Shown in pieces: positions 1 through 56,262 of a stretch of 56,262 nt of DNA. The stretch's first letter is position 1. Each line of letters starts with the position of its first letter. The notes under the pieces are model-generated. The model saw nothing but the letters and a program-made list of their open reading frames with translations. It was not told where the DNA came from and made no database searches. Position numbers and translations under genes: made by a program. The stretch is from Actinomyces succiniciruminis (GTDB lineage: Bacteria; Actinomycetota; Actinomycetes; Actinomycetales; Actinomycetaceae), in NCBI RefSeq assembly GCF_900002405.1, contig NZ_LK995471.1, positions 1 through 56,262 on the forward strand, read 5' to 3'.

Positions 1-45
1 ATGTCCTGAGGCAGAACTGTCACCGATGTCCTGAGACATAACAGA
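1..45. repeat. Repeat resembling an insertion-sequence end
   Basis: The ten bases ATGTCCTGAG occur at 1-10 and again at 26-35. The second copy sits inside an inverted repeat, ATGTC-CTGA-GACAT (26-39). Short repeats of this kind lie near the ends of some actinobacterial IS481-like elements as I remember them, so this may be the edge of an IS outside the window. No transposase is visible here. The assignment is inference. Confidence 0.3.
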
Positions 46-126
46 CCACTAGCCGCGAAGAAACCTCCAAAACACGTACGTGAGAGGCAGAGGCGTACGC
101 GTAGGACGTCGGGGGGGGGCAGCAGA

Positions 127-172
127 ACGGCTCCGGCCGGGCCGGGGTCTCCCCCGGCCCGGCCGGAGCCGT
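127..172 (-). terminator. Strong hairpin downstream of rplO
   Basis: A perfect 21-bp stem (127-147 with 152-172) closes a 4-nt TCTC loop, about 50 nt past the rplO stop. There is no clear U-tract on the minus strand, so it may act as a hairpin-only terminator or as a block for transcription from both sides. It suggests that the spc transcript ends after rplO rather than running into secY. Confidence 0.6.
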
Positions 173-185
173 GACATTTGCTGCG

Positions 186-219
186 CGTGTCGGCTGCCGC
201 CGCGGCGGCGGCCGACACG
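186..219 (-). terminator. Second hairpin right after rplO stop
   Basis: Arms 186-202 and 203-219 are complementary except for one G-T pair, which allows a stem of about 15 bp starting a few bases past the rplO stop codon. Together with the 127-172 hairpin it forms a tandem terminator-like structure. Confidence 0.4.
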
Positions 220-222
220 TGG

Positions 223-696
223 TCAGCGCGCGACCAGTGTGCCGCCCGCGGCCTCGACCTTCTCCTTGGCGGAGTCGGACCAGGCGTCGGCGGTGATGTC
301 GAGCCTGACCGCGACGTCGCCGCCACCCAGCACCTTGACCAGGCGACCCTTGCGCACCGCGCCCTTGGCTACCAGGTCATCGACGCCGACCTGGCCACCC
401 TCGGGGAACAGCTCGGCGATGCGCCCGACGTTGACGGGCTGGTACTCGACCCGGTTCGGGTTGCGGAAGCCGCGCAGCTTGGGCAGGCGCATGTGCAGCG
501 GCATCTGGCCGCCCTCGAAGCCGGGGCGAACCTGGTACCGCGCCTTGGTGCCCTTGGTACCGCGGCCGGCGGTCTTACCCTTGGACGCCTCACCGCGACC
601 CACGCGGGTCTTGGCCTTCTTGGCGCCCGGAGCGGGGCGGAGGTCATGCAGGCGAACGACCTGCCCGGCCTCCTCGTGCTTCTTCGTGTCAGCCAT
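223..696 (-). CDS. rplO: 50S ribosomal protein L15
   Basis: L15 is an assembly protein of the large subunit central protuberance. The product (157 aa) shows the L15 N-terminus '[12 protein letters not shown]', then the glycine-rich '[19 protein letters not shown]' stretch and '[17 protein letters not shown]', all diagnostic. The start is the ATG at 696, which lies 1 nt past the rpmD stop and behind GAGGAGG; an upstream in-frame codon at 711 lies inside rpmD and is not needed. It is the last gene of the spc cluster here. In most actinobacteria secY follows, but the 222 nt left in the window hold only hairpins and a repeat. Confidence 0.96.
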
Positions 697-697
697 C

Positions 698-913
698 TCA
701 GGCCTCCTCAACGGTGACGAGGTGCGCCACCCTGGCGATCATGCCGCGCACGGACGGGTTGTCCTCGCGGACCACGGACTGGCGGATCCGGTGCAGGCCG
801 AGGGCCTTCAGGGTCTCGCGCTGGCGGCGGGTACCCCCGATGCCGGAGCGGACCTGGGTCACCTTGATCTGCCGGGCGTCCTGCTGTGTCTTAGCGGTTG
901 CGGCGTCAGCCAT
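698..913 (-). CDS. rpmD: 50S ribosomal protein L30
   Basis: L30 is a small, non-universal large-subunit protein. The 71-aa product has the family pattern: '[12 protein letters not shown]' strand and turn, '[11 protein letters not shown]', then '[21 protein letters not shown]'. It carries about 15 extra N-terminal residues compared with the usual 58-60. The ATG at 913 overlaps the rpsE stop as TGATG, so translation is probably coupled. A GTG one codon earlier (916) has better spacing from AAGGAG and cannot be excluded as the start. Confidence 0.95.
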
Positions 914-1620
914 CACACACCCACTCCTTCAGCGGCCTTTTCGGCCTCCTTCTTCTCGGCCTCGGCGCGCTTGGCGGCCTCACCCTCGGCGCGGGCGCGC
1001 AGCATGGACTGCGGCGCGACCTCCTCCAGGGGCAGGCCACGGCGAACCGCGACCGACTCCGGCTGCTCGAGCTGCTTGAGCGCGGCCACCGTCGCGTGGA
1101 CGATGTTGATCGCGTTCGAGGAGCCGAGCGACTTCGACAGGATGTCGTGGACGCCGGCGCACTCCAGGACGGCGCGCACCGGGCCGCCGGCGATAACACC
1201 GGTACCGGGCGAGGCGGGCCGCAGCAGCACGATGCCGGCGGCGTCCTCCCCCTGGACCACGTGCGGGATGGTGCGACGGATCATCGGGACGTGGAAGAAC
1301 TCCTTCTTCGCCGCCTCGACGGCCTTGGCAATGGCGGCGGGAACTTCCTTCGCCTTGCCGTAGCCGACGCCCACCGTGCCCTCACCGTCACCGACGACGA
1401 CCAGCGCCGTGAAGGTGAAGCGGCGGCCGCCCTTGACGACCTTGGACACGCGGTTGATGGTGACGACGCGCTCGATGTACTTGTCGTCGTTGCCCCGGCC
1501 GGTGCCCCGGTCGCGGCGGTCATTGTTGCGGTCACGGCGGCCGCGGCCCTCGCCGCGGTCGCTCTCACGCCGGGCCGAGCCGTCGGACGACGCGGACCTG
1601 TCTCGCTGCGGTGCAGCCAT
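913..1620 (-). CDS. rpsE: 30S ribosomal protein S5
   Basis: S5 contributes to decoding fidelity and mRNA unwinding on the small subunit. The 235-aa product has a charged Arg/Asp-rich N-terminal extension (about 45 residues), the S5 double-stranded RNA-binding domain ('[20 protein letters not shown]', residues ~49-68) and the C-terminal fold ('[15 protein letters not shown]', '[16 protein letters not shown]'). The tail is Ala/Glu/Lys-rich. The start at 1620 is preceded by AAGGAG at good spacing; the open frame extends to 1773, but that part lies inside rplR and has no family similarity. Confidence 0.96.
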
Positions 1621-1651
1621 CAGAAACTCCTTAGCTTTCTCGTCGTCTGGC

Positions 1652-2026
1652 TCAGAACTCCAGGCCGCCCTCGCGGGCGCCCTCGGCGACGGCCGCGACG
1701 CGACCGTGGTACTTGTAGCCGCCACGGTCGAACACGACCTTCTCAATGCCCAGCGCCTTGGCGCGCTCGGCAATCAGCTCGCCCACGCGGTGAGCCGCGC
1801 CGACCTTGTGGCCCTCGACGCCCTGGGCCGCCGCCTCGTGGGTGGAGGCGGCGCAGAGCGTGTGGCCGATGGTGTCGTCGATAACCTGCGCCACCATGTG
1901 GCGGTTGGAACGGCTGACCACCAGCCGGGGGCGCTCGGCGGTGCCGGACACGTGCTTGCGCACGCGCTGGTGGCGGATCTTGCGGGCGACAGCCTTGGTC
2001 TTGTCCCTCTTGATCGCGTAAGCCAT
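1652..2026 (-). CDS. rplR: 50S ribosomal protein L18
   Basis: L18 binds 5S rRNA and links it to the 50S subunit. The 124-aa product has the basic N-terminus, '[18 protein letters not shown]' and the conserved ending '[28 protein letters not shown]'. The ATG at 2026 follows the rplF stop by 2 nt; a GTG at 2032 overlapping that stop is the alternative start. It lies between rplF and rpsE in the usual spc order. Confidence 0.96.
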
Positions 2027-2028
2027 GG

Positions 2029-2568
2029 TCACTTACCAGCCTTTCCGACCTTGCGGCGCACGTTCTCGCCGGCGTAGCGCACACCCTTGCCCTTGTAGGG
2101 CTCCGGCGGGCGGATCTTGCGAATATTCGCGGCGACCTCGCCGACCTGCTCCTTGGAGATACCCGAGACGATCACCTTGGCGGGACCGTCCACCTTCAAC
2201 TCGATGCCCTCGGGGGCGTCGACGACGACGGTGTGGGAGAAGCCGAGCGACAGCTCGATGCCGGTGCCCTTCTGGGCCGCACGGTAACCGGTGCCGACGA
2301 TCTCCAGCTCCTTGGAGTAGCCCTCCGTCACGCCGATGACCATGTTGTTGATCAGCGTGCGGGACAGGCCGTGCAGCGAGCGCGAGCGGCGCTCGTCGTC
2401 GGGCCGGGACACCAGGATGGAGCCGTCCTCCTGGCGGGCGACCGTCAGCGGCTCGGCGATGGTGCGGGTCAGGGTGCCCTTGGGGCCCTTGACCGTCACG
2501 TCATTTCCTTCAATGGTTACATCCACTCCGGCGGGAACCGGAACGGGAAGGCGTCCAATACGAGACAT
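2029..2568 (-). CDS. rplF: 50S ribosomal protein L6
   Basis: L6 sits near the GTPase-associated centre and the base of the L7/L12 stalk. At 179 aa it has normal length, with the tandem L6 domains: '[15 protein letters not shown]', '[10 protein letters not shown]', and the second-domain signature '[15 protein letters not shown]' near the C-terminus. The ATG at 2568 has GGAGAAG upstream. Confidence 0.97.
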
Positions 2569-2589
2569 GGTTCTTCTCCGCTCCTTCTC

Positions 2590-2988
2590 TCACCAGACGT
2601 AGGCGAGCACTTCGCCGCCTACGCCCCGGGCCTCCGCCTGCCGGTCGGTGAGCAGGCCGGAGGAGGTGGACAGAATGGCCACCCCCAGGCCGCCGAGGAC
2701 CTTGGGCAGGTTCGTGGACTTTGCGTACACGCGCAGACCGGGCTTCGACACGCGCTTGAGCCCCTGGATGGCACGCTGCCGGTTGGCACCGTACTTCAGG
2801 GTCAGCGTGAGCGTCTTGCCGACCTGGGCGTCGGTCACCTCGTAGCCGTCGATGTAGCCCTCGTTCTTCAGCATCTTGGCGATATTCACCTTCAGCTTGC
2901 TGGAGGGCATGGACACGGTCTCGTGGTATGCGTTGTTGGCATTGCGCAGACGAGTCAGCATGTCTGCGATTGGGTCTGTCATTGTCAT
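2590..2988 (-). CDS. rpsH: 30S ribosomal protein S8
   Basis: S8 is a primary 16S rRNA binder and, in enterobacteria, the translational repressor of the spc operon; whether it represses here is unknown. The 132-aa product starts '[15 protein letters not shown]' and ends with the family signature '[22 protein letters not shown]'. The ATG at 2988 is used because the purine-rich GAGGAAGG lies upstream of it; a second ATG two codons later is possible. Confidence 0.97.
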
Positions 2989-3046
2989 GAGTGGGCCTGC
3001 GCCCTTCCTCGTCGCGGTTTCCTTCTCGGACCTGCGACGTAAGTTC

Positions 3047-3232
3047 TTACCAGCTGGACTTGCTCACGCCGGGGAGCTGGCCGTTGAGGGCCATCTCGCG
3101 CAGGCAGATGCGGCACAGGCCGAACTTGCGGTACACCGAGCGGGGCCGGCCGCAGCGCTGGCAGCGCGTGTAGGCACGGACGCCGAACTTCGGCTTGCGG
3201 TTCGCCTTGACTTTCAAAGAGGTCTTAGCCAT
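3047..3232 (-). CDS. rpsZ: 30S ribosomal protein S14, zinc-binding type
   Basis: S14 joins the head of the small subunit. This is the short (61 aa) zinc-binding (C+) type: residues 24-43 hold the two CxxC pairs, 'CQRCG' and 'CRICL'. Actinobacteria often carry a second zinc-free S14 elsewhere that is induced by Zur under zinc limitation; no such copy is in this window. It lies between rplE and rpsH as expected. Confidence 0.96.
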
Positions 3233-3233
3233 G

Positions 3234-3815
3234 TCACTTCTCCTTGAAGGGGAAGCCGAGCTGCTTGAGCAGCGAGCGGGCCTCCTCGTCGGTCTTGGCC
3301 GTGGTCACCACGGTGATGTCCATGCCGCGCACGCGGTCGATGGCGTCGGGGTCGATCTCGTGGAACACCGCCTGCTCGGTCAGTCCGAAGGTGTAGTTGC
3401 CGTTGCCGTCGAACTGCTTCGGGCTCAGGCCGCGGAAGTCGCGGATGCGGGGCAGCGAGATGGAGATCAGCCGGTCGAGGAACTCCCACATGCGGTCGCC
3501 ACGCAGCGTGACGTGGGCGCCGATGGGCTGTCCGGCGCGCAGCTTGAACTGGGCAATCGACTTGCGTGCCCGAGTCACCTGCGGCTTCTGGCCGGTGATG
3601 GCTGCGAGGTCGCGGACGGCGCCCTCGATCAGCTTCGAGTCGTGGGCGGCCTCGCCCACACCCATGTTGACGACGACCTTGGCAACGCGCCCGACCTGCA
3701 TGACGTTGGAGTGCTTGAACTCCTCCATCAGGGCGGGACGCACCTGGTCGTCGTACTTGGCCTTCAGCCGGGGGGCGACGGCGGTCGCCGTGGTCTCAGC
3801 CGTGTTCTCAGCCAT
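3234..3815 (-). CDS. rplE: 50S ribosomal protein L5
   Basis: L5 binds 5S rRNA and contacts the P-site tRNA in the central protuberance. The 193-aa product includes '[10 protein letters not shown]', '[19 protein letters not shown]', '[18 protein letters not shown]' and '[16 protein letters not shown]'. The ATG at 3815 lies 2 nt past the rplX stop; GTG at 3821 is an alternative. The Ala/Thr-rich first 15 residues are an extension relative to E. coli. Confidence 0.96.
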
Positions 3816-3817
3816 GG

Positions 3818-4162
3818 TCACAGATCCTCCCCGGACTTCTTGGCGTAGCGCACGCGAACGGTGCGCTTACGGCCGTTGGGGCGCACGCCCTCCTCGACCC
3901 GGAAGCCGACGCGAGTGCGCTGGCCCGTCTTGGGGTCGATCGGCATGACGTTTGAGATGTGGATGGGGGCCTCGACGGTCTCGATGCCGCCGGCACGGGC
4001 TCCCTGGGCGGTCTGCCGCGGGCGCGTGTGCTTGGTTACGCGCTGCACGCCCTCGACGACGACGCGGTCCTCCTTCGGGATGACCCGAAGCACGCGGCCG
4101 GTCTTGCCCTTGTCCTTGCCGGCGATGACGATGACCTGGTCGCCCTTCTTGATGCGTGCCAT
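3818..4162 (-). CDS. rplX: 50S ribosomal protein L24
   Basis: L24 is an early 50S assembly initiator. The 114-aa product begins with the KOW motif '[19 protein letters not shown]', then '[13 protein letters not shown]' and '[15 protein letters not shown]'. It follows rplN with a 3-nt gap and shares its stop region with the rplE start. Confidence 0.97.
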
Positions 4163-4165
4163 GGG

Positions 4166-4537
4166 TCAGATCACCTCCGGTGCGAGCGAAACGATGCGCA
4201 TGAACTTCTTCTCGCGAAGCTCACGGCCGACGGGGCCGAAGATGCGCGTGCCGCGGGGCTCGCCATCCTTGTCCCTGATGATGACGGCGGCGTTCTCGTC
4301 GAAACGAATGTACGAGCCGTCCGGGCGGCGACGTTCCTTGGTGGCGCGCACGACGACCGCCCTGACGACCTCGCCCTTCTTGACGTTGCCGCCGGGGATG
4401 GCGTCCTTCACGGTAGCGACGATCTGGTCGCCGATGCCCGCATAGCGCCGACCCGAGCCGCCGAGCACACGGATGCACAGGATCTCCTTGGCACCGGTGT
4501 TGTCGGCGACCTTTAGTCGCGACTCCTGCTGGATCAT
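4166..4537 (-). CDS. rplN: 50S ribosomal protein L14
   Basis: L14 forms the inter-subunit bridge B8. The product (123 aa) starts '[18 protein letters not shown]' and contains '[12 protein letters not shown]', '[19 protein letters not shown]' and '[19 protein letters not shown]', all diagnostic. The start at 4537 has AGGAGA in front; the open frame to 4579 is unrelated sequence. It is the first gene of the spc cluster, after a 388-nt gap from rpsQ. Confidence 0.97.
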
Positions 4538-4925
4538 TGAATGTTCTCCTGTCGTCGAGCCGGTTCTCCCGCCACGCATGGCGGCGCGAGCCTGGCCGAA
4601 CGTTCCTTCTGGTGGTGCACGCTGCCCGCCGACGGCGGACGAGTCCCGGTACGCAGGCCCCGACAGACACAGGCGCAGGAGCGCGAGGTCTCTGCCGGGC
4701 GCACCGAGGGCGCGCGCAACTCCCCAACCCTAGTGCAACGCAGGGAATCGCCGGTAGTCCGGCCGGAAATCCGGGCCTGTGCCTTTGCTCACCACGGACG
4801 TTGGGACCGACCCGGGTGAACGACGACGCCGCAGCCCGGGTTGCCCCGGAGGCTGCGGCGTCGTCGTTGTGCGGTGAAGCCGGTGCGGGACCGCGACCCG
4901 ATGGCCTACCGGTCCCAGCAACGAA
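4538..4925. other. Gene-free gap between rpsQ and rplN
   Basis: 388 nt separate the S10 and spc clusters. The gap contains the strong 4819-4868 hairpin close to the rpsQ end. The remaining 280 nt must hold the spc leader and probably a promoter, but I see no convincing -35/-10 pair; TAGGGT on the minus strand near 4730 is the only TAnnnT-like box and lacks a -35. Open frames here are short and lack ribosome-binding sites. Confidence 0.6.
4819..4868 (-). terminator. Hairpin after rpsQ
   Basis: A perfect 18-bp stem (4819-4836 with 4851-4868) with a 14-nt loop lies about 57 nt past the rpsQ stop. No U-tract follows. It probably terminates or attenuates the S10 transcript before the spc cluster. 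Confidence 0.6.
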
Positions 4926-5237
4926 TCACTTGGCCTTCTCGAGGATCTCCACCAGTCGCCAGCGCTTGGTGGCGCTCAGCGGACGGGTCTCCATGATCAG
5001 CACGAGGTCGCCGGGGTGGGCGTCGTTGTGCTCGTCGTGGACCTTGAACTTCTTCGAGCGGCGCAGAACCTTGCCGTACAGGGAGTGCTTGTAGCGCTCC
5101 TCCACCTCGACGACGATGGTCTTCTGCATCTTGTCGGACACGACGTAGCCACGGCGCACCTTACGGTGGTTGCGCTGGGGGGCGTCGGTACCGGCCTGCT
5201 CGCCGGCGTTCACGTTGTCAGTGGTCTGTTCGCTCAC
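4926..5237 (-). CDS. rpsQ: 30S ribosomal protein S17
   Basis: S17 is a primary 16S rRNA binder with an OB fold. The core is clear: '[18 protein letters not shown]', '[19 protein letters not shown]', '[20 protein letters not shown]'. The N-terminal ~20 residues (Thr/Asn/Glu-rich) are an actinobacterial-type extension. The start is GTG at 5237, overlapping the rpmC stop as GTGA. Confidence 0.97.
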
Positions 5238-5485
5238 TTGGCGTCCTCCTCCTGAGTGCTCGGAGCGGTGCGGATGCCGAGCTCGCGCTCGCGCACAATG
5301 GTGTAGATGCGGGCGATGTCGCGACGCACGGCCTTCATGCGGCCGTGGTCCTCCAGCTGCCCGGTCGCGGACGCGAACCGGAGGTTGAACAGCTCCGTCT
5401 TGGCCTTGGACAGCTCCTCAGCGAGGCGCTCGTCGTCCATGGCGTCGAGGTCTGCGGGGCTGAGCCCCTTGGAACCGATAGCCAT
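5234..5485 (-). CDS. rpmC: 50S ribosomal protein L29
   Basis: L29 lies at the peptide exit tunnel. The 83-aa product has '[20 protein letters not shown]' followed by '[16 protein letters not shown]', the L29 signature. The ATG at 5485 overlaps the rplP stop by 1 nt (TGATG) and the stop overlaps the rpsQ GTG start, so the three genes look translationally coupled. Confidence 0.97.
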
Positions 5486-5904
5486 CAGATGTCACCACCC
5501 TCACGGGTCACGAAACGGGTCTTCATCGGCAGCTTCGCCTGAGCGCGACGCATGGCCTCGCGGGCCAGGTCGACGTCGACGCCGCCGAGCTCGAACATGA
5601 TGCGTCCGGGCTTGACGTTGGCGATCCACCACTCCGGGGCGCCCTTACCGGAACCCATACGGGTCTCGGCGGGCTTCTTGGTCAGCGGGCGGTCCGGGAA
5701 GATGTTGATCCACACCTTGCCGCCGCGCTTGATGTGGCGGGTCATGGCGATACGGGCCGCCTCGATCTGCCGGTTGGTGACGTAGGCGGGCTCGAGAGCC
5801 TGAATGCCGTAGTCGCCGAAGGCGATCTGGTTGCCGCCCTTGGACATGCCCGAACGGTGCGGGCGGTGCTGCTTGCGGTACTTGGTCCGGCGGGGGATGA
5901 GCAC
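5485..5904 (-). CDS. rplP: 50S ribosomal protein L16
   Basis: L16 helps form the A-site tRNA pocket of the 50S subunit. At 139 aa it has normal length and shows '[14 protein letters not shown]', '[20 protein letters not shown]', '[16 protein letters not shown]' and '[14 protein letters not shown]'. The start is a GTG at 5904, 3 nt past the rpsC stop. Confidence 0.97.
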
Positions 5905-5907
5905 GGC

Positions 5908-6711
5908 TCAGGCCTCCGTTCCCTGATCGGGGGCAGCGTTCTCGGTGGCCGGCGCCTGCTCGACCTGCTGCTCGTTCTGGCGCGGGGCGCGCTCACCACG
6001 GCGGCCGCCGCGGCGCTCACCACGGCCGCGGCCGCGCGGGGCGGACTCGGCCTGCTGGCGGGCGAACTCGCGCTCGGTCATGTCGCCCTTGTAGATCCAC
6101 ACCTTCACGCCGATGCGGCCGAAGGTGGTCTTGGCCTCGTAGAAGCCGTAGTCGATGTTGGCCCGCAGGGTGTGCAGCGGAACGCGTCCCTCGCGGTAGA
6201 ACTCGCTGCGGCTCATCTCCGCGCCGCCGAGGCGGCCGGAGCACTGCACGCGCACGCCCTTGGCGCCGGCGCGCATGGCCGACTGCAGTCCGCGGCGCAT
6301 GGCGCGACGGAAGGAGACGCGGCTGGCGAGCTGCTCGGCGATGCCCTGGGCGACCAGCTGGGCGTCCAGGTCGGGGTTGCGGACCTCGAGGATGTTGAGC
6401 TGAACCTGCTTACCGGTCAGCTTCTCCAGCTGGCCGCGCAGGCGCTCGGCCTCCACGCCGCGACGCCCGATGACGATGCCGGGGCGGGCGGTGTGCAGGT
6501 CGACGCGGACCCGGTCGCGGGTGCGCTCAATGTCGACCTTGGAGATGCCGGCACGCTCCATGCCGTTCTCCATGAGGCGCCGGATCTTGACGTCCTCGTC
6601 CACGAAGTCGCGGTAGCGCTGACCGGGCTTGGTGGAGTCGGCGAACCAGCGGGAGCGGTGGTCCGTGGTGATGCCCAGGCGGAAACCGGTCGGGTTGACC
6701 TTCTGCCCCAT
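5908..6711 (-). CDS. rpsC: 30S ribosomal protein S3
   Basis: S3 lines the mRNA entry channel. The 267-aa product has '[13 protein letters not shown]', the KH domain ('[20 protein letters not shown]', residues ~75-94) and the C-terminal S3 domain ('[17 protein letters not shown]', '[11 protein letters not shown]'). A ~45-residue Arg/Gly/Gln-rich tail follows, longer than in E. coli but common in actinobacteria. The ATG overlaps the rplV stop by one base. Confidence 0.97.
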
Positions 6712-7088
6712 TACCGGGCTCCTTCCTGCTTGGCGGTGTCGGCGCGGTCGCCGACGACGACGGTGATGTGACTGGTGCGCTTGAGGATTCGGGCCGCGCG
6801 TCCCTGGGCGCGCGGGCGGAACCGCTTGAGGGTCGGGCCCTCGTCGGCGTACACCTCGGTGATGAACAGGTCGTTCTCGTTGAAGCGCTCGCCGTCGCGC
6901 TCGGCCTTGTACCGGGCGTTGGCGATAGCGGACTCGATGACCTTGCGGACGGGCACTGCAGCGGACTGCGGTGCGAAACGCAGCACGCCCACGGCGTCGA
7001 CGGCGCGCTTGCCGCGGACCTGGTCCACGACCCGGCGTGCCTTCATCGGCGTGCAGCGCACGTACTTGGCCTGCGCCTTGGCTTCCAT
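6711..7088 (-). CDS. rplV: 50S ribosomal protein L22
   Basis: L22 lines the exit tunnel; its beta-hairpin is a known site of macrolide resistance changes. The 125-aa product shows '[20 protein letters not shown]', '[10 protein letters not shown]' and '[21 protein letters not shown]', the hairpin region, which appears intact. Confidence 0.97.
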
Positions 7089-7120
7089 GATTCTTAGCCT
7101 CTCAAACTCTCCGGCGCCCG

Positions 7121-7399
7121 TCAGCGACGCGCCTTGCGGTCGTCCTTGACGTGCCCACGGAAGGTACGGGTGGGAGCGAACTCACCGAGCTTGTGGCCCA
7201 CCATGGACTCGGTAACGAACACCGGGACGTGCTTGCGGCCGTCGTGGACGGCGAAGGTGTGCCCGATGAAGTCCGGCGTGATCATCGAACGCCGGGACCA
7301 GGTCTTGATGACGTTCTTGGTGCCCTGCTCGTTCTGGGCGTCCACCTTCTTCTGCAGGTGGTCGTCGACGAAGGGGCCCTTCTTAAGGCTTCGCGACAT
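7121..7399 (-). CDS. rpsS: 30S ribosomal protein S19
   Basis: S19 binds 16S rRNA with S13 in the head of the small subunit. The 92-aa product begins '[15 protein letters not shown]', contains '[20 protein letters not shown]' and ends with '[19 protein letters not shown]'. The 32-nt gap to rplV is the largest inside this part of the S10 cluster. Confidence 0.97.
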
Positions 7400-7411
7400 G
7401 ACTGGCTCCTA

Positions 7412-8248
7412 TCAGCGCTTCTTGCCGGTCCGGCGACGGCGCACGATGAGCCGGTCACTGGACTTGTTGGGACGACGGGTACGGCCCTCAGGCTTGCCCC
7501 AGGGCGAGACGGGGTGGCGGCCACCGGAGGTGCGGCCCTCACCACCACCGTGGGGGTGGTCCACCGGGTTCATGACCACACCGCGCACGGTCGGGCGGAC
7601 GCCCTTCCAGCGCATGCGGCCGGCCTTGCCCCAGTTGATGTTGGACTGCTCGGCGTTGCCGACCTCGCCGATGGTCGCCCGGCAGGCGGCCTCGACGTTG
7701 CGGATCTCGCCGGAGGGCATGCGCAGCTGCGCGTACTTGCCCTCCTTGGCGACCAGCTGCACCGAGGTGCCGGCGCTGCGGGCGATCTTGGCGCCACCGC
7801 CGGGGCGCAGCTCAACGGCGTGCACCACGGTACCGGTGGGGATGTTGCGCAGCGGCAGGCAGTTGCCCGGCTTGATGTCGGCCTCGGGGCCGGCCTCGAT
7901 CCGGTCACCCTGGCGCAGGCCGTTGGGGGCCAGGATGTAGCGCTTCTCGCCGTCGGCGTAGTGCAGCAGGGCGATGCGGGCGGTGCGGTTCGGGTCGTAC
8001 TCGATGTGCGCGACCTTGGCGGGCACGCCGTCCTTGTCGTGCCGGCGGAAGTCGATCAGCCGGTAGGCGCGCTTGTGACCGCCACCCTTGTGACGGGTGG
8101 TGATGCGCCCGGAGGAGTTGCGGCCACCGGTCTTGCTCAGCGGCCGGACCAGCGACTTCTCGGGGCGGTTGCGGGTCAGCTCGCTGAAGTCGGCGACCGA
8201 CGAGCCGCGGCGACCGGGGGTCGTCGGCTTGTACTTACGGATTGCCAT
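7412..8248 (-). CDS. rplB: 50S ribosomal protein L2
   Basis: L2 is needed for subunit joining and peptidyl-transferase assembly. The 278-aa product has the N-terminal OB-like part ('[20 protein letters not shown]'), the SH3-like part, and the conserved C-terminal signature '[17 protein letters not shown]', including the functionally important His in 'DHPHGGG'. Confidence 0.98.
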
Positions 8249-8269
8249 CTCGATCTTCTACCTTCCGTG

Positions 8270-8575
8270 TCAGTCCGTCACGTCGCCGAAGATGTCGATG
8301 GTGCCCTCGCGCAGAGTTACGATCGCGCGCTTGGTGTCCTTCGACTTGCCGATGCCCGTGCGGGTGCGGCGGGTCTTGCCGCGGCGATTGAGCGTGTTCA
8401 CCGAGGCGACCTTGACATCGAAGATGGACTCGATGGCGATCTTGATCTCGGTCTTGTTGGCGTCGGGGGCCACGACGAAGGTGTACTGCCCGCGATCCAT
8501 GCAGGTGTACGACTTCTCGGAGACGACCGGCGCAATAATCACGTCGCGGGGGTTCTTGCTCTTTACGAAGCTCAC
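8270..8575 (-). CDS. rplW: 50S ribosomal protein L23
   Basis: L23 is the docking site for trigger factor and SRP at the tunnel exit. The 101-aa product contains '[18 protein letters not shown]', '[19 protein letters not shown]' and '[19 protein letters not shown]'. The ATG overlaps the rplD stop (ATGA). Confidence 0.97.
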
Positions 8576-9219
8576 TTGGACTCCTCCTCACCCTTGCCGA
8601 GGAAGTCGTCCAGGGCGGCGGCGGTGAAGACGACGTCGTCGGAGTTGAGGACGTCGTAGGTGTTCAGCTGATCGGCCTTGAGCACGTGCGCCTCGGGGGC
8701 GTTGCGCAGGCTGAGTCGGGTGAGTTCGTCGGTGCCGGTGGCGACCACCAGGGACTTGGGGCGGTCCGTGAGGTTGCGCAGGGCGGCGAGGGCCGACTTG
8801 GTGGACGGCTTCTCGGAGGTGACAAACTCGGTGATGACGTGGATACGGCCGTTGCGGGCCCGGTCGGACAGGGCCGAGCGCAGGGCGGCGGCCTTCATCT
8901 TCTTCGGGGTGCGCTGGGAGTAGTCGCGCGGCTGCGGGCCGTGCACGGTGCCGCCGCCGGTGAACTGGGGGGCACGGATGGAGCCCTGGCGGGCGCGGCC
9001 GGTGCCCTTCTGCCGGTAGGGCTTGCGGCCACCGCCGCGGACCATGCCGCGGGTCTTGGTGGCGTGGGTGCCCTGCCGGGCCGCGGCCAGCTGGGCCACG
9101 ACGACCTGGTGCATCAGGGGGATGTTGAGCTCGGCGTCGAAGATCTCGCCGGGCAGCTCCACGGTGCCGGTCTTGGCTCCGGTGGAGTCGACGACGTCGA
9201 CGATGATGGTGTCTGCCAT
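8572..9219 (-). CDS. rplD: 50S ribosomal protein L4
   Basis: L4 extends a loop into the exit tunnel and in E. coli represses its own operon. The loop region is clear ('[19 protein letters not shown]', '[16 protein letters not shown]'), followed by the alpha/beta domain with '[16 protein letters not shown]'. The 215-aa length is normal. It follows rplC with a 4-nt gap. Confidence 0.97.
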
Positions 9220-9223
9220 GGTG

Positions 9224-9886
9224 TCAGGCTCCCTTCACGGCGGTGCGGATGACGACCACGGAGCCCTTGGGGCCGGGGATGGCGCCGCCCATGAGCAGCA
9301 CGCCCTTCTCGGTGTCGACGCCGCGGACCTTGAGGTTCTGGACGGTCGTGGTCGCGTGGCCCATGCGGCCGGCCATGCGCAGGCCCTTGAAGATGCGGCC
9401 CGGGGTGGCGCAGGCGCCGACGGAGCCGGGCTTGCGGTGGTTGCGGTGGGCACCGTGGGAGGCGCCGACGCCGGAGAAGCCGTGGCGCTTCATGGTGCCG
9501 GCGAAGCCCTTACCCTTCGAGGTGCCGGTGACGTCGACCAGCTGGCCGACTTCAAAGGTGTCGGCCGCGAGCTCCTGGCCGGGCGCGAACTCGCCGGCGA
9601 GCGAGGTGCGCACCTCGGCGACGTGGCGACGGGGGGTGACGCCGGCCTTGGCGAAGTGGCCGGCGAGCGGCTTGGTTACCTTGCGCTCGTCGATCTCGCC
9701 GAAGGCGAGCTGGACGGCCTCGTAGCCGTCGTTCTCGACAGTGCGGATCTGGGTGACGACGTTGGGGTCGACGCGCACGACCGTGACCGGACGCAGGGCG
9801 CCGTTCTCGTCCCAGACCTGAGTCATGCCGAGCTTGGTGCCGAGCAGCGCCTTGACGGGCGCGGCGGACCGCTGGTTGGTAGTCAT
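9224..9886 (-). CDS. rplC: 50S ribosomal protein L3
   Basis: L3 is an early assembly protein near the peptidyl-transferase centre. The 220-aa product shows '[18 protein letters not shown]', '[19 protein letters not shown]' and '[19 protein letters not shown]', which carries the conserved tryptophan-finger neighbourhood and the site methylated (Gln) in E. coli. It is the second gene of the S10 cluster. Confidence 0.97.
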
Positions 9887-9897
9887 GGCTTCAGTCC

Positions 9898-10206
9898 TCA
9901 GAGCTTGATCTCAATGTTGACGTCGGCCGGCAGGTCGAGACGCATGAGCGAGTCGACGGCCTTCGGCGTCGGGTCGACGATGTCGATCAGCCGCTTGTGT
10001 GTACGCATCTCGAAGTGCTCGCGGCTGTCCTTGTCCTTGTGGGGCGACCGGATGACGCAGAACACGTTCTTCTCGGTCGGCAGCGGCACTGGGCCCACGA
10101 CCGTCGCGCCCGCGCGGGTCACGACGTCGACGATCTTGCGCGCCGAGGAGTCGATGACCTCGTGGTCGTAGGACTTGAGCCGGATGCGGATCTTCTGTCC
10201 CGCCAT
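9898..10206 (-). CDS. rpsJ: 30S ribosomal protein S10
   Basis: S10 is a head protein of the small subunit and, with NusB, part of antitermination complexes. The 102-aa product contains '[19 protein letters not shown]', '[19 protein letters not shown]' and '[16 protein letters not shown]'. It is the first gene of the S10 cluster, with a ~415-nt leader/intergenic region upstream. Confidence 0.98.
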
Positions 10207-10242
10207 GGCGCCTAACCTCTCTTGCTTTCGGTGACCGGTCCA

Positions 10243-10497
10243 CGCGCTCGGGCGTGTCGCAATGCGACGCGCACCTCGGCCCGGTCAAGGGCTGGTGAGC
10301 CGGTCTGGACACACGGAATCCCGATGGCGATCGGGTCCGTCAGACTGGATTCCGGGGTGGGCCCCCGGTGCGGCCGGAGCGGGCGTCGGCCCGCCGGCTG
10401 GCCTACGTTATCAGCGCCGGCCCCACCTGCGACAGCCGGATGGGCACGCTGGACCTGTGAGTCTGCCCACCCGACACCCGCGCTCGGGCGTGTCGCA
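10243..10497. repeat. Two 19-bp direct repeats in S10 leader
   Basis: The sequence CGCGCTCGGGCGTGTCGCA is present exactly at 10243-10261 and 10479-10497. In both copies GTGTCGC is followed within a few bases by its reverse complement, so each copy ends in a small hairpin (the second is GCGTGTCGC-AGTCC-GCGACACGC). Two exact copies 236 bp apart flank the presumed promoter region. Confidence 0.7.
10408..10441 (-). promoter_or_regulatory. Candidate S10 operon promoter
   Basis: On the minus strand a TAACGT -10-like box lies 17 nt from GTCGCA, which matches the -35 consensus at only three positions. It is the only AT-containing island in the leader and has the TAnnnT pattern common in actinobacteria. 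This is a weak prediction. Confidence 0.3.
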
Positions 10498-10520
10498 GTC
10501 CGCGACACGCAGCCGCAACG

Positions 10521-10561
10521 GCGGGAGGCCCGCCACCCGGTGTGGGTGGCGGGCCTCCCGC
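10521..10561 (-). terminator. Terminator hairpin after tuf
   Basis: A perfect 18-bp GC-rich stem (10521-10538 with 10544-10561) closes a 5-nt loop, 60 nt past the tuf stop. It likely ends the str/tuf transcript ahead of the S10 promoter. A U-tract is lacking, as is usual in high-GC actinobacteria. Confidence 0.75.
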
Positions 10562-10621
10562 GAAGCCTCACTGCGAGCCGCGGCCCGCAGCTGCGTCAGC
10601 GCATGGAGCGCCGCGGCCTGG

Positions 10622-11812
<1,191 letters not shown>

Positions 11813-11912
11813 TGGTGTCCTCCTGGGACTCGGGTAGTTCTCTTCGTCGGGGATCGACTAGCACATGGTAGCCGTACCGACTGCGAGAGTGTCTACTGAT
11901 GAATTGTTGGAA

Positions 11913-11943
11913 ATCTTACTTGGATGAGTTGCCCCGGAGGCAA
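11913..11943 (-). promoter_or_regulatory. Candidate tuf promoter
   Basis: Minus-strand TAAGAT (11913-11918) is a good -10 match and lies 19 nt from TTGCCT (11938-11943). The long spacer and the position of the -35 in the loop of the preceding hairpin lower confidence. Streptomyces tuf1 is known to have a promoter in the equivalent gap. Confidence 0.3.
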
Positions 11944-11952
11944 TTCCGGGGC
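11931..11952 (-). terminator. Hairpin between fusA and tuf
   Basis: An 8-bp stem GCCCCGGA/TCCGGGGC (11931-11938, 11945-11952) with a 6-nt loop lies about 60 nt after fusA. It may attenuate read-through from fusA into tuf. Confidence 0.4.
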
Positions 11953-12011
11953 CGGGTGGGGCCGGGGCGGACGACTCTCGCCGCCGCGCCCCGGCACCGG
12001 TGCGGTCTGGG

Positions 12012-14147
12012 TCACTCGCCCTTGGCCTTGGCGATGACCTCGTCCGCGACGTTCTTGGGAACCTCGGCGTAGGAGTCGAACTCCATGGAGTACACGGCAC
12101 GACCCTGGGTCTTGGAACGCAGGTCGCCCACGTACCCGAACATCTCCGACAGCGGGACGTTGGCCTTGATGACCTTCACGCCCTGCGCGTCCTCCATCGA
12201 CTGGACCATGCCGCGCCGGGAGTTCAGGTCGCCGATGACGTCGCCCATGTACTCCTCGGGGGTGCGCACCTCGACGGCCATGACCGGCTCCAGCAGAACC
12301 GGCTTGGCACGCTTGGCGCCCTCCTTGAAGGCCATGGAGCCGGCGATCTTGAAGGCCATCTCGGAGGAGTCGACCTCGTGGTAGCCGCCGTCGACCAGAG
12401 TCGCCTTGACGTCCACCATCGGGTAGCCGGCCAGCACACCCGTGGTCATGGCCTCCTGCACGCCGGCGTCGACGCTGGGGATGAACTCACGGGGCACGCG
12501 GCCGCCGGTGACGGCGTTGACGAACTCGTAGTGCTTGTTCTCGCCCTCCTCGTCCGCGTCGTCGTGAGTCAGCGGCTCGAAGGACATGAGCACCTTCGCG
12601 AACTGGCCGGAGCCACCGGTCTGCTTCTTGTGCGTGTACTCGACCTTGTCGACCTTCTTGCGGATGGTCTCGCGGTAGGCGACCATCGGGTTACCGACGT
12701 TCGCCTCCACCTTGAACTCGCGCCGCATACGGTCGACGAAGACGTCCAGGTGCAGCTCGCCCATACCGCCGATGACGGTCTGGCCGGTCTCCTCGTCGAG
12801 CTCGACCGTGAAGGTCGGGTCCTCCTCGGAGAGCTTCTGAATGGCGACGCCGAGCTTCTCCTGGTCGCCCTTGGTCTTGGGCTCGATGGCCACGTGGATC
12901 ACCGGGTCCGGGAAGGTCATCGACTCCAGGATGATCGGGTCGCCCTGGGCAGACAGGGTGTCACCGGTGGTGACGTCCTTCAGCCCGATGAACGCGTAGA
13001 TGTGGCCGGCGTGGGCCTCCTCCACCGGGTTCTCCTTGTTGGAGTGCATCTGGAAGAGCTTGCCGACGCGCTCCTTGCGGCCCTTGGTGGCGTTCAGGAT
13101 CGTGTCGCCCTGGGAGACCTTGCCGGAGTACACGCGCACGTACACGAGCTTGCCGTAGAACGGGTGCGTGGCGACCTTGAAGGCCAGCGCGGAGAAGGGC
13201 TCGTGCTCATCGGCCTTGCGGGTGATGACCTTGGACTCGTCTCCGGGGACGTGCCCCTCGACGTCGGGCACGTCCAGCGGGGAGGGCAGGTAGTCGAGCA
13301 CGCCGTCGAGCACGGGCTGAATGCCCTTGTTCTTGAAGGCGGACCCGGCGAAGACCGGGAAGGCCTCGCCGGCGATGGTGAGCTTGCGGATGCCGCGCTT
13401 GAGCTCGGCGACCGACAGCTCCTCGCCCTCCAGGTACTTCTCCATCAGCTCGTCGTCGGCCTCGGCGACCGTCTCGATGAGCTCGTTGCGCAGCTCCTCG
13501 GCGCGGGAGACCAGCTCGGCCGGGATGTCCTCGTAAACGACGACGCTGCCGCGGGTGTCCTTGCCGTCGGCGTCCTTCTCGGGGAAGCGGATGGCCCGCA
13601 TCTCCAGCACGTCGACGACGCCGGAGAACTCGTTCTCGGCACCGATGGGGAAGTTGATGACGATCGGGGTGGCGTGAAGCCGGTCGCGAATCGTCTGCAC
13701 GGAGAAGTCGAAGTTCGCACCCAGCTTGTCCATCTTGTTGATGTAGCAGATGCGGGGCACGTTGTACTTGTCCGCCTGGCGCCACACCGTCTCGGACTGG
13801 GGCTCGACGCCCTCCTTGCCGTCGAAGACGGCGACCGCGCCGTCGAGCACACGCAGGGAGCGCTCGACCTCGACCGTGAAGTCGACGTGGCCGGGGGTGT
13901 CGATGATGTTGATCTGGTTGTCCTTCCAGAAGCAGGTGGTGGCCGCGGAGGTAATGGTGATACCGCGCTCCTGCTCCTGTTCCATCCAGTCCATCGTCGA
14001 GGCGCCGTCGTGCGTCTCGCCGATCTTGTAGTTGATGCCCGTGTAGAACAGGATGCGCTCCGTCACGGTCGTCTTGCCGGCATCGATGTGAGCCATGATG
14101 CCGATGTTGCGGACCTTGGTGAGGTCAGTCAGCACGTCTAGTGCCAC
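12012..14147 (-). CDS. fusA: Elongation factor G
   Basis: EF-G drives ribosomal translocation and, with RRF, ribosome recycling. The 711-aa product has normal length and the domain order G domain ('[15 protein letters not shown]' from residue 19, 'DTPGHVDFT', '[10 protein letters not shown]'), domain II, domain III ('[14 protein letters not shown]'), domain IV ('[11 protein letters not shown]') and domain V ('[17 protein letters not shown]'). The start is GTG at 14147 with AAGGA upstream. It lies between rpsG and tuf in the standard str order. Confidence 0.98.
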
Positions 14148-14222
14148 TAGTGATGTCCTTCGTTCTTGTGGTGCGGGAGTTGGGCGCCGCCCGGGCCCTG
14201 GGGCCCGGGGGCGTGCGGTTGA

Positions 14223-14693
14223 TTACCAGCGGTAGTGAGCGAAGGCCTTGTTGGACTCGGCCATTCGGTGCATGTCCTCGCGCCGCTTGACGGCGGCGCC
14301 GAGACCGTTGGAGGCGTCCAGGATCTCGTTCATGAGCCGCTCGGTCATGGTGTTCTCGCGCCGCTGGCGGGAGAAGTCCACGAGCCAGCGCAGGGCGAGG
14401 GTGGTGGCGCGGTTGGGGCGAACCTCAACCGGGACCTGGTAGGTCGCACCACCGACGCGGCGGGAACGGACCTCCAGGGACGGGCGAATGTTGTCCAGGG
14501 CGCGCTTGAGCACCGAAACCGGATCCTGGTCGGTCTTGGAACGCACGCCCTCGAGGGCGCCGTAGACGATGCGCTCGGCGGTCGCCTTCTTGCCGTCAAG
14601 CAGGACGCGGTTGACGAGCTGGGTGACGACGGGCGAGCCGTAGACCGGGTCGACGGCCAGCGGGCGCCGGGGTGCGGGACCCTTACGAGGCAT
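14223..14693 (-). CDS. rpsG: 30S ribosomal protein S7
   Basis: S7 nucleates assembly of the small-subunit head and in E. coli is the translational repressor of the str operon. The 156-aa product contains '[19 protein letters not shown]', '[19 protein letters not shown]', '[10 protein letters not shown]' and '[20 protein letters not shown]'. The ATG at 14693 directly abuts the rpsL stop. Confidence 0.98.
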
Positions 14694-15067
14694 TAGTTCT
14701 TCTCCTTCTTGGCGCCGTACTTGGAGCGTGCCTGCTGGCGGCCCTTGACACCCTGGGTGTCGAGGGAGCCGCGCACGATGTGGTAGCGGACACCGGGAAG
14801 GTCCTTCACACGACCACCGCGGACGAGCACGATCGAGTGCTCCTGGAGGTTGTGCCCCTCACCGGGGATGTAGGCCGTAACCTCGATACCGGTGGAAAGG
14901 CGCACACGGGCGACCTTACGCAGGGCGGAGTTCGGCTTCTTCGGGGTCGTGGTGTACACACGGGTGCATACGCCACGGCGCTGCGGACTGGACTTGAGCG
15001 CCGGCGTCTTGGACGCCGCGCGCTTGGTCGAGCGGCCCTTGCGGACCAGCTGCTGAATCGTGGGCAC
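14693..15067 (-). CDS. rpsL: 30S ribosomal protein S12
   Basis: S12 controls decoding accuracy at the A site. The 124-aa product starts '[11 protein letters not shown]' and includes '[19 protein letters not shown]' and '[15 protein letters not shown]'. The two lysines where streptomycin-resistance changes usually occur are both present, so the sequence is of the sensitive type. The start is GTG at 15067 with GGAGAA upstream; the longer open frame to 15508 lacks family similarity. Confidence 0.97.
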
Positions 15068-15324
15068 TACTGATTCTCCATCTTGAAGTGCTTGCGGGCT
15101 GTCGCTGCCCACGTGCCGACCCGCTCCCCCGCGACGGCGCACTGCGCCACGGTGAGGGCCGGCCCGCTCGGCGTCGGCCCGGCCGACGGCGATGCGTCCG
15201 GAGCCCCGTGACGGGGCCCGTCGGTTCCCGCCGCGGCAGACCCGCGTCACCGACCGGAGCCTGAGCTCCGAGTGGCTGGGAACGGAATGGAGAACGGTGG
15301 CCCGCACGCGGGCACCAGTGGGGC

Positions 15325-15354
15325 ACATTACCCGGGCATGACACCGCACGCCAG
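15325..15354 (-). promoter_or_regulatory. Candidate str operon -10 region
   Basis: Minus-strand TAATGT (15325-15330) is the best TAnnnT box upstream of rpsL, giving a leader of roughly 250 nt. No good -35 is seen 17-18 nt away. Two small inverted repeats (15363-15369 with 15382-15388, and around 15396-15412) lie just upstream. Weak prediction. Confidence 0.25.
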
Positions 15355-15511
15355 ACGGCGTCGGGGTGTTCCTGGCCACGTACACCCCAACGAGACCGGT
15401 CGCTATGACCGGCTCTTCAAGTTTGGGGACGTGGCGGGCCGACAGGTGGCGGTTCGCCGGGTGAAGGGCGATGCGTGCGGGTTCCGGTGATGCGGCGCGC
15501 GCCTTCACCCG

Positions 15512-15662
15512 ACGGTTCGTGTGTTTGCCTGACGGTTCGTGCGTTACGGTCGACGATTCGGCACTTCCTGCGACGCTTCGTGGGGTAGATGCACGAACCG
15601 TCGCCGTTCATGCCGAACCGTTGCTGCTACCTGACGAACCGTCACCCAAACGCACGAACCGT
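15512..15662. repeat. Array A: 4+4 units that flip strand
   Basis: Four forward units of the type ACGNTTCG(TG) start at 15512, 15532, 15553 and 15573. Four reverse-complement units, CACGAACCGT or close variants, start at about 15592, 15612, 15633 and 15653. Spacing is 19-21 bp throughout and the orientation flips once in the middle. The array is therefore a large dyad made of small units on the same DNA face. Confidence 0.75.
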
Positions 15663-15685
15663 CCGCACGCGCAACGGCGCCGACG

Positions 15686-15972
15686 ACGTCCTCATCAACC
15701 CGAACACGACCTCATCAACCCGAGAACGTCCTGTGTCCGGCCAATACGTCCTCGTCAGCCCGAAACCCTCCCGAATGTGGAGGGTTTGGGGACGACGAGG
15801 ACGTATTCGGCAAACCGGCACCTGCCGAGAACGACCTTGTCAACCCGAACACGACCTAATCAGCCCGACAACGACCTCCCAAACACGACCTCCCACGCCC
15901 GAACACGTCCTCGCTTACCCGAGAACGACCTCGCCATCCCGACGTCGTCCTCCCGCGCCTGAATACGACCTC
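15686..15972. repeat. Array B: tandem 20-bp units
   Basis: The core ACG(A/T)CCTC recurs at 15686, 15706, 15726 and 15746, then again at 15831, 15851, 15871, 15885, 15905, 15925, 15945 and 15965. The step is exactly 20 bp except once (14 bp). The typical unit is CGAACACGACCTCATCAACC. Between the two blocks lie a hairpin (AACCCTCC with GGAGGGTT, about 15764-15787) and one inverted core (15797-15804). Function is unknown. Confidence 0.8.
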
Positions 15973-16028
15973 CACACCGCGACCGCCGGCCCGAACCACC
16001 ACACCCACAAACACAAAGAACCCGTTTA

Positions 16029-16131
16029 CTACGCCAGTTCACCGTCCACAACGCCCCTTAACGGTCTGCTGAACGCCTCAAAAGCCTTCAGCAAACCCCT
16101 AAGGGGCGTACCCAACACCGAAATGGCGTAG
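16029..16131. other. Nested palindromic element, possible structured RNA
   Basis: Three perfect stems nest inside each other: CTACGCCA (16029-16036) with TGGCGTAG (16124-16131), ACGCCCCTTA (16051-16060) with TAAGGGGCGT (16100-16109), and TGCTGAA (16067-16073) with TTCAGCA (16087-16093). This is one long folded arm with internal loops. It lies downstream of tpx on the minus strand. It could be a structured RNA, a folding DNA site or a small non-autonomous element. Confidence 0.5.
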
Positions 16132-16157
16132 CAGAGAGAACTCCCCCGGCCTCGGCA

Positions 16158-16212
16158 CAGCCAGCCGCATGCCGGGCCGCCGCCTGCCCCACACACGCAT
16201 ACCGGCTGGCTG
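16158..16212 (-). terminator. Hairpin after tpx
   Basis: A 10-bp stem CAGCCAGCCG (16158-16167) pairs with CGGCTGGCTG (16203-16212), and ATGC/GCAT can extend it inward. It begins 25 nt past the tpx stop codon and probably acts as its terminator. Confidence 0.5.
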
Positions 16213-16236
16213 GGCTATATACCGCGGCTCGCAGGG

Positions 16237-16734
16237 CTATACGAGCGCAGCGATGGCGGCGTCGTAGTCGGGCTCCTGCCGAATCTCCGGCACCTGCTCG
16301 GTGTACAGGACGGTGCCGTCGGTGTCGATCACCACGACGGCACGGGACATCAATCCGGCCGTAGGGCCATCTACCAGCACGACTCCGTAGTCATCGCCGA
16401 AGCTGGAGCGGAACGTGGAACCCGTCACGACCTGGTCCAGGCCCTCGGCGCCGCAGAAGCGTGCGGCCGCATAGGGCAGGTCAGCCGAAACGCACACGAC
16501 AGTGGTGTTCTCCAGGCCGGCGGCGAGCTGATTGAACTGGCGCACCGAGGTGGCGCAGATGCCGGTGTCCACCGACGGGAAGATGTTCAGCACCACGCGG
16601 CGGCCGGCGAACTGCGCCGACGTGACCGGACTCAGGTCCGCGCCCACCAGCTCGAAGTCCGGAGCCTTGGCGCCCACGGCGGGGAGTATGCCGGCGGTGT
16701 GCACCTGGACGCCTTCGCGAGTGATCGTAGCCAT
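16237..16734 (-). CDS. tpx: Thiol peroxidase (atypical 2-Cys peroxiredoxin)
   Basis: Tpx reduces hydroperoxides in the cytoplasm using thioredoxin. The 165-aa product has the peroxidatic motif 'FPSVDTGICATSVRQFN' with Cys60 and Thr57, and the resolving Cys94 in 'LPYAAARFCGAEG'; this spacing is that of the Tpx subfamily. Arg in 'LMSRAVVVID' fits the third active-site residue. No Shine-Dalgarno sequence precedes the ATG at 16734, while a promoter-like pair lies immediately upstream, which points to a leaderless mRNA. It stands alone, between a repeat region and a membrane-protein gene. Confidence 0.95.
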   Translation of the reverse strand: MATITREGVQVHTAGILPAVGAKAPDFELVGADLSPVTSAQFAGRRVVLNIFPSVDTGICATSVRQFNQLAAGLENTTVVCVSADLPYAAARFCGAEGLDQVVTGSTFRSSFGDDYGVVLVDGPTAGLMSRAVVVIDTDGTVLYTEQVPEIRQEPDYDAAIAALV

Positions 16735-16740
16735 GCGTTA

Positions 16741-16770
16741 ATAATGACATCTTTTTATTTTGAGAGACAA
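16741..16770 (-). promoter_or_regulatory. Probable tpx promoter, leaderless type
   Basis: On the minus strand TTGTCT (16765-16770) is separated by 18 nt from CATTAT (16741-16746), and the ATG of tpx starts only 6 nt after the -10 box. That distance puts the transcription start at or within a base or two of the A of ATG. The segment is clearly AT-rich against the high-GC background. Confidence 0.55.
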
Positions 16771-16826
16771 GGCCTCATACAACCTATTTCCACATCCGCG
16801 ATCCCCGCCCCACCTGAGCGCTCCCA

Positions 16827-17693
16827 CTACTCGCCCTTGGCGGAACGGAGGATGTCCAGGACCTCGCCCTTGCCGGGAATATCCACCCCCAGGGACTCGA
16901 CCTCGTTGATGAGCACGTCTATCTGGTCAACGTCCACCGACTCGGCATAGGCCTGCGCCTGTGCCGCGATCTGCTGTTCCAGCACCTTCGCCCCGTAATA
17001 GGCGCCGCCCACCGTCGCCGCCGTGGGCAGCACCACGGACGCCAGCAGCAGGAGCACCGCGGCCGTCTTCGGGCGCGCCCGGACCACGGCCACGATGGCG
17101 ACGATGAAGGCGATGAAAGCCAGCACTCCCCCAACCGCGAAGGCGCCGGCAGCGGTGGTGTCGATGGGGCTGCCCATGCTCTGTGCTACGGCGATGACGT
17201 CCACGGAGGTGAGCAGCGTGTAAATGCCCCAGCCGAGCAGCGCAGAGGCGAGCAGCACCAGGATCGTCCCCAGTGGGGTGGCCGCCGTGTGTCGTCGGAC
17301 TGGAGCCGCCGGCAGCCGCATGGGTGCGCCCGGTTGCGCGTACGCCGAGGCGGGCGCATACGCGGGCTGCGTTGGCGACGCCGCATGGCCTGCACCGGTC
17401 GGCAGCGCCATGGTCGGGGCGGGTTCCGCGTCGTAGGGCGCATAGTCGGTGTCTGCGTAGTCGTAGTCGGCGGGTGCATACGACTCGGGTAGGGCGGTGG
17501 TGGGGACGCCGTCGCCCAGACCGGTGGTGGTGTTGACTGCCTGCGTGGGCTGGGCATCCTGCCACCGAGCGTCGACGGCGTCGCGGTCCAGCCGGTCGTC
17601 CCTGCCGTTGCGCCCAAACGCGCTTACGCGCCTAGTCGCGCTGTGTGATGAAGACGGATCGGGCGGGTACTCGGGTGCGGATGGCGTGGTCAC
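16827..17693 (-). CDS. Membrane protein with Pro/Tyr-rich cytoplasmic tail
   Basis: Not recognised as a named family. The 288-aa product has a long disordered N-terminus (about 1-135) rich in Pro, Ala, Tyr and Asp, then three predicted membrane segments (about 140-163, 182-205, 209-233), and a C-terminal ~50-residue acidic segment that could lie outside the membrane. There is no signal peptide. The start is GTG at 17693 with AAGGAGA at good spacing. The gene stands 97 nt after a larger membrane-protein gene on the same strand, with a strong hairpin between. The layout resembles small actinobacterial DUF-type membrane proteins with a proline-rich cytosolic tail; function unknown. Confidence 0.8.
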   Translation of the reverse strand: MTTPSAPEYPPDPSSSHSATRRVSAFGRNGRDDRLDRDAVDARWQDAQPTQAVNTTTGLGDGVPTTALPESYAPADYDYADTDYAPYDAEPAPTMALPTGAGHAASPTQPAYAPASAYAQPGAPMRLPAAPVRRHTAATPLGTILVLLASALLGWGIYTLLTSVDVIAVAQSMGSPIDTTAAGAFAVGGVLAFIAFIVAIVAVVRARPKTAAVLLLLASVVLPTAATVGGAYYGAKVLEQQIAAQAQAYAESVDVDQIDVLINEVESLGVDIPGKGEVLDILRSAKGE

Positions 17694-17709
17694 GGGCGGC
17701 TCTCCTTAG

Positions 17710-17763
17710 CGATGACGCTGCGGACAGGTACACCCAAAACGGTACCGATCCGCAGCGTCGTCG
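17710..17763 (-). terminator. Terminator hairpin after the 951-aa protein gene
   Basis: Arms 17710-17724 and 17749-17763 pair over 15 bp with one G-T, including the perfect 11-bp GACGCTGCGGA/TCCGCAGCGTC. The hairpin lies 27 nt past the stop of the gene at 17790 and just ahead of the next start codon, so it probably separates the two transcripts. Confidence 0.6.
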
Positions 17764-17789
17764 CGAGGGTGCGTTTAGACACGCTCCGC

Positions 17790-20645
17790 TCAGTACCAGT
17801 ACGCGCTCGATCCGGTGATGGCGATCGTCGGCTCACCGCCGTCATCGGGCCATTCGAGGGAGCCCGAGAAGGTGTACTCCCAGTCCTCGAAGTCCGGGTC
17901 CTCATTCCAGTCGCTCGGATCGTCACGCGTGGTGAACGTGACCGGCCCGCTCTCGAACGAGGTGCCGTTCACCGTCGCCTCCGTCGCCTCGGTGGTCACC
18001 TCCAGGGAGTCCAGCCTGGTGGACTGCAGCGGGTAGGGGCAGACATCCTCCAGGTTGCCGGGCGGAGTGACGCACTCGGTCGCCTGCGAGTTGACTGCGT
18101 CGAGCACCAGGTTCTCCAGCGTCTCGGTAGCCTCGCCCTCCACCTGGATAGCGCTGCTGGACGTGGAGTTGATGTTCAGCTCGGTGGTGTCGGCCGTGAG
18201 GTACTCAGATATGTCTGTGCCGACCCCGACGTCGTAGATGCCGAGGTAGATGTACTGAGTGGCGGAGCCGTCCCCGTACTCGCTGGCCTCCAGCGGCACC
18301 TCCGTGCCGCCGACGGTGACGGCGCCGAGCGTATAGGAGGACAGCGTGACTTCCTGAACGAGCGGGGTGTCGATCCTCCAGGTGTTCAGCACCCCGTACT
18401 CCTTGTCGCCGGCCTTGACCACGATGGGCACGTCGAGGCGCTTGCCGTCCAGGGAGAGCGTTGCGGTCACGGTGACCGAGTCCCGCGTTCCCGCGCTCGT
18501 GTAGGTATCGGTATCCGACGGCGCCGCCACATCCACCACCTCGATGCGGGAGGTTGCGGCGCCGAGTACTTCGTCGGTCAGCAGCAGCCGCTGGTTGTTC
18601 GGGACGCCAGGATCCACCATGGCGGTAGCCGCGTCGGCGTGGCCGTCGGCGAGCAGCGCCAGGTACGCCTCGACCGCCTGCTCCGGCCCGCGCCGCGCGT
18701 TGACCACGTGCACCGCGATAGCGCCCGCGCCGACGAGAACCAGGCAGGCGACCACCGCGCCGGCCACACGCTTCAACCGTCGCCTGGCCGCCGGGTCCAT
18801 CGGTTGCGGTGCGGGCAGTGGCGGCGCGGGGGTTCCCGCCGCATTGGCCGACATGGCCGCGGGCGCAGATGCGGCCGACGCCGCTGGGGCCGATGGCGCG
18901 TATGCCGCAGGGGGTGCGGGCGCAGCAGGGGCCGACGTCGGTGCCGAAGTCGCGTGGGGCTGCGCGGCGTAGAGGGCGACGTATTCATCCGGCGCCGGGG
19001 CGGGCGCCGGCGTAAATGCAGGCGCAGGCGGGACGGCGGTAGACGCCGCGAATGACTGCTTCGGGGCCGGCTGCGCCTGGCCGGTCACCCAGTATCCGAC
19101 CGCCGGAGCGCCTGCACACAGCCGCAGGAAGGAGTTGGCGTTGGCGTACAGCCAGGTCGGCAGTACTTCCGCCAGCGCCGAGACGATCAGCGCGAAGAGC
19201 GCTAGCGTCAGGCTCGACCACCAGGCCGGACCGAAACTGGCCGTGGCCTGTTGCCCCAGCAGACGCCCCGAGAGGCGTACTGGCGCGAGCAGGTGCAGCA
19301 CGATCAGTCCTGCTGCCAGCGTGGCGACCGGCAGCTGCCAGGTCCGGGCCGGGTCCGCCGCAGCCAGCCGCGGCCGGCGCACTCCGACACGCGCCGCGCC
19401 GGCCACGACAACCAACAGCACGGCGACGTACAGCAGGATCGACCAGGAGCCCATGATGTCCCAGGCAGAGGCGCTGCCCGACGGGTAGGGAACGTCACCG
19501 ACGCCGAATTCCTGCAGGAAAGGAGCAGAGAAGGAGCCGGCGATGCCACCCAGGGTGCCGAGGGTGAGGGCGTAGACGATCAGGTTGCCGACCAGAACGG
19601 GCAGCAGGGGAATAGCACCGCCGGCGTCGTTCTTGAACGCCGCAAACACAGCGACAACGATGCTGACCACGCCGAGCACCACGCCGATAATCGTTGCCAG
19701 CGCGCCGAGTTCGCGCAGTACCTGGCGCAACCGGGCCGGGACCCGGGAGGTGAGCTGTACCCCCGCACGTGCGAGCATCAGCGCGGCAAAGACGATCACC
19801 CAAGTCATCAGTAGGGATGAAGCGGCCGACGCGCGCACAACCGCTTCGCCCGTTCCCGCCGGGTCGTAGGAGCCCAGGGCGGTGAGCAGGCATGCCAAGA
19901 GTGCGGCCACGGCCGCCTCGACGGCGGCACGTAGCGCCATCGCGCCGAGGGGCGCCGCGGACTCGTCTACGGGCGCGCGCCGCCGGGCCAGCAAATACAC
20001 GCCGACGGCGATTGCCAGCAGTGTTCCCAGCGGCAGTGCCGTGAGCCCCACGTTGGCAGATACATATGCGTCACTCCCCAGCAGCTGCGGGGAGATCGTC
20101 GCCTGCAGGCCTCCCCCGAGGCTGAAGCCCATGGCGACCACGAACAACCCGAAGGAAGTCGGCACGTTGTGCTGCCCGAGCAGCTCCAGCGAGGTCATGA
20201 GCAGTATCGCCGAGCCCAGCGCAACTCCGAACACCACTGCGAGGGTGAGGCCTACCGTCGTGAGCGCGGGCTTGCGGGTGAGCGTGTGCATGGCGGCTGC
20301 CACCGGGCTGGGAGTTGCGGGATTAGGCGCCGGCGGCGGCAGCATTCCCTGAGCGGGCCACACGGTGGCCGTCGACTGCACCGGCACGTCCGGCTGCCCG
20401 GGTACCGGCTGGGTCGGGGCCGGCGCCGGCTGAGATGGCACGGGCGCATCCTGTGCGGCTACCGGGGGCGCCGGGAACGGCATCGTGGCGTCCGGCTGCG
20501 GGCCGGCTTCAAGGCCAGTTGGGCTGGGCGCAACCGGCGGCGGAGCGCCCGCAGGTGAGCTGGAGGTTTTCGCAGCAGGCGCTACCCCACCGGGGCCGCT
20601 CTCAGGATGTGGGCCGGGACTCGGTAGATTGTGTTGGTCGCTCAT
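17790..20645 (-). CDS. Large multi-pass membrane protein with exported C-terminus
   Basis: Not recognised. The 951-aa product starts with ~115 Pro/Ala-rich residues, followed by many hydrophobic segments (about 130-520) typical of a polytopic membrane domain. An Ala/Pro/Ser linker (about 540-630) leads to one more membrane segment ('GAVVACLVLVGAGAIAVHVV', about 640-665). The last ~285 residues are Thr/Ser/Asp-rich and beta-like, and probably extracellular. The stretch after the last segment ('EQAVEAYLALLADGHADAATAM') resembles NTF2-like DUF4878-type extracytoplasmic domains. The start at 20645 has AAGGGAT upstream; an in-frame ATG 16 codons earlier is less likely. It sits between rpoC and the 288-aa membrane protein. 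Confidence 0.75.
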   Translation of the reverse strand: MSDQHNLPSPGPHPESGPGGVAPAAKTSSSPAGAPPPVAPSPTGLEAGPQPDATMPFPAPPVAAQDAPVPSQPAPAPTQPVPGQPDVPVQSTATVWPAQGMLPPPAPNPATPSPVAAAMHTLTRKPALTTVGLTLAVVFGVALGSAILLMTSLELLGQHNVPTSFGLFVVAMGFSLGGGLQATISPQLLGSDAYVSANVGLTALPLGTLLAIAVGVYLLARRRAPVDESAAPLGAMALRAAVEAAVAALLACLLTALGSYDPAGTGEAVVRASAASSLLMTWVIVFAALMLARAGVQLTSRVPARLRQVLRELGALATIIGVVLGVVSIVVAVFAAFKNDAGGAIPLLPVLVGNLIVYALTLGTLGGIAGSFSAPFLQEFGVGDVPYPSGSASAWDIMGSWSILLYVAVLLVVVAGAARVGVRRPRLAAADPARTWQLPVATLAAGLIVLHLLAPVRLSGRLLGQQATASFGPAWWSSLTLALFALIVSALAEVLPTWLYANANSFLRLCAGAPAVGYWVTGQAQPAPKQSFAASTAVPPAPAFTPAPAPAPDEYVALYAAQPHATSAPTSAPAAPAPPAAYAPSAPAASAASAPAAMSANAAGTPAPPLPAPQPMDPAARRRLKRVAGAVVACLVLVGAGAIAVHVVNARRGPEQAVEAYLALLADGHADAATAMVDPGVPNNQRLLLTDEVLGAATSRIEVVDVAAPSDTDTYTSAGTRDSVTVTATLSLDGKRLDVPIVVKAGDKEYGVLNTWRIDTPLVQEVTLSSYTLGAVTVGGTEVPLEASEYGDGSATQYIYLGIYDVGVGTDISEYLTADTTELNINSTSSSAIQVEGEATETLENLVLDAVNSQATECVTPPGNLEDVCPYPLQSTRLDSLEVTTEATEATVNGTSFESGPVTFTTRDDPSDWNEDPDFEDWEYTFSGSLEWPDDGGEPTIAITGSSAYWY

Positions 20646-20732
20646 GGCATCCCTTTGGGAATAGGGAGGGCTGGACGCCGCACACCTTGCCACGACGTGA
20701 TGCGCATCGCAATTGACGTGCGAAGAGCGAGA

Positions 20733-20767
20733 CGGCCCGCACCCTCCGGAGTGGAGGGTGCGGGCCG
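20733..20767 (-). terminator. rpoC terminator
   Basis: A perfect 15-bp stem (20733-20747 with 20753-20767) and a 5-nt loop lie about 50 nt past the rpoC stop. The downstream strand reads TCTCGCTCTT, a weak pyrimidine tract. This is the end of the rpoBC transcript. Confidence 0.75.
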
Positions 20768-20815
20768 CCGTCGTAGTCGGTCAGCGCTGCGCGGCCGGAA
20801 GGCGACCGCCACGCG

Positions 20816-24781
<3,966 letters not shown>

Positions 24782-24829
24782 AGTTCCTACTTCCGATTCA
24801 GAGTGGTCAGCTCAAAAGTCTTAAGGGTT

Positions 24830-24860
24830 CCCGGTGCCGCGTTTCCACGGCGGCACCGGG
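24830..24860 (-). terminator. Hairpin in rpoB-rpoC gap (rpoC-proximal)
   Basis: A perfect 11-bp stem CCCGGTGCCGC/GCGGCACCGGG (24830-24840, 24850-24860) is followed on the minus strand by AACCC and a short CTTTTG tract, about 50 nt ahead of the rpoC start. It could be a partial attenuator or a processing site between rpoB and rpoC. Confidence 0.5.
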
Positions 24861-24868
24861 CCCGTTGG

Positions 24869-24906
24869 CCCGGGAGGCCGGCGCGCTGGGCGCCCGCCCT
24901 CCCGGG
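24869..24906 (-). terminator. Hairpin in rpoB-rpoC gap (rpoB-proximal)
   Basis: A 9-bp stem CCCGGGAGG/CCTCCCGGG (24869-24877, 24898-24906) begins 10 nt after the rpoB stop. Together with 24830-24860 it gives two tandem stems between rpoB and rpoC. Confidence 0.45.
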
Positions 24907-24915
24907 GCGTTGGGG

Positions 24916-28434
<3,519 letters not shown>

Positions 28435-28770
28435 AGGGGATCCTTCCCTCATCTCGGGGATCACTCTGCGCACGCCTGCGTGCGGCCCCGACAGCTCCCC
28501 CACGTTCCCCTCTCGGGTCCGCCGGCTGGTCGGGCCGGCTCGTGGGCAGTACCACTGAGGCCAGTACACACAAGGTACGCGAAGAGCTAGCCTACACGGT
28601 CACGCCGCGCCAATCCACGCCGAGGCGGCGTTCCTTCTTGCGATTCCCGCCACAATCCCGCATACTGCCCCACTCCCCCGGCGGCACAGCTCTCCCAGCA
28701 CCGACCCTGCCTACGGCCCCGCAAACCAGCCGCAGCAGCTGCACTGCCAGGCCCGTCGCGGGCGTGATAC

Positions 28771-28810
28771 GGCGTCGCCCCGACCACGAATGGGTGGTCG
28801 GGGCGACGCC
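28771..28810 (-). terminator. Strong hairpin in rplL-rpoB gap
   Basis: A perfect 17-bp stem (28771-28787 with 28794-28810) and a 6-nt loop lie about 56 nt past rplL. It probably acts as a partial terminator, letting only part of the rplJL transcription into rpoBC. Confidence 0.6.
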
Positions 28811-28828
28811 GGTGTTTATGTGATCCCC

Positions 28829-28853
28829 CGGCGTCGGCGAGGTGCCGACGCCG
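28829..28853 (-). terminator. Hairpin right after rplL
   Basis: CGGCGTCGGC (28829-28838) pairs with GCCGACGCCG (28844-28853) across a 5-nt loop, with flanking C and G runs that extend the stem. It starts 13 nt past the rplL stop, directly upstream of the stronger hairpin. Confidence 0.5.
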
Positions 28854-28865
28854 TCGGGGACGAGC

Positions 28866-29255
28866 TCACTTGAGGGTGACGGTGGCGCCGGCGTCCTCGA
28901 GCTGAGCCTTGGCCTTCTCGGCAGCGTCCTTGGCGGCGCCCTCGAGGATGGCCTTGGGGGCGGCCTCGACGAGGTCCTTGGCCTCCTTCAGGCCGAGGGA
29001 GGTCAGGGCGCGCACCTCCTTGATGACCTGGATCTTCTTGTCGCCAGCGGACTCGAGGATGACGTCGAACTCGGTCTTCTCCTCCTCGGCGGCACCGCCG
29101 GCAGCGGCACCGGGGGCGGCAGCAACGACGGCAGCGGCCGGGGCAGCGGCGGTAACGTCGAAGGTCTCCTCGAAGGCCTTAACGAAATCGGACAGCTCGA
29201 TGAGGGAGAGCTCCTTGAAGGCCTCGATGAGCTCGTCGGTGGTCAGCTTCGCCAT
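28866..29255 (-). CDS. rplL: 50S ribosomal protein L7/L12
   Basis: L7/L12 forms the mobile stalk that recruits translational GTPases. The 129-aa product has the N-terminal dimerisation helix pair, an Ala/Gly-rich hinge (about residues 35-55) and the globular C-terminal domain ('[20 protein letters not shown]', '[17 protein letters not shown]'). It follows rplJ by 79 nt. Confidence 0.98.
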
Positions 29256-29334
29256 GATGGGCGTTCCTTCCTGGAAAAGGGGTCCTGCGCCGTGTCTGTG
29301 CGCAGGGCGGTTTTGGGTTGGTGGTGGACGCGGC

Positions 29335-29856
29335 TCAGGCCGCGGATTCCTGCTTCTCGCGCAGGGCGTCGACGGTGCGGACCGCCTTGGAGGCGGGCGC
29401 AGCGAACAGGTACGCGGCCTTGGACAGGGACGCCTTGATAGCGCCCGCAGCCTTGGCCAGCAGGACCTCGCGGGACTCGAGCGAAGCGAGCCGGTCGATC
29501 TCGTCGGCGGTCAGGGCGTTGCCGTCCATGACGCCGGACTTGATGATGAGGTTCTTGTTGTCCTTGGCGAAGTCACGCAGGGCTTTGGCGGCCTCAACCG
29601 GCTCCCCGGTCACGAACGTCAGGGCAGTGGGGCCCTTCAGATCGTCCACAATCGCTTCCAGTCCGACGCGACGGGCGGCGATGGATGCCAGCGTGTTCTT
29701 CGCCACGGTGTATTCGGCGTTGCCGGCGAGCGAGCGGCGCAGTTCCTTGAGGTCGGCGACGCTCAGCCCACGGTACTCGGTGAGCAGAACGGCGTTGGCC
29801 TCACGGAACTTGTCCGCCAGCTGTGCAACAGCCGCGTCCTTCTCAGGCCTTGCCAT
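29335..29856 (-). CDS. rplJ: 50S ribosomal protein L10
   Basis: L10 anchors L7/L12 dimers to the ribosome and, as an L10-L12 complex, binds its own leader RNA. The 173-aa product starts '[20 protein letters not shown]' and contains '[18 protein letters not shown]' and '[19 protein letters not shown]'; the long C-terminal helix binds L12. The start at 29856 follows a strong GGAGG. The upstream open frame (to 30108) is the leader and is not coding. rplK and rplA are not adjacent. Confidence 0.97.
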
Positions 29857-30042
29857 GGGCCCTCCTTCCGTGGTCTGCCACAGGTTCCGGCACTGAAAAA
29901 GCCCCGCGCCGGTGGGCACGGGGCTCGTCACGGCACTCGGAGTGCACCGATAGCCGTTGGGCTCGTTCTCACCTGCGCTGGCTCCGCGTGGCGCGGACTT
30001 GGCCCCGCTTGCGCGGGAGACCTGCGGTCTTTGGCGGAGTTG
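29857..30042 (-). promoter_or_regulatory. rplJ leader (L10-type) with attenuator
   Basis: About 185 nt of structured leader precede rplJ. Stems seen on the minus strand include TCCGCG/CGCGGA (29983-29988, 29992-29997), GCACT-CCG-AGTGC (about 29934-29946) and the terminator at 29900-29925. The location and the presence of several stems plus a terminator fit the L10(L12) autoregulatory leader known from other bacteria. The kink-turn itself was not resolved by eye. Confidence 0.6.
29896..29925 (-). terminator. Intrinsic terminator inside rplJ leader
   Basis: On the minus strand AGCCCCGTGCC pairs with GGCGCGGGGCT (11 bp with one G-U) across a CACC loop and runs directly into TTTTT (29896-29900). 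This is the only textbook stem plus U-tract in the window and lies 44 nt before the rplJ start codon, so it is best read as an attenuator. Confidence 0.8.
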
Positions 30043-30073
30043 ACAATACACGCCGCCACCCCACGCGCCGCAA
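30043..30073 (-). promoter_or_regulatory. Candidate rplJ promoter
   Basis: Minus-strand TATTGT (30043-30048) is a good -10 box about 180 nt upstream of rplJ. TTGCGG lies 19 nt further up as a possible -35; the spacer is long. Weak to moderate prediction. Confidence 0.35.
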
Positions 30074-30140
30074 GCCCGACGACGATGGCCCACGGTGCTC
30101 TTGGTCACGCCGACGCCGAACGTGGCAGGCGCCGACCCGC

Positions 30141-31682
30141 TCAGGCGTCGACGACGGGGATGTCGGTCAAGCGCACCGCCAGATGCTGGCCGAAGGCGTC
30201 ATCCTCACCAATCATGTCCATGGTCACCGTATCCTCACCCGTGTCCGGCCATACCACCGGAATACTGCGCACATCATCCTCAGACAAGTTGTCCTGGAGC
30301 ATGCCGCCCAACACCCTGTTTTCTTCTTTGGAGTCCGTGAAGTCGACAACCAGATACCGGGAGCCGCCCTTCAAAAGCGTGCAGCCTGAAGTCGCATAAG
30401 ACGACCACATCCTGAGCATACGCAAATCATCAGGAATCTGCATCAAGAACACTGGAACGCTCACCTCTTGCTCAGATGAGATCTTGACCGTACCGATCAG
30501 GTATCCCTCATGCCTGGCGACACTCTCAAGGGAGATACGGGCGGGTACGCCATCGATTTCAATGTCCACGCCGTCCGGACCCCGCCCAACCGGCCCCTTG
30601 GGCTCAGGCATATCACCCGCCCCACCTGCCGAAGTGGTGTCTGCGGCAGTGACCTCGTCCGGGTCAGAGGGTGTCATCAGGATCTCCACCCGCCGGTTCA
30701 ACTGTCGATTCTCGTCCGAATCATTATCGACCCGCGGCTCCAACTCACCCTTCCCCGCTACGGACACCTCCCAGCCCGACAGGTCGGCCAGTTCTCCCAG
30801 ACGATCCGACACGGCCTTGGCCCGTCGCTCAGACAAATCCTGATTATGCTCATCGGTGTTCACATCATCCGTATGCCCCGTAACCGCCAGCGATCCGCCC
30901 GAGGGGTAGAGTTCCAACTGCTCCACCACCGACACCAACACCTCATCAGCCGCGTCGCTCAGATCCGCCGAATCCGTCGCGAACAACACGTCCCCCGACA
31001 CATTCACTGTCGTCGACGCATCATCCGACTCCGTATCTGACGAACCATCCGCAGCCACCACCAATGACTTCAACTCAAACGGACCCGAATGAATACCCTC
31101 ATCAATCTTCGCGCCCGCCAACGCACCCTCAACATCAAAGCCAGCGGAAGCCGCATCCACCACCGGCACGCCCAAAGCCACACCCACATTCGGCAAGAAC
31201 AACTCGACCGACTCCATACCATCCGGCACAGCACCAAACACCGCGTACAACTCATGGGAAGACCCCGCCTCAATACTGCGAGTGAGTCCATCTACGTAAG
31301 GCTGAACATCAACATACGCCACTTTATCTCGAAGCGAAGTTAACCTGGCCGCAGCCATCGTGAACATATCCACCCCGGCACCAAACATCGAACCGATAGA
31401 AACACTCCCAGAAGAATCCGCGGAAATGTTCACTCTAACCACCGTGTAGCCGCCCTGCACCACCGCCGGCCCCACACGCGTCGTCAAAGACTCACCCTTC
31501 CACACCGACTTCAGCACCACCGGGTCTGAGTTCACGGGCGCCGTCGATGCGCTTTCCGTGTCGGCTGGGAAGGTAGACGAAACCGCCCCGCCACCTCCAC
31601 CACTGCCTCCTGCGCAGGCGGCGAGCACCGCCGCCACCGCCAACGACGCAGAACCAGTCAACACCTCACGCCGACACAGCAT
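30141..31682 (-). CDS. OmpA-domain lipoprotein, paralogue 1
   Basis: The product (513 aa) starts with a twin-arginine lipoprotein signal (Arg4-Arg5, lipobox LAAC with Cys23) and a Gly-rich spacer. An N-terminal domain (about 50-225) contains 'RVGPAVVQGGYTVVR'. An OmpA/MotB-type peptidoglycan-binding domain follows (about 228-337; 'TGHTDDVNTDEHNQDLSERR', 'NRRVEILMTP'). The C-terminal domain (365-513) ends 'RLTDIPVVDA'. It is probably membrane-anchored and gripping the cell wall. The start at 31682 is set by the signal; GTG one codon upstream is equally possible. Two paralogues lie at 40355 and 52082; this one and 40355 are near identical at DNA level in the OmpA part. Confidence 0.85.
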   Translation of the reverse strand: MLCRREVLTGSASLAVAAVLAACAGGSGGGGGAVSSTFPADTESASTAPVNSDPVVLKSVWKGESLTTRVGPAVVQGGYTVVRVNISADSSGSVSIGSMFGAGVDMFTMAAARLTSLRDKVAYVDVQPYVDGLTRSIEAGSSHELYAVFGAVPDGMESVELFLPNVGVALGVPVVDAASAGFDVEGALAGAKIDEGIHSGPFELKSLVVAADGSSDTESDDASTTVNVSGDVLFATDSADLSDAADEVLVSVVEQLELYPSGGSLAVTGHTDDVNTDEHNQDLSERRAKAVSDRLGELADLSGWEVSVAGKGELEPRVDNDSDENRQLNRRVEILMTPSDPDEVTAADTTSAGGAGDMPEPKGPVGRGPDGVDIEIDGVPARISLESVARHEGYLIGTVKISSEQEVSVPVFLMQIPDDLRMLRMWSSYATSGCTLLKGGSRYLVVDFTDSKEENRVLGGMLQDNLSEDDVRSIPVVWPDTGEDTVTMDMIGEDDAFGQHLAVRLTDIPVVDA

Positions 31683-31790
31683 CACGAACACCACTCCTAC
31701 AAACCGCAAGCCGAAGCCTTCGCCGATCCGGAACCCGTCAAGCGTAACAAGATGATCACCCCTACGCCTTGGGGAGCCCAACGCGACTAA

Positions 31791-31804
31791 CCGGGTATAC
31801 CCGG
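31791..31804 (-). promoter_or_regulatory. Operator-like palindrome (motif B), copy 1
   Basis: CCGGGTATACCCGG is a perfect 14-bp palindrome 109-122 nt upstream of the 31682 lipoprotein start. A 13/14 match lies at a similar distance upstream of the paralogue at 52082, and the flanking 25 bases (AGTCG, GTTG, GCGT in order) are also conserved. Probably a binding site or promoter element. Confidence 0.55.
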
Positions 31805-31870
31805 GCACCGCCTGCCCTCGACACCTCTGACCCCAGTCACGCGTTTGAAGCCGGAGCATGACAACACCCG

Positions 31871-31892
31871 GCGGTTATGAGACCGTAACCGC
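31871..31892 (+). promoter_or_regulatory. Hairpin abutting a DUF192 start codon
   Basis: GCGGTTA (31871-31877) and TAACCGC (31886-31892) form a perfect 7-bp inverted repeat that ends exactly at the base before the ATG at 31893. No Shine-Dalgarno is seen. The stem could hide or present the start codon, or be an operator in DNA. Confidence 0.4.
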
Positions 31893-32270
31893 ATGACTTC
31901 ATCTCATCCCGTCTGGGCCACCAACACCCCCAAGCACGTGCTGACGGTGGACGGGGATACAACACCCACGCAGACCTGGGTTGCCAGTAACCGCAAGGAA
32001 CGCAACACCGGCCTGCTAGGCACGGATAGCCTCGATGGTGCGCTGTGGCTCAGAGCGTGCAACTGGGTGCACACCTTCGGCATGCGTTACGCCCTGGACC
32101 TGGTATACGTGGGGCGCCACGGGCGCGTTGTTGCTGTCACCACCACACCACCGCGCCGACTCTGCCTGCCCCGTCTGACCGCGCACGCCACCGTCGAGTT
32201 GCCGGCAGGCATGGCCGCGAAGCTCAACATTAGGCGCGGAACCGTCGTCGGCACCGAGCGTCGTCGCTGA
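31893..32270 (+). CDS. DUF192 family protein
   Basis: The 125-aa product matches the small DUF192 fold: 'NRKERNTGLLGTDSLDGALW' followed by 'CNWVHTFGMRYALDLVYVG' and 'GRVVAVTTTPPRRLCLP'. The family is widespread and poorly understood, often secreted or linked to pili; here there is no signal peptide. It is the only plus-strand gene between rplJ and 52082, placed divergently from the OmpA-domain lipoprotein and convergent with the next lipoprotein. DUF192 genes occur next to Tad loci in other actinobacteria as far as I recall, which would fit this setting. Confidence 0.85.
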   Translation: MTSSHPVWATNTPKHVLTVDGDTTPTQTWVASNRKERNTGLLGTDSLDGALWLRACNWVHTFGMRYALDLVYVGRHGRVVAVTTTPPRRLCLPRLTAHATVELPAGMAAKLNIRRGTVVGTERRR

Positions 32271-32313
32271 TTGCGACAGCAGCGTCCCTACAACACCACT
32301 CGTTTGCGCGCTC

Positions 32314-33336
32314 TCACGCGGTCACGAACGCCAATGTGCTTTCGACGGCGTCGCGGACCGAGGTGTCAAGTTGCCCCAGGCAGTTGTACTGGACGGCGGC
32401 AACAGTCGTCCCATCCGTGAAGACCCACAGGCACCCCTGGTCCTCGCCAGCATCACCCGAGACGAAGTCAGTGCGCACCGCCTCTGTCATACCGGTGAGC
32501 GTCAACGGCGTGCGCGAACGCATGGTGTACCCGTCCAGGGATCCGGCTTGATGATCGACTTCGATCTGCGCCAGGGCCAGTGAAACCGAGTCTTGCGGCA
32601 TGCTCGGGGCGACCAACAAGCGCGCCTGGATGATCTCATCGTCGTCGATCATTGCCCAACCCACTGTCCACCGCTCGGAGCCCTCAATGCCATCGGTGTC
32701 GTACCAGCCCACGGGCACCGCCAGTCTCACGCCCGAGCGCTCCAGCAGTGCCGTGCCTTCGGGAGCGTCCTGCAGCGCCGCCGACGTCGGTGCGGCACTC
32801 GCTTCCTGCGCGAACGAGTCACTGACCGAAAAACTCGCGCCGACGCCGTCGCGCTCTTCCGCGGACACGCCGGACCCGGCCAGATCCACCAACGCATGCC
32901 GGTTCCCCGAGCTGATGCACCAGACGGTCCCGTCCCCGTCAAGGGGCCAAGTGGTCCGATAGTCCTGACGGACGACGACCAAATCACCGACGCGTTCAGC
33001 GGTACGAGTCCCGACGGGAGCGTAGCCCCGGGTGGCGGAGCGAGCCGCATCCATTGCAATCTCGATGGCCGCATAGGCGTCGTCCGCCTCTAAGTCGCTG
33101 GCGACCAGGAGTCGATTCTGCCCATCCTCGCTATCCCAGCGCGCCGTCCAGACCTCACCTTCGACGTCTCCACGAGTCCAGTCGGAGCGCACCAACAACG
33201 ACAGCCCGTCTACGTCGGTGGTTTCCCATCCCTGCATGGCATCACTTTCATTCTTGGAGCAGGCAGCCAGCAGTGTTACGACTCCCCCCACACCCATGAC
33301 CTTCAAACCGCCACGGCGCCCAACCAACCGGCTCAT
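32314..33336 (-). CDS. Tat-type lipoprotein with duplicated domain
   Basis: The 340-aa product has an RRGGLK motif, a hydrophobic core and the lipobox LAAC (Cys26). The mature part consists of two similar ~145-residue domains (about 38-178 and 200-338), each starting with a 'VDGLSLLVRSDW' / 'SGVRLAVPVGWY' type strand and ending with a tryptophan-containing strand and a helix. The pattern resembles the PsbP/MOG1-like lipoproteins (LpqN, DUF1795 type), but the family is not certain. It ends the operon that begins at 36012 and overlaps the previous gene by ATGA. Its closest relative in the window is the gene at 36795. Confidence 0.75.
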   Translation of the reverse strand: MSRLVGRRGGLKVMGVGGVVTLLAACSKNESDAMQGWETTDVDGLSLLVRSDWTRGDVEGEVWTARWDSEDGQNRLLVASDLEADDAYAAIEIAMDAARSATRGYAPVGTRTAERVGDLVVVRQDYRTTWPLDGDGTVWCISSGNRHALVDLAGSGVSAEERDGVGASFSVSDSFAQEASAAPTSAALQDAPEGTALLERSGVRLAVPVGWYDTDGIEGSERWTVGWAMIDDDEIIQARLLVAPSMPQDSVSLALAQIEVDHQAGSLDGYTMRSRTPLTLTGMTEAVRTDFVSGDAGEDQGCLWVFTDGTTVAAVQYNCLGQLDTSVRDAVESTLAFVTA

Positions 33337-33941
33337 GATTCCTCCTGAGCAAAGGTAAGGGACTCCTCAATGCCGTTACGCAGCCCGTCATCGAAGTATT
33401 CCCCGTATAACGTCACGAACGCCACGATGCCTTTGCTGGCGACCAACCAGCAGGTGCCGGCGCCGCTGGCGTCATCACCCCATCTGAAGGTGACCCGATC
33501 TATCGCCGTGTTCTCGTCCTGCTGCCAGCTGATTCGGTTGATCTCCTCATAGTCGGCGATCAAAAACTTGTTGGTAAACGTAGCCATTTGCCGTATGCCG
33601 TCGGCACTCGTCGCCTCGCCAACGACGCCGAGCATCACCCGCTGAAGCATCGTACCCGAAGCGTCGTTCAGGTCGTAGGAGTCGGTGTATGAGCCCCAAT
33701 CGTCGTGCGTGACCGGCCCCTCAAACGCGACGGGAATTGCAAGGCTCAGGCCGTCGGCAGCCTCGATGCCGGTCCAGGCCGAGGGGTCGTCAGTAGGTCC
33801 TGCCATGGGCTTGGCGGGCTGCGGAACGTCTTCCACGGGAGTCGCTGAGCTCGCCGCGCCTCCCCCGCCATTACTGCCGCACGCCGACAGCATGAGCGCG
33901 GCCGGCAGCACGCCCCCGAGAATCGCTGCACGACGCTTCAC
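33333..33941 (-). CDS. Lipoprotein, single PsbP/MOG1-like domain
   Basis: The 202-aa product starts 'MKRRAAILGG' and has the lipobox LSAC (Cys21), a Gly/Ser/Pro linker, then one domain (about 60-200) with 'AADGLSLAIPVAFEGPVTHD' and 'TCWLVASKGIVAFVTLYGEY', similar in pattern to the repeated domain of the next gene. Both ends overlap neighbours by ATGA, so translation is probably coupled. Function unknown; surface-anchored by inference. Confidence 0.75.
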   Translation of the reverse strand: MKRRAAILGGVLPAALMLSACGSNGGGGAASSATPVEDVPQPAKPMAGPTDDPSAWTGIEAADGLSLAIPVAFEGPVTHDDWGSYTDSYDLNDASGTMLQRVMLGVVGEATSADGIRQMATFTNKFLIADYEEINRISWQQDENTAIDRVTFRWGDDASGAGTCWLVASKGIVAFVTLYGEYFDDGLRNGIEESLTFAQEES

Positions 33942-34591
33942 GGCTGAGTCACTTCGATCGAGTCGATGACGTCGGCAACTGCGGCTAGCGATGCCTCGTC
34001 AGAAACTTCTGCATAGACGTACACGGCATAGCTATAGCCATCCTGTCCGTCGAATATCACACCGGAACACTGTACATCAATCTCTGTGTCATCCTCCGCG
34101 GACCAAGGCACCTCCGCACTTTGCGTCCAATCGAGTCGATACGCCGCTTCGCTACCTTCAACTGCAACATCACTCTGTGTCACGCCAGCAGATGCGCCCT
34201 GCAACTCGAATGCACCAAGCTCAGACTCCAAAACCTCACTGGCAGTTTTACCTCCCGGCTCATAATGCTCCACTATCACCGTGTAAGACACGGCTTCATT
34301 ATCCACATGATAAGTAACTCCGCGACGACCGTCACTATACGTGTCCGGTGGCGCAGTGTATGCGTCCGCGGCTATCTCGATCGTCAGGCCCGGGGCCGCC
34401 TCGGCGACCGCAACGCTTACACCATCCGCTTCCGTAGTTTCAGTCGCAGACACCGTCGCACTCGCATTCGCTTCGACAGTGGACTCACTACTGTTTCCCG
34501 GCGAACAACTAGTAGCAGCAAGCATCATGGGCGCAATCATTGACACAACAGCCGCCGAGCGACAGACTTGTCGCCTTGCGCATCCCATCAT
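33938..34591 (-). CDS. Lipoprotein, PsbP/MOG1-like
   Basis: The 217-aa product has a long signal (positive N-terminus with Arg6-Arg7, lipobox ATSC with Cys29), an acidic Ser/Thr/Glu-rich linker and a C-terminal domain with 'GLTIEIAADAYTAPPDTYSD' and 'CSGVIFDGQDGYSYAVYVYA'. DNA here is visibly lower in GC than the housekeeping genes. It lies directly after the giant Flp-signal protein, overlapping by ATGA. Confidence 0.7.
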   Translation of the reverse strand: MMGCARRQVCRSAAVVSMIAPMMLAATSCSPGNSSESTVEANASATVSATETTEADGVSVAVAEAAPGLTIEIAADAYTAPPDTYSDGRRGVTYHVDNEAVSYTVIVEHYEPGGKTASEVLESELGAFELQGASAGVTQSDVAVEGSEAAYRLDWTQSAEVPWSAEDDTEIDVQCSGVIFDGQDGYSYAVYVYAEVSDEASLAAVADVIDSIEVTQP

Positions 34592-36012
34592 GGAAGTTCA
34601 CTCTCCTTGTAGTTTCGAGCCCCGTCAGCCCCCGGCTCACCAAGGACTTCGACGCGCGTCGTGTTGCTTGCACTGATCTCTTCCGACCGCTCGTAGTTTA
34701 CCACCCAAAGGTCGAAGCCACCACTTTCCGTAATCTTTGCCCCTTCCTCGGTAATTCGGGTCACTTTTGCACGTTCGTAAAGAAGATTATCGAAATCGTT
34801 ATCCGACGGTTGACTCGGATTCAAGGCCGACTCCGGCACCGTCAGTGCCCCGTTCGTTAACGATGAACTCGCATACTCCTCAGCAATCTTCCGATCCGAT
34901 TCACTCAAGGACGAGACATCCAACGTGGTAGTCACGGTCGACGTTTGCGTAGCCTCCCCATCAGCGCCCGCGCTAATCCCACTATCCTCCGCGCTCACAC
35001 CTCCGGATCGCGTCCCTTCAACAATACTAGTGAAAGTAATAGTCTTCAGCTTTCCGTCTTCATCATAAGTGACCTCATAGCTGCCCGCATAGCTATTGCT
35101 TTCTCCGTTAGACAATCCGAAGGCACTTTCCACGTCAAGCCCCGCACCATACTCGCCTTTGTATGCGAAGCGATGTGAGGTTTCATGCGCGTCGTCCCCC
35201 TCGCCGTCTCCGTCCTTCTCAACGGAATCCGTACGCGTATACGCTACTTCACCGGATATATCCACGCTAGCGCCAACCCCGTCAGCGGTTGCAGACGCCT
35301 TGCCTCCCAAAGTCAATTTGACGTTCCACGACGTAGACGTGGCATCGGGGTCTTCGTCGATCTCTCTGCCGTGATTCCCTAGCCGACTGATACCTTGATT
35401 GTTTAGCTGATCCTCGACCGCATCCGCGTTGGCATCATCAAAGTCTTCACATGAACGCTCACCCTCGCCTCCGCAGTTCCATGTCTTTTCTTCGGTTCGA
35501 CTCACGGCAATTCCGCCATTGAGCTCTACCTCTGCGGAGAACGGATCATCACCCGCGTCACCATCACCGCTTCCCGAACCGGTACCTAGGCTATATTCGC
35601 CACTGAGTTCCTGACTCGTACGCATAGAGCGCGAGCCCGTACCGTCGTAGTACTCAGTCTTGGTTGCGGATACACTATCTGTTCCCTCGACACTTAGCTC
35701 ACCAGGCCCGACCTTTCCCGCCGCACCAGCTTTTGTTGATTTAGTTCTTTCAGTACTACTCTTCGCGATTTCCGACGGATCAACTTCGTATTGGCTGTTC
35801 GCACCTGAAGCACTCTCGCAGGCATAGCCTTCACCGCCGACGACTTTGTCGAGAGCGGACCCGATCTCACATGTGAGTTTCTCCCCAATAGGGGTCGCAG
35901 CTACAATCAATGCGAGCACCAATGTCACGGCCGCAACTATGACCCCGGCATACTCCGCGGTCGTGGCCCCTAATTCTGATGCTTTTCTTAGTTTTCGACG
36001 CAACGGGGTCAT
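34588..36012 (-). CDS. Flp-type prepilin signal on a 474-aa exported protein
   Basis: The N-terminus has the class used by Flp pilins: a basic leader, Gly15, then ATTAEY with Glu at +5 and Tyr at +6 of the cleavage site, followed by a ~25-residue hydrophobic helix. The first 40 residues closely resemble the 73-aa Flp pilin encoded at 42078. Instead of ending there, the protein continues for ~430 residues of Ser/Thr/Gly/Asp-rich, beta-like sequence with few Cys. It is probably a giant minor pilin or pilus-tip adhesin; no known domain is recognised in the body. The gene is AT-richer than its surroundings. Start ATG at 36012 with GGGAG. It is the first gene of its own operon, behind a motif-A promoter. 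Confidence 0.8.
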   Translation of the reverse strand: MTPLRRKLRKASELGATTAEYAGVIVAAVTLVLALIVAATPIGEKLTCEIGSALDKVVGGEGYACESASGANSQYEVDPSEIAKSSTERTKSTKAGAAGKVGPGELSVEGTDSVSATKTEYYDGTGSRSMRTSQELSGEYSLGTGSGSGDGDAGDDPFSAEVELNGGIAVSRTEEKTWNCGGEGERSCEDFDDANADAVEDQLNNQGISRLGNHGREIDEDPDATSTSWNVKLTLGGKASATADGVGASVDISGEVAYTRTDSVEKDGDGEGDDAHETSHRFAYKGEYGAGLDVESAFGLSNGESNSYAGSYEVTYDEDGKLKTITFTSIVEGTRSGGVSAEDSGISAGADGEATQTSTVTTTLDVSSLSESDRKIAEEYASSSLTNGALTVPESALNPSQPSDNDFDNLLYERAKVTRITEEGAKITESGGFDLWVVNYERSEEISASNTTRVEVLGEPGADGARNYKESELP

Positions 36013-36051
36013 TTTACTCCCTTACATGGTTGATTCATGTAACTGGAAGAC

Positions 36052-36106
36052 AGGCTACGTTCTTGCATGCCACACAACTAGGGGCGAACGCCCCGTCTAC
36101 GCCCCA
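36052..36106 (-). promoter_or_regulatory. Motif-A promoter of the giant Flp-signal gene
   Basis: Reading the plus strand: AGGGGC (36080-36085), GAAC, GCCCC (36090-36094), GTCTAC, GCCCC (36101-36105). On the transcribed strand the site ends 22 nt before a TAGCCT -10 box (36052-36057). The predicted start is near 36044, giving a short leader of about 30 nt. The same design precedes flp and the main tad operon. Confidence 0.65.
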
Positions 36107-36108
36107 AC

Positions 36109-36813
36109 CTAGCCCTCCGAGCCCTCATCGCGCCCCAGCACCATTGCGCTGCACAGCGCCGCATAGGCGTACGCGTTCTCCAACGCTCCCCTCGCCCCGT
36201 ACGCCACCACCGTGTACGCCCGGTCTTCTTCCGCCACACAGAACAGGGCGATTGCGTCCACCGACGTTTCCTGCGACCAGCCCGGAGGCACGGTGCGCTG
36301 GTTCCAGGTCATCTGCACGCATTGGGTGATGCCGTCCCATTCGAGCGTCTTCGGCTCGGATGGCGTGATGAGCGCCGCTATCAGACGCTGCCGCTCGGCA
36401 TTGGCCGCATTCTTCGCGGCTGATTGGTCGTCGGCGCCAAATGAGTGCGGTCCCTCGACCACCAGATAGCCCCAGTCGTCCTCGCCTGTCCACACGTAGG
36501 TGACCTGGGCTCGACCGTCACCTACCCGCTCGGGCTTCAGGGCCTGCGCTTCCCCGGGCAGCGTCAGCTGTATACCGGTCACGGGTTCTACCGTCTGGCC
36601 AGAAACCGTCATGGGCGCGGCGGTGACGCCTGGCGCGTCTGCGGAGCTTGTATCGCCGGCCTGGGCGAGGCGGACTCCTCCACCTGATTCTTCTGATGAA
36701 GGATCCGGCGAGCACGAGGCAAGCGTTCCTGCAGCCCCGAAGGCAGCTGCGCCGACTACGTGGAGCAGCCGTCGTCGTGGCAGGCAAAAGGCCGTCAGTC
36801 TGCGTTCAGCCAT
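36109..36813 (-). CDS. Lipoprotein, Tat-type, PsbP/MOG1-like
   Basis: The 234-aa product begins with a charged n-region containing PRRRLL, a hydrophobic core and the lipobox LASC. A Ser/Gly linker leads to a domain with 'GIQLTLPGEAQALKPE', 'AQVTYVWTGEDDWGYLVV' and 'VDAIALFCVAEEDRAYTVV'. It is the last gene of the operon starting at 41884 and overlaps the preceding gene by 19 nt. Confidence 0.75.
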   Translation of the reverse strand: MAERRLTAFCLPRRRLLHVVGAAAFGAAGTLASCSPDPSSEESGGGVRLAQAGDTSSADAPGVTAAPMTVSGQTVEPVTGIQLTLPGEAQALKPERVGDGRAQVTYVWTGEDDWGYLVVEGPHSFGADDQSAAKNAANAERQRLIAALITPSEPKTLEWDGITQCVQMTWNQRTVPPGWSQETSVDAIALFCVAEEDRAYTVVAYGARGALENAYAYAALCSAMVLGRDEGSEG

Positions 36814-37808
36814 ATGCTCCGCTCCATCCCGGCGACGATGCTTTCATCGGCGGCCCCTGAGAAAGCCAGTTGAATCGCACTGACCGTATCCGCAACTTTC
36901 AGTACCCAAAGACTTCCGCGGGAGTTTCTGCCGTTACCGTAGGCGAAGTCCACGCGAGTACCGGAGGCGTCCTCCTGGCCGTCGAGGGCAAGTTCCACGG
37001 GCTCCGACAGCCGCGCGTATCTAGGCAGCGCACCCGCTACCGCGTCGGACTCGATTTGGGCGAGCGCATCGACCACGCCGGGCTCGCCCGTGTCGGACGC
37101 GAGTAGCACCCGCACTCGTGCGGCACCATCCAGGTCGGCATCGGCCCAGCTGTCGGTCCAGCGCGTAGATCCGGCTGGGGCTCCGGTAACCTTCCAGCTG
37201 CCCGGCACGGCGAAACTCGTAGCGCCCCGTCCCACCCTGGCCCAACCGCTGTCGACGGCGGGCAAGTCGTTGGGGAGTAGCGAAAGCTCGGTATCCACCA
37301 CGTCGCGGTAGCTCTTATCGAGGGTCTCCGCCGTAAGCATTACGGCGACGGAGGTCCGTTCATCCGTCAGTAACCAGATTCTTCCTGTGGTTGCGCCGCT
37401 GAAAGTGGTGGCAAAGTCCTCGTACAGTATCTGCGTGCCGTCGCGTTCGGCCGATGCTGGTTGGCTGGTCACCCGGAAGCCGGGCAGGCCACTGCGTAGC
37501 GCAGATTCGGCCTCGGCCATCAGTCCCTGTGGATCAAGCCCGGCTGACGGCACGCCGACGGCGAGAACGTGTGCGGGTGCCGCCGTTTCCTGCCACATGT
37601 CGGAGAACAGGCCGATGCCTTTGGGGACCGCTGTGTGCTGCCAGTTCTTGCGCACCGGAACATAGGCTCCGGAGACGACGGCACGTTCCCAGCCTGAGGG
37701 CATCACCGAGGAACCCGAGCATGCGGTCATCCCGATCAGCGGCGCCATCGCAAACAGCCCGACGGCGTGGCGGCGGCTGAATCCAGGGGTATGCGAGGAG
37801 CGGTTCAT
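36795..37808 (-). CDS. Tat-type lipoprotein with two related domains
   Basis: The 337-aa product has SRRHAV followed by a hydrophobic core and lipobox MTAC. Two domains follow, like those of the gene at 32314; the second shares with that protein 'VLLAS/LLVAP', 'ALAQIE', an 'AG-LP-Y' stretch and the 'SLWVLKVADTVSAIQLAF' type strand. The two genes are probably paralogues. It overlaps its upstream neighbour by ATGA. Function unknown; extracellular, lipid-anchored by inference. Confidence 0.75.
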   Translation of the reverse strand: MNRSSHTPGFSRRHAVGLFAMAPLIGMTACSGSSVMPSGWERAVVSGAYVPVRKNWQHTAVPKGIGLFSDMWQETAAPAHVLAVGVPSAGLDPQGLMAEAESALRSGLPGFRVTSQPASAERDGTQILYEDFATTFSGATTGRIWLLTDERTSVAVMLTAETLDKSYRDVVDTELSLLPNDLPAVDSGWARVGRGATSFAVPGSWKVTGAPAGSTRWTDSWADADLDGAARVRVLLASDTGEPGVVDALAQIESDAVAGALPRYARLSEPVELALDGQEDASGTRVDFAYGNGRNSRGSLWVLKVADTVSAIQLAFSGAADESIVAGMERSIWLNAD

Positions 37809-38488
37809 GCGTCGTCCTCTGTCAGCGATGCCTCTACTGCGGCACGGATCGCATCGTCGTCGGCGAGGAGCACGACGACGATGTAACCGCCGCTCCCGGG
37901 CACGATCCAGGCGGCCCCGCTGGCGTCAGCGTCCGCTCGTTCGTAGGTGAAGGTGATCCGTGCGATCGTGCCCGCAATCGTGCTCGCCTGGTCGATCGTC
38001 GGCGCGGATGTTGCTGCGTCTTCCTCCGGCGTCGCCTCCGCCCCGGGCGTGCCCGGATCCTGCGGTTCGGCGGAGTTTATGGACTCGGGGAAGGTAAACG
38101 CTCCGGTCGGTTGATAGCCCGTGATGCTGGAGGACAGCAGCGCCGAACCTGCTTGGTAGGCCTGCTCGGCGCTGGTGGTGGGGAGGGCGTCGCTAATGGC
38201 CAGAACCGGCTCGGCGTCTCCGTCGGGATCGGTCATGTGGAGTGCCCAGGGATCATCGTCGGTGCCGTCGTCCGTCATATCCTCGGCGTGTGAGTGGGTC
38301 ACCCACGTACTGGGGAGTTGCAAGGCGACGCCGTTCGCGTTCGCAGTCTGGGTCAGCACCGTCTCCACGGGGACGGGAGTCGTATCCGGCAGGGCGGTGC
38401 CGCCACCAGAGCACGCGCTCAGCGGCGTGGTCACGATGACAATGCCGGCGAGTTGCGCCAGGAGCCCCTGCGTGGAGTGTCTGTTCAC
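37805..38488 (-). CDS. Lipoprotein, PsbP/MOG1-like
   Basis: The 227-aa product starts at a GTG (38488) that overlaps the previous stop, has a hydrophobic signal ending in the lipobox LSAC, and one domain with 'NGVALQLPSTWVTHSHAEDM' and 'GAAWIVPGSGGYIVVVLLAD'. An acidic Ala/Pro/Glu linker splits the domain in the middle. It belongs to the same lipoprotein group as its neighbours. Confidence 0.72.
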   Translation of the reverse strand: MNRHSTQGLLAQLAGIVIVTTPLSACSGGGTALPDTTPVPVETVLTQTANANGVALQLPSTWVTHSHAEDMTDDGTDDDPWALHMTDPDGDAEPVLAISDALPTTSAEQAYQAGSALLSSSITGYQPTGAFTFPESINSAEPQDPGTPGAEATPEEDAATSAPTIDQASTIAGTIARITFTYERADADASGAAWIVPGSGGYIVVVLLADDDAIRAAVEASLTEDDA

Positions 38489-39621
38489 CGTTCCTCCTTG
38501 GACACGAACTCACGGCGCCCAAGTGCATCAAGGTCACCGAGCCTCTCGGTGGCGGTGACCGTCAAGTCGGCGTCGGTATGCTCCGGGTCGTCGCGGAGAA
38601 GCTGCGGGGTGACGCCCGAGAATTCCCCTCCGGCGGAGAGAGTCTCACGCGTCACCTGGCCCGTGGTGTGCACCAGGCGGAGCAAGATCTCGTCATCCGC
38701 GTCCACCGATGCGGTGCTCTCCCACAACTCGTCGGGAAGACTCGGGCCGTCGACGGTGAAGGTGGAGACCCACTGGTCCAGCGCTTCCCGGCTGGAGTCG
38801 GTGACAGGGATACTGATCGTGGTCCACTTGACTTGGTCGTCGCTCTCCGAACTCGCACCGATGATAGTGACGGAGTGGAGGAGACCGCCTCGAGAGCGCT
38901 CGACGCTCACGCGGGCAACGGTGTCCGTGGACTGCTGCCACGCCCAGGATTCGCTTGTGGCCCCATCGCGCAGGCGCTGCGAGTGGCGGTAGAAGATCGG
39001 GGCGTCGCTTGATTCGTCCTGTGCAAGGAAGCTGTTAGACAATGTCAGGTCGAGTGTTCTGGTTTCGGACTCGATTCCGACGAAGGGGTCCAGCCCGAGC
39101 AGTGACAGCCGCTCGGCCCCCTGGGTCCGATCGGCCGTGGAGTCGCTCTGCAGTCCTTCCCAGACGTCGCAGGGTCCGGAAGTGGACGTGCCGCATGGAA
39201 GGTCGTCGAGCGCAATCAGCATGGAATCGTCGCTGAACCCACTCTGCGCAGTATCGGCCGAGGTCGACCAAAGCTGTGTCAGCGACTGCGATGAACCCGC
39301 CGGAACCGCCGCTGTTCTGCCCGCGACGCTATTATGGCTGCCGGGCGGGACCGAATCGAGCCCGGCACCCAAAAACACGGCGCGTTCGTCAGATGCGGCG
39401 GGGAGCGCGCCGGTGTCGAAAAATGACGGGGTAGCATCGCCGGATGGCACGGTCTTACACGTATCGGAATCGATCACGCACAGTCCACGCTGCAGCGTGC
39501 CGGTTGTCGCAAGTATCGCAACGAGGCCGATCAAGGCGACGACGGCGATCATTCCCCGGTACCCGCCAAGGCCGCGCTCGGCACGTATATGTTTGGGGAG
39601 CTTGGGCAGAAGGCGCTTCAT
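38485..39621 (-). CDS. Prepilin-like exported protein
   Basis: The 378-aa product has a basic leader (1-22) ending in 'GGYRG', directly followed by a hydrophobic helix 'MIAVVALIGLVAILATTG' (23-40), which resembles TadG/TadE-type class III signals, and then a large extracytoplasmic domain with several Cys (48, 55 and a 'CGTSTSGPC' pair). No known domain is recognised in the body. It is coupled by ATGA to the TadG-like gene upstream, and is probably a minor pilin or pilus-associated protein. Confidence 0.65.
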   Translation of the reverse strand: MKRLLPKLPKHIRAERGLGGYRGMIAVVALIGLVAILATTGTLQRGLCVIDSDTCKTVPSGDATPSFFDTGALPAASDERAVFLGAGLDSVPPGSHNSVAGRTAAVPAGSSQSLTQLWSTSADTAQSGFSDDSMLIALDDLPCGTSTSGPCDVWEGLQSDSTADRTQGAERLSLLGLDPFVGIESETRTLDLTLSNSFLAQDESSDAPIFYRHSQRLRDGATSESWAWQQSTDTVARVSVERSRGGLLHSVTIIGASSESDDQVKWTTISIPVTDSSREALDQWVSTFTVDGPSLPDELWESTASVDADDEILLRLVHTTGQVTRETLSAGGEFSGVTPQLLRDDPEHTDADLTVTATERLGDLDALGRREFVSKEER

Positions 39622-40337
39622 CTCGACGAAACGAGCTTGGTGCTGACTACGGCCGAATCGACCAGGTCGTCGGTCAGGTCGAAGGAATCCTCGTCAGTGT
39701 CCTCGTCGTCCTCAGAATCCGCTGTCTCTTTCGGAGTGTTCGTGTCCAGTCCGAAGCCCACGCCAGGCCGGGTGTAGCAGGCGCCATCGAACGACACACC
39801 CAGTAAGCCTCCAGACACGCATACGCCCTGCTCGAAGTTCATCTCGGCGGTGGCGGTAGAGGTGGACTGCAGGCCGGTCTCGGCGATCTCGTCGTCCATG
39901 CGCACCGATGCCTGGAAACGCAGACCTGACAACTGGTTATAGGACGTCAAGGTGGCATCGTTGCTGCTCGCGTACTGGCTCGCCTGCGTGGAAGCACCCG
40001 AGCAGTAGGAAAAGACCGGTTTGCCGAAGTAGCTCCAGAACGTTTCCGCATCCGTGGCGAGCAGTGCATCCTCATAAGTAGCTTCGATCCGGTCCGCGCA
40101 GTAACCGGCCGCCGCCAGCGCCGCCGCGTCTGATGCAGTATTGGCATTCCGGCGGTCCGCAATCGCATCACCCAGCGGAATGATGATAATCATACCGACG
40201 GCGAGCATCACGGCCAGTGCACCTACTAGGAAAACATTAATCGCGCCACATTCGTTTCGACGCAAACGACAGCGCAAACATGACACGAATCTTCGCGCAT
40301 TTAAATGGAAGGCATCCATACGATAGCCTACGAGCAT
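39618..40337 (-). CDS. TadG/TadE-like pilus assembly protein
   Basis: The 239-aa product shows the N-terminal pattern of Flp-pilus TadE/G-like proteins: 'CGAINVFLVGALAVMLAVGM' (30-49), then 'ADRRNANTASDAAALAAAGY', the classic R...ASDAAALAAA stretch. The C-terminal part is acidic and Ser/Thr-rich. The ATG at 40337 has a good GAGGG at 7 nt; a GTG at 40358 that overlaps the previous stop is the alternative. It lies between an OmpA-domain lipoprotein and a prepilin-like gene. Confidence 0.8.
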   Translation of the reverse strand: MLVGYRMDAFHLNARRFVSCLRCRLRRNECGAINVFLVGALAVMLAVGMIIIIPLGDAIADRRNANTASDAAALAAAGYCADRIEATYEDALLATDAETFWSYFGKPVFSYCSGASTQASQYASSNDATLTSYNQLSGLRFQASVRMDDEIAETGLQSTSTATAEMNFEQGVCVSGGLLGVSFDGACYTRPGVGFGLDTNTPKETADSEDDEDTDEDSFDLTDDLVDSAVVSTKLVSSR

Positions 40338-40354
40338 ATAAACACCCTCGCAGA

Positions 40355-41884
40355 TCACGCGTCAACCACCGGAATGTCCGTTAGACGTACTCGGACGTTT
40401 TCTCCGGGCACATCAAGCACAACCTTGTCTCCCCCACAGTCGGGCCATACCACAGGAAGTGACCTCGAGTCACCAGCGACTAAGTCATACACGATTGGGA
40501 CAGTCAAGGGAGTAAAATACTCGCTACTCGAACTAAGGTAATCGACCAGAAGATAGCGTTTGTCTCCATCCAACAGAGTCAAATTGTACGCACCCTGCCA
40601 CAACGCTTGCCAACGAACAGACTGGAGCTCGCGCGGCAGTACGAACCGGTGTGCCTTAGCGGTCAGCCCCTCTGATGCGCTCAAAACGACGTTACCGACC
40701 AGGTATTCGCCGACCCTGGTGACGCTGTCCAGGGAGATACGGGCCGGCACCCCGTCAACCTCGATATCCACCCCGTCCGGACCACGACCAACCGGCCCGG
40801 CCGCCTCCGGCATGTCACCCGAGTCGGCAGACGAACCACCAGCCACACCGGTCGCCTCGTCGGGGTCGGCGGGAGTCAGCAGCACCTCCACCCGCCGGTT
40901 CAACTGCCGATTCTCATCCGAGTCATTCGGCACCCGCGGCTCAGACTCACCCTTACCCGACACCGACACATCCCAACCAGACAAGTCCGCCAGCCCACCC
41001 AGACGATCCGACACCGACTGCGCCCGCCGCTCCGACAAATCCTGATTGTGCTCATCGGTGTTCACATCATCCGTATGACCCGTAATCGCCAGCGATCCGC
41101 CCGAGGGGTAGAGCTCCAGCTGCTCCACCACAGCCCCAAGCACCTCATCCGCCTCATCGGACAACTCCGCCGAATCGTCCGCAAACAACACGTCACCCGA
41201 CACATTCACCGTCGTCGACACATCATCACTGGCCGTATCCGACGAACCATCCGCCGCCACAACCACCGAATTCAACTCAAACGGACCAGACTCAACACTC
41301 TCATCAAACTCAGCGGCCGCCAACGCCGCATCCACATCAAACCCAGCCTCATCCGCACCAACCACCGGCACCCCAAGCGCCACACCCACATTCGGCAAAA
41401 ACACATCCACCGAACTCAAACCATCCGGCACGCCCCCAAACACCGGAAACAACTCAAGGTCGGCATCTTCTGCGATATCTACGTGACTGAACTTAGTGCT
41501 CGTATTCACTTCGGGAAAGACTAAAGCTCTTTCCAAAACCATGAGCCTGAGCCCCGACATCGAATACGTATATCTTCCGCCGTCATCGAGCGCGCGCCCG
41601 ATGTGCACACTTTCGTCAGAGTCAGTACCGACAACCAATCGCACCACCGTGTAACCATCCTGCACCACCGCAGGACCCACCTCAGCAATCAGCGACACTG
41701 CTTCCCATGCCCACTTGAGGACGACGCTATTCTCAGAGCCAATTGGCGTAGACGTTGTAGCCTGACCCGCCTCTGTAGATGGTCGCGATTCAGGGGATTC
41801 TTGGTCCGAGCATGCGGAGACAGCTGCTTGGCTAGCCAACATGATCGGCGCCAACAAAGCAAATCGTCTACTTGTTTTTATCAT
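40355..41884 (-). CDS. OmpA-domain lipoprotein, paralogue 2
   Basis: The 509-aa product starts with a clear twin-arginine lipoprotein signal (TSRRFALL, lipobox VSAC). Architecture equals that of the gene at 30141: N-terminal domain, OmpA/MotB-like domain ('TGHTDDVNTDEHNQDLSERR', 'NRRVEVLLTP') and a C-terminal domain ending in the same 'RLTDIPVVDA'. The OmpA-coding DNA is almost the same as in paralogue 1 (about 5 differences in 95 nt around 41050-41130), while the N-terminal parts differ more. It begins the operon that runs to 36109. AAGGG precedes the ATG at 41884. Confidence 0.85.
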   Translation of the reverse strand: MIKTSRRFALLAPIMLASQAAVSACSDQESPESRPSTEAGQATTSTPIGSENSVVLKWAWEAVSLIAEVGPAVVQDGYTVVRLVVGTDSDESVHIGRALDDGGRYTYSMSGLRLMVLERALVFPEVNTSTKFSHVDIAEDADLELFPVFGGVPDGLSSVDVFLPNVGVALGVPVVGADEAGFDVDAALAAAEFDESVESGPFELNSVVVAADGSSDTASDDVSTTVNVSGDVLFADDSAELSDEADEVLGAVVEQLELYPSGGSLAITGHTDDVNTDEHNQDLSERRAQSVSDRLGGLADLSGWDVSVSGKGESEPRVPNDSDENRQLNRRVEVLLTPADPDEATGVAGGSSADSGDMPEAAGPVGRGPDGVDIEVDGVPARISLDSVTRVGEYLVGNVVLSASEGLTAKAHRFVLPRELQSVRWQALWQGAYNLTLLDGDKRYLLVDYLSSSSEYFTPLTVPIVYDLVAGDSRSLPVVWPDCGGDKVVLDVPGENVRVRLTDIPVVDA

Positions 41885-42001
41885 CAATCGGCCCTTTCGC
41901 TCGTTAGCTGACTGCGCCATCATGAATACTACCACCTACCGCATACATAATCCACTCACGCGCGCATGGCCACTAACTAATTCTCTGGCAACCCCGCACG
42001 C

Positions 42002-42042
42002 GTTTGGGCCTACACGCGCGACAGCTGCGTGCAGGCCCAAAC
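42002..42042 (-). terminator. Terminator hairpin after flp
   Basis: GTTTGGGCCT (42002-42011) pairs with AGGCCCAAAC (42033-42042), and CACGC/GCGTG extends the stem inside. It lies 36 nt past the flp stop and separates flp from the OmpA-domain lipoprotein operon. Such a terminator is expected where a major pilin needs more transcript than its neighbours. Confidence 0.7.
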
Positions 42043-42077
42043 ACATGCGGCCCAGAAGACCGGAGGTCGACATGACC

Positions 42078-42299
42078 TCAGCGGCCCTCGAAAATCTTGT
42101 CGAGCTGCCCCTTGATCTTTTCTCCGAGATCGTAGTTGTCCAGCGCAGTAATGATAGCCGTGACCAGAATCACTGCCACGACAATCACTCCGGCGTACTC
42201 CGCCGCGCCCTGTCCGACCTCGGATTCCGCGACACGCCTCTTGACATCATCGAGCCACATACGAGCACGGACCTGAGCGGCGAGAACTGAATTCGACAT
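42078..42299 (-). CDS. flp: Flp family pilin (major Tad pilin)
   Basis: The 73-aa product is a typical Flp pilin: a charged leader, Gly29 as cleavage site, QGAAEY with Glu at +5 and Tyr at +6, and a ~22-residue hydrophobic helix ('AGVIVVAVILVTAIITAL'), then a short charged tail. The ATG at 42299 is preceded by a perfect AGGAGG; upstream in-frame sequence is not pilin-like. It forms its own unit between a motif-A promoter and a terminator, just downstream of the response regulator. Confidence 0.92.
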   Translation of the reverse strand: MSNSVLAAQVRARMWLDDVKRRVAESEVGQGAAEYAGVIVVAVILVTAIITALDNYDLGEKIKGQLDKIFEGR

Positions 42300-42378
42300 G
42301 ATGTATCCTCCTGTTGAAGAAGACCGAGGCATCAACTCGGATCGTTGACTCCGGGACTCGTTCCCGTTGACGTTGTCA

Positions 42379-42435
42379 ACACTACGGGCGCTGGGCGCCC
42401 CTCGAATAGGGGCATATGCCCCGAACACTGCCCCT
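42379..42435 (-). promoter_or_regulatory. Motif-A promoter of flp
   Basis: Reading the plus strand: AGGGGC (42408-42413), ATAT, GCCCC (42418-42422), GAACACT, GCCCC (42430-42434). The -10-like TAGTGT (42379-42384) lies 23 nt from the site on the transcribed strand. GGGGCATATGCCCC is a perfect palindrome. A further inverted repeat GTTGAC-GTT-GTCAAC (42366-42380) overlaps the -10 and the presumed start. The leader would be about 70 nt. Confidence 0.65.
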
Positions 42436-42450
42436 ACCTGCGTCCCCAGT

Positions 42451-43083
42451 TCATGAGTCCTCCGCCTCCTTCCATAGCAGAACCGCTTCCGCCCGACTGT
42501 GGACCCCCAGCTTCGCATACGCGGAGTTCATATAGTTCTTTACCGTTCGAGCCGACAGGAACTGCTCCTTGGCGATGTCCTGGTTGCTCATGCCTCGCGC
42601 GGCAGCATCCAGCACCTCCGCCTCACGCTCGGTCAGACGCGCAGTCAGCGGATTTGGACGTGCCTTGTCCCCCACACTTGCCACTTGCACGGTCAGCTTG
42701 TCGGCAACGCCCGGCCCGAGCACCGTTCCACCGCCGCTGCATGTAGCAATCGCTCCCGCGACCTCATCCACGCCCAAGTTTCCATGGATGAGGTACCCCT
42801 TGGCACCTCCCTTTATCGCGGAGGCGATGGTCTCGGCATCGTCATCCGAGGTCATCATGATCACACTGGCACGTTCAGCAAGTTCGGGCAGAGCCTCCAG
42901 GCCACCCATACCCGGCATGCGCACATCGAGTAACACCACGTCGGGGCCAAAGCTGCGCGCCTTTTCGATAGCCTCCAAACCGTCTGAGGCTTCCGCTACC
43001 TCATCGACCCCTGCGACGTGTTCTAGCACACGCCGCAGCCCCAAACGGACAATCGTGTTGTCATCAACGACCAGTAACTTCAC
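42451..43083 (-). CDS. LuxR/NarL-family response regulator
   Basis: The 210-aa product has an N-terminal receiver domain (1-115) with Asp7, Asp8, phospho-acceptor Asp53 ('LLDVRMPG'), Thr79 and Lys96 ('KGYL'), and a C-terminal LuxR-type helix-turn-helix (about 147-205: 'LTEREAEVLDAAARGMSNQD', 'RTVKNYMNSAYAKLGVHSRA'). The GTG start at 43083 overlaps the histidine kinase stop (GTGA), so the two form a pair. Located at the end of the tad operon and directly upstream of flp, it is the leading candidate to bind motif A. Confidence 0.93.
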   Translation of the reverse strand: MKLLVVDDNTIVRLGLRRVLEHVAGVDEVAEASDGLEAIEKARSFGPDVVLLDVRMPGMGGLEALPELAERASVIMMTSDDDAETIASAIKGGAKGYLIHGNLGVDEVAGAIATCSGGGTVLGPGVADKLTVQVASVGDKARPNPLTARLTEREAEVLDAAARGMSNQDIAKEQFLSARTVKNYMNSAYAKLGVHSRAEAVLLWKEAEDS

Positions 43084-44282
43084 GCTAAGATCCTTACTAC
43101 CGATCCAATCTTCTTAGACGCAGAGGCACGGGGAACTGTCGCGATAGCGCGTGTGCCACCATCTGGACTCACCGACAACTCCAGCCGACCGCCGAGAGCA
43201 GCAAGACGCTCGCGTACGCCGCACAACCCATAGTGCCCCGAGCCTCGCAGGTTGGATTGATCCTCTAGTATCCTCCTGGGCAATCCAACGCCGTTATCGT
43301 CAACAGTGAGATGAAGTGATTCCCCGCCAACGATCCGCACGTGTACCCTCGTAGCCTCTGCATGCTTCTCCACATTTGCCAGCAGCTCGCCCAGAACCCT
43401 TTGGGTCTGCCAAGTCAACTCAGCGTCACTGGCAACCTCATAACCAGAAACATCTATCAAGACTTCTGTGCCGACGCGTTTGCCCCAAGTCTCCGCATCC
43501 TGGCGCAGTTGCTCCCGGATGTCTCCCACCGGCGTCGACCGGAGCTCGTCGAGGACCGAACGGGCCTCCAAGCTCAAAGAATCTGCTGCGTCGAACAAGT
43601 CTTTCGCGTCGCGCGCATAGGCAGAGTTCTCCACTCCAAGGTCATTGACCAGCGCCTCAGCCAACATACGCACCCCGGCAGCCGATTTCGCCACCGTGTC
43701 ATGCAGATCCCGTGCTAGTACTAAGCGCTCCTCCGCAGCTGACTGCCGAGACCTCGCCTCCACCGCGTCCGCGGCCAGAGCCTCAACCCTGCCGACCTGC
43801 TGCGTCTGTCTGCGCCCCAGCAAGGCAAGCGCCACAGCGGCACCTGCGGCAACGACCGTCATAATTATAAGTTGGGGAATGTAATGAATTAACTCAGTCG
43901 CACCTACAGTAACTAACGCACACCAGGCCGCCAGCGCTCTATCACCGGCGATCATTCCCATCAAGAATGCGGTTACCTGTAAGTAGCCAAGCGCGAGTGC
44001 GGCAGGTGTACCCGAATATTGGAACCCAACTACCAGCAGCGTGAGTGCCGTGATCCCATCCCATGCAACGAAGTACACGCTACCTACGATGCGCCTAGTT
44101 GTTCGCCCCCATCGGAACAAGAGAGCGCAACTGCACGGCACCGCACAGAGGGTGATCACCACAACCGTCCAGTCCAGTGCGCAGACCGCCGCAACTAGTA
44201 GCAACAACACCAACCTGATATCGCTGAGTACACGCACAGTAGGCGCCAACGCCGCCTCGGCGAGCAGCTTATTCTCACCCAT
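43080..44282 (-). CDS. Two-component sensor histidine kinase (HisKA_3 type)
   Basis: The 400-aa product has an N-terminal membrane domain of about five to six helices (20-155), the dimerisation and phosphorylation segment 'LARDLHDTVAKSAAGVRM' with His194, and a C-terminal ATPase domain with N box ('ELLANVEKHAEATRVHV') and G boxes ('DDNGVGLP', 'GSGHYGLCGVRERLAALGG'). There is no large periplasmic sensor, so it may sense membrane or pilus state. ATG at 44282 overlaps the tadC stop by 8 nt. It is co-transcribed with the pilus machinery. Confidence 0.9.
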   Translation of the reverse strand: MGENKLLAEAALAPTVRVLSDIRLVLLLLVAAVCALDWTVVVITLCAVPCSCALLFRWGRTTRRIVGSVYFVAWDGITALTLLVVGFQYSGTPAALALGYLQVTAFLMGMIAGDRALAAWCALVTVGATELIHYIPQLIIMTVVAAGAAVALALLGRRQTQQVGRVEALAADAVEARSRQSAAEERLVLARDLHDTVAKSAAGVRMLAEALVNDLGVENSAYARDAKDLFDAADSLSLEARSVLDELRSTPVGDIREQLRQDAETWGKRVGTEVLIDVSGYEVASDAELTWQTQRVLGELLANVEKHAEATRVHVRIVGGESLHLTVDDNGVGLPRRILEDQSNLRGSGHYGLCGVRERLAALGGRLELSVSPDGGTRAIATVPRASASKKIGSVVRILA

Positions 44283-45168
44283 TGAACAGTCCTGAAATCG
44301 AATCCATATTGCTGATGAGCATTCCCCCAACGATAAGCACAATGGCTCCTGGCACGATGCAGATGGTGACCACCAGGGACACCTTGGGCTGAGACTTAGC
44401 CGCCTGTCTGCGTACCTGCTGTCCCCGTTCGCGACGCACTTCTTGGGAGATTTGCCGCAAAGCCTCTTCTAGCGGCGTGCCCAATTCCTCGGACTGCAGC
44501 AGTGCGGTGACGAACGAGGCAACGTTCTCTGAGCGGGTACGGTCACGTAGCCCCTCAAGCGCCTGCCGGCGGGGCACCCCGAGTTGCATCTCCCGCAGAG
44601 TCAGACGCATCTCCTCAGCCAGCGCCCCGCTGTGCTGTTCGGCCACGCGCTGCAGCGCCACGCGGAAGGGCAGGCCAGCCGACACGGTCACGGCGAACAC
44701 ATCCAGGAAATCGGGCAGGTCACGCTCAATCCGCTGCTGACGGCGCCGCAAGGTGAGCAGCAGCCAGGTGTGCATCCAGCATACGAACAGCGTACCTAGC
44801 ACCACGCCAATGAATGTCTGACCATTCAGCACGGCCAGCACCATGAGCACCAGGCCCAGGCTGGCGAAGCCGGCCTCGCGCTGAATGAAGGTCTGCGCCG
44901 TGACATCTGCCGGCTGACCGGCGGCGCGCAGCTGCCATGCCAAACGCTTGATCCGCTCCGTGCCGTACAAATCGAGCAGTAGGCTCTGGGTCACGCGGCC
45001 CAACAGGTCCACAGTCCTGGTGAACGGCCCCGTGCGCTGTGCCACCTCGGCTGACGCCTGCTCGCCGGAGGCCAGCAAGTCATCCACCAAAGACGCACGC
45101 GCCATGCGTATCCCTTGGGCTCCCAACAGCACCATCGTGGCAGCGAGCATTCCAAACAACGCAGCCAT
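44275..45168 (-). CDS. tadC: Tad pilus platform protein TadC
   Basis: TadC and TadB form the inner-membrane platform of the pilus machine. The 297-aa product has an N-terminal membrane segment, a central pair of membrane helices (about 100-135), the T2SSF cytoplasmic domain ('DLPDFLDVFAVTVSAGLPF', 'LREMQLGVPRRQALEGLRDR') and a C-terminal membrane segment. It follows tadB by 2 nt. Confidence 0.88.
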   Translation of the reverse strand: MAALFGMLAATMVLLGAQGIRMARASLVDDLLASGEQASAEVAQRTGPFTRTVDLLGRVTQSLLLDLYGTERIKRLAWQLRAAGQPADVTAQTFIQREAGFASLGLVLMVLAVLNGQTFIGVVLGTLFVCWMHTWLLLTLRRRQQRIERDLPDFLDVFAVTVSAGLPFRVALQRVAEQHSGALAEEMRLTLREMQLGVPRRQALEGLRDRTRSENVASFVTALLQSEELGTPLEEALRQISQEVRRERGQQVRRQAAKSQPKVSLVVTICIVPGAIVLIVGGMLISNMDSISGLFNG

Positions 45169-45170
45169 GC

Positions 45171-46097
45171 CTATACCTCCACCCGCGATACGGCTCGCAT
45201 GAGCACGAATCCCACCGCGAAGAAGGCCGCCGCCACCAGCATGATGACGCGCCCCACCATGCTCCCCGCCATTTCGTCAAGGAGCCCGGGTTGGATCATG
45301 TTCAGCAGCACAATTGCGCCCACACCGATCCCCATCACCGCATATCCGGCTACCGATGATCCCAGGATCACGGTGCTGACCTCGCGTCGCAACTCCTTGC
45401 GATCCTCCAGGGTCTGGGAGATGTCAGTCAGTGCCGCGCTCAACGCGCCGCCCGTACGGGACTGGATCACGATCGTACGCACCAGCACGTCGATCTCCCG
45501 CGACGGCAGTCGTTCAGCCAATTCGTGCAACGCCTGATCCAGGCTCACGCCAAGGTCCAGGCGCTGGGCGACCTGACGCATCTCCGCGCCGGCGGGCTCG
45601 GCGAGCTCCCGCCCGGCCATCGCCAGGCAGCGCCCGATGGATAGACCCGCCGAGTTGCCGTTGGCAACCACTCGCGCCAACTCGGGAAGCTGTGCGATGA
45701 AGTCCTCCTTACGCTTGGCGCGCCGCCGGCTAAGCCACTGCCAGAACAGCAGGGGGAGCATGAGCGCCAGAACGGTGCTGGCAACACGTCCCAGCAGTGG
45801 GCGCCCACCGATCATTACTGCCAACATCGCTCCGGCGATCGCGGAAACCGTGAGCAAGGGCGACCAGTTCACACCCGCCGTTGTCATACTGCGTGCCAGC
45901 GCCCCCAGCGGACCACGAGCGATCAGCCGACGCTCGATCAGCTTGATCCGTTCCGAACCCGTGGCGCGCGCACCGACCGTTTCCTCCCACAGGGCCCGGC
46001 GGCGCCCGGACTCGTCCAGGAGCACGGTGGTTCCCCAGACGCCAAACACCAGGGTGGCTACGAGCACCAGCAGAATGACGCGTACCGACGGTGTCAT
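45171..46097 (-). CDS. tadB: Tad pilus platform protein TadB
   Basis: The 308-aa product has an N-terminal membrane helix, two central helices (about 85-125), the T2SSF domain ('QLPELARVVANGNSAGLSI', 'AERLPSREIDVLVRTIVIQ', 'GGALSAALTDISQTLEDR') and C-terminal helices. It overlaps tadA by ATGA, consistent with a fixed platform order A-B-C. Confidence 0.88.
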   Translation of the reverse strand: MTPSVRVILLVLVATLVFGVWGTTVLLDESGRRRALWEETVGARATGSERIKLIERRLIARGPLGALARSMTTAGVNWSPLLTVSAIAGAMLAVMIGGRPLLGRVASTVLALMLPLLFWQWLSRRRAKRKEDFIAQLPELARVVANGNSAGLSIGRCLAMAGRELAEPAGAEMRQVAQRLDLGVSLDQALHELAERLPSREIDVLVRTIVIQSRTGGALSAALTDISQTLEDRKELRREVSTVILGSSVAGYAVMGIGVGAIVLLNMIQPGLLDEMAGSMVGRVIMLVAAAFFAVGFVLMRAVSRVEV

Positions 46098-47377
46098 AGG
46101 GTGCCTCCGGCGAAGGCCTCGGGCAGGGGTTCTCCCAACAGCGACAGGCGTGTCTCCGTCTCCTCAGGCAGTGCTTCGAAACGGAACACGCCGCCCTGGG
46201 AGCGGGTCTCGGTGTAACGCATAATCGGCTGAGTGGCGTAATTGTCGCGGTGCTCGGAGGTAACCACCTCTATCTGCCGCACCCGGCGCGCCCCAGTGGT
46301 ATCCCGTTCCAGCTGGATGATCACGTCTATGGCGCTGTTGATCTGGTCCCTGACCGTTTCCACGGGCAGCTCCAGGTCAGACATGCTGGCAAGCGTCTCC
46401 AGACGGCTCAAGGCATCGCGTGCGGAGTTGGCGTGCACGGTGGTAAGTGAGCCCTCATGACCGGTGTTCATGGCCTGGAGCATGTCCATGGTCTCACCGC
46501 CACGAACCTCACCAACCACAATCCGGTCCGGACGCATACGCAACGAGTTGCGTACCAGGTCACGGATGGTGACCTGCCCCTTGCCCTCGGAGTTGGCGGG
46601 GCGCGCCTCCAGCCTGACCACGTGGCTCTGCTGGAGGGACAGCTCGGCCGAATCCTCGATCGTGATGATGCGCTCCCGGTCCGGAATCAGGCCCGAAAGG
46701 GCGTTGAGGAAGGTGGTCTTCCCCGTGCCGGTACCGCCGGACACCAGGATATTCAGCCGTGCCCGCACCATCATGTTCAGCAGTTCTGCCGCCTCCTGCG
46801 GCAGTGATGCCCGGGCCACCAGGTCGGGCATGCGGAACGGGCGGGGGAAGCGACGAATCGTCATGGTGGGGCCGTCCAGCGCGAGCGGCGGAATGATCAC
46901 GTTGACGCGCTCACCGCCGACCAGGCGGGCATCCACCATGGGGCTGGACTCATCCACCCGGCGGTTGACCGTGGAGACGATCCGGTCAATGGTCTGGTAC
47001 AGCTCCTCCTCCGAGGTAAAAGCCGCGGGAATCCGCTCAATGCGCCCGTTCCGTTCAACGAACAGGTCGTGGACGCCGTTGACCATGATCTCCGTAATCG
47101 AGTCGTCTGCGATCAACGGCTCAAGTACACCCAGGCCCACCGTGTCATCGACGATCCGCTGAATAAGGCGGGCACGGTTCCGGGTGGACATGACCGGCCC
47201 CTCGACCGAAAGAATGCGGGCCAACACGCGCTCCAGGCGCGCGCGTTTCTGCGGCATCTCCAGACTGGCGATCTCCTCGATGTTGATCTCTTCGAGGAGC
47301 CGGGCACGGAAGCGCTTGACGAGTTCGTTGTTCTCATCGGTAAGGGCCTCGGGGGCCACGCGGTCTCTCAGCGCCAC
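46094..47377 (-). CDS. tadA: Tad pilus assembly ATPase TadA/CpaF
   Basis: TadA is the hexameric ATPase that powers Flp pilus assembly. The 427-aa product has the N-terminal CpaF region ('[20 protein letters not shown]'), Walker A 'GGTGTGKT' (214-221), Walker B 'RIVVGEVR' (285-292) and the His box '[12 protein letters not shown]' (307-318). The start is GTG at 47377 behind GGGAGGG, overlapping the TadE stop by 10 nt. Confidence 0.95.
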
Positions 47378-47769
47378 GACGATCCCTCCCGCTGGCGGAA
47401 GGTGGCCTCGGAACTGAGGTTAATGTGGGTTATGTCCACTACCCCTAGGATGCCGATCGGCGCCCTTCCCGCGACTTTCACGCAGCCTCGGCCGCAGGAG
47501 CTGACCGAGTCGAGCTCGATCGAGTCCGGCATGGATGCGGTTACAGCGGCGTACACGGAGTCTCCCCGCTCAGCGGCGCGGGCGCCGTCCCTGGCCGCGT
47601 CACGGACGTGCGAGGCCGCCATCATCGCCGCGATCCCCTGACTGAGAACGATCAGGACGATCAACACAATTGGGATGAATGCAGCCAGCTCAAGGGCTGA
47701 CTGCCCCTCGTCACGCCTGCGCAACCGCCGAATCATCTGCATGGTCCAGCGTGGCATTGTCATTGTCAT
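47368..47769 (-). CDS. TadE-like minor pilin
   Basis: The 133-aa product has a basic leader, then GQSALEL with Glu at +5 of the likely cleavage site, a ~20-residue hydrophobic helix ('AAFIPIVLIVLIVLSQGIAA') and the TadE-type 'RDAARDGARAAERGD' stretch, ending in a small exported domain with a Cys pair. It is a minor pseudopilin. The start is the first ATG of an ATGACAATGACAATG run. Confidence 0.85.
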   Translation of the reverse strand: MTMTMPRWTMQMIRRLRRRDEGQSALELAAFIPIVLIVLIVLSQGIAAMMAASHVRDAARDGARAAERGDSVYAAVTASMPDSIELDSVSSCGRGCVKVAGRAPIGILGVVDITHINLSSEATFRQREGSSWR

Positions 47770-47775
47770 CGTCGT

Positions 47776-49488
47776 TCACCTCTCCCGTTCCACGTGCGCG
47801 GTTGCTACTGCCGGGCCAATGCCGGGGATCATTCCGGGAATCTCGATGCTGACTCGCACATCGGAACCCGAGCTGGACACGCTCAGCCCAGAGGCGAGTG
47901 ATCCCGGCATCCGTTCCGATACCGCCGCCATAACCTGCTGATGCGACATGCCGACGGCGTAGTTGCGCGCCGCCTCCTGCGCGGAGTTGTGTGCCACGAG
48001 GGATACGCCCCCGAACAGCAGCAGCTCGAAGCACAGGAAGAACACGCCCAGGGCGATGATGAAAGCACCGGCGAACTCCACCGCGGTAGCACCCCGCTCC
48101 CCCGATTCGGGTTCCGCACTCCGACGCCTCCCCCCGATGGACGGCAGCCTCATGCCTCGACCGTGATCATTCTCCTCCGCCGCACGCCTGGCGCGACGTC
48201 CCTGGGGCACGGGTGCTGCTGGCGACGGCGAGGGCGGTGGGGGAGCCGCCGGCGGAGCTGCCGCTCCGGGCGCGAAGGCCGGTGGCAGCCCGGCAGCCCC
48301 GGTTTGCGAATCGGGTACGGCAGCCGCGCCAACCGGTTCTGCCGCAAGTACGGCAACCGGGTTGAGCAATTCCGCGACCGCCTGACCGATCTCTGTGAAA
48401 ACCGGCAGGTCCAGGTCCAGCAGTGTTCCCGTGTTCAGTGCCGGTTCCAGGCGCTGCGCGCTCTCCGGCAGGGTTCCGAGCAAGGGCGCGTCCATTAGCT
48501 TTGCGGCACCGGCGGGCTGAATCTCGTTGTTACGCGAGGTCCGGTTGAGCACCACCTGCAGCGGTGTGCTGCGAGCGAGTTCCAGCCGTTCGAGTGTTTC
48601 CTTGAAGCGGCGTACCGCGCGCAGTGCCGGCACCTCCGGAGTGGTCACCACCACGATCGTGTCGGCCAGCTCCATGGCGCCCGCGGTGCCCTCGTCCAGT
48701 CGGGAGCCGCAGTCGATGACCACGTGGTCGTATTGATAGCGCAGCGCCTGCACGATCTGCCGGGCGGCGGCCTCGGTCATCTCCTCGCCCATCTCGCCGT
48801 GCTCGGGCGCGGGTAGCAACTCAATGCCGGATCTGACCGGATAGGCGACCTCGGAGACTTCGCGGCCGCCGAGCTCTGCGGCGACGGAGACCAGGTCCAC
48901 CACCGAGTGCCGCACCCGGATGCCGCAGTAGGAGGCGAGGTCGCCTCCCCGCAGGTCCAGGTCCAGCAAGACCGTGCGGCCCCTGCCCGCGGCGGCTTTG
49001 GCGGCGGACAGGGCGATCATGGAGGTGCCCACGCCGCCCTTGGCGCCGATAAGCGCCACCACACGGCCAACAGGACGCCCCAGTGACTCGCGCTCCTGCT
49101 CCACGTATCCATGCGCGGCACGGGTCCAGGCCGAAAGCGAGCGCAGTCGTTCCGCATAGCGTTCCACCGACGGGGGCAGCGGGAGCACCGCCCTGACGCC
49201 GGCATCGACGGCGCGTAGCACCGAATCGGCGTCCATTCGGGTCGTCAGCAGGCAGATCGGGATCAGCGGCTCAAGTGTCGCCAGCTCACGGACCGCCGCG
49301 AGTCCCTGTCCGTCCTCTACGGACTCATCCACCAGCACCAGGTCGATGTCCCTGCGCTGGAACTCCAACCGGGCCTGGGCTACGGAGACGAGCACGATTG
49401 GCGTTGAGAACCCGTCCAGCTCCTCCAATACGGCCGTCACCGCTGCCGGAGTCTGCGTGTCCGAGCTGATCAGTAGGGCCTGGGTCAT
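47776..49488 (-). CDS. CpaE/TadZ ATPase fused to a TadE-like pseudopilin
   Basis: The 570-aa product has three parts. Residues 1-120 look like a degenerate receiver domain; 140-~375 are a MinD/ParA-type ATPase with the atypical Walker A 'AKGGVGTS' (149-156) typical of TadZ/CpaE, which localises the pilus machine. After a Pro/Ala-rich linker (~385-430) come 125 residues of TadE type (446-570): GATAVEF with Glu at +5 (Gly466 as cleavage site), a hydrophobic helix and 'NSAQEAARNYA'. The reading frame is open throughout. An in-frame ATG at 48153 could start the TadE part alone. Confidence 0.85.
   Translation of the reverse strand: MTQALLISSDTQTPAAVTAVLEELDGFSTPIVLVSVAQARLEFQRRDIDLVLVDESVEDGQGLAAVRELATLEPLIPICLLTTRMDADSVLRAVDAGVRAVLPLPPSVERYAERLRSLSAWTRAAHGYVEQERESLGRPVGRVVALIGAKGGVGTSMIALSAAKAAAGRGRTVLLDLDLRGGDLASYCGIRVRHSVVDLVSVAAELGGREVSEVAYPVRSGIELLPAPEHGEMGEEMTEAAARQIVQALRYQYDHVVIDCGSRLDEGTAGAMELADTIVVVTTPEVPALRAVRRFKETLERLELARSTPLQVVLNRTSRNNEIQPAGAAKLMDAPLLGTLPESAQRLEPALNTGTLLDLDLPVFTEIGQAVAELLNPVAVLAAEPVGAAAVPDSQTGAAGLPPAFAPGAAAPPAAPPPPSPSPAAPVPQGRRARRAAEENDHGRGMRLPSIGGRRRSAEPESGERGATAVEFAGAFIIALGVFFLCFELLLFGGVSLVAHNSAQEAARNYAVGMSHQQVMAAVSERMPGSLASGLSVSSSGSDVRVSIEIPGMIPGIGPAVATAHVERER
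48150..48180 (-). promoter_or_regulatory. Possible internal start for the TadE part
   Basis: Inside the fusion gene a GGAGGAGA sequence (48171-48178 on the plus strand as its complement) precedes an ATG (48170-48168) opening a 6-codon frame (MITVEA) that ends in TGA overlapping the ATG at 48153 as ATGA. The ATG at 48153 is in frame with TadE. Re-initiation there would give a free 125-aa TadE pseudopilin. Confidence 0.4.
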
Positions 49489-50243
49489 GACTGGTTTCCT
49501 TCAATCGTTGAAGTGTTGGGGTCCGTCGCCGCCTGGGCTGGAGCGGATACGGGGTCGGAGTAGGTGGCCTGGTCGTCTGTGAGAGGCGCGCTGTCTCCGG
49601 TTCCGCGCAGCGCCAGGCGGAGCTTGACGGCGAAGCTCTCGGCGTAGGCGACCTTGAGGCTGTCCGTGGTGGACAGTGCGAAGGTGACGGGCACTGCCTG
49701 GCTCTCGGAGAAGGCTCCGGAGGAGTCCTCCGACTCAACCGTCGTAGCTACTCCCACGTTGATAATGAGTGCGTTCTGCACCACCACCTGTGCGGTGCGC
49801 TCCTTGGTCTCCTGGTTCTCGACCGTGGCGATGATGTCCACGTAGTCGCCGGAGGAGATGCGTCCGGCGACGCCAGTCTCGGCGTCGACCATGATGGCCA
49901 CCTCCCGGTTGCCCTCGGCCAGCCCGGGCGGTTCGGTGAGCATTCCCGTCTGTAGGACCGACCCGGTGGCGTATGCCCCGACCGTGACCAAGCCCTCGAC
50001 CTGCCCATAGGAGGACACCGCATTGTCCGGCGCCCACCGCTGCGGAACCTCAACCACTTCCACATCACTCTCCGTGATCTGGTGCATGGCCTCGACGTCC
50101 GTGGTCAGTTCGAGCACCTGCGTCATCGGCCCCACCTGCGAGGAGACCGAACTGACGTAGGCCGCGACGCCGATGAAGGTGAGCGCCGCGCCTAGGAGAG
50201 TGACCAGAAGCAGCAGTACTCCGCGTCGCTGACGTGGGTTCAT
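49485..50243 (-). CDS. cpaB: CpaB/RcpC-type pilus protein with SAF domain
   Basis: The 252-aa product has one N-terminal membrane segment (7-29), then an SAF-like domain ('AMHQITESDVEVVEVPQRWA', 'GLVTVGAYATGSVLQTGML') and the RcpC/CpaB core ('VDAETGVAGRISSGDYVDII', 'VVVQNALIINVG'). In Gram-negatives CpaB is tied to the outer-membrane secretin; here, without an outer membrane, it probably acts at the cell wall. It overlaps both neighbours by ATGA. Confidence 0.85.
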   Translation of the reverse strand: MNPRQRRGVLLLLVTLLGAALTFIGVAAYVSSVSSQVGPMTQVLELTTDVEAMHQITESDVEVVEVPQRWAPDNAVSSYGQVEGLVTVGAYATGSVLQTGMLTEPPGLAEGNREVAIMVDAETGVAGRISSGDYVDIIATVENQETKERTAQVVVQNALIINVGVATTVESEDSSGAFSESQAVPVTFALSTTDSLKVAYAESFAVKLRLALRGTGDSAPLTDDQATYSDPVSAPAQAATDPNTSTIEGNQS

Positions 50244-51013
50244 GGGATTCGCCTCTCAGCAGTAGGGGTTGAAGCAGGGGTGTTCGGTCGGATCCAGGTC
50301 CCGCAGAACGGGCATCCAGTCGTCGGAATGGTTCTGCCGCAGCTACGGCAGCTCGTTGTGCGCACAGCGGTCAGTGCGCGATTGACTGCTAGTCGCAGGT
50401 CGTCAATGGTGGACACCTCGGCCCACTTGCGGGCCCCGTAAGGGGAGTCGTCCGCGGGCGGCAGCAGCATCGTGGGCTGTCCGCCCACCAGAGAGACAGC
50501 GAGGTCACCCAAGTCCGAGCACGCTGCCCAGCAGATATCCCCGGCACCCTGTACGTTCCACTTGATTGGTTTGACGGAATCGACGCCGCCGCCGACCAGG
50601 TCCACGTCGAAGGAGGCACCCGGGAAGAAGCTACGGATATGCTGCATCAGGCTCGGTCGCGCCTGCGACAGGCGCGTAACAGAGGACATGGCCGCCCTGG
50701 TCTTGAGCTGTGCCCGCACGGTGTCCACAACCGGCCCGGCCACACCGTAGGAAGAAGGGGAAAGAAAGCTCAGGGCACGCACCAGGAGGGCCTGCTGCGT
50801 GCGCGATCCCGCGAGCGTGACTAGAGCTACGTCGCCACGTGCCAACACTTCACGCGCCATCAACGATGGCCGGGCCGCTGCCTCGGGGGAGCATACGAGT
50901 AGTGTGTCGCCCGCGCCTGCGGAGATCGCGTCGACGGATTCGTCTAACGATGACAGCACTCGACAGTTCTCGGCGGCCGGTTCACCGATGGCGACGGCGG
51001 AAACCAGAATCAC
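50240..51013 (-). CDS. Zinc-ribbon protein of the tad operon
   Basis: Not recognised as a named family. The 257-aa product is soluble by sequence, with an alpha/beta-like body and a C-terminal zinc ribbon (Cys222-x2-Cys225 and Cys234-x2-Cys237, 'CRSCG' and 'CPFCG'). The start is a GTG at 51013 behind a GAGGGGG purine stretch; upstream in-frame codons have no ribosome-binding site. It lies directly before cpaB with an ATGA overlap, so it is a likely cytoplasmic partner of the pilus machine, perhaps an adaptor of the CpaE-TadE protein. Confidence 0.7.
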   Translation of the reverse strand: MILVSAVAIGEPAAENCRVLSSLDESVDAISAGAGDTLLVCSPEAAARPSLMAREVLARGDVALVTLAGSRTQQALLVRALSFLSPSSYGVAGPVVDTVRAQLKTRAAMSSVTRLSQARPSLMQHIRSFFPGASFDVDLVGGGVDSVKPIKWNVQGAGDICWAACSDLGDLAVSLVGGQPTMLLPPADDSPYGARKWAEVSTIDDLRLAVNRALTAVRTTSCRSCGRTIPTTGCPFCGTWIRPNTPASTPTAERRIP

Positions 51014-51160
51014 GGGCGGGCCCCCTCGGGGTGTGCTAGGGCGGGAACAACGAGGTGCCATGTCACAGCTACGCAACGGACACGTGAGTCACGGTATCCG
51101 CTTAGCCGCCCGGACGTAAAGAAATAATCACGAGATGGTTGCCACATCGCGAAGCGGATG

Positions 51161-51616
51161 TCAGTAGCGCAGACCACCGCCGAGCTTCTCGCCCCGGTCA
51201 CCCCAGCTCCGGCCGCCCTGCGGCATCGTGTTGCTTCCGCCACGCAGCAAGGACAGCAGCACCCCGACGACAACCGCGAGGAGTGTCTGGGCCAGCGCAG
51301 CGTCAAAGGCATACCCCGCAAACACATGTACGCAGACAACTCCTGCCGGGATGAAGAATGCATAGGCAACCACGTGTGCAACTCTGAGACCACGCTCAAC
51401 ACTGCCCCGCCGTTCGAGCAGCAGCCCTCCGATAATGCTCGCGGCGAGTGCCCACGCCGTGTCCGCGAGCAGCAGGATCCGCACGGTAAGCAACGAATCC
51501 AGGTGAATCGATCCATCCAGCGGCAGGGGTAGGTGGGGAAGTGCCGTGATCCCTGCGGTCCCAAGCGCCGCGACCGTTGCCAGGTTGCCGGCCGACAACG
51601 TGTTGTCCTGTCCCAT
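51161..51616 (-). CDS. Small four-helix membrane protein, first in tad operon
   Basis: Not recognised. The 151-aa product has four predicted membrane segments (about 11-28, 42-66, 79-101, 106-124) and a basic Gly/Arg-rich tail. It lacks the aspartate and 'GxGD' motifs of prepilin peptidases (family A24), so it is not the missing peptidase on this evidence. The ATG at 51616 has GGAGGAAGG upstream. It is transcribed from the motif-A promoter 51713-51767, 148 nt ahead of the zinc-ribbon gene. Confidence 0.7.
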   Translation of the reverse strand: MGQDNTLSAGNLATVAALGTAGITALPHLPLPLDGSIHLDSLLTVRILLLADTAWALAASIIGGLLLERRGSVERGLRVAHVVAYAFFIPAGVVCVHVFAGYAFDAALAQTLLAVVVGVLLSLLRGGSNTMPQGGRSWGDRGEKLGGGLRY

Positions 51617-51712
51617 GCCTTCCTCCGACGCACATATGAGGAGGCTCGTTGCGTGCTCTCCCCGGACGCGCGTTCTGCCCCAGGGAGGCTGCAGATCCAC
51701 ACGCCCGCCGTC

Positions 51713-51767
51713 AGGCTAGGCAGGAATGACCCCTTTCCCCAGGGGCTCATGCCCCTGGATACGCCCC
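51713..51767 (-). promoter_or_regulatory. Motif-A promoter of the tad operon
   Basis: Reading the plus strand: AGGGGC (51741-51746), TCAT, GCCCC (51751-51755), TGGATAC, GCCCC (51763-51767). The site ends 22 nt before TAGCCT (51713-51718) on the transcribed strand; the same hexamer at the same distance precedes the giant Flp-signal gene. CCAGGGGC-TCAT-GCCCCTGG is an extended palindrome (51739-51758). The predicted leader is about 90 nt. Confidence 0.65.
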
Positions 51768-51968
51768 GGATCTGCCCTGAAGCGCGACCGTTCGCGCGGG
51801 CGTCCGTCTTCGACGTCGGACACGTTGGAGCCGGGACGGTGAGATGACTGCGCTTGGGCACGGTATGCGCTTTCGAGTCGGGAACAGGATGCCTTGAACT
51901 TAACGACCACGTCACGTAGCTGCCATGGGGAGCAGTCCCCACCCGCCCGGGCATGGTCGGCGGGCCAC

Positions 51969-51982
51969 CCGGGTACACCCGG
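51969..51982 (+). promoter_or_regulatory. Operator-like palindrome (motif B), copy 2
   Basis: CCGGGTACACCCGG differs from the copy at 31791 by one base and lies 100-113 nt upstream of the 52082 start, against 109-122 nt for the other copy. Both copies are followed by 26 nt and then GCGT/TTACGT or GCGTAGG boxes. It is probably a shared promoter element of the two OmpA-lipoprotein genes. Confidence 0.55.
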
Positions 51983-52081
51983 GGAGTCGTTGAGTTCTGC
52001 CCATCGCGTTACGTGCGAACGCAGCAATAGCGTCTCCGCGTCAAGACAGACGCATCGCAAGACGCTCAGAAAGGCACACTC

Positions 52082-53686
52082 ATGCGCACCTCCCTATCCC
52101 GTCCTCAAACCCCCGGCACCACTCGCCTCCCACGCCGCACCCTGCTGTCCCTCCTGCCGCTGGGCGCAGCCGGCCTCGGCTTGGCCGCCTGCTCCGGCAA
52201 TCCGCTCCAACGGGTAGTGAAGTCAACCGACGATCCTGCCGATCCCGCAGCCTCCCCCGCGGTCAGTGCGCCCCCGGTGCCGACCCCCGACGCCTCCGGC
52301 GCCGTCGCCCTGGAGTCCGCGCTCGACGGTGTGGCGGCAACCTTCCGGGTCGGTCCCGCCACGGTGCAGGACGGATACACGCTGGTGCGCGTGGAAGTGT
52401 CCACCGACTCCGACGACGAGCTGACTATCTCCTCCGTCTTCGGCGGGTCCTCCCACTACACCATGCGCGGCATGCGTCTGCTCTCACTGCGCCAGTCACT
52501 CGTGTTCCCCGAGCTCGGCGAGCGTTCGGACGGGTTGTTCGACACCATTTCCCGAACGTCCACGGTGGAACTGTTCCCGGTTTTTGAGGCGGTCGACGAC
52601 GGCGTCGAGACCGTTGAGCTGTTCCTCCCCAGCGTCGGCGTGGCGGTGGGCGTCCCCGTGGTCAGCCCCGATAGCGCCGGCTTCGAGGCGGGAGAGCTGC
52701 TCAGCGTGGCGGAGATCGACCGTGAGGCCGACCCGGGCCCCTACCAGCTCAGCTCACTACTGGTCGCCACCGACGGCTCCTATGACACCGATTCCGACGA
52801 GGACTCAACGACGGTGACGGTCTCCGGCGACGTTACCTTCGGCTCCGACTCCACCGAGCTGTCGGCACAGGCGGACGAGGTGCTGGCGAAGGTGGTCGAG
52901 CAGCTGAATCGCTACCCGTCCGGCGGGGAGCTGTCGGTTACGGGGCACACCGACGACGTCGACGAGGAGGACTACAACCAGACCCTGTCCGAGCAGCGTG
53001 CCCAAGCGGTCACCGACCGGCTCGGAGAACTCACGGATCTGTCCAATTGGGACACCACCGTCACCGGCAAGGGCGAGTCCGACCCCCGCGCGGAGGGAAC
53101 CTCCGACGAGGCACGCGCCGCCAACCGCAGAGTCGAGGTGGTGATGACGCCGAAGAACCCGGCAGAGGCCACGGCCCTGTCGGCGGCTACTCCCCCGCCG
53201 GACCAGGCCTCCACGGCGACTTCCGGGCAGATGCCCCGTTCCGTCGGCCCCGTGGGCACGGGCGCCGACGGCGTGGATGTGCGCATCAATGACCAGACCG
53301 TCCACCTGTCGATGGAGTCGGTGACGCGTGTAGGCGACTATGTGACCGGCGCACTGCTGCTCAGCGCGCAGGAGGACGTCAGCATCACCGTGAGCCTGTT
53401 CGCCCTGCCCAGCGAGCTGCAGATCCTGCACTGGCCGGCGTCCTTCACCGGAGTCCACAATCCCACGCTCCTGCAGGGCGGTACGCGCTACCTGGCGGCC
53501 AACTACCTGGATGCCGATGGCGAGTACGTCCCGGTGACAAATCGGAGCGTGTACACCATTGTGAGCGGTGAGGCCACCCGCCTGCCCGTCGTCTGGCCCT
53601 ACCCCGGCGCCGATACCGTCACCCTGGACCTGCCCGGCAAGAATCTGGCCGCGCGCCTGACCGACATCCCGGTGGCACGGGCCTAG
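52082..53686 (+). CDS. OmpA-domain lipoprotein, paralogue 3
   Basis: The 534-aa product has PRRTLL, a hydrophobic core and the lipobox LAAC, an N-terminal domain ('FRVGPATVQDGYTLVRVE'), an OmpA/MotB-like domain ('TGHTDDVDEEDYNQTLSEQR', 'NRRVEVVMTP') and the C-terminal domain ending 'RLTDIPVARA'. The layout matches paralogues 1 and 2, but the DNA is GC-richer and more diverged, so it is the older copy. It is plus strand, divergent from the tad operon. AAAGG lies ahead of the ATG. Confidence 0.85.
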   Translation: MRTSLSRPQTPGTTRLPRRTLLSLLPLGAAGLGLAACSGNPLQRVVKSTDDPADPAASPAVSAPPVPTPDASGAVALESALDGVAATFRVGPATVQDGYTLVRVEVSTDSDDELTISSVFGGSSHYTMRGMRLLSLRQSLVFPELGERSDGLFDTISRTSTVELFPVFEAVDDGVETVELFLPSVGVAVGVPVVSPDSAGFEAGELLSVAEIDREADPGPYQLSSLLVATDGSYDTDSDEDSTTVTVSGDVTFGSDSTELSAQADEVLAKVVEQLNRYPSGGELSVTGHTDDVDEEDYNQTLSEQRAQAVTDRLGELTDLSNWDTTVTGKGESDPRAEGTSDEARAANRRVEVVMTPKNPAEATALSAATPPPDQASTATSGQMPRSVGPVGTGADGVDVRINDQTVHLSMESVTRVGDYVTGALLLSAQEDVSITVSLFALPSELQILHWPASFTGVHNPTLLQGGTRYLAANYLDADGEYVPVTNRSVYTIVSGEATRLPVVWPYPGADTVTLDLPGKNLAARLTDIPVARA

Positions 53687-53707
53687 CCGGCGGCGGCCGG
53701 CCTCGGC

Positions 53708-56152
53708 TTACTTGCCCACGACGGCGTGGATGACCAAGTCGTCTCCCTCGGCCACCAGCATGCGCGGGGCCCCGGCGGCCTTGCCGGCGGCGTTGTCCGA
53801 CGCCGGGAGCACGCCCGCCAGGGTGCCGGCCGCCTGCCAGAGCTGCTCGCCGTCGTCGAGGTCGTAGGCGATCACGTTGTCTCCGGTGGCGTCTGTGCGC
53901 GAGGAGGGCTGCCCCATGGTGAATAGCACGCCTTCGTCCTTGCCGATGAGCCCCTCCGGGGTGATGACGCAGGCCTCCCCGTCGGTGCGCTCCGGAACGT
54001 CATAGCTCGCCCCATCCGGGCCGGTGACGGTACAGGCGATCGTATTGAGGGTGAATCCGGCCTCGGCGTTTCGGCCGCGCACATGCACCGAGCTGTCAGC
54101 GGCAACGCTGCGCAGCAGCTCCACCAGCTGCTCGGCACTCACGGCATCGGAGAGCACCCAATCCGAGCGGGTACCGGCCCCGTCCACGGTACCGACCTCG
54201 GTGCCGGTGGCGTCGTAGACGGTCACCGCCTCGCCATCGACCTTGTAGAAGGCCTGCGTGCCCGCGTCGATGCCGATGCCGCCGGGCAGGTAGGAGTCGA
54301 AGTCGGGAGCGTCCTCGGCCGCCTCGGACAGGAGTACCTCCCCGGTTTCCGCGGAGAGCACGAGCAGCCGCTCGGAGCTGGTCTCGTAGGTGACGATGAA
54401 GCCCGCGCCTATGCGTGCCTCACGGAATCCTCCGTCGCGGCGCCACACCTGCTCGCCGTCTGCGTCCATGGCCACGAGCGAGCCGGAGTAGCTGCCGTCG
54501 AGCACAATGGCGGCGCTTCCGGTGGTTCCCAGCTGCTTGCGCTCGTCGAACGCGAGGACACCGCCGGTCTCGGTGCCGTCCAGGCCGATCAGCTGCCCGG
54601 CGTCGTCCTGGACGCACAGGAAGGTCTCGCTGGTCCAGAAGCCCGCCGAGTCGCAGTCGCCGGACCAGACCGGGGCCCGGCCTGCGGCGTCAAGGTCGTA
54701 CAGCGACCAGTGCTTGTAGCTGGTCTCCGCCGCCAGGGCGCCGTGATCGGGCGCAAGGCGGTACTCATCCACATCGGTGATTCGCTGCAGCTCGATCGTG
54801 TCGGCCTGTGCGGGCAGTGCGGCGACGGCGGTGGGACCGGGCGCGCCCACGGTCCGGTGTCGCCAGACGATCACCCCGCCGACGGCGACGGCGAGCACGA
54901 CGACCGCGGCGATAGCACCGAAAAGTGCGCGCCTGGTGCGGCGGCTGCGTGGCTCCGGTCGGGACACGGCTCCAACATTCGGGGGCGCCCAGTCGGCCGG
55001 CGGGGCGGGCGGCTGCGGGGCGCCGGAGAACCGGGACTGCGCACCGGCCTCAGCTGCGGCGGGTGCGGCGGACACGCGTGTGGGCTCGCCCGCGGCGACC
55101 GCCGTCGGCGGCAGCGCCAGCGAGGCGGTGGGAGGAGTCCCGGCCTCGGGCGCGACCGGGTCCGCCTCAGTCGGAGCCGTCGCCGAACCGGGCAGTGCGT
55201 CGTCAGCCCACAGGTAGGGCGCGGCCGCGGGAGCGGACGGCGGGGGCACAGTCAGGCGGCGAGCGGGGGCGCAGCCCGCCAGCGCGGGAGCGGCCATTCG
55301 CAGTGCGGCGGCGATCTCGCGGGCGCTGGGACGGGCGGCCGGCTGCTTGGCGAGCATGCGCTCCAGCACACTCCACAGGGCATCGGGCACGCCGTCGGGG
55401 CGGCCGGGGGCACGGCGGGCGTGCTGCGCGAGCACCTGGGAGGGGGCACCGACGAACGGGGTGATGCCGCAGGCGGCCTCGTACAACAGCACGCCGAGGG
55501 AGTAGACGTCGGCGGCCGGCGTGGGGGCGGCGGGGTCGAGGATCTCGGGGGCCATGTACAGCGGGGTGCCGATGGCGCCGGTGGCGTGGGAGGAGGCGAC
55601 CGTGTCACAGATGCGGGCGACCCCGAAGTCCGCGAGTCGGGGCGTCCAGGCGCCCTGCCCGACCACGGTGTCATCGCCGTCGGCCGGATCGGCACTCCCG
55701 CCCGGTGGGGAGATCAGCACGTTGGCGGGCTTTATGTCACGGTGGACGATGCCGGCATCGTGAACGACGGCCAGTCCGCTCGCGAGCATAGCCCCAACCC
55801 GAGCCACCTCGGCGGGTGGCAGCACCCCTTGCTCATTGAGCAGACCCCGCAGGGTGCCGCCGCCCACATAGTCCATGACGATGGCGAAGCGGCTGCCCTC
55901 GATCACCATGTCCTGCACGCCCACGACGTAGGGGGAAGACACCCGCATCAGGGTGGCGCGCTCTCGGATGAAACGCTCGACGACGTCGGCGTCCTCCAGC
56001 AGGTCGGCGCGCAGCAGCTTGACCGCCAACGGAATACCGGGGGCGTCGTTGCGGTGGGCGAGCCACACATCCCCTTGCGCGCCCGCGCCGATGCGTGCGT
56101 CCAACACATAGGCGCTGCCCAGGTGCTGGGCGGCGGCGTCGTTCGGGGGCAT
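53708..56152 (-). CDS. Membrane Ser/Thr protein kinase with extracellular sensor
   Basis: A PknB/PknD-type kinase of 814 aa. The kinase domain (about 15-290) has the glycine loop 'IGAGAQGDVW' (21-30), Lys45, catalytic 'HRDIKPANVL' (137-146), 'DFGVAR' (175-180) and 'APE' (201-203), so it should be active. A Pro/Ala-rich linker is followed by a membrane segment (409-430) and a ~380-residue extracellular part with repeated strands like a beta-propeller ('WSLYDLDAAGRAPVWSGD', 'AYDLDDGEQLWQAAG', PQQ-like). The start chosen, ATG at 56152, has GGAGA; an ATG at 56221 has only TTAGG touching it. It converges with the lipoprotein gene, with 21 nt between. Confidence 0.88.
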   Translation of the reverse strand: MPPNDAAAQHLGSAYVLDARIGAGAQGDVWLAHRNDAPGIPLAVKLLRADLLEDADVVERFIRERATLMRVSSPYVVGVQDMVIEGSRFAIVMDYVGGGTLRGLLNEQGVLPPAEVARVGAMLASGLAVVHDAGIVHRDIKPANVLISPPGGSADPADGDDTVVGQGAWTPRLADFGVARICDTVASSHATGAIGTPLYMAPEILDPAAPTPAADVYSLGVLLYEAACGITPFVGAPSQVLAQHARRAPGRPDGVPDALWSVLERMLAKQPAARPSAREIAAALRMAAPALAGCAPARRLTVPPPSAPAAAPYLWADDALPGSATAPTEADPVAPEAGTPPTASLALPPTAVAAGEPTRVSAAPAAAEAGAQSRFSGAPQPPAPPADWAPPNVGAVSRPEPRSRRTRRALFGAIAAVVVLAVAVGGVIVWRHRTVGAPGPTAVAALPAQADTIELQRITDVDEYRLAPDHGALAAETSYKHWSLYDLDAAGRAPVWSGDCDSAGFWTSETFLCVQDDAGQLIGLDGTETGGVLAFDERKQLGTTGSAAIVLDGSYSGSLVAMDADGEQVWRRDGGFREARIGAGFIVTYETSSERLLVLSAETGEVLLSEAAEDAPDFDSYLPGGIGIDAGTQAFYKVDGEAVTVYDATGTEVGTVDGAGTRSDWVLSDAVSAEQLVELLRSVAADSSVHVRGRNAEAGFTLNTIACTVTGPDGASYDVPERTDGEACVITPEGLIGKDEGVLFTMGQPSSRTDATGDNVIAYDLDDGEQLWQAAGTLAGVLPASDNAAGKAAGAPRMLVAEGDDLVIHAVVGK

Positions 56153-56262
56153 GGGCGTCTCCTCGGGGTAGGGGGCGGCGGGTGCGTGGGCGCACTCACT
56201 CGGCCTGTCCGGTGCAGTCATCCTAAGAGAAAAGTCTCGTTGAGATGACGCGCGGCGGGCCG

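Follow-up and report, generated by a model that had tools for sequence, protein, structure and literature searches.

The pilus locus described here raises the question of what could switch on, together, genes that stand behind separate promoters kilobases apart. In the window, by which we mean the whole 56,262-nt stretch of DNA from Actinomyces succiniciruminis that was analysed, TadA, TadB/C, TadZ, TadE and RcpC were found together with an Flp pilin, which identifies a Tad/Flp pilus locus. The pilin, which has no Pfam match, is called by position and signal only. The Flp-signal gene, described in an earlier note as giant, encodes a product of only 474 aa; downstream of it, closely spaced ORFs continue to about 32314.

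That note had also claimed three sites, each with a TAGNNT box, and all of them were found where it placed them (Table 1). The distances that it gave from AGGGGC (22, 23 and 22 nt) equal 23, 24 and 23 nt when counted from GCCCC. All three sites lie on the same strand as their genes. The window contains three copies of the tripartite pattern GGGGC-N6/7-GGGGC-N4-GCCCC (0.00 expected from 100 dinucleotide shuffles), and likewise three of the palindrome alone (0.25 expected in shuffles). With one mismatch permitted, the palindrome shows no excess in the window, with 7 matches against 9.9 expected in shuffles.

Table 1. Features of the pilus locus, in window coordinates.
Feature	Position	Strand	Basis
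Flp-signal protein, 474 aa; Flp/TadE-type prepilin signal; DUF4244-like, 24 bits (below Pfam cut-off 27)	34588..36012	-	
TAGCCT, -10-like box, 23 nt from site 1 palindrome	36052..36057	-	
Site 1, palindrome GGGGC-N4-GCCCC and upstream half-site, 5' of Flp-signal gene	36081..36105 (palindrome 36081-36094)	-	pattern search; profile rank 4 in genome
Remaining flp operon: OmpA-domain protein, TadE/G-like protein, four with no Pfam family (E 0.01)	36109..41935	-	
flp pilin, 73 aa	42078..42299	-	sequence signal; same place in relatives
TAGTGT, -10-like box, 24 nt from site 2 palindrome	42379..42384	-	
Site 2, palindrome and half-site, 5' of flp	42409..42434 (palindrome 42409-42422)	-	pattern search; profile rank 1 in genome
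NarL/DosR-type response regulator, proposed activator, final tad-operon gene	42451..43083	-	
Sensor histidine kinase, HisKA_3 and HATPase_c	43080..44342	-	
tad machinery: 278-aa protein (no Pfam family), RcpC/CpaB, TadZ-like, TadE, TadA ATPase, two T2SSF (TadB/TadC)	44275..51076	-	
tad operon first gene, ~152 aa, membrane-like on inspection, no family reaching its cut-off	51161..51619	-	
TAGCCT, -10-like box, 23 nt from site 3 palindrome	51713..51718	-	
Site 3, palindrome and half-site, 5' of tad operon	51742..51767 (palindrome 51742-51755)	-	pattern search; profile rank 2 in genome

Across the organism's own genome, the tripartite pattern has five matches against one for the backward control: the three window sites, a fourth site outside the window (C16:60883) that precedes a Flp-signal/calpain gene, and one match inside a 621-aa ORF. 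The box at the fourth site reads CAGACT instead of TANNNT, which counts against the operator reading proposed below. Reading the sequence of the 621-aa ORF suggests a transporter-like protein. The bare palindrome is not enriched in this genome (21 matches, 34 in the backward control), nor is the tripartite pattern alone across 49 genomes of the genus (74 matches, control 79), so that what distinguishes the sites is location, box and half-site rather than the palindrome alone. A TANNNT at 22-25 nt accompanies four of the 21 palindromes, namely the three window sites and one at C16:98989, where the half-site is absent. Using a site profile trained without this genome's own sites, we scanned its 3.33 Mb and recovered the four own sites as ranks 1-4 (E 3.5e-7 to 1.5e-3), the next match having E 0.21. 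The genome-wide motif search proposed in the earlier note finds the bare palindrome at 17 other places, but the full motif only once outside Flp-signal promoters.

The design recurs in relatives. The earlier note had named absence of the motif at orthologous flp promoters as a point against it; all 21 loci in which flp follows the regulator, our own locus counted, carry both palindrome and box at flp (12 palindromes exact, 9 with one mismatch). Two loci lie outside this count, one because its contig ends and one because flp is absent there. We collected TANNNT boxes 5-59 nt downstream of palindromes with at most one mismatch in 23 loci; 52 of the 66 boxes lie at 23 or 24 nt, where shuffles give 1.0, and no other spacing holds more than 3. 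The motif is real. Upstream of the tad machinery, the site is found at 23/24 nt in 16 of 20 genus genomes; two of the remaining four have 25 nt, and in two it was found in added flanks. In G037, where the Flp-signal gene is divergent, and in G039, where it is first in its operon, a copy of the site accompanies it. This gene was found at 15 genus loci, of which no more than 6 have a full site, a point against the operator reading proposed below. A third half-site at -12 was rejected as a fixed part of the motif, since 9 of the 21 flp promoters have GGGGC there exactly and 17 match it in four or more of its five letters; among 14 more distant loci, GGGNC occurs at -11/-12 in 9. The claim of one promoter design for one pilus system is supported across species.

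The candidate reader of these sites is the product of the gene at 42451, a receiver plus helix-turn-helix protein (Response_reg 7.5e-23, GerE 1.8e-18 in Pfam). None of the 25 matches listed against curated equivalogs (NarL, NarP, MadR and others) reached its cut-off; the best among them, NarL, scored 119.1 bits against a cut-off of 250, and by its sequence the protein is not NarL itself. The acidic pair, phospho-Asp, Thr/Ser and switch aromatic are kept in 33 of 33 aligned regulators, with one Ser for Thr. At the position that corresponds to the switch lysine of CheY, His stands in 30 and Tyr in 3 of the 33, and Lys in none, which makes this an atypical family member and counts against the proposed activator role.

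Three comparisons bear on the link between regulator and site. Of the 49 genus genomes, 20 carry the close regulator, and exactly these 20 also carry the close tad system. Around tad-ATPase paralogues of the own genome, two regions of 20 kb yielded no site. Finally, helix and site differ together between clades, as set out below. With these the link proposed earlier gains support, while the label "LuxR" gives way to a NarL/DosR-type regulator with its own kinase.

According to the accessible text of PMC4082495, DosR contacts bases through Lys179, Lys182 and Asn183, with which R179, K182 and N183 of our regulator align (numbering counted by hand). Residue 179 is Arg in 23 of 23 near loci and Lys in all 10 loci at order level and all 5 at class level. 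Distant tad loci have the same layout, with the left half-site GGG(T/C/A)C: all 21 near loci have G at its base 4, and none of the 14 distant ones does. In the right half-site, G at base 4 is found in 18 of 21 near loci, yet also in 3 of 14 distant ones. Two of the distant-locus matches are weak, with 12 and 17 of 300 shuffles equally good. The order level comprised 10 fetched loci, 9 with a candidate flp promoter; the tenth (G243), which has none, was dropped. At class level, 151 of 394 genomes matched, and of 28 loci examined the 5 with tad neighbours were used; the other 23 lacked them and were left out, and 6 loci from a separate contig scan were also left out. The difference in residue 179 and base 4 maps to one branch and is therefore a single evolutionary contrast; as such, it is strong support for the regulator-site link, but not proof.

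Very probably, then, the sites are operators of this response regulator, in the following circuit. The adjacent membrane kinase would control the regulator. If the TANNNT box is the -10 element, the palindrome is centred near -42.5/-43.5, where a regulator dimer would occupy it in place of a -35 element and recruit a sigma-70-type RNA polymerase to the box. On the same assumption, the geometry would fit a class II activator promoter, with its operator near -41.5 to -43.5. Cooperative binding may be aided by extra half-sites some 12 bp upstream and, at many flp promoters, by one in the spacer. Predicted targets are flp, the tad machinery and two Flp-signal genes, the one in the window and the calpain gene outside it; the pilus as a whole thus seems to come on together. 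Since the tad operon closes with the kinase and regulator genes, the circuit is expected to reinforce itself. Of this circuit, we infer binding and activation, phosphorylation, start sites, co-transcription and feedback.

Other readings would explain parts of these data. That the palindromes belong to a mobile repeat or arose by chance in a genome rich in GC would fit the unenriched bare palindrome and genus-wide tripartite pattern, but location, box spacing and cross-genus conservation speak against it, and the spacing histogram contradicts it; its probability is close to negligible. The site could instead be a repressor operator, since it overlaps the -35 zone, which repressors also use. Consistent with this, 16 tad-operon promoters lean somewhat to a -35 element, 11 having at least three of the six letters of TTGACA against about 5.7 in shuffles. 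The 21 flp promoters, however, have no such likeness (8 against about 7.2 expected), and the rigid 23/24-nt box distance resembles that at DevR promoters with a proximal site over -35, as described in the accessible part of PMC3029386. We consider a repressor very unlikely. A constitutive -35 promoter is also not favoured at flp, with a less clear picture for the tad operon.

The promoter class could also be real and read by another protein, such as a NarL-type paralogue or a tad-linked factor, for example the TadZ-like protein with a receiver domain. Regulator and tad genes never occur apart, and linkage would therefore look the same for any other tad-linked factor; paralogues at about 35-41% exist in all 49 genus genomes. 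Against this, the 29 genomes that carry paralogues and no close regulator have no profile match better than E 0.002, save G006, whose two matches (4e-5 and 4.6e-4) count the other way; matches in regulator-positive genomes are circular except in G000, the other 19 having supplied training rows. The joint change of helix and site also speaks against another binder, which we regard as unlikely. Activation by the regulator at 42451 is the reading that we prefer.

If it is true, one short signature predicts the Tad regulon in many actinobacteria, including pilus-associated proteins encoded off-locus, and the two clades offer a natural test for DNA reading by a NarL-type helix. More speculatively, GGGNC-N4-GNCCC at 23/24 nt from the box might be an ancestral, class-wide operator code for actinobacterial Tad pili, read by a response regulator that lacks the receiver lysine and in which residue 179 determines base 4; the regulon might have gained Flp-signal proteins that carry enzymatic domains, a calpain-like protease among them, which the pilus machinery would display or release. 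We hold this broader proposal to be possible, though doubtful.

As a new regulon of a known kind, the proposed system is well supported. In the mainly openly accessible literature that we searched, including the available part of PMC8467076, no operator or dedicated activator is described for actinobacterial Tad pili. The nearest parallel is DevR/DosR of Mycobacterium tuberculosis, for which the accessible texts give the operator TTSGGGACTWWAGTCCCSAA, that is, GGGAC-N4-GTCCC (PMC2275270), proximal sites over -35 with several sites bound cooperatively (PMC3029386, PMC5360333), a reported action on SigA promoters, and a haem-containing sensor, DosS (PMC4082495). Both systems share a NarL-type regulator and a 5-4-5 operator geometry and, if the TANNNT box here is the -10 element, a palindrome near -42.5. 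In contrast, half-site base 4 is A in the DevR/DosR operator and G in the pilus sites, which therefore do not read GGGAC-N4-GTCCC; DevR/DosR controls dormancy genes, whereas the system here would control Tad pili and has Arg at residue 179 and His for the receiver lysine. At the flp-rcp-tad locus of Pseudomonas aeruginosa, the NarL/LuxR-type pair PprA-PprB positively controls pilus genes in several transcription units and distant adhesins (PMC3510237, as far as accessible), and PprB, with the putative site GGCTAATAC, represses its own gene (PMC6821963, likewise). A two-component pair encoded in the tad locus is common to both cases, but PprB and the pilus sites here have no operator in common. 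In lux box promoters, a palindrome centred at -42.5 serves class II activation by LuxR, which binds a ligand; the palindrome position would be similar to that of the pilus sites; sequence and length differ.

Three Tad pilus transcription units on the minus strand of the window each begin downstream of the same element, which reads, in the sense of the genes, GGGGC-N6/7-GGGGC-N4-GCCCC-T, with a TANNNT box 23 or 24 nt beyond GCCCC. The window holds three exact copies of this tripartite pattern (the palindrome GGGGC-N4-GCCCC with an upstream half-site GGGGC), all at Tad units, and 100 shuffles gave none; the palindrome with one mismatch shows no excess. The earlier note's claim of one promoter design for the three units is borne out, all three exact sites and their boxes being present. 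Close gene spacing suggests that the genes of the tad operon, and those of the flp operon, are co-transcribed. By eye, GTCA directly after the flp -10 box recurs in the flp leaders of many of the species (in the window, the leader at 42365-42378, minus strand). Three OmpA-domain proteins surround the locus (30141-31859; 40355-41935, minus; 52082-53686, plus) in a genome of actinobacterial type.

Transcription units and sites discussed in the text
Feature	Position	Strand	Remarks
tad operon	first gene 51161-51619; last genes kinase 43080-44342, regulator 42451-43083	minus	
flp operon	flp 42078-42299, extending to 36109	minus	
Flp-signal gene	34588-36012	minus	
Site 4	C16:60883-60908, outside window		tripartite match
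Calpain gene, 503 aa	L164:4944-6455 = C16:60944-62455, outside window		Flp-type signal and Peptidase_C2
Two-way palindrome, L154 (G022)	~291-304		box 24 or 25 nt each side
Two-way palindrome, L159 (G020)	~623-636		box 24 or 25 nt each side

Close orthologues of the response regulator (53% or more) occur in 20 of 49 genus genomes, A. succiniciruminis (G000) included, and, among 213 genomes from the family, in three that belong to other genera; these 23 loci, oriented, formed the sample for the conservation scan. The element stands at flp in all 21 loci having that gene, the very promoters at which the earlier note had considered that the motif might be absent. Among 66 TANNNT boxes, 15 lie at 23 nt and 37 at 24 nt, where shuffling predicts 1.0, and other spacings hold 0 to 3 each. 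Upstream of the tad machinery, the element occurs with the 23/24-nt spacing in 16 of the 20 genus genomes; the spacing is 25 nt in G001 and G014, the element of G013 was found in added flank, and that of G039 precedes the Flp-signal gene, which there heads the operon. Of the 15 genus loci in which the Flp-signal gene was identified, six have a complete site for it (G000, G028, G037, where the gene is divergent, G027, G041 and G039), G025 and G003 have only weak profile matches there (E 0.006 and 0.013), and no site was seen in the other seven. At the tad promoters of G015, G017, G048 and G042 (L155, L156, L160, L158), the box is followed 6-7 nt downstream by a start codon, as would suit leaderless transcripts; the first gene there is presumably DUF192-like.

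At four loci (G001, G014, G022 and G020), a single palindrome carries TANNNT boxes at 24 or 25 nt on both sides. These look like two-way promoters, for which our model does not account.

The earlier note had proposed a motif search of the genome and its relatives. By itself, the tripartite pattern shows no enrichment across the 49 genus genomes (74 matches against 79 for the reversed control); the 20 regulator-positive genomes contribute 39 (control 22) and the 29 regulator-negative ones 35 (control 57). In G000 (3.33 Mb), the pattern with N5-8 gives five matches against one for the control: the three window sites, site 4 and one inside a transporter-like 621-aa ORF. The bare palindrome occurs 21 times (34 in the control); inspection of all 21 showed TANNNT at 22-25 nt in four cases, namely the three window sites and C16:98989, which has no half-site. 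A 71-column profile of 43 promoters from related genomes, without a G000 row (49 non-G000 sites, less six on the minus strand of oriented loci), ranks the three window sites and site 4 first to fourth (E 3.5e-7, 3.1e-4, 4.5e-4 and 1.5e-3), the next match being at 0.21.

The calpain gene, whose Peptidase_C2 domain is matched at 3.6e-23 (Pfam), starts 35 nt beyond the end of site 4; CAGACT stands at the 23-nt spacing and precedes the start codon by 6 nt. Three further genomes have matches to this gene: G025 (74%, in a frame with one stop), which keeps CAGACT and a one-mismatch palindrome; G027 (55%, ~390 kb from its tad locus), with a one-mismatch palindrome, profile E 0.012 and TANNNT absent at 23/24 nt; and, partially, G012.

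Among the results against our model, 17 of the 29 regulator-negative genomes have a profile match at E <= 0.05, all at 0.002 or weaker except those of G006 (4e-5 and 4.6e-4). Besides ribosomal L11/L1 genes, the G006 locus (L298, G006:C14:42001-55984) contains an integrase-core ORF, a leader peptidase and a shortened gene related to the one, presumably DUF192-like, that comes first among the tad genes in other species; the locus is probably a relic tad locus.

With the box taken as -10, the palindrome is centered at -42.5 or -43.5, overlying the usual -35. The 21 flp promoters resemble TTGACA no more than shuffles do (at least three letters agree in 8, ~7.2 expected), but the 16 tad-operon promoters lean somewhat towards it (11, ~5.7 expected; best five of six letters, G021); the 15 other promoters do so too (10, ~6.1 expected). 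Activator dependence is therefore clearest at flp. The overlap resembles the picture given for DevR promoters, where the -35 is overlapped and multiple sites are bound cooperatively (PMC3029386, PMC5360333). The regulator would bind the sites and activate transcription, with feedback. In Pseudomonas, PprAB controls tad (PMC3510237), and its putative site differs from our element (PMC6821963); in Micrococcus luteus, a kinase gene is reported within an rcpC-tadZ operon (PMC8467076). A literature search, its coverage mostly excluding subscription papers, found no operator of actinobacterial Tad promoters.

The 20 of 49 genus genomes that have the regulator are exactly those that have TadA (71% or more), and no site was seen in two 20-kb regions around the G000 TadA paralogues. 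Gene order and layout are retained in distant tad loci, with a candidate promoter in nine of ten order-level and all five class-level loci, the weak candidates of G554 and L238 being equaled by 12 and 17 of 300 shuffles. Left base 4 is G in 21/21 near loci, against C in nine, T in four and A in one of the 14 distant loci; right base 4 is G in 18/21 near and 3/14 distant loci. Regulator residue 179 is R in 23/23 near loci and K in 10/10 order-level and five class-level loci, and residue 184 is Y in 22/23 near and H in 10/10 order-level loci. By alignment, with DosR numbering counted by hand, R179, K182 and N183 correspond to DosR Lys179, Lys182 and Asn183, which contact bases (PMC4082495). Since the near clade forms a single branch (support 100/98), the difference in residue 179 and base 4 counts as one contrast. 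In the receiver domain, the regulator and its orthologues keep the acidic pair and the phospho-Asp, and the place of the conserved switch lysine is taken by His in 30/33 and Tyr in 3/33.
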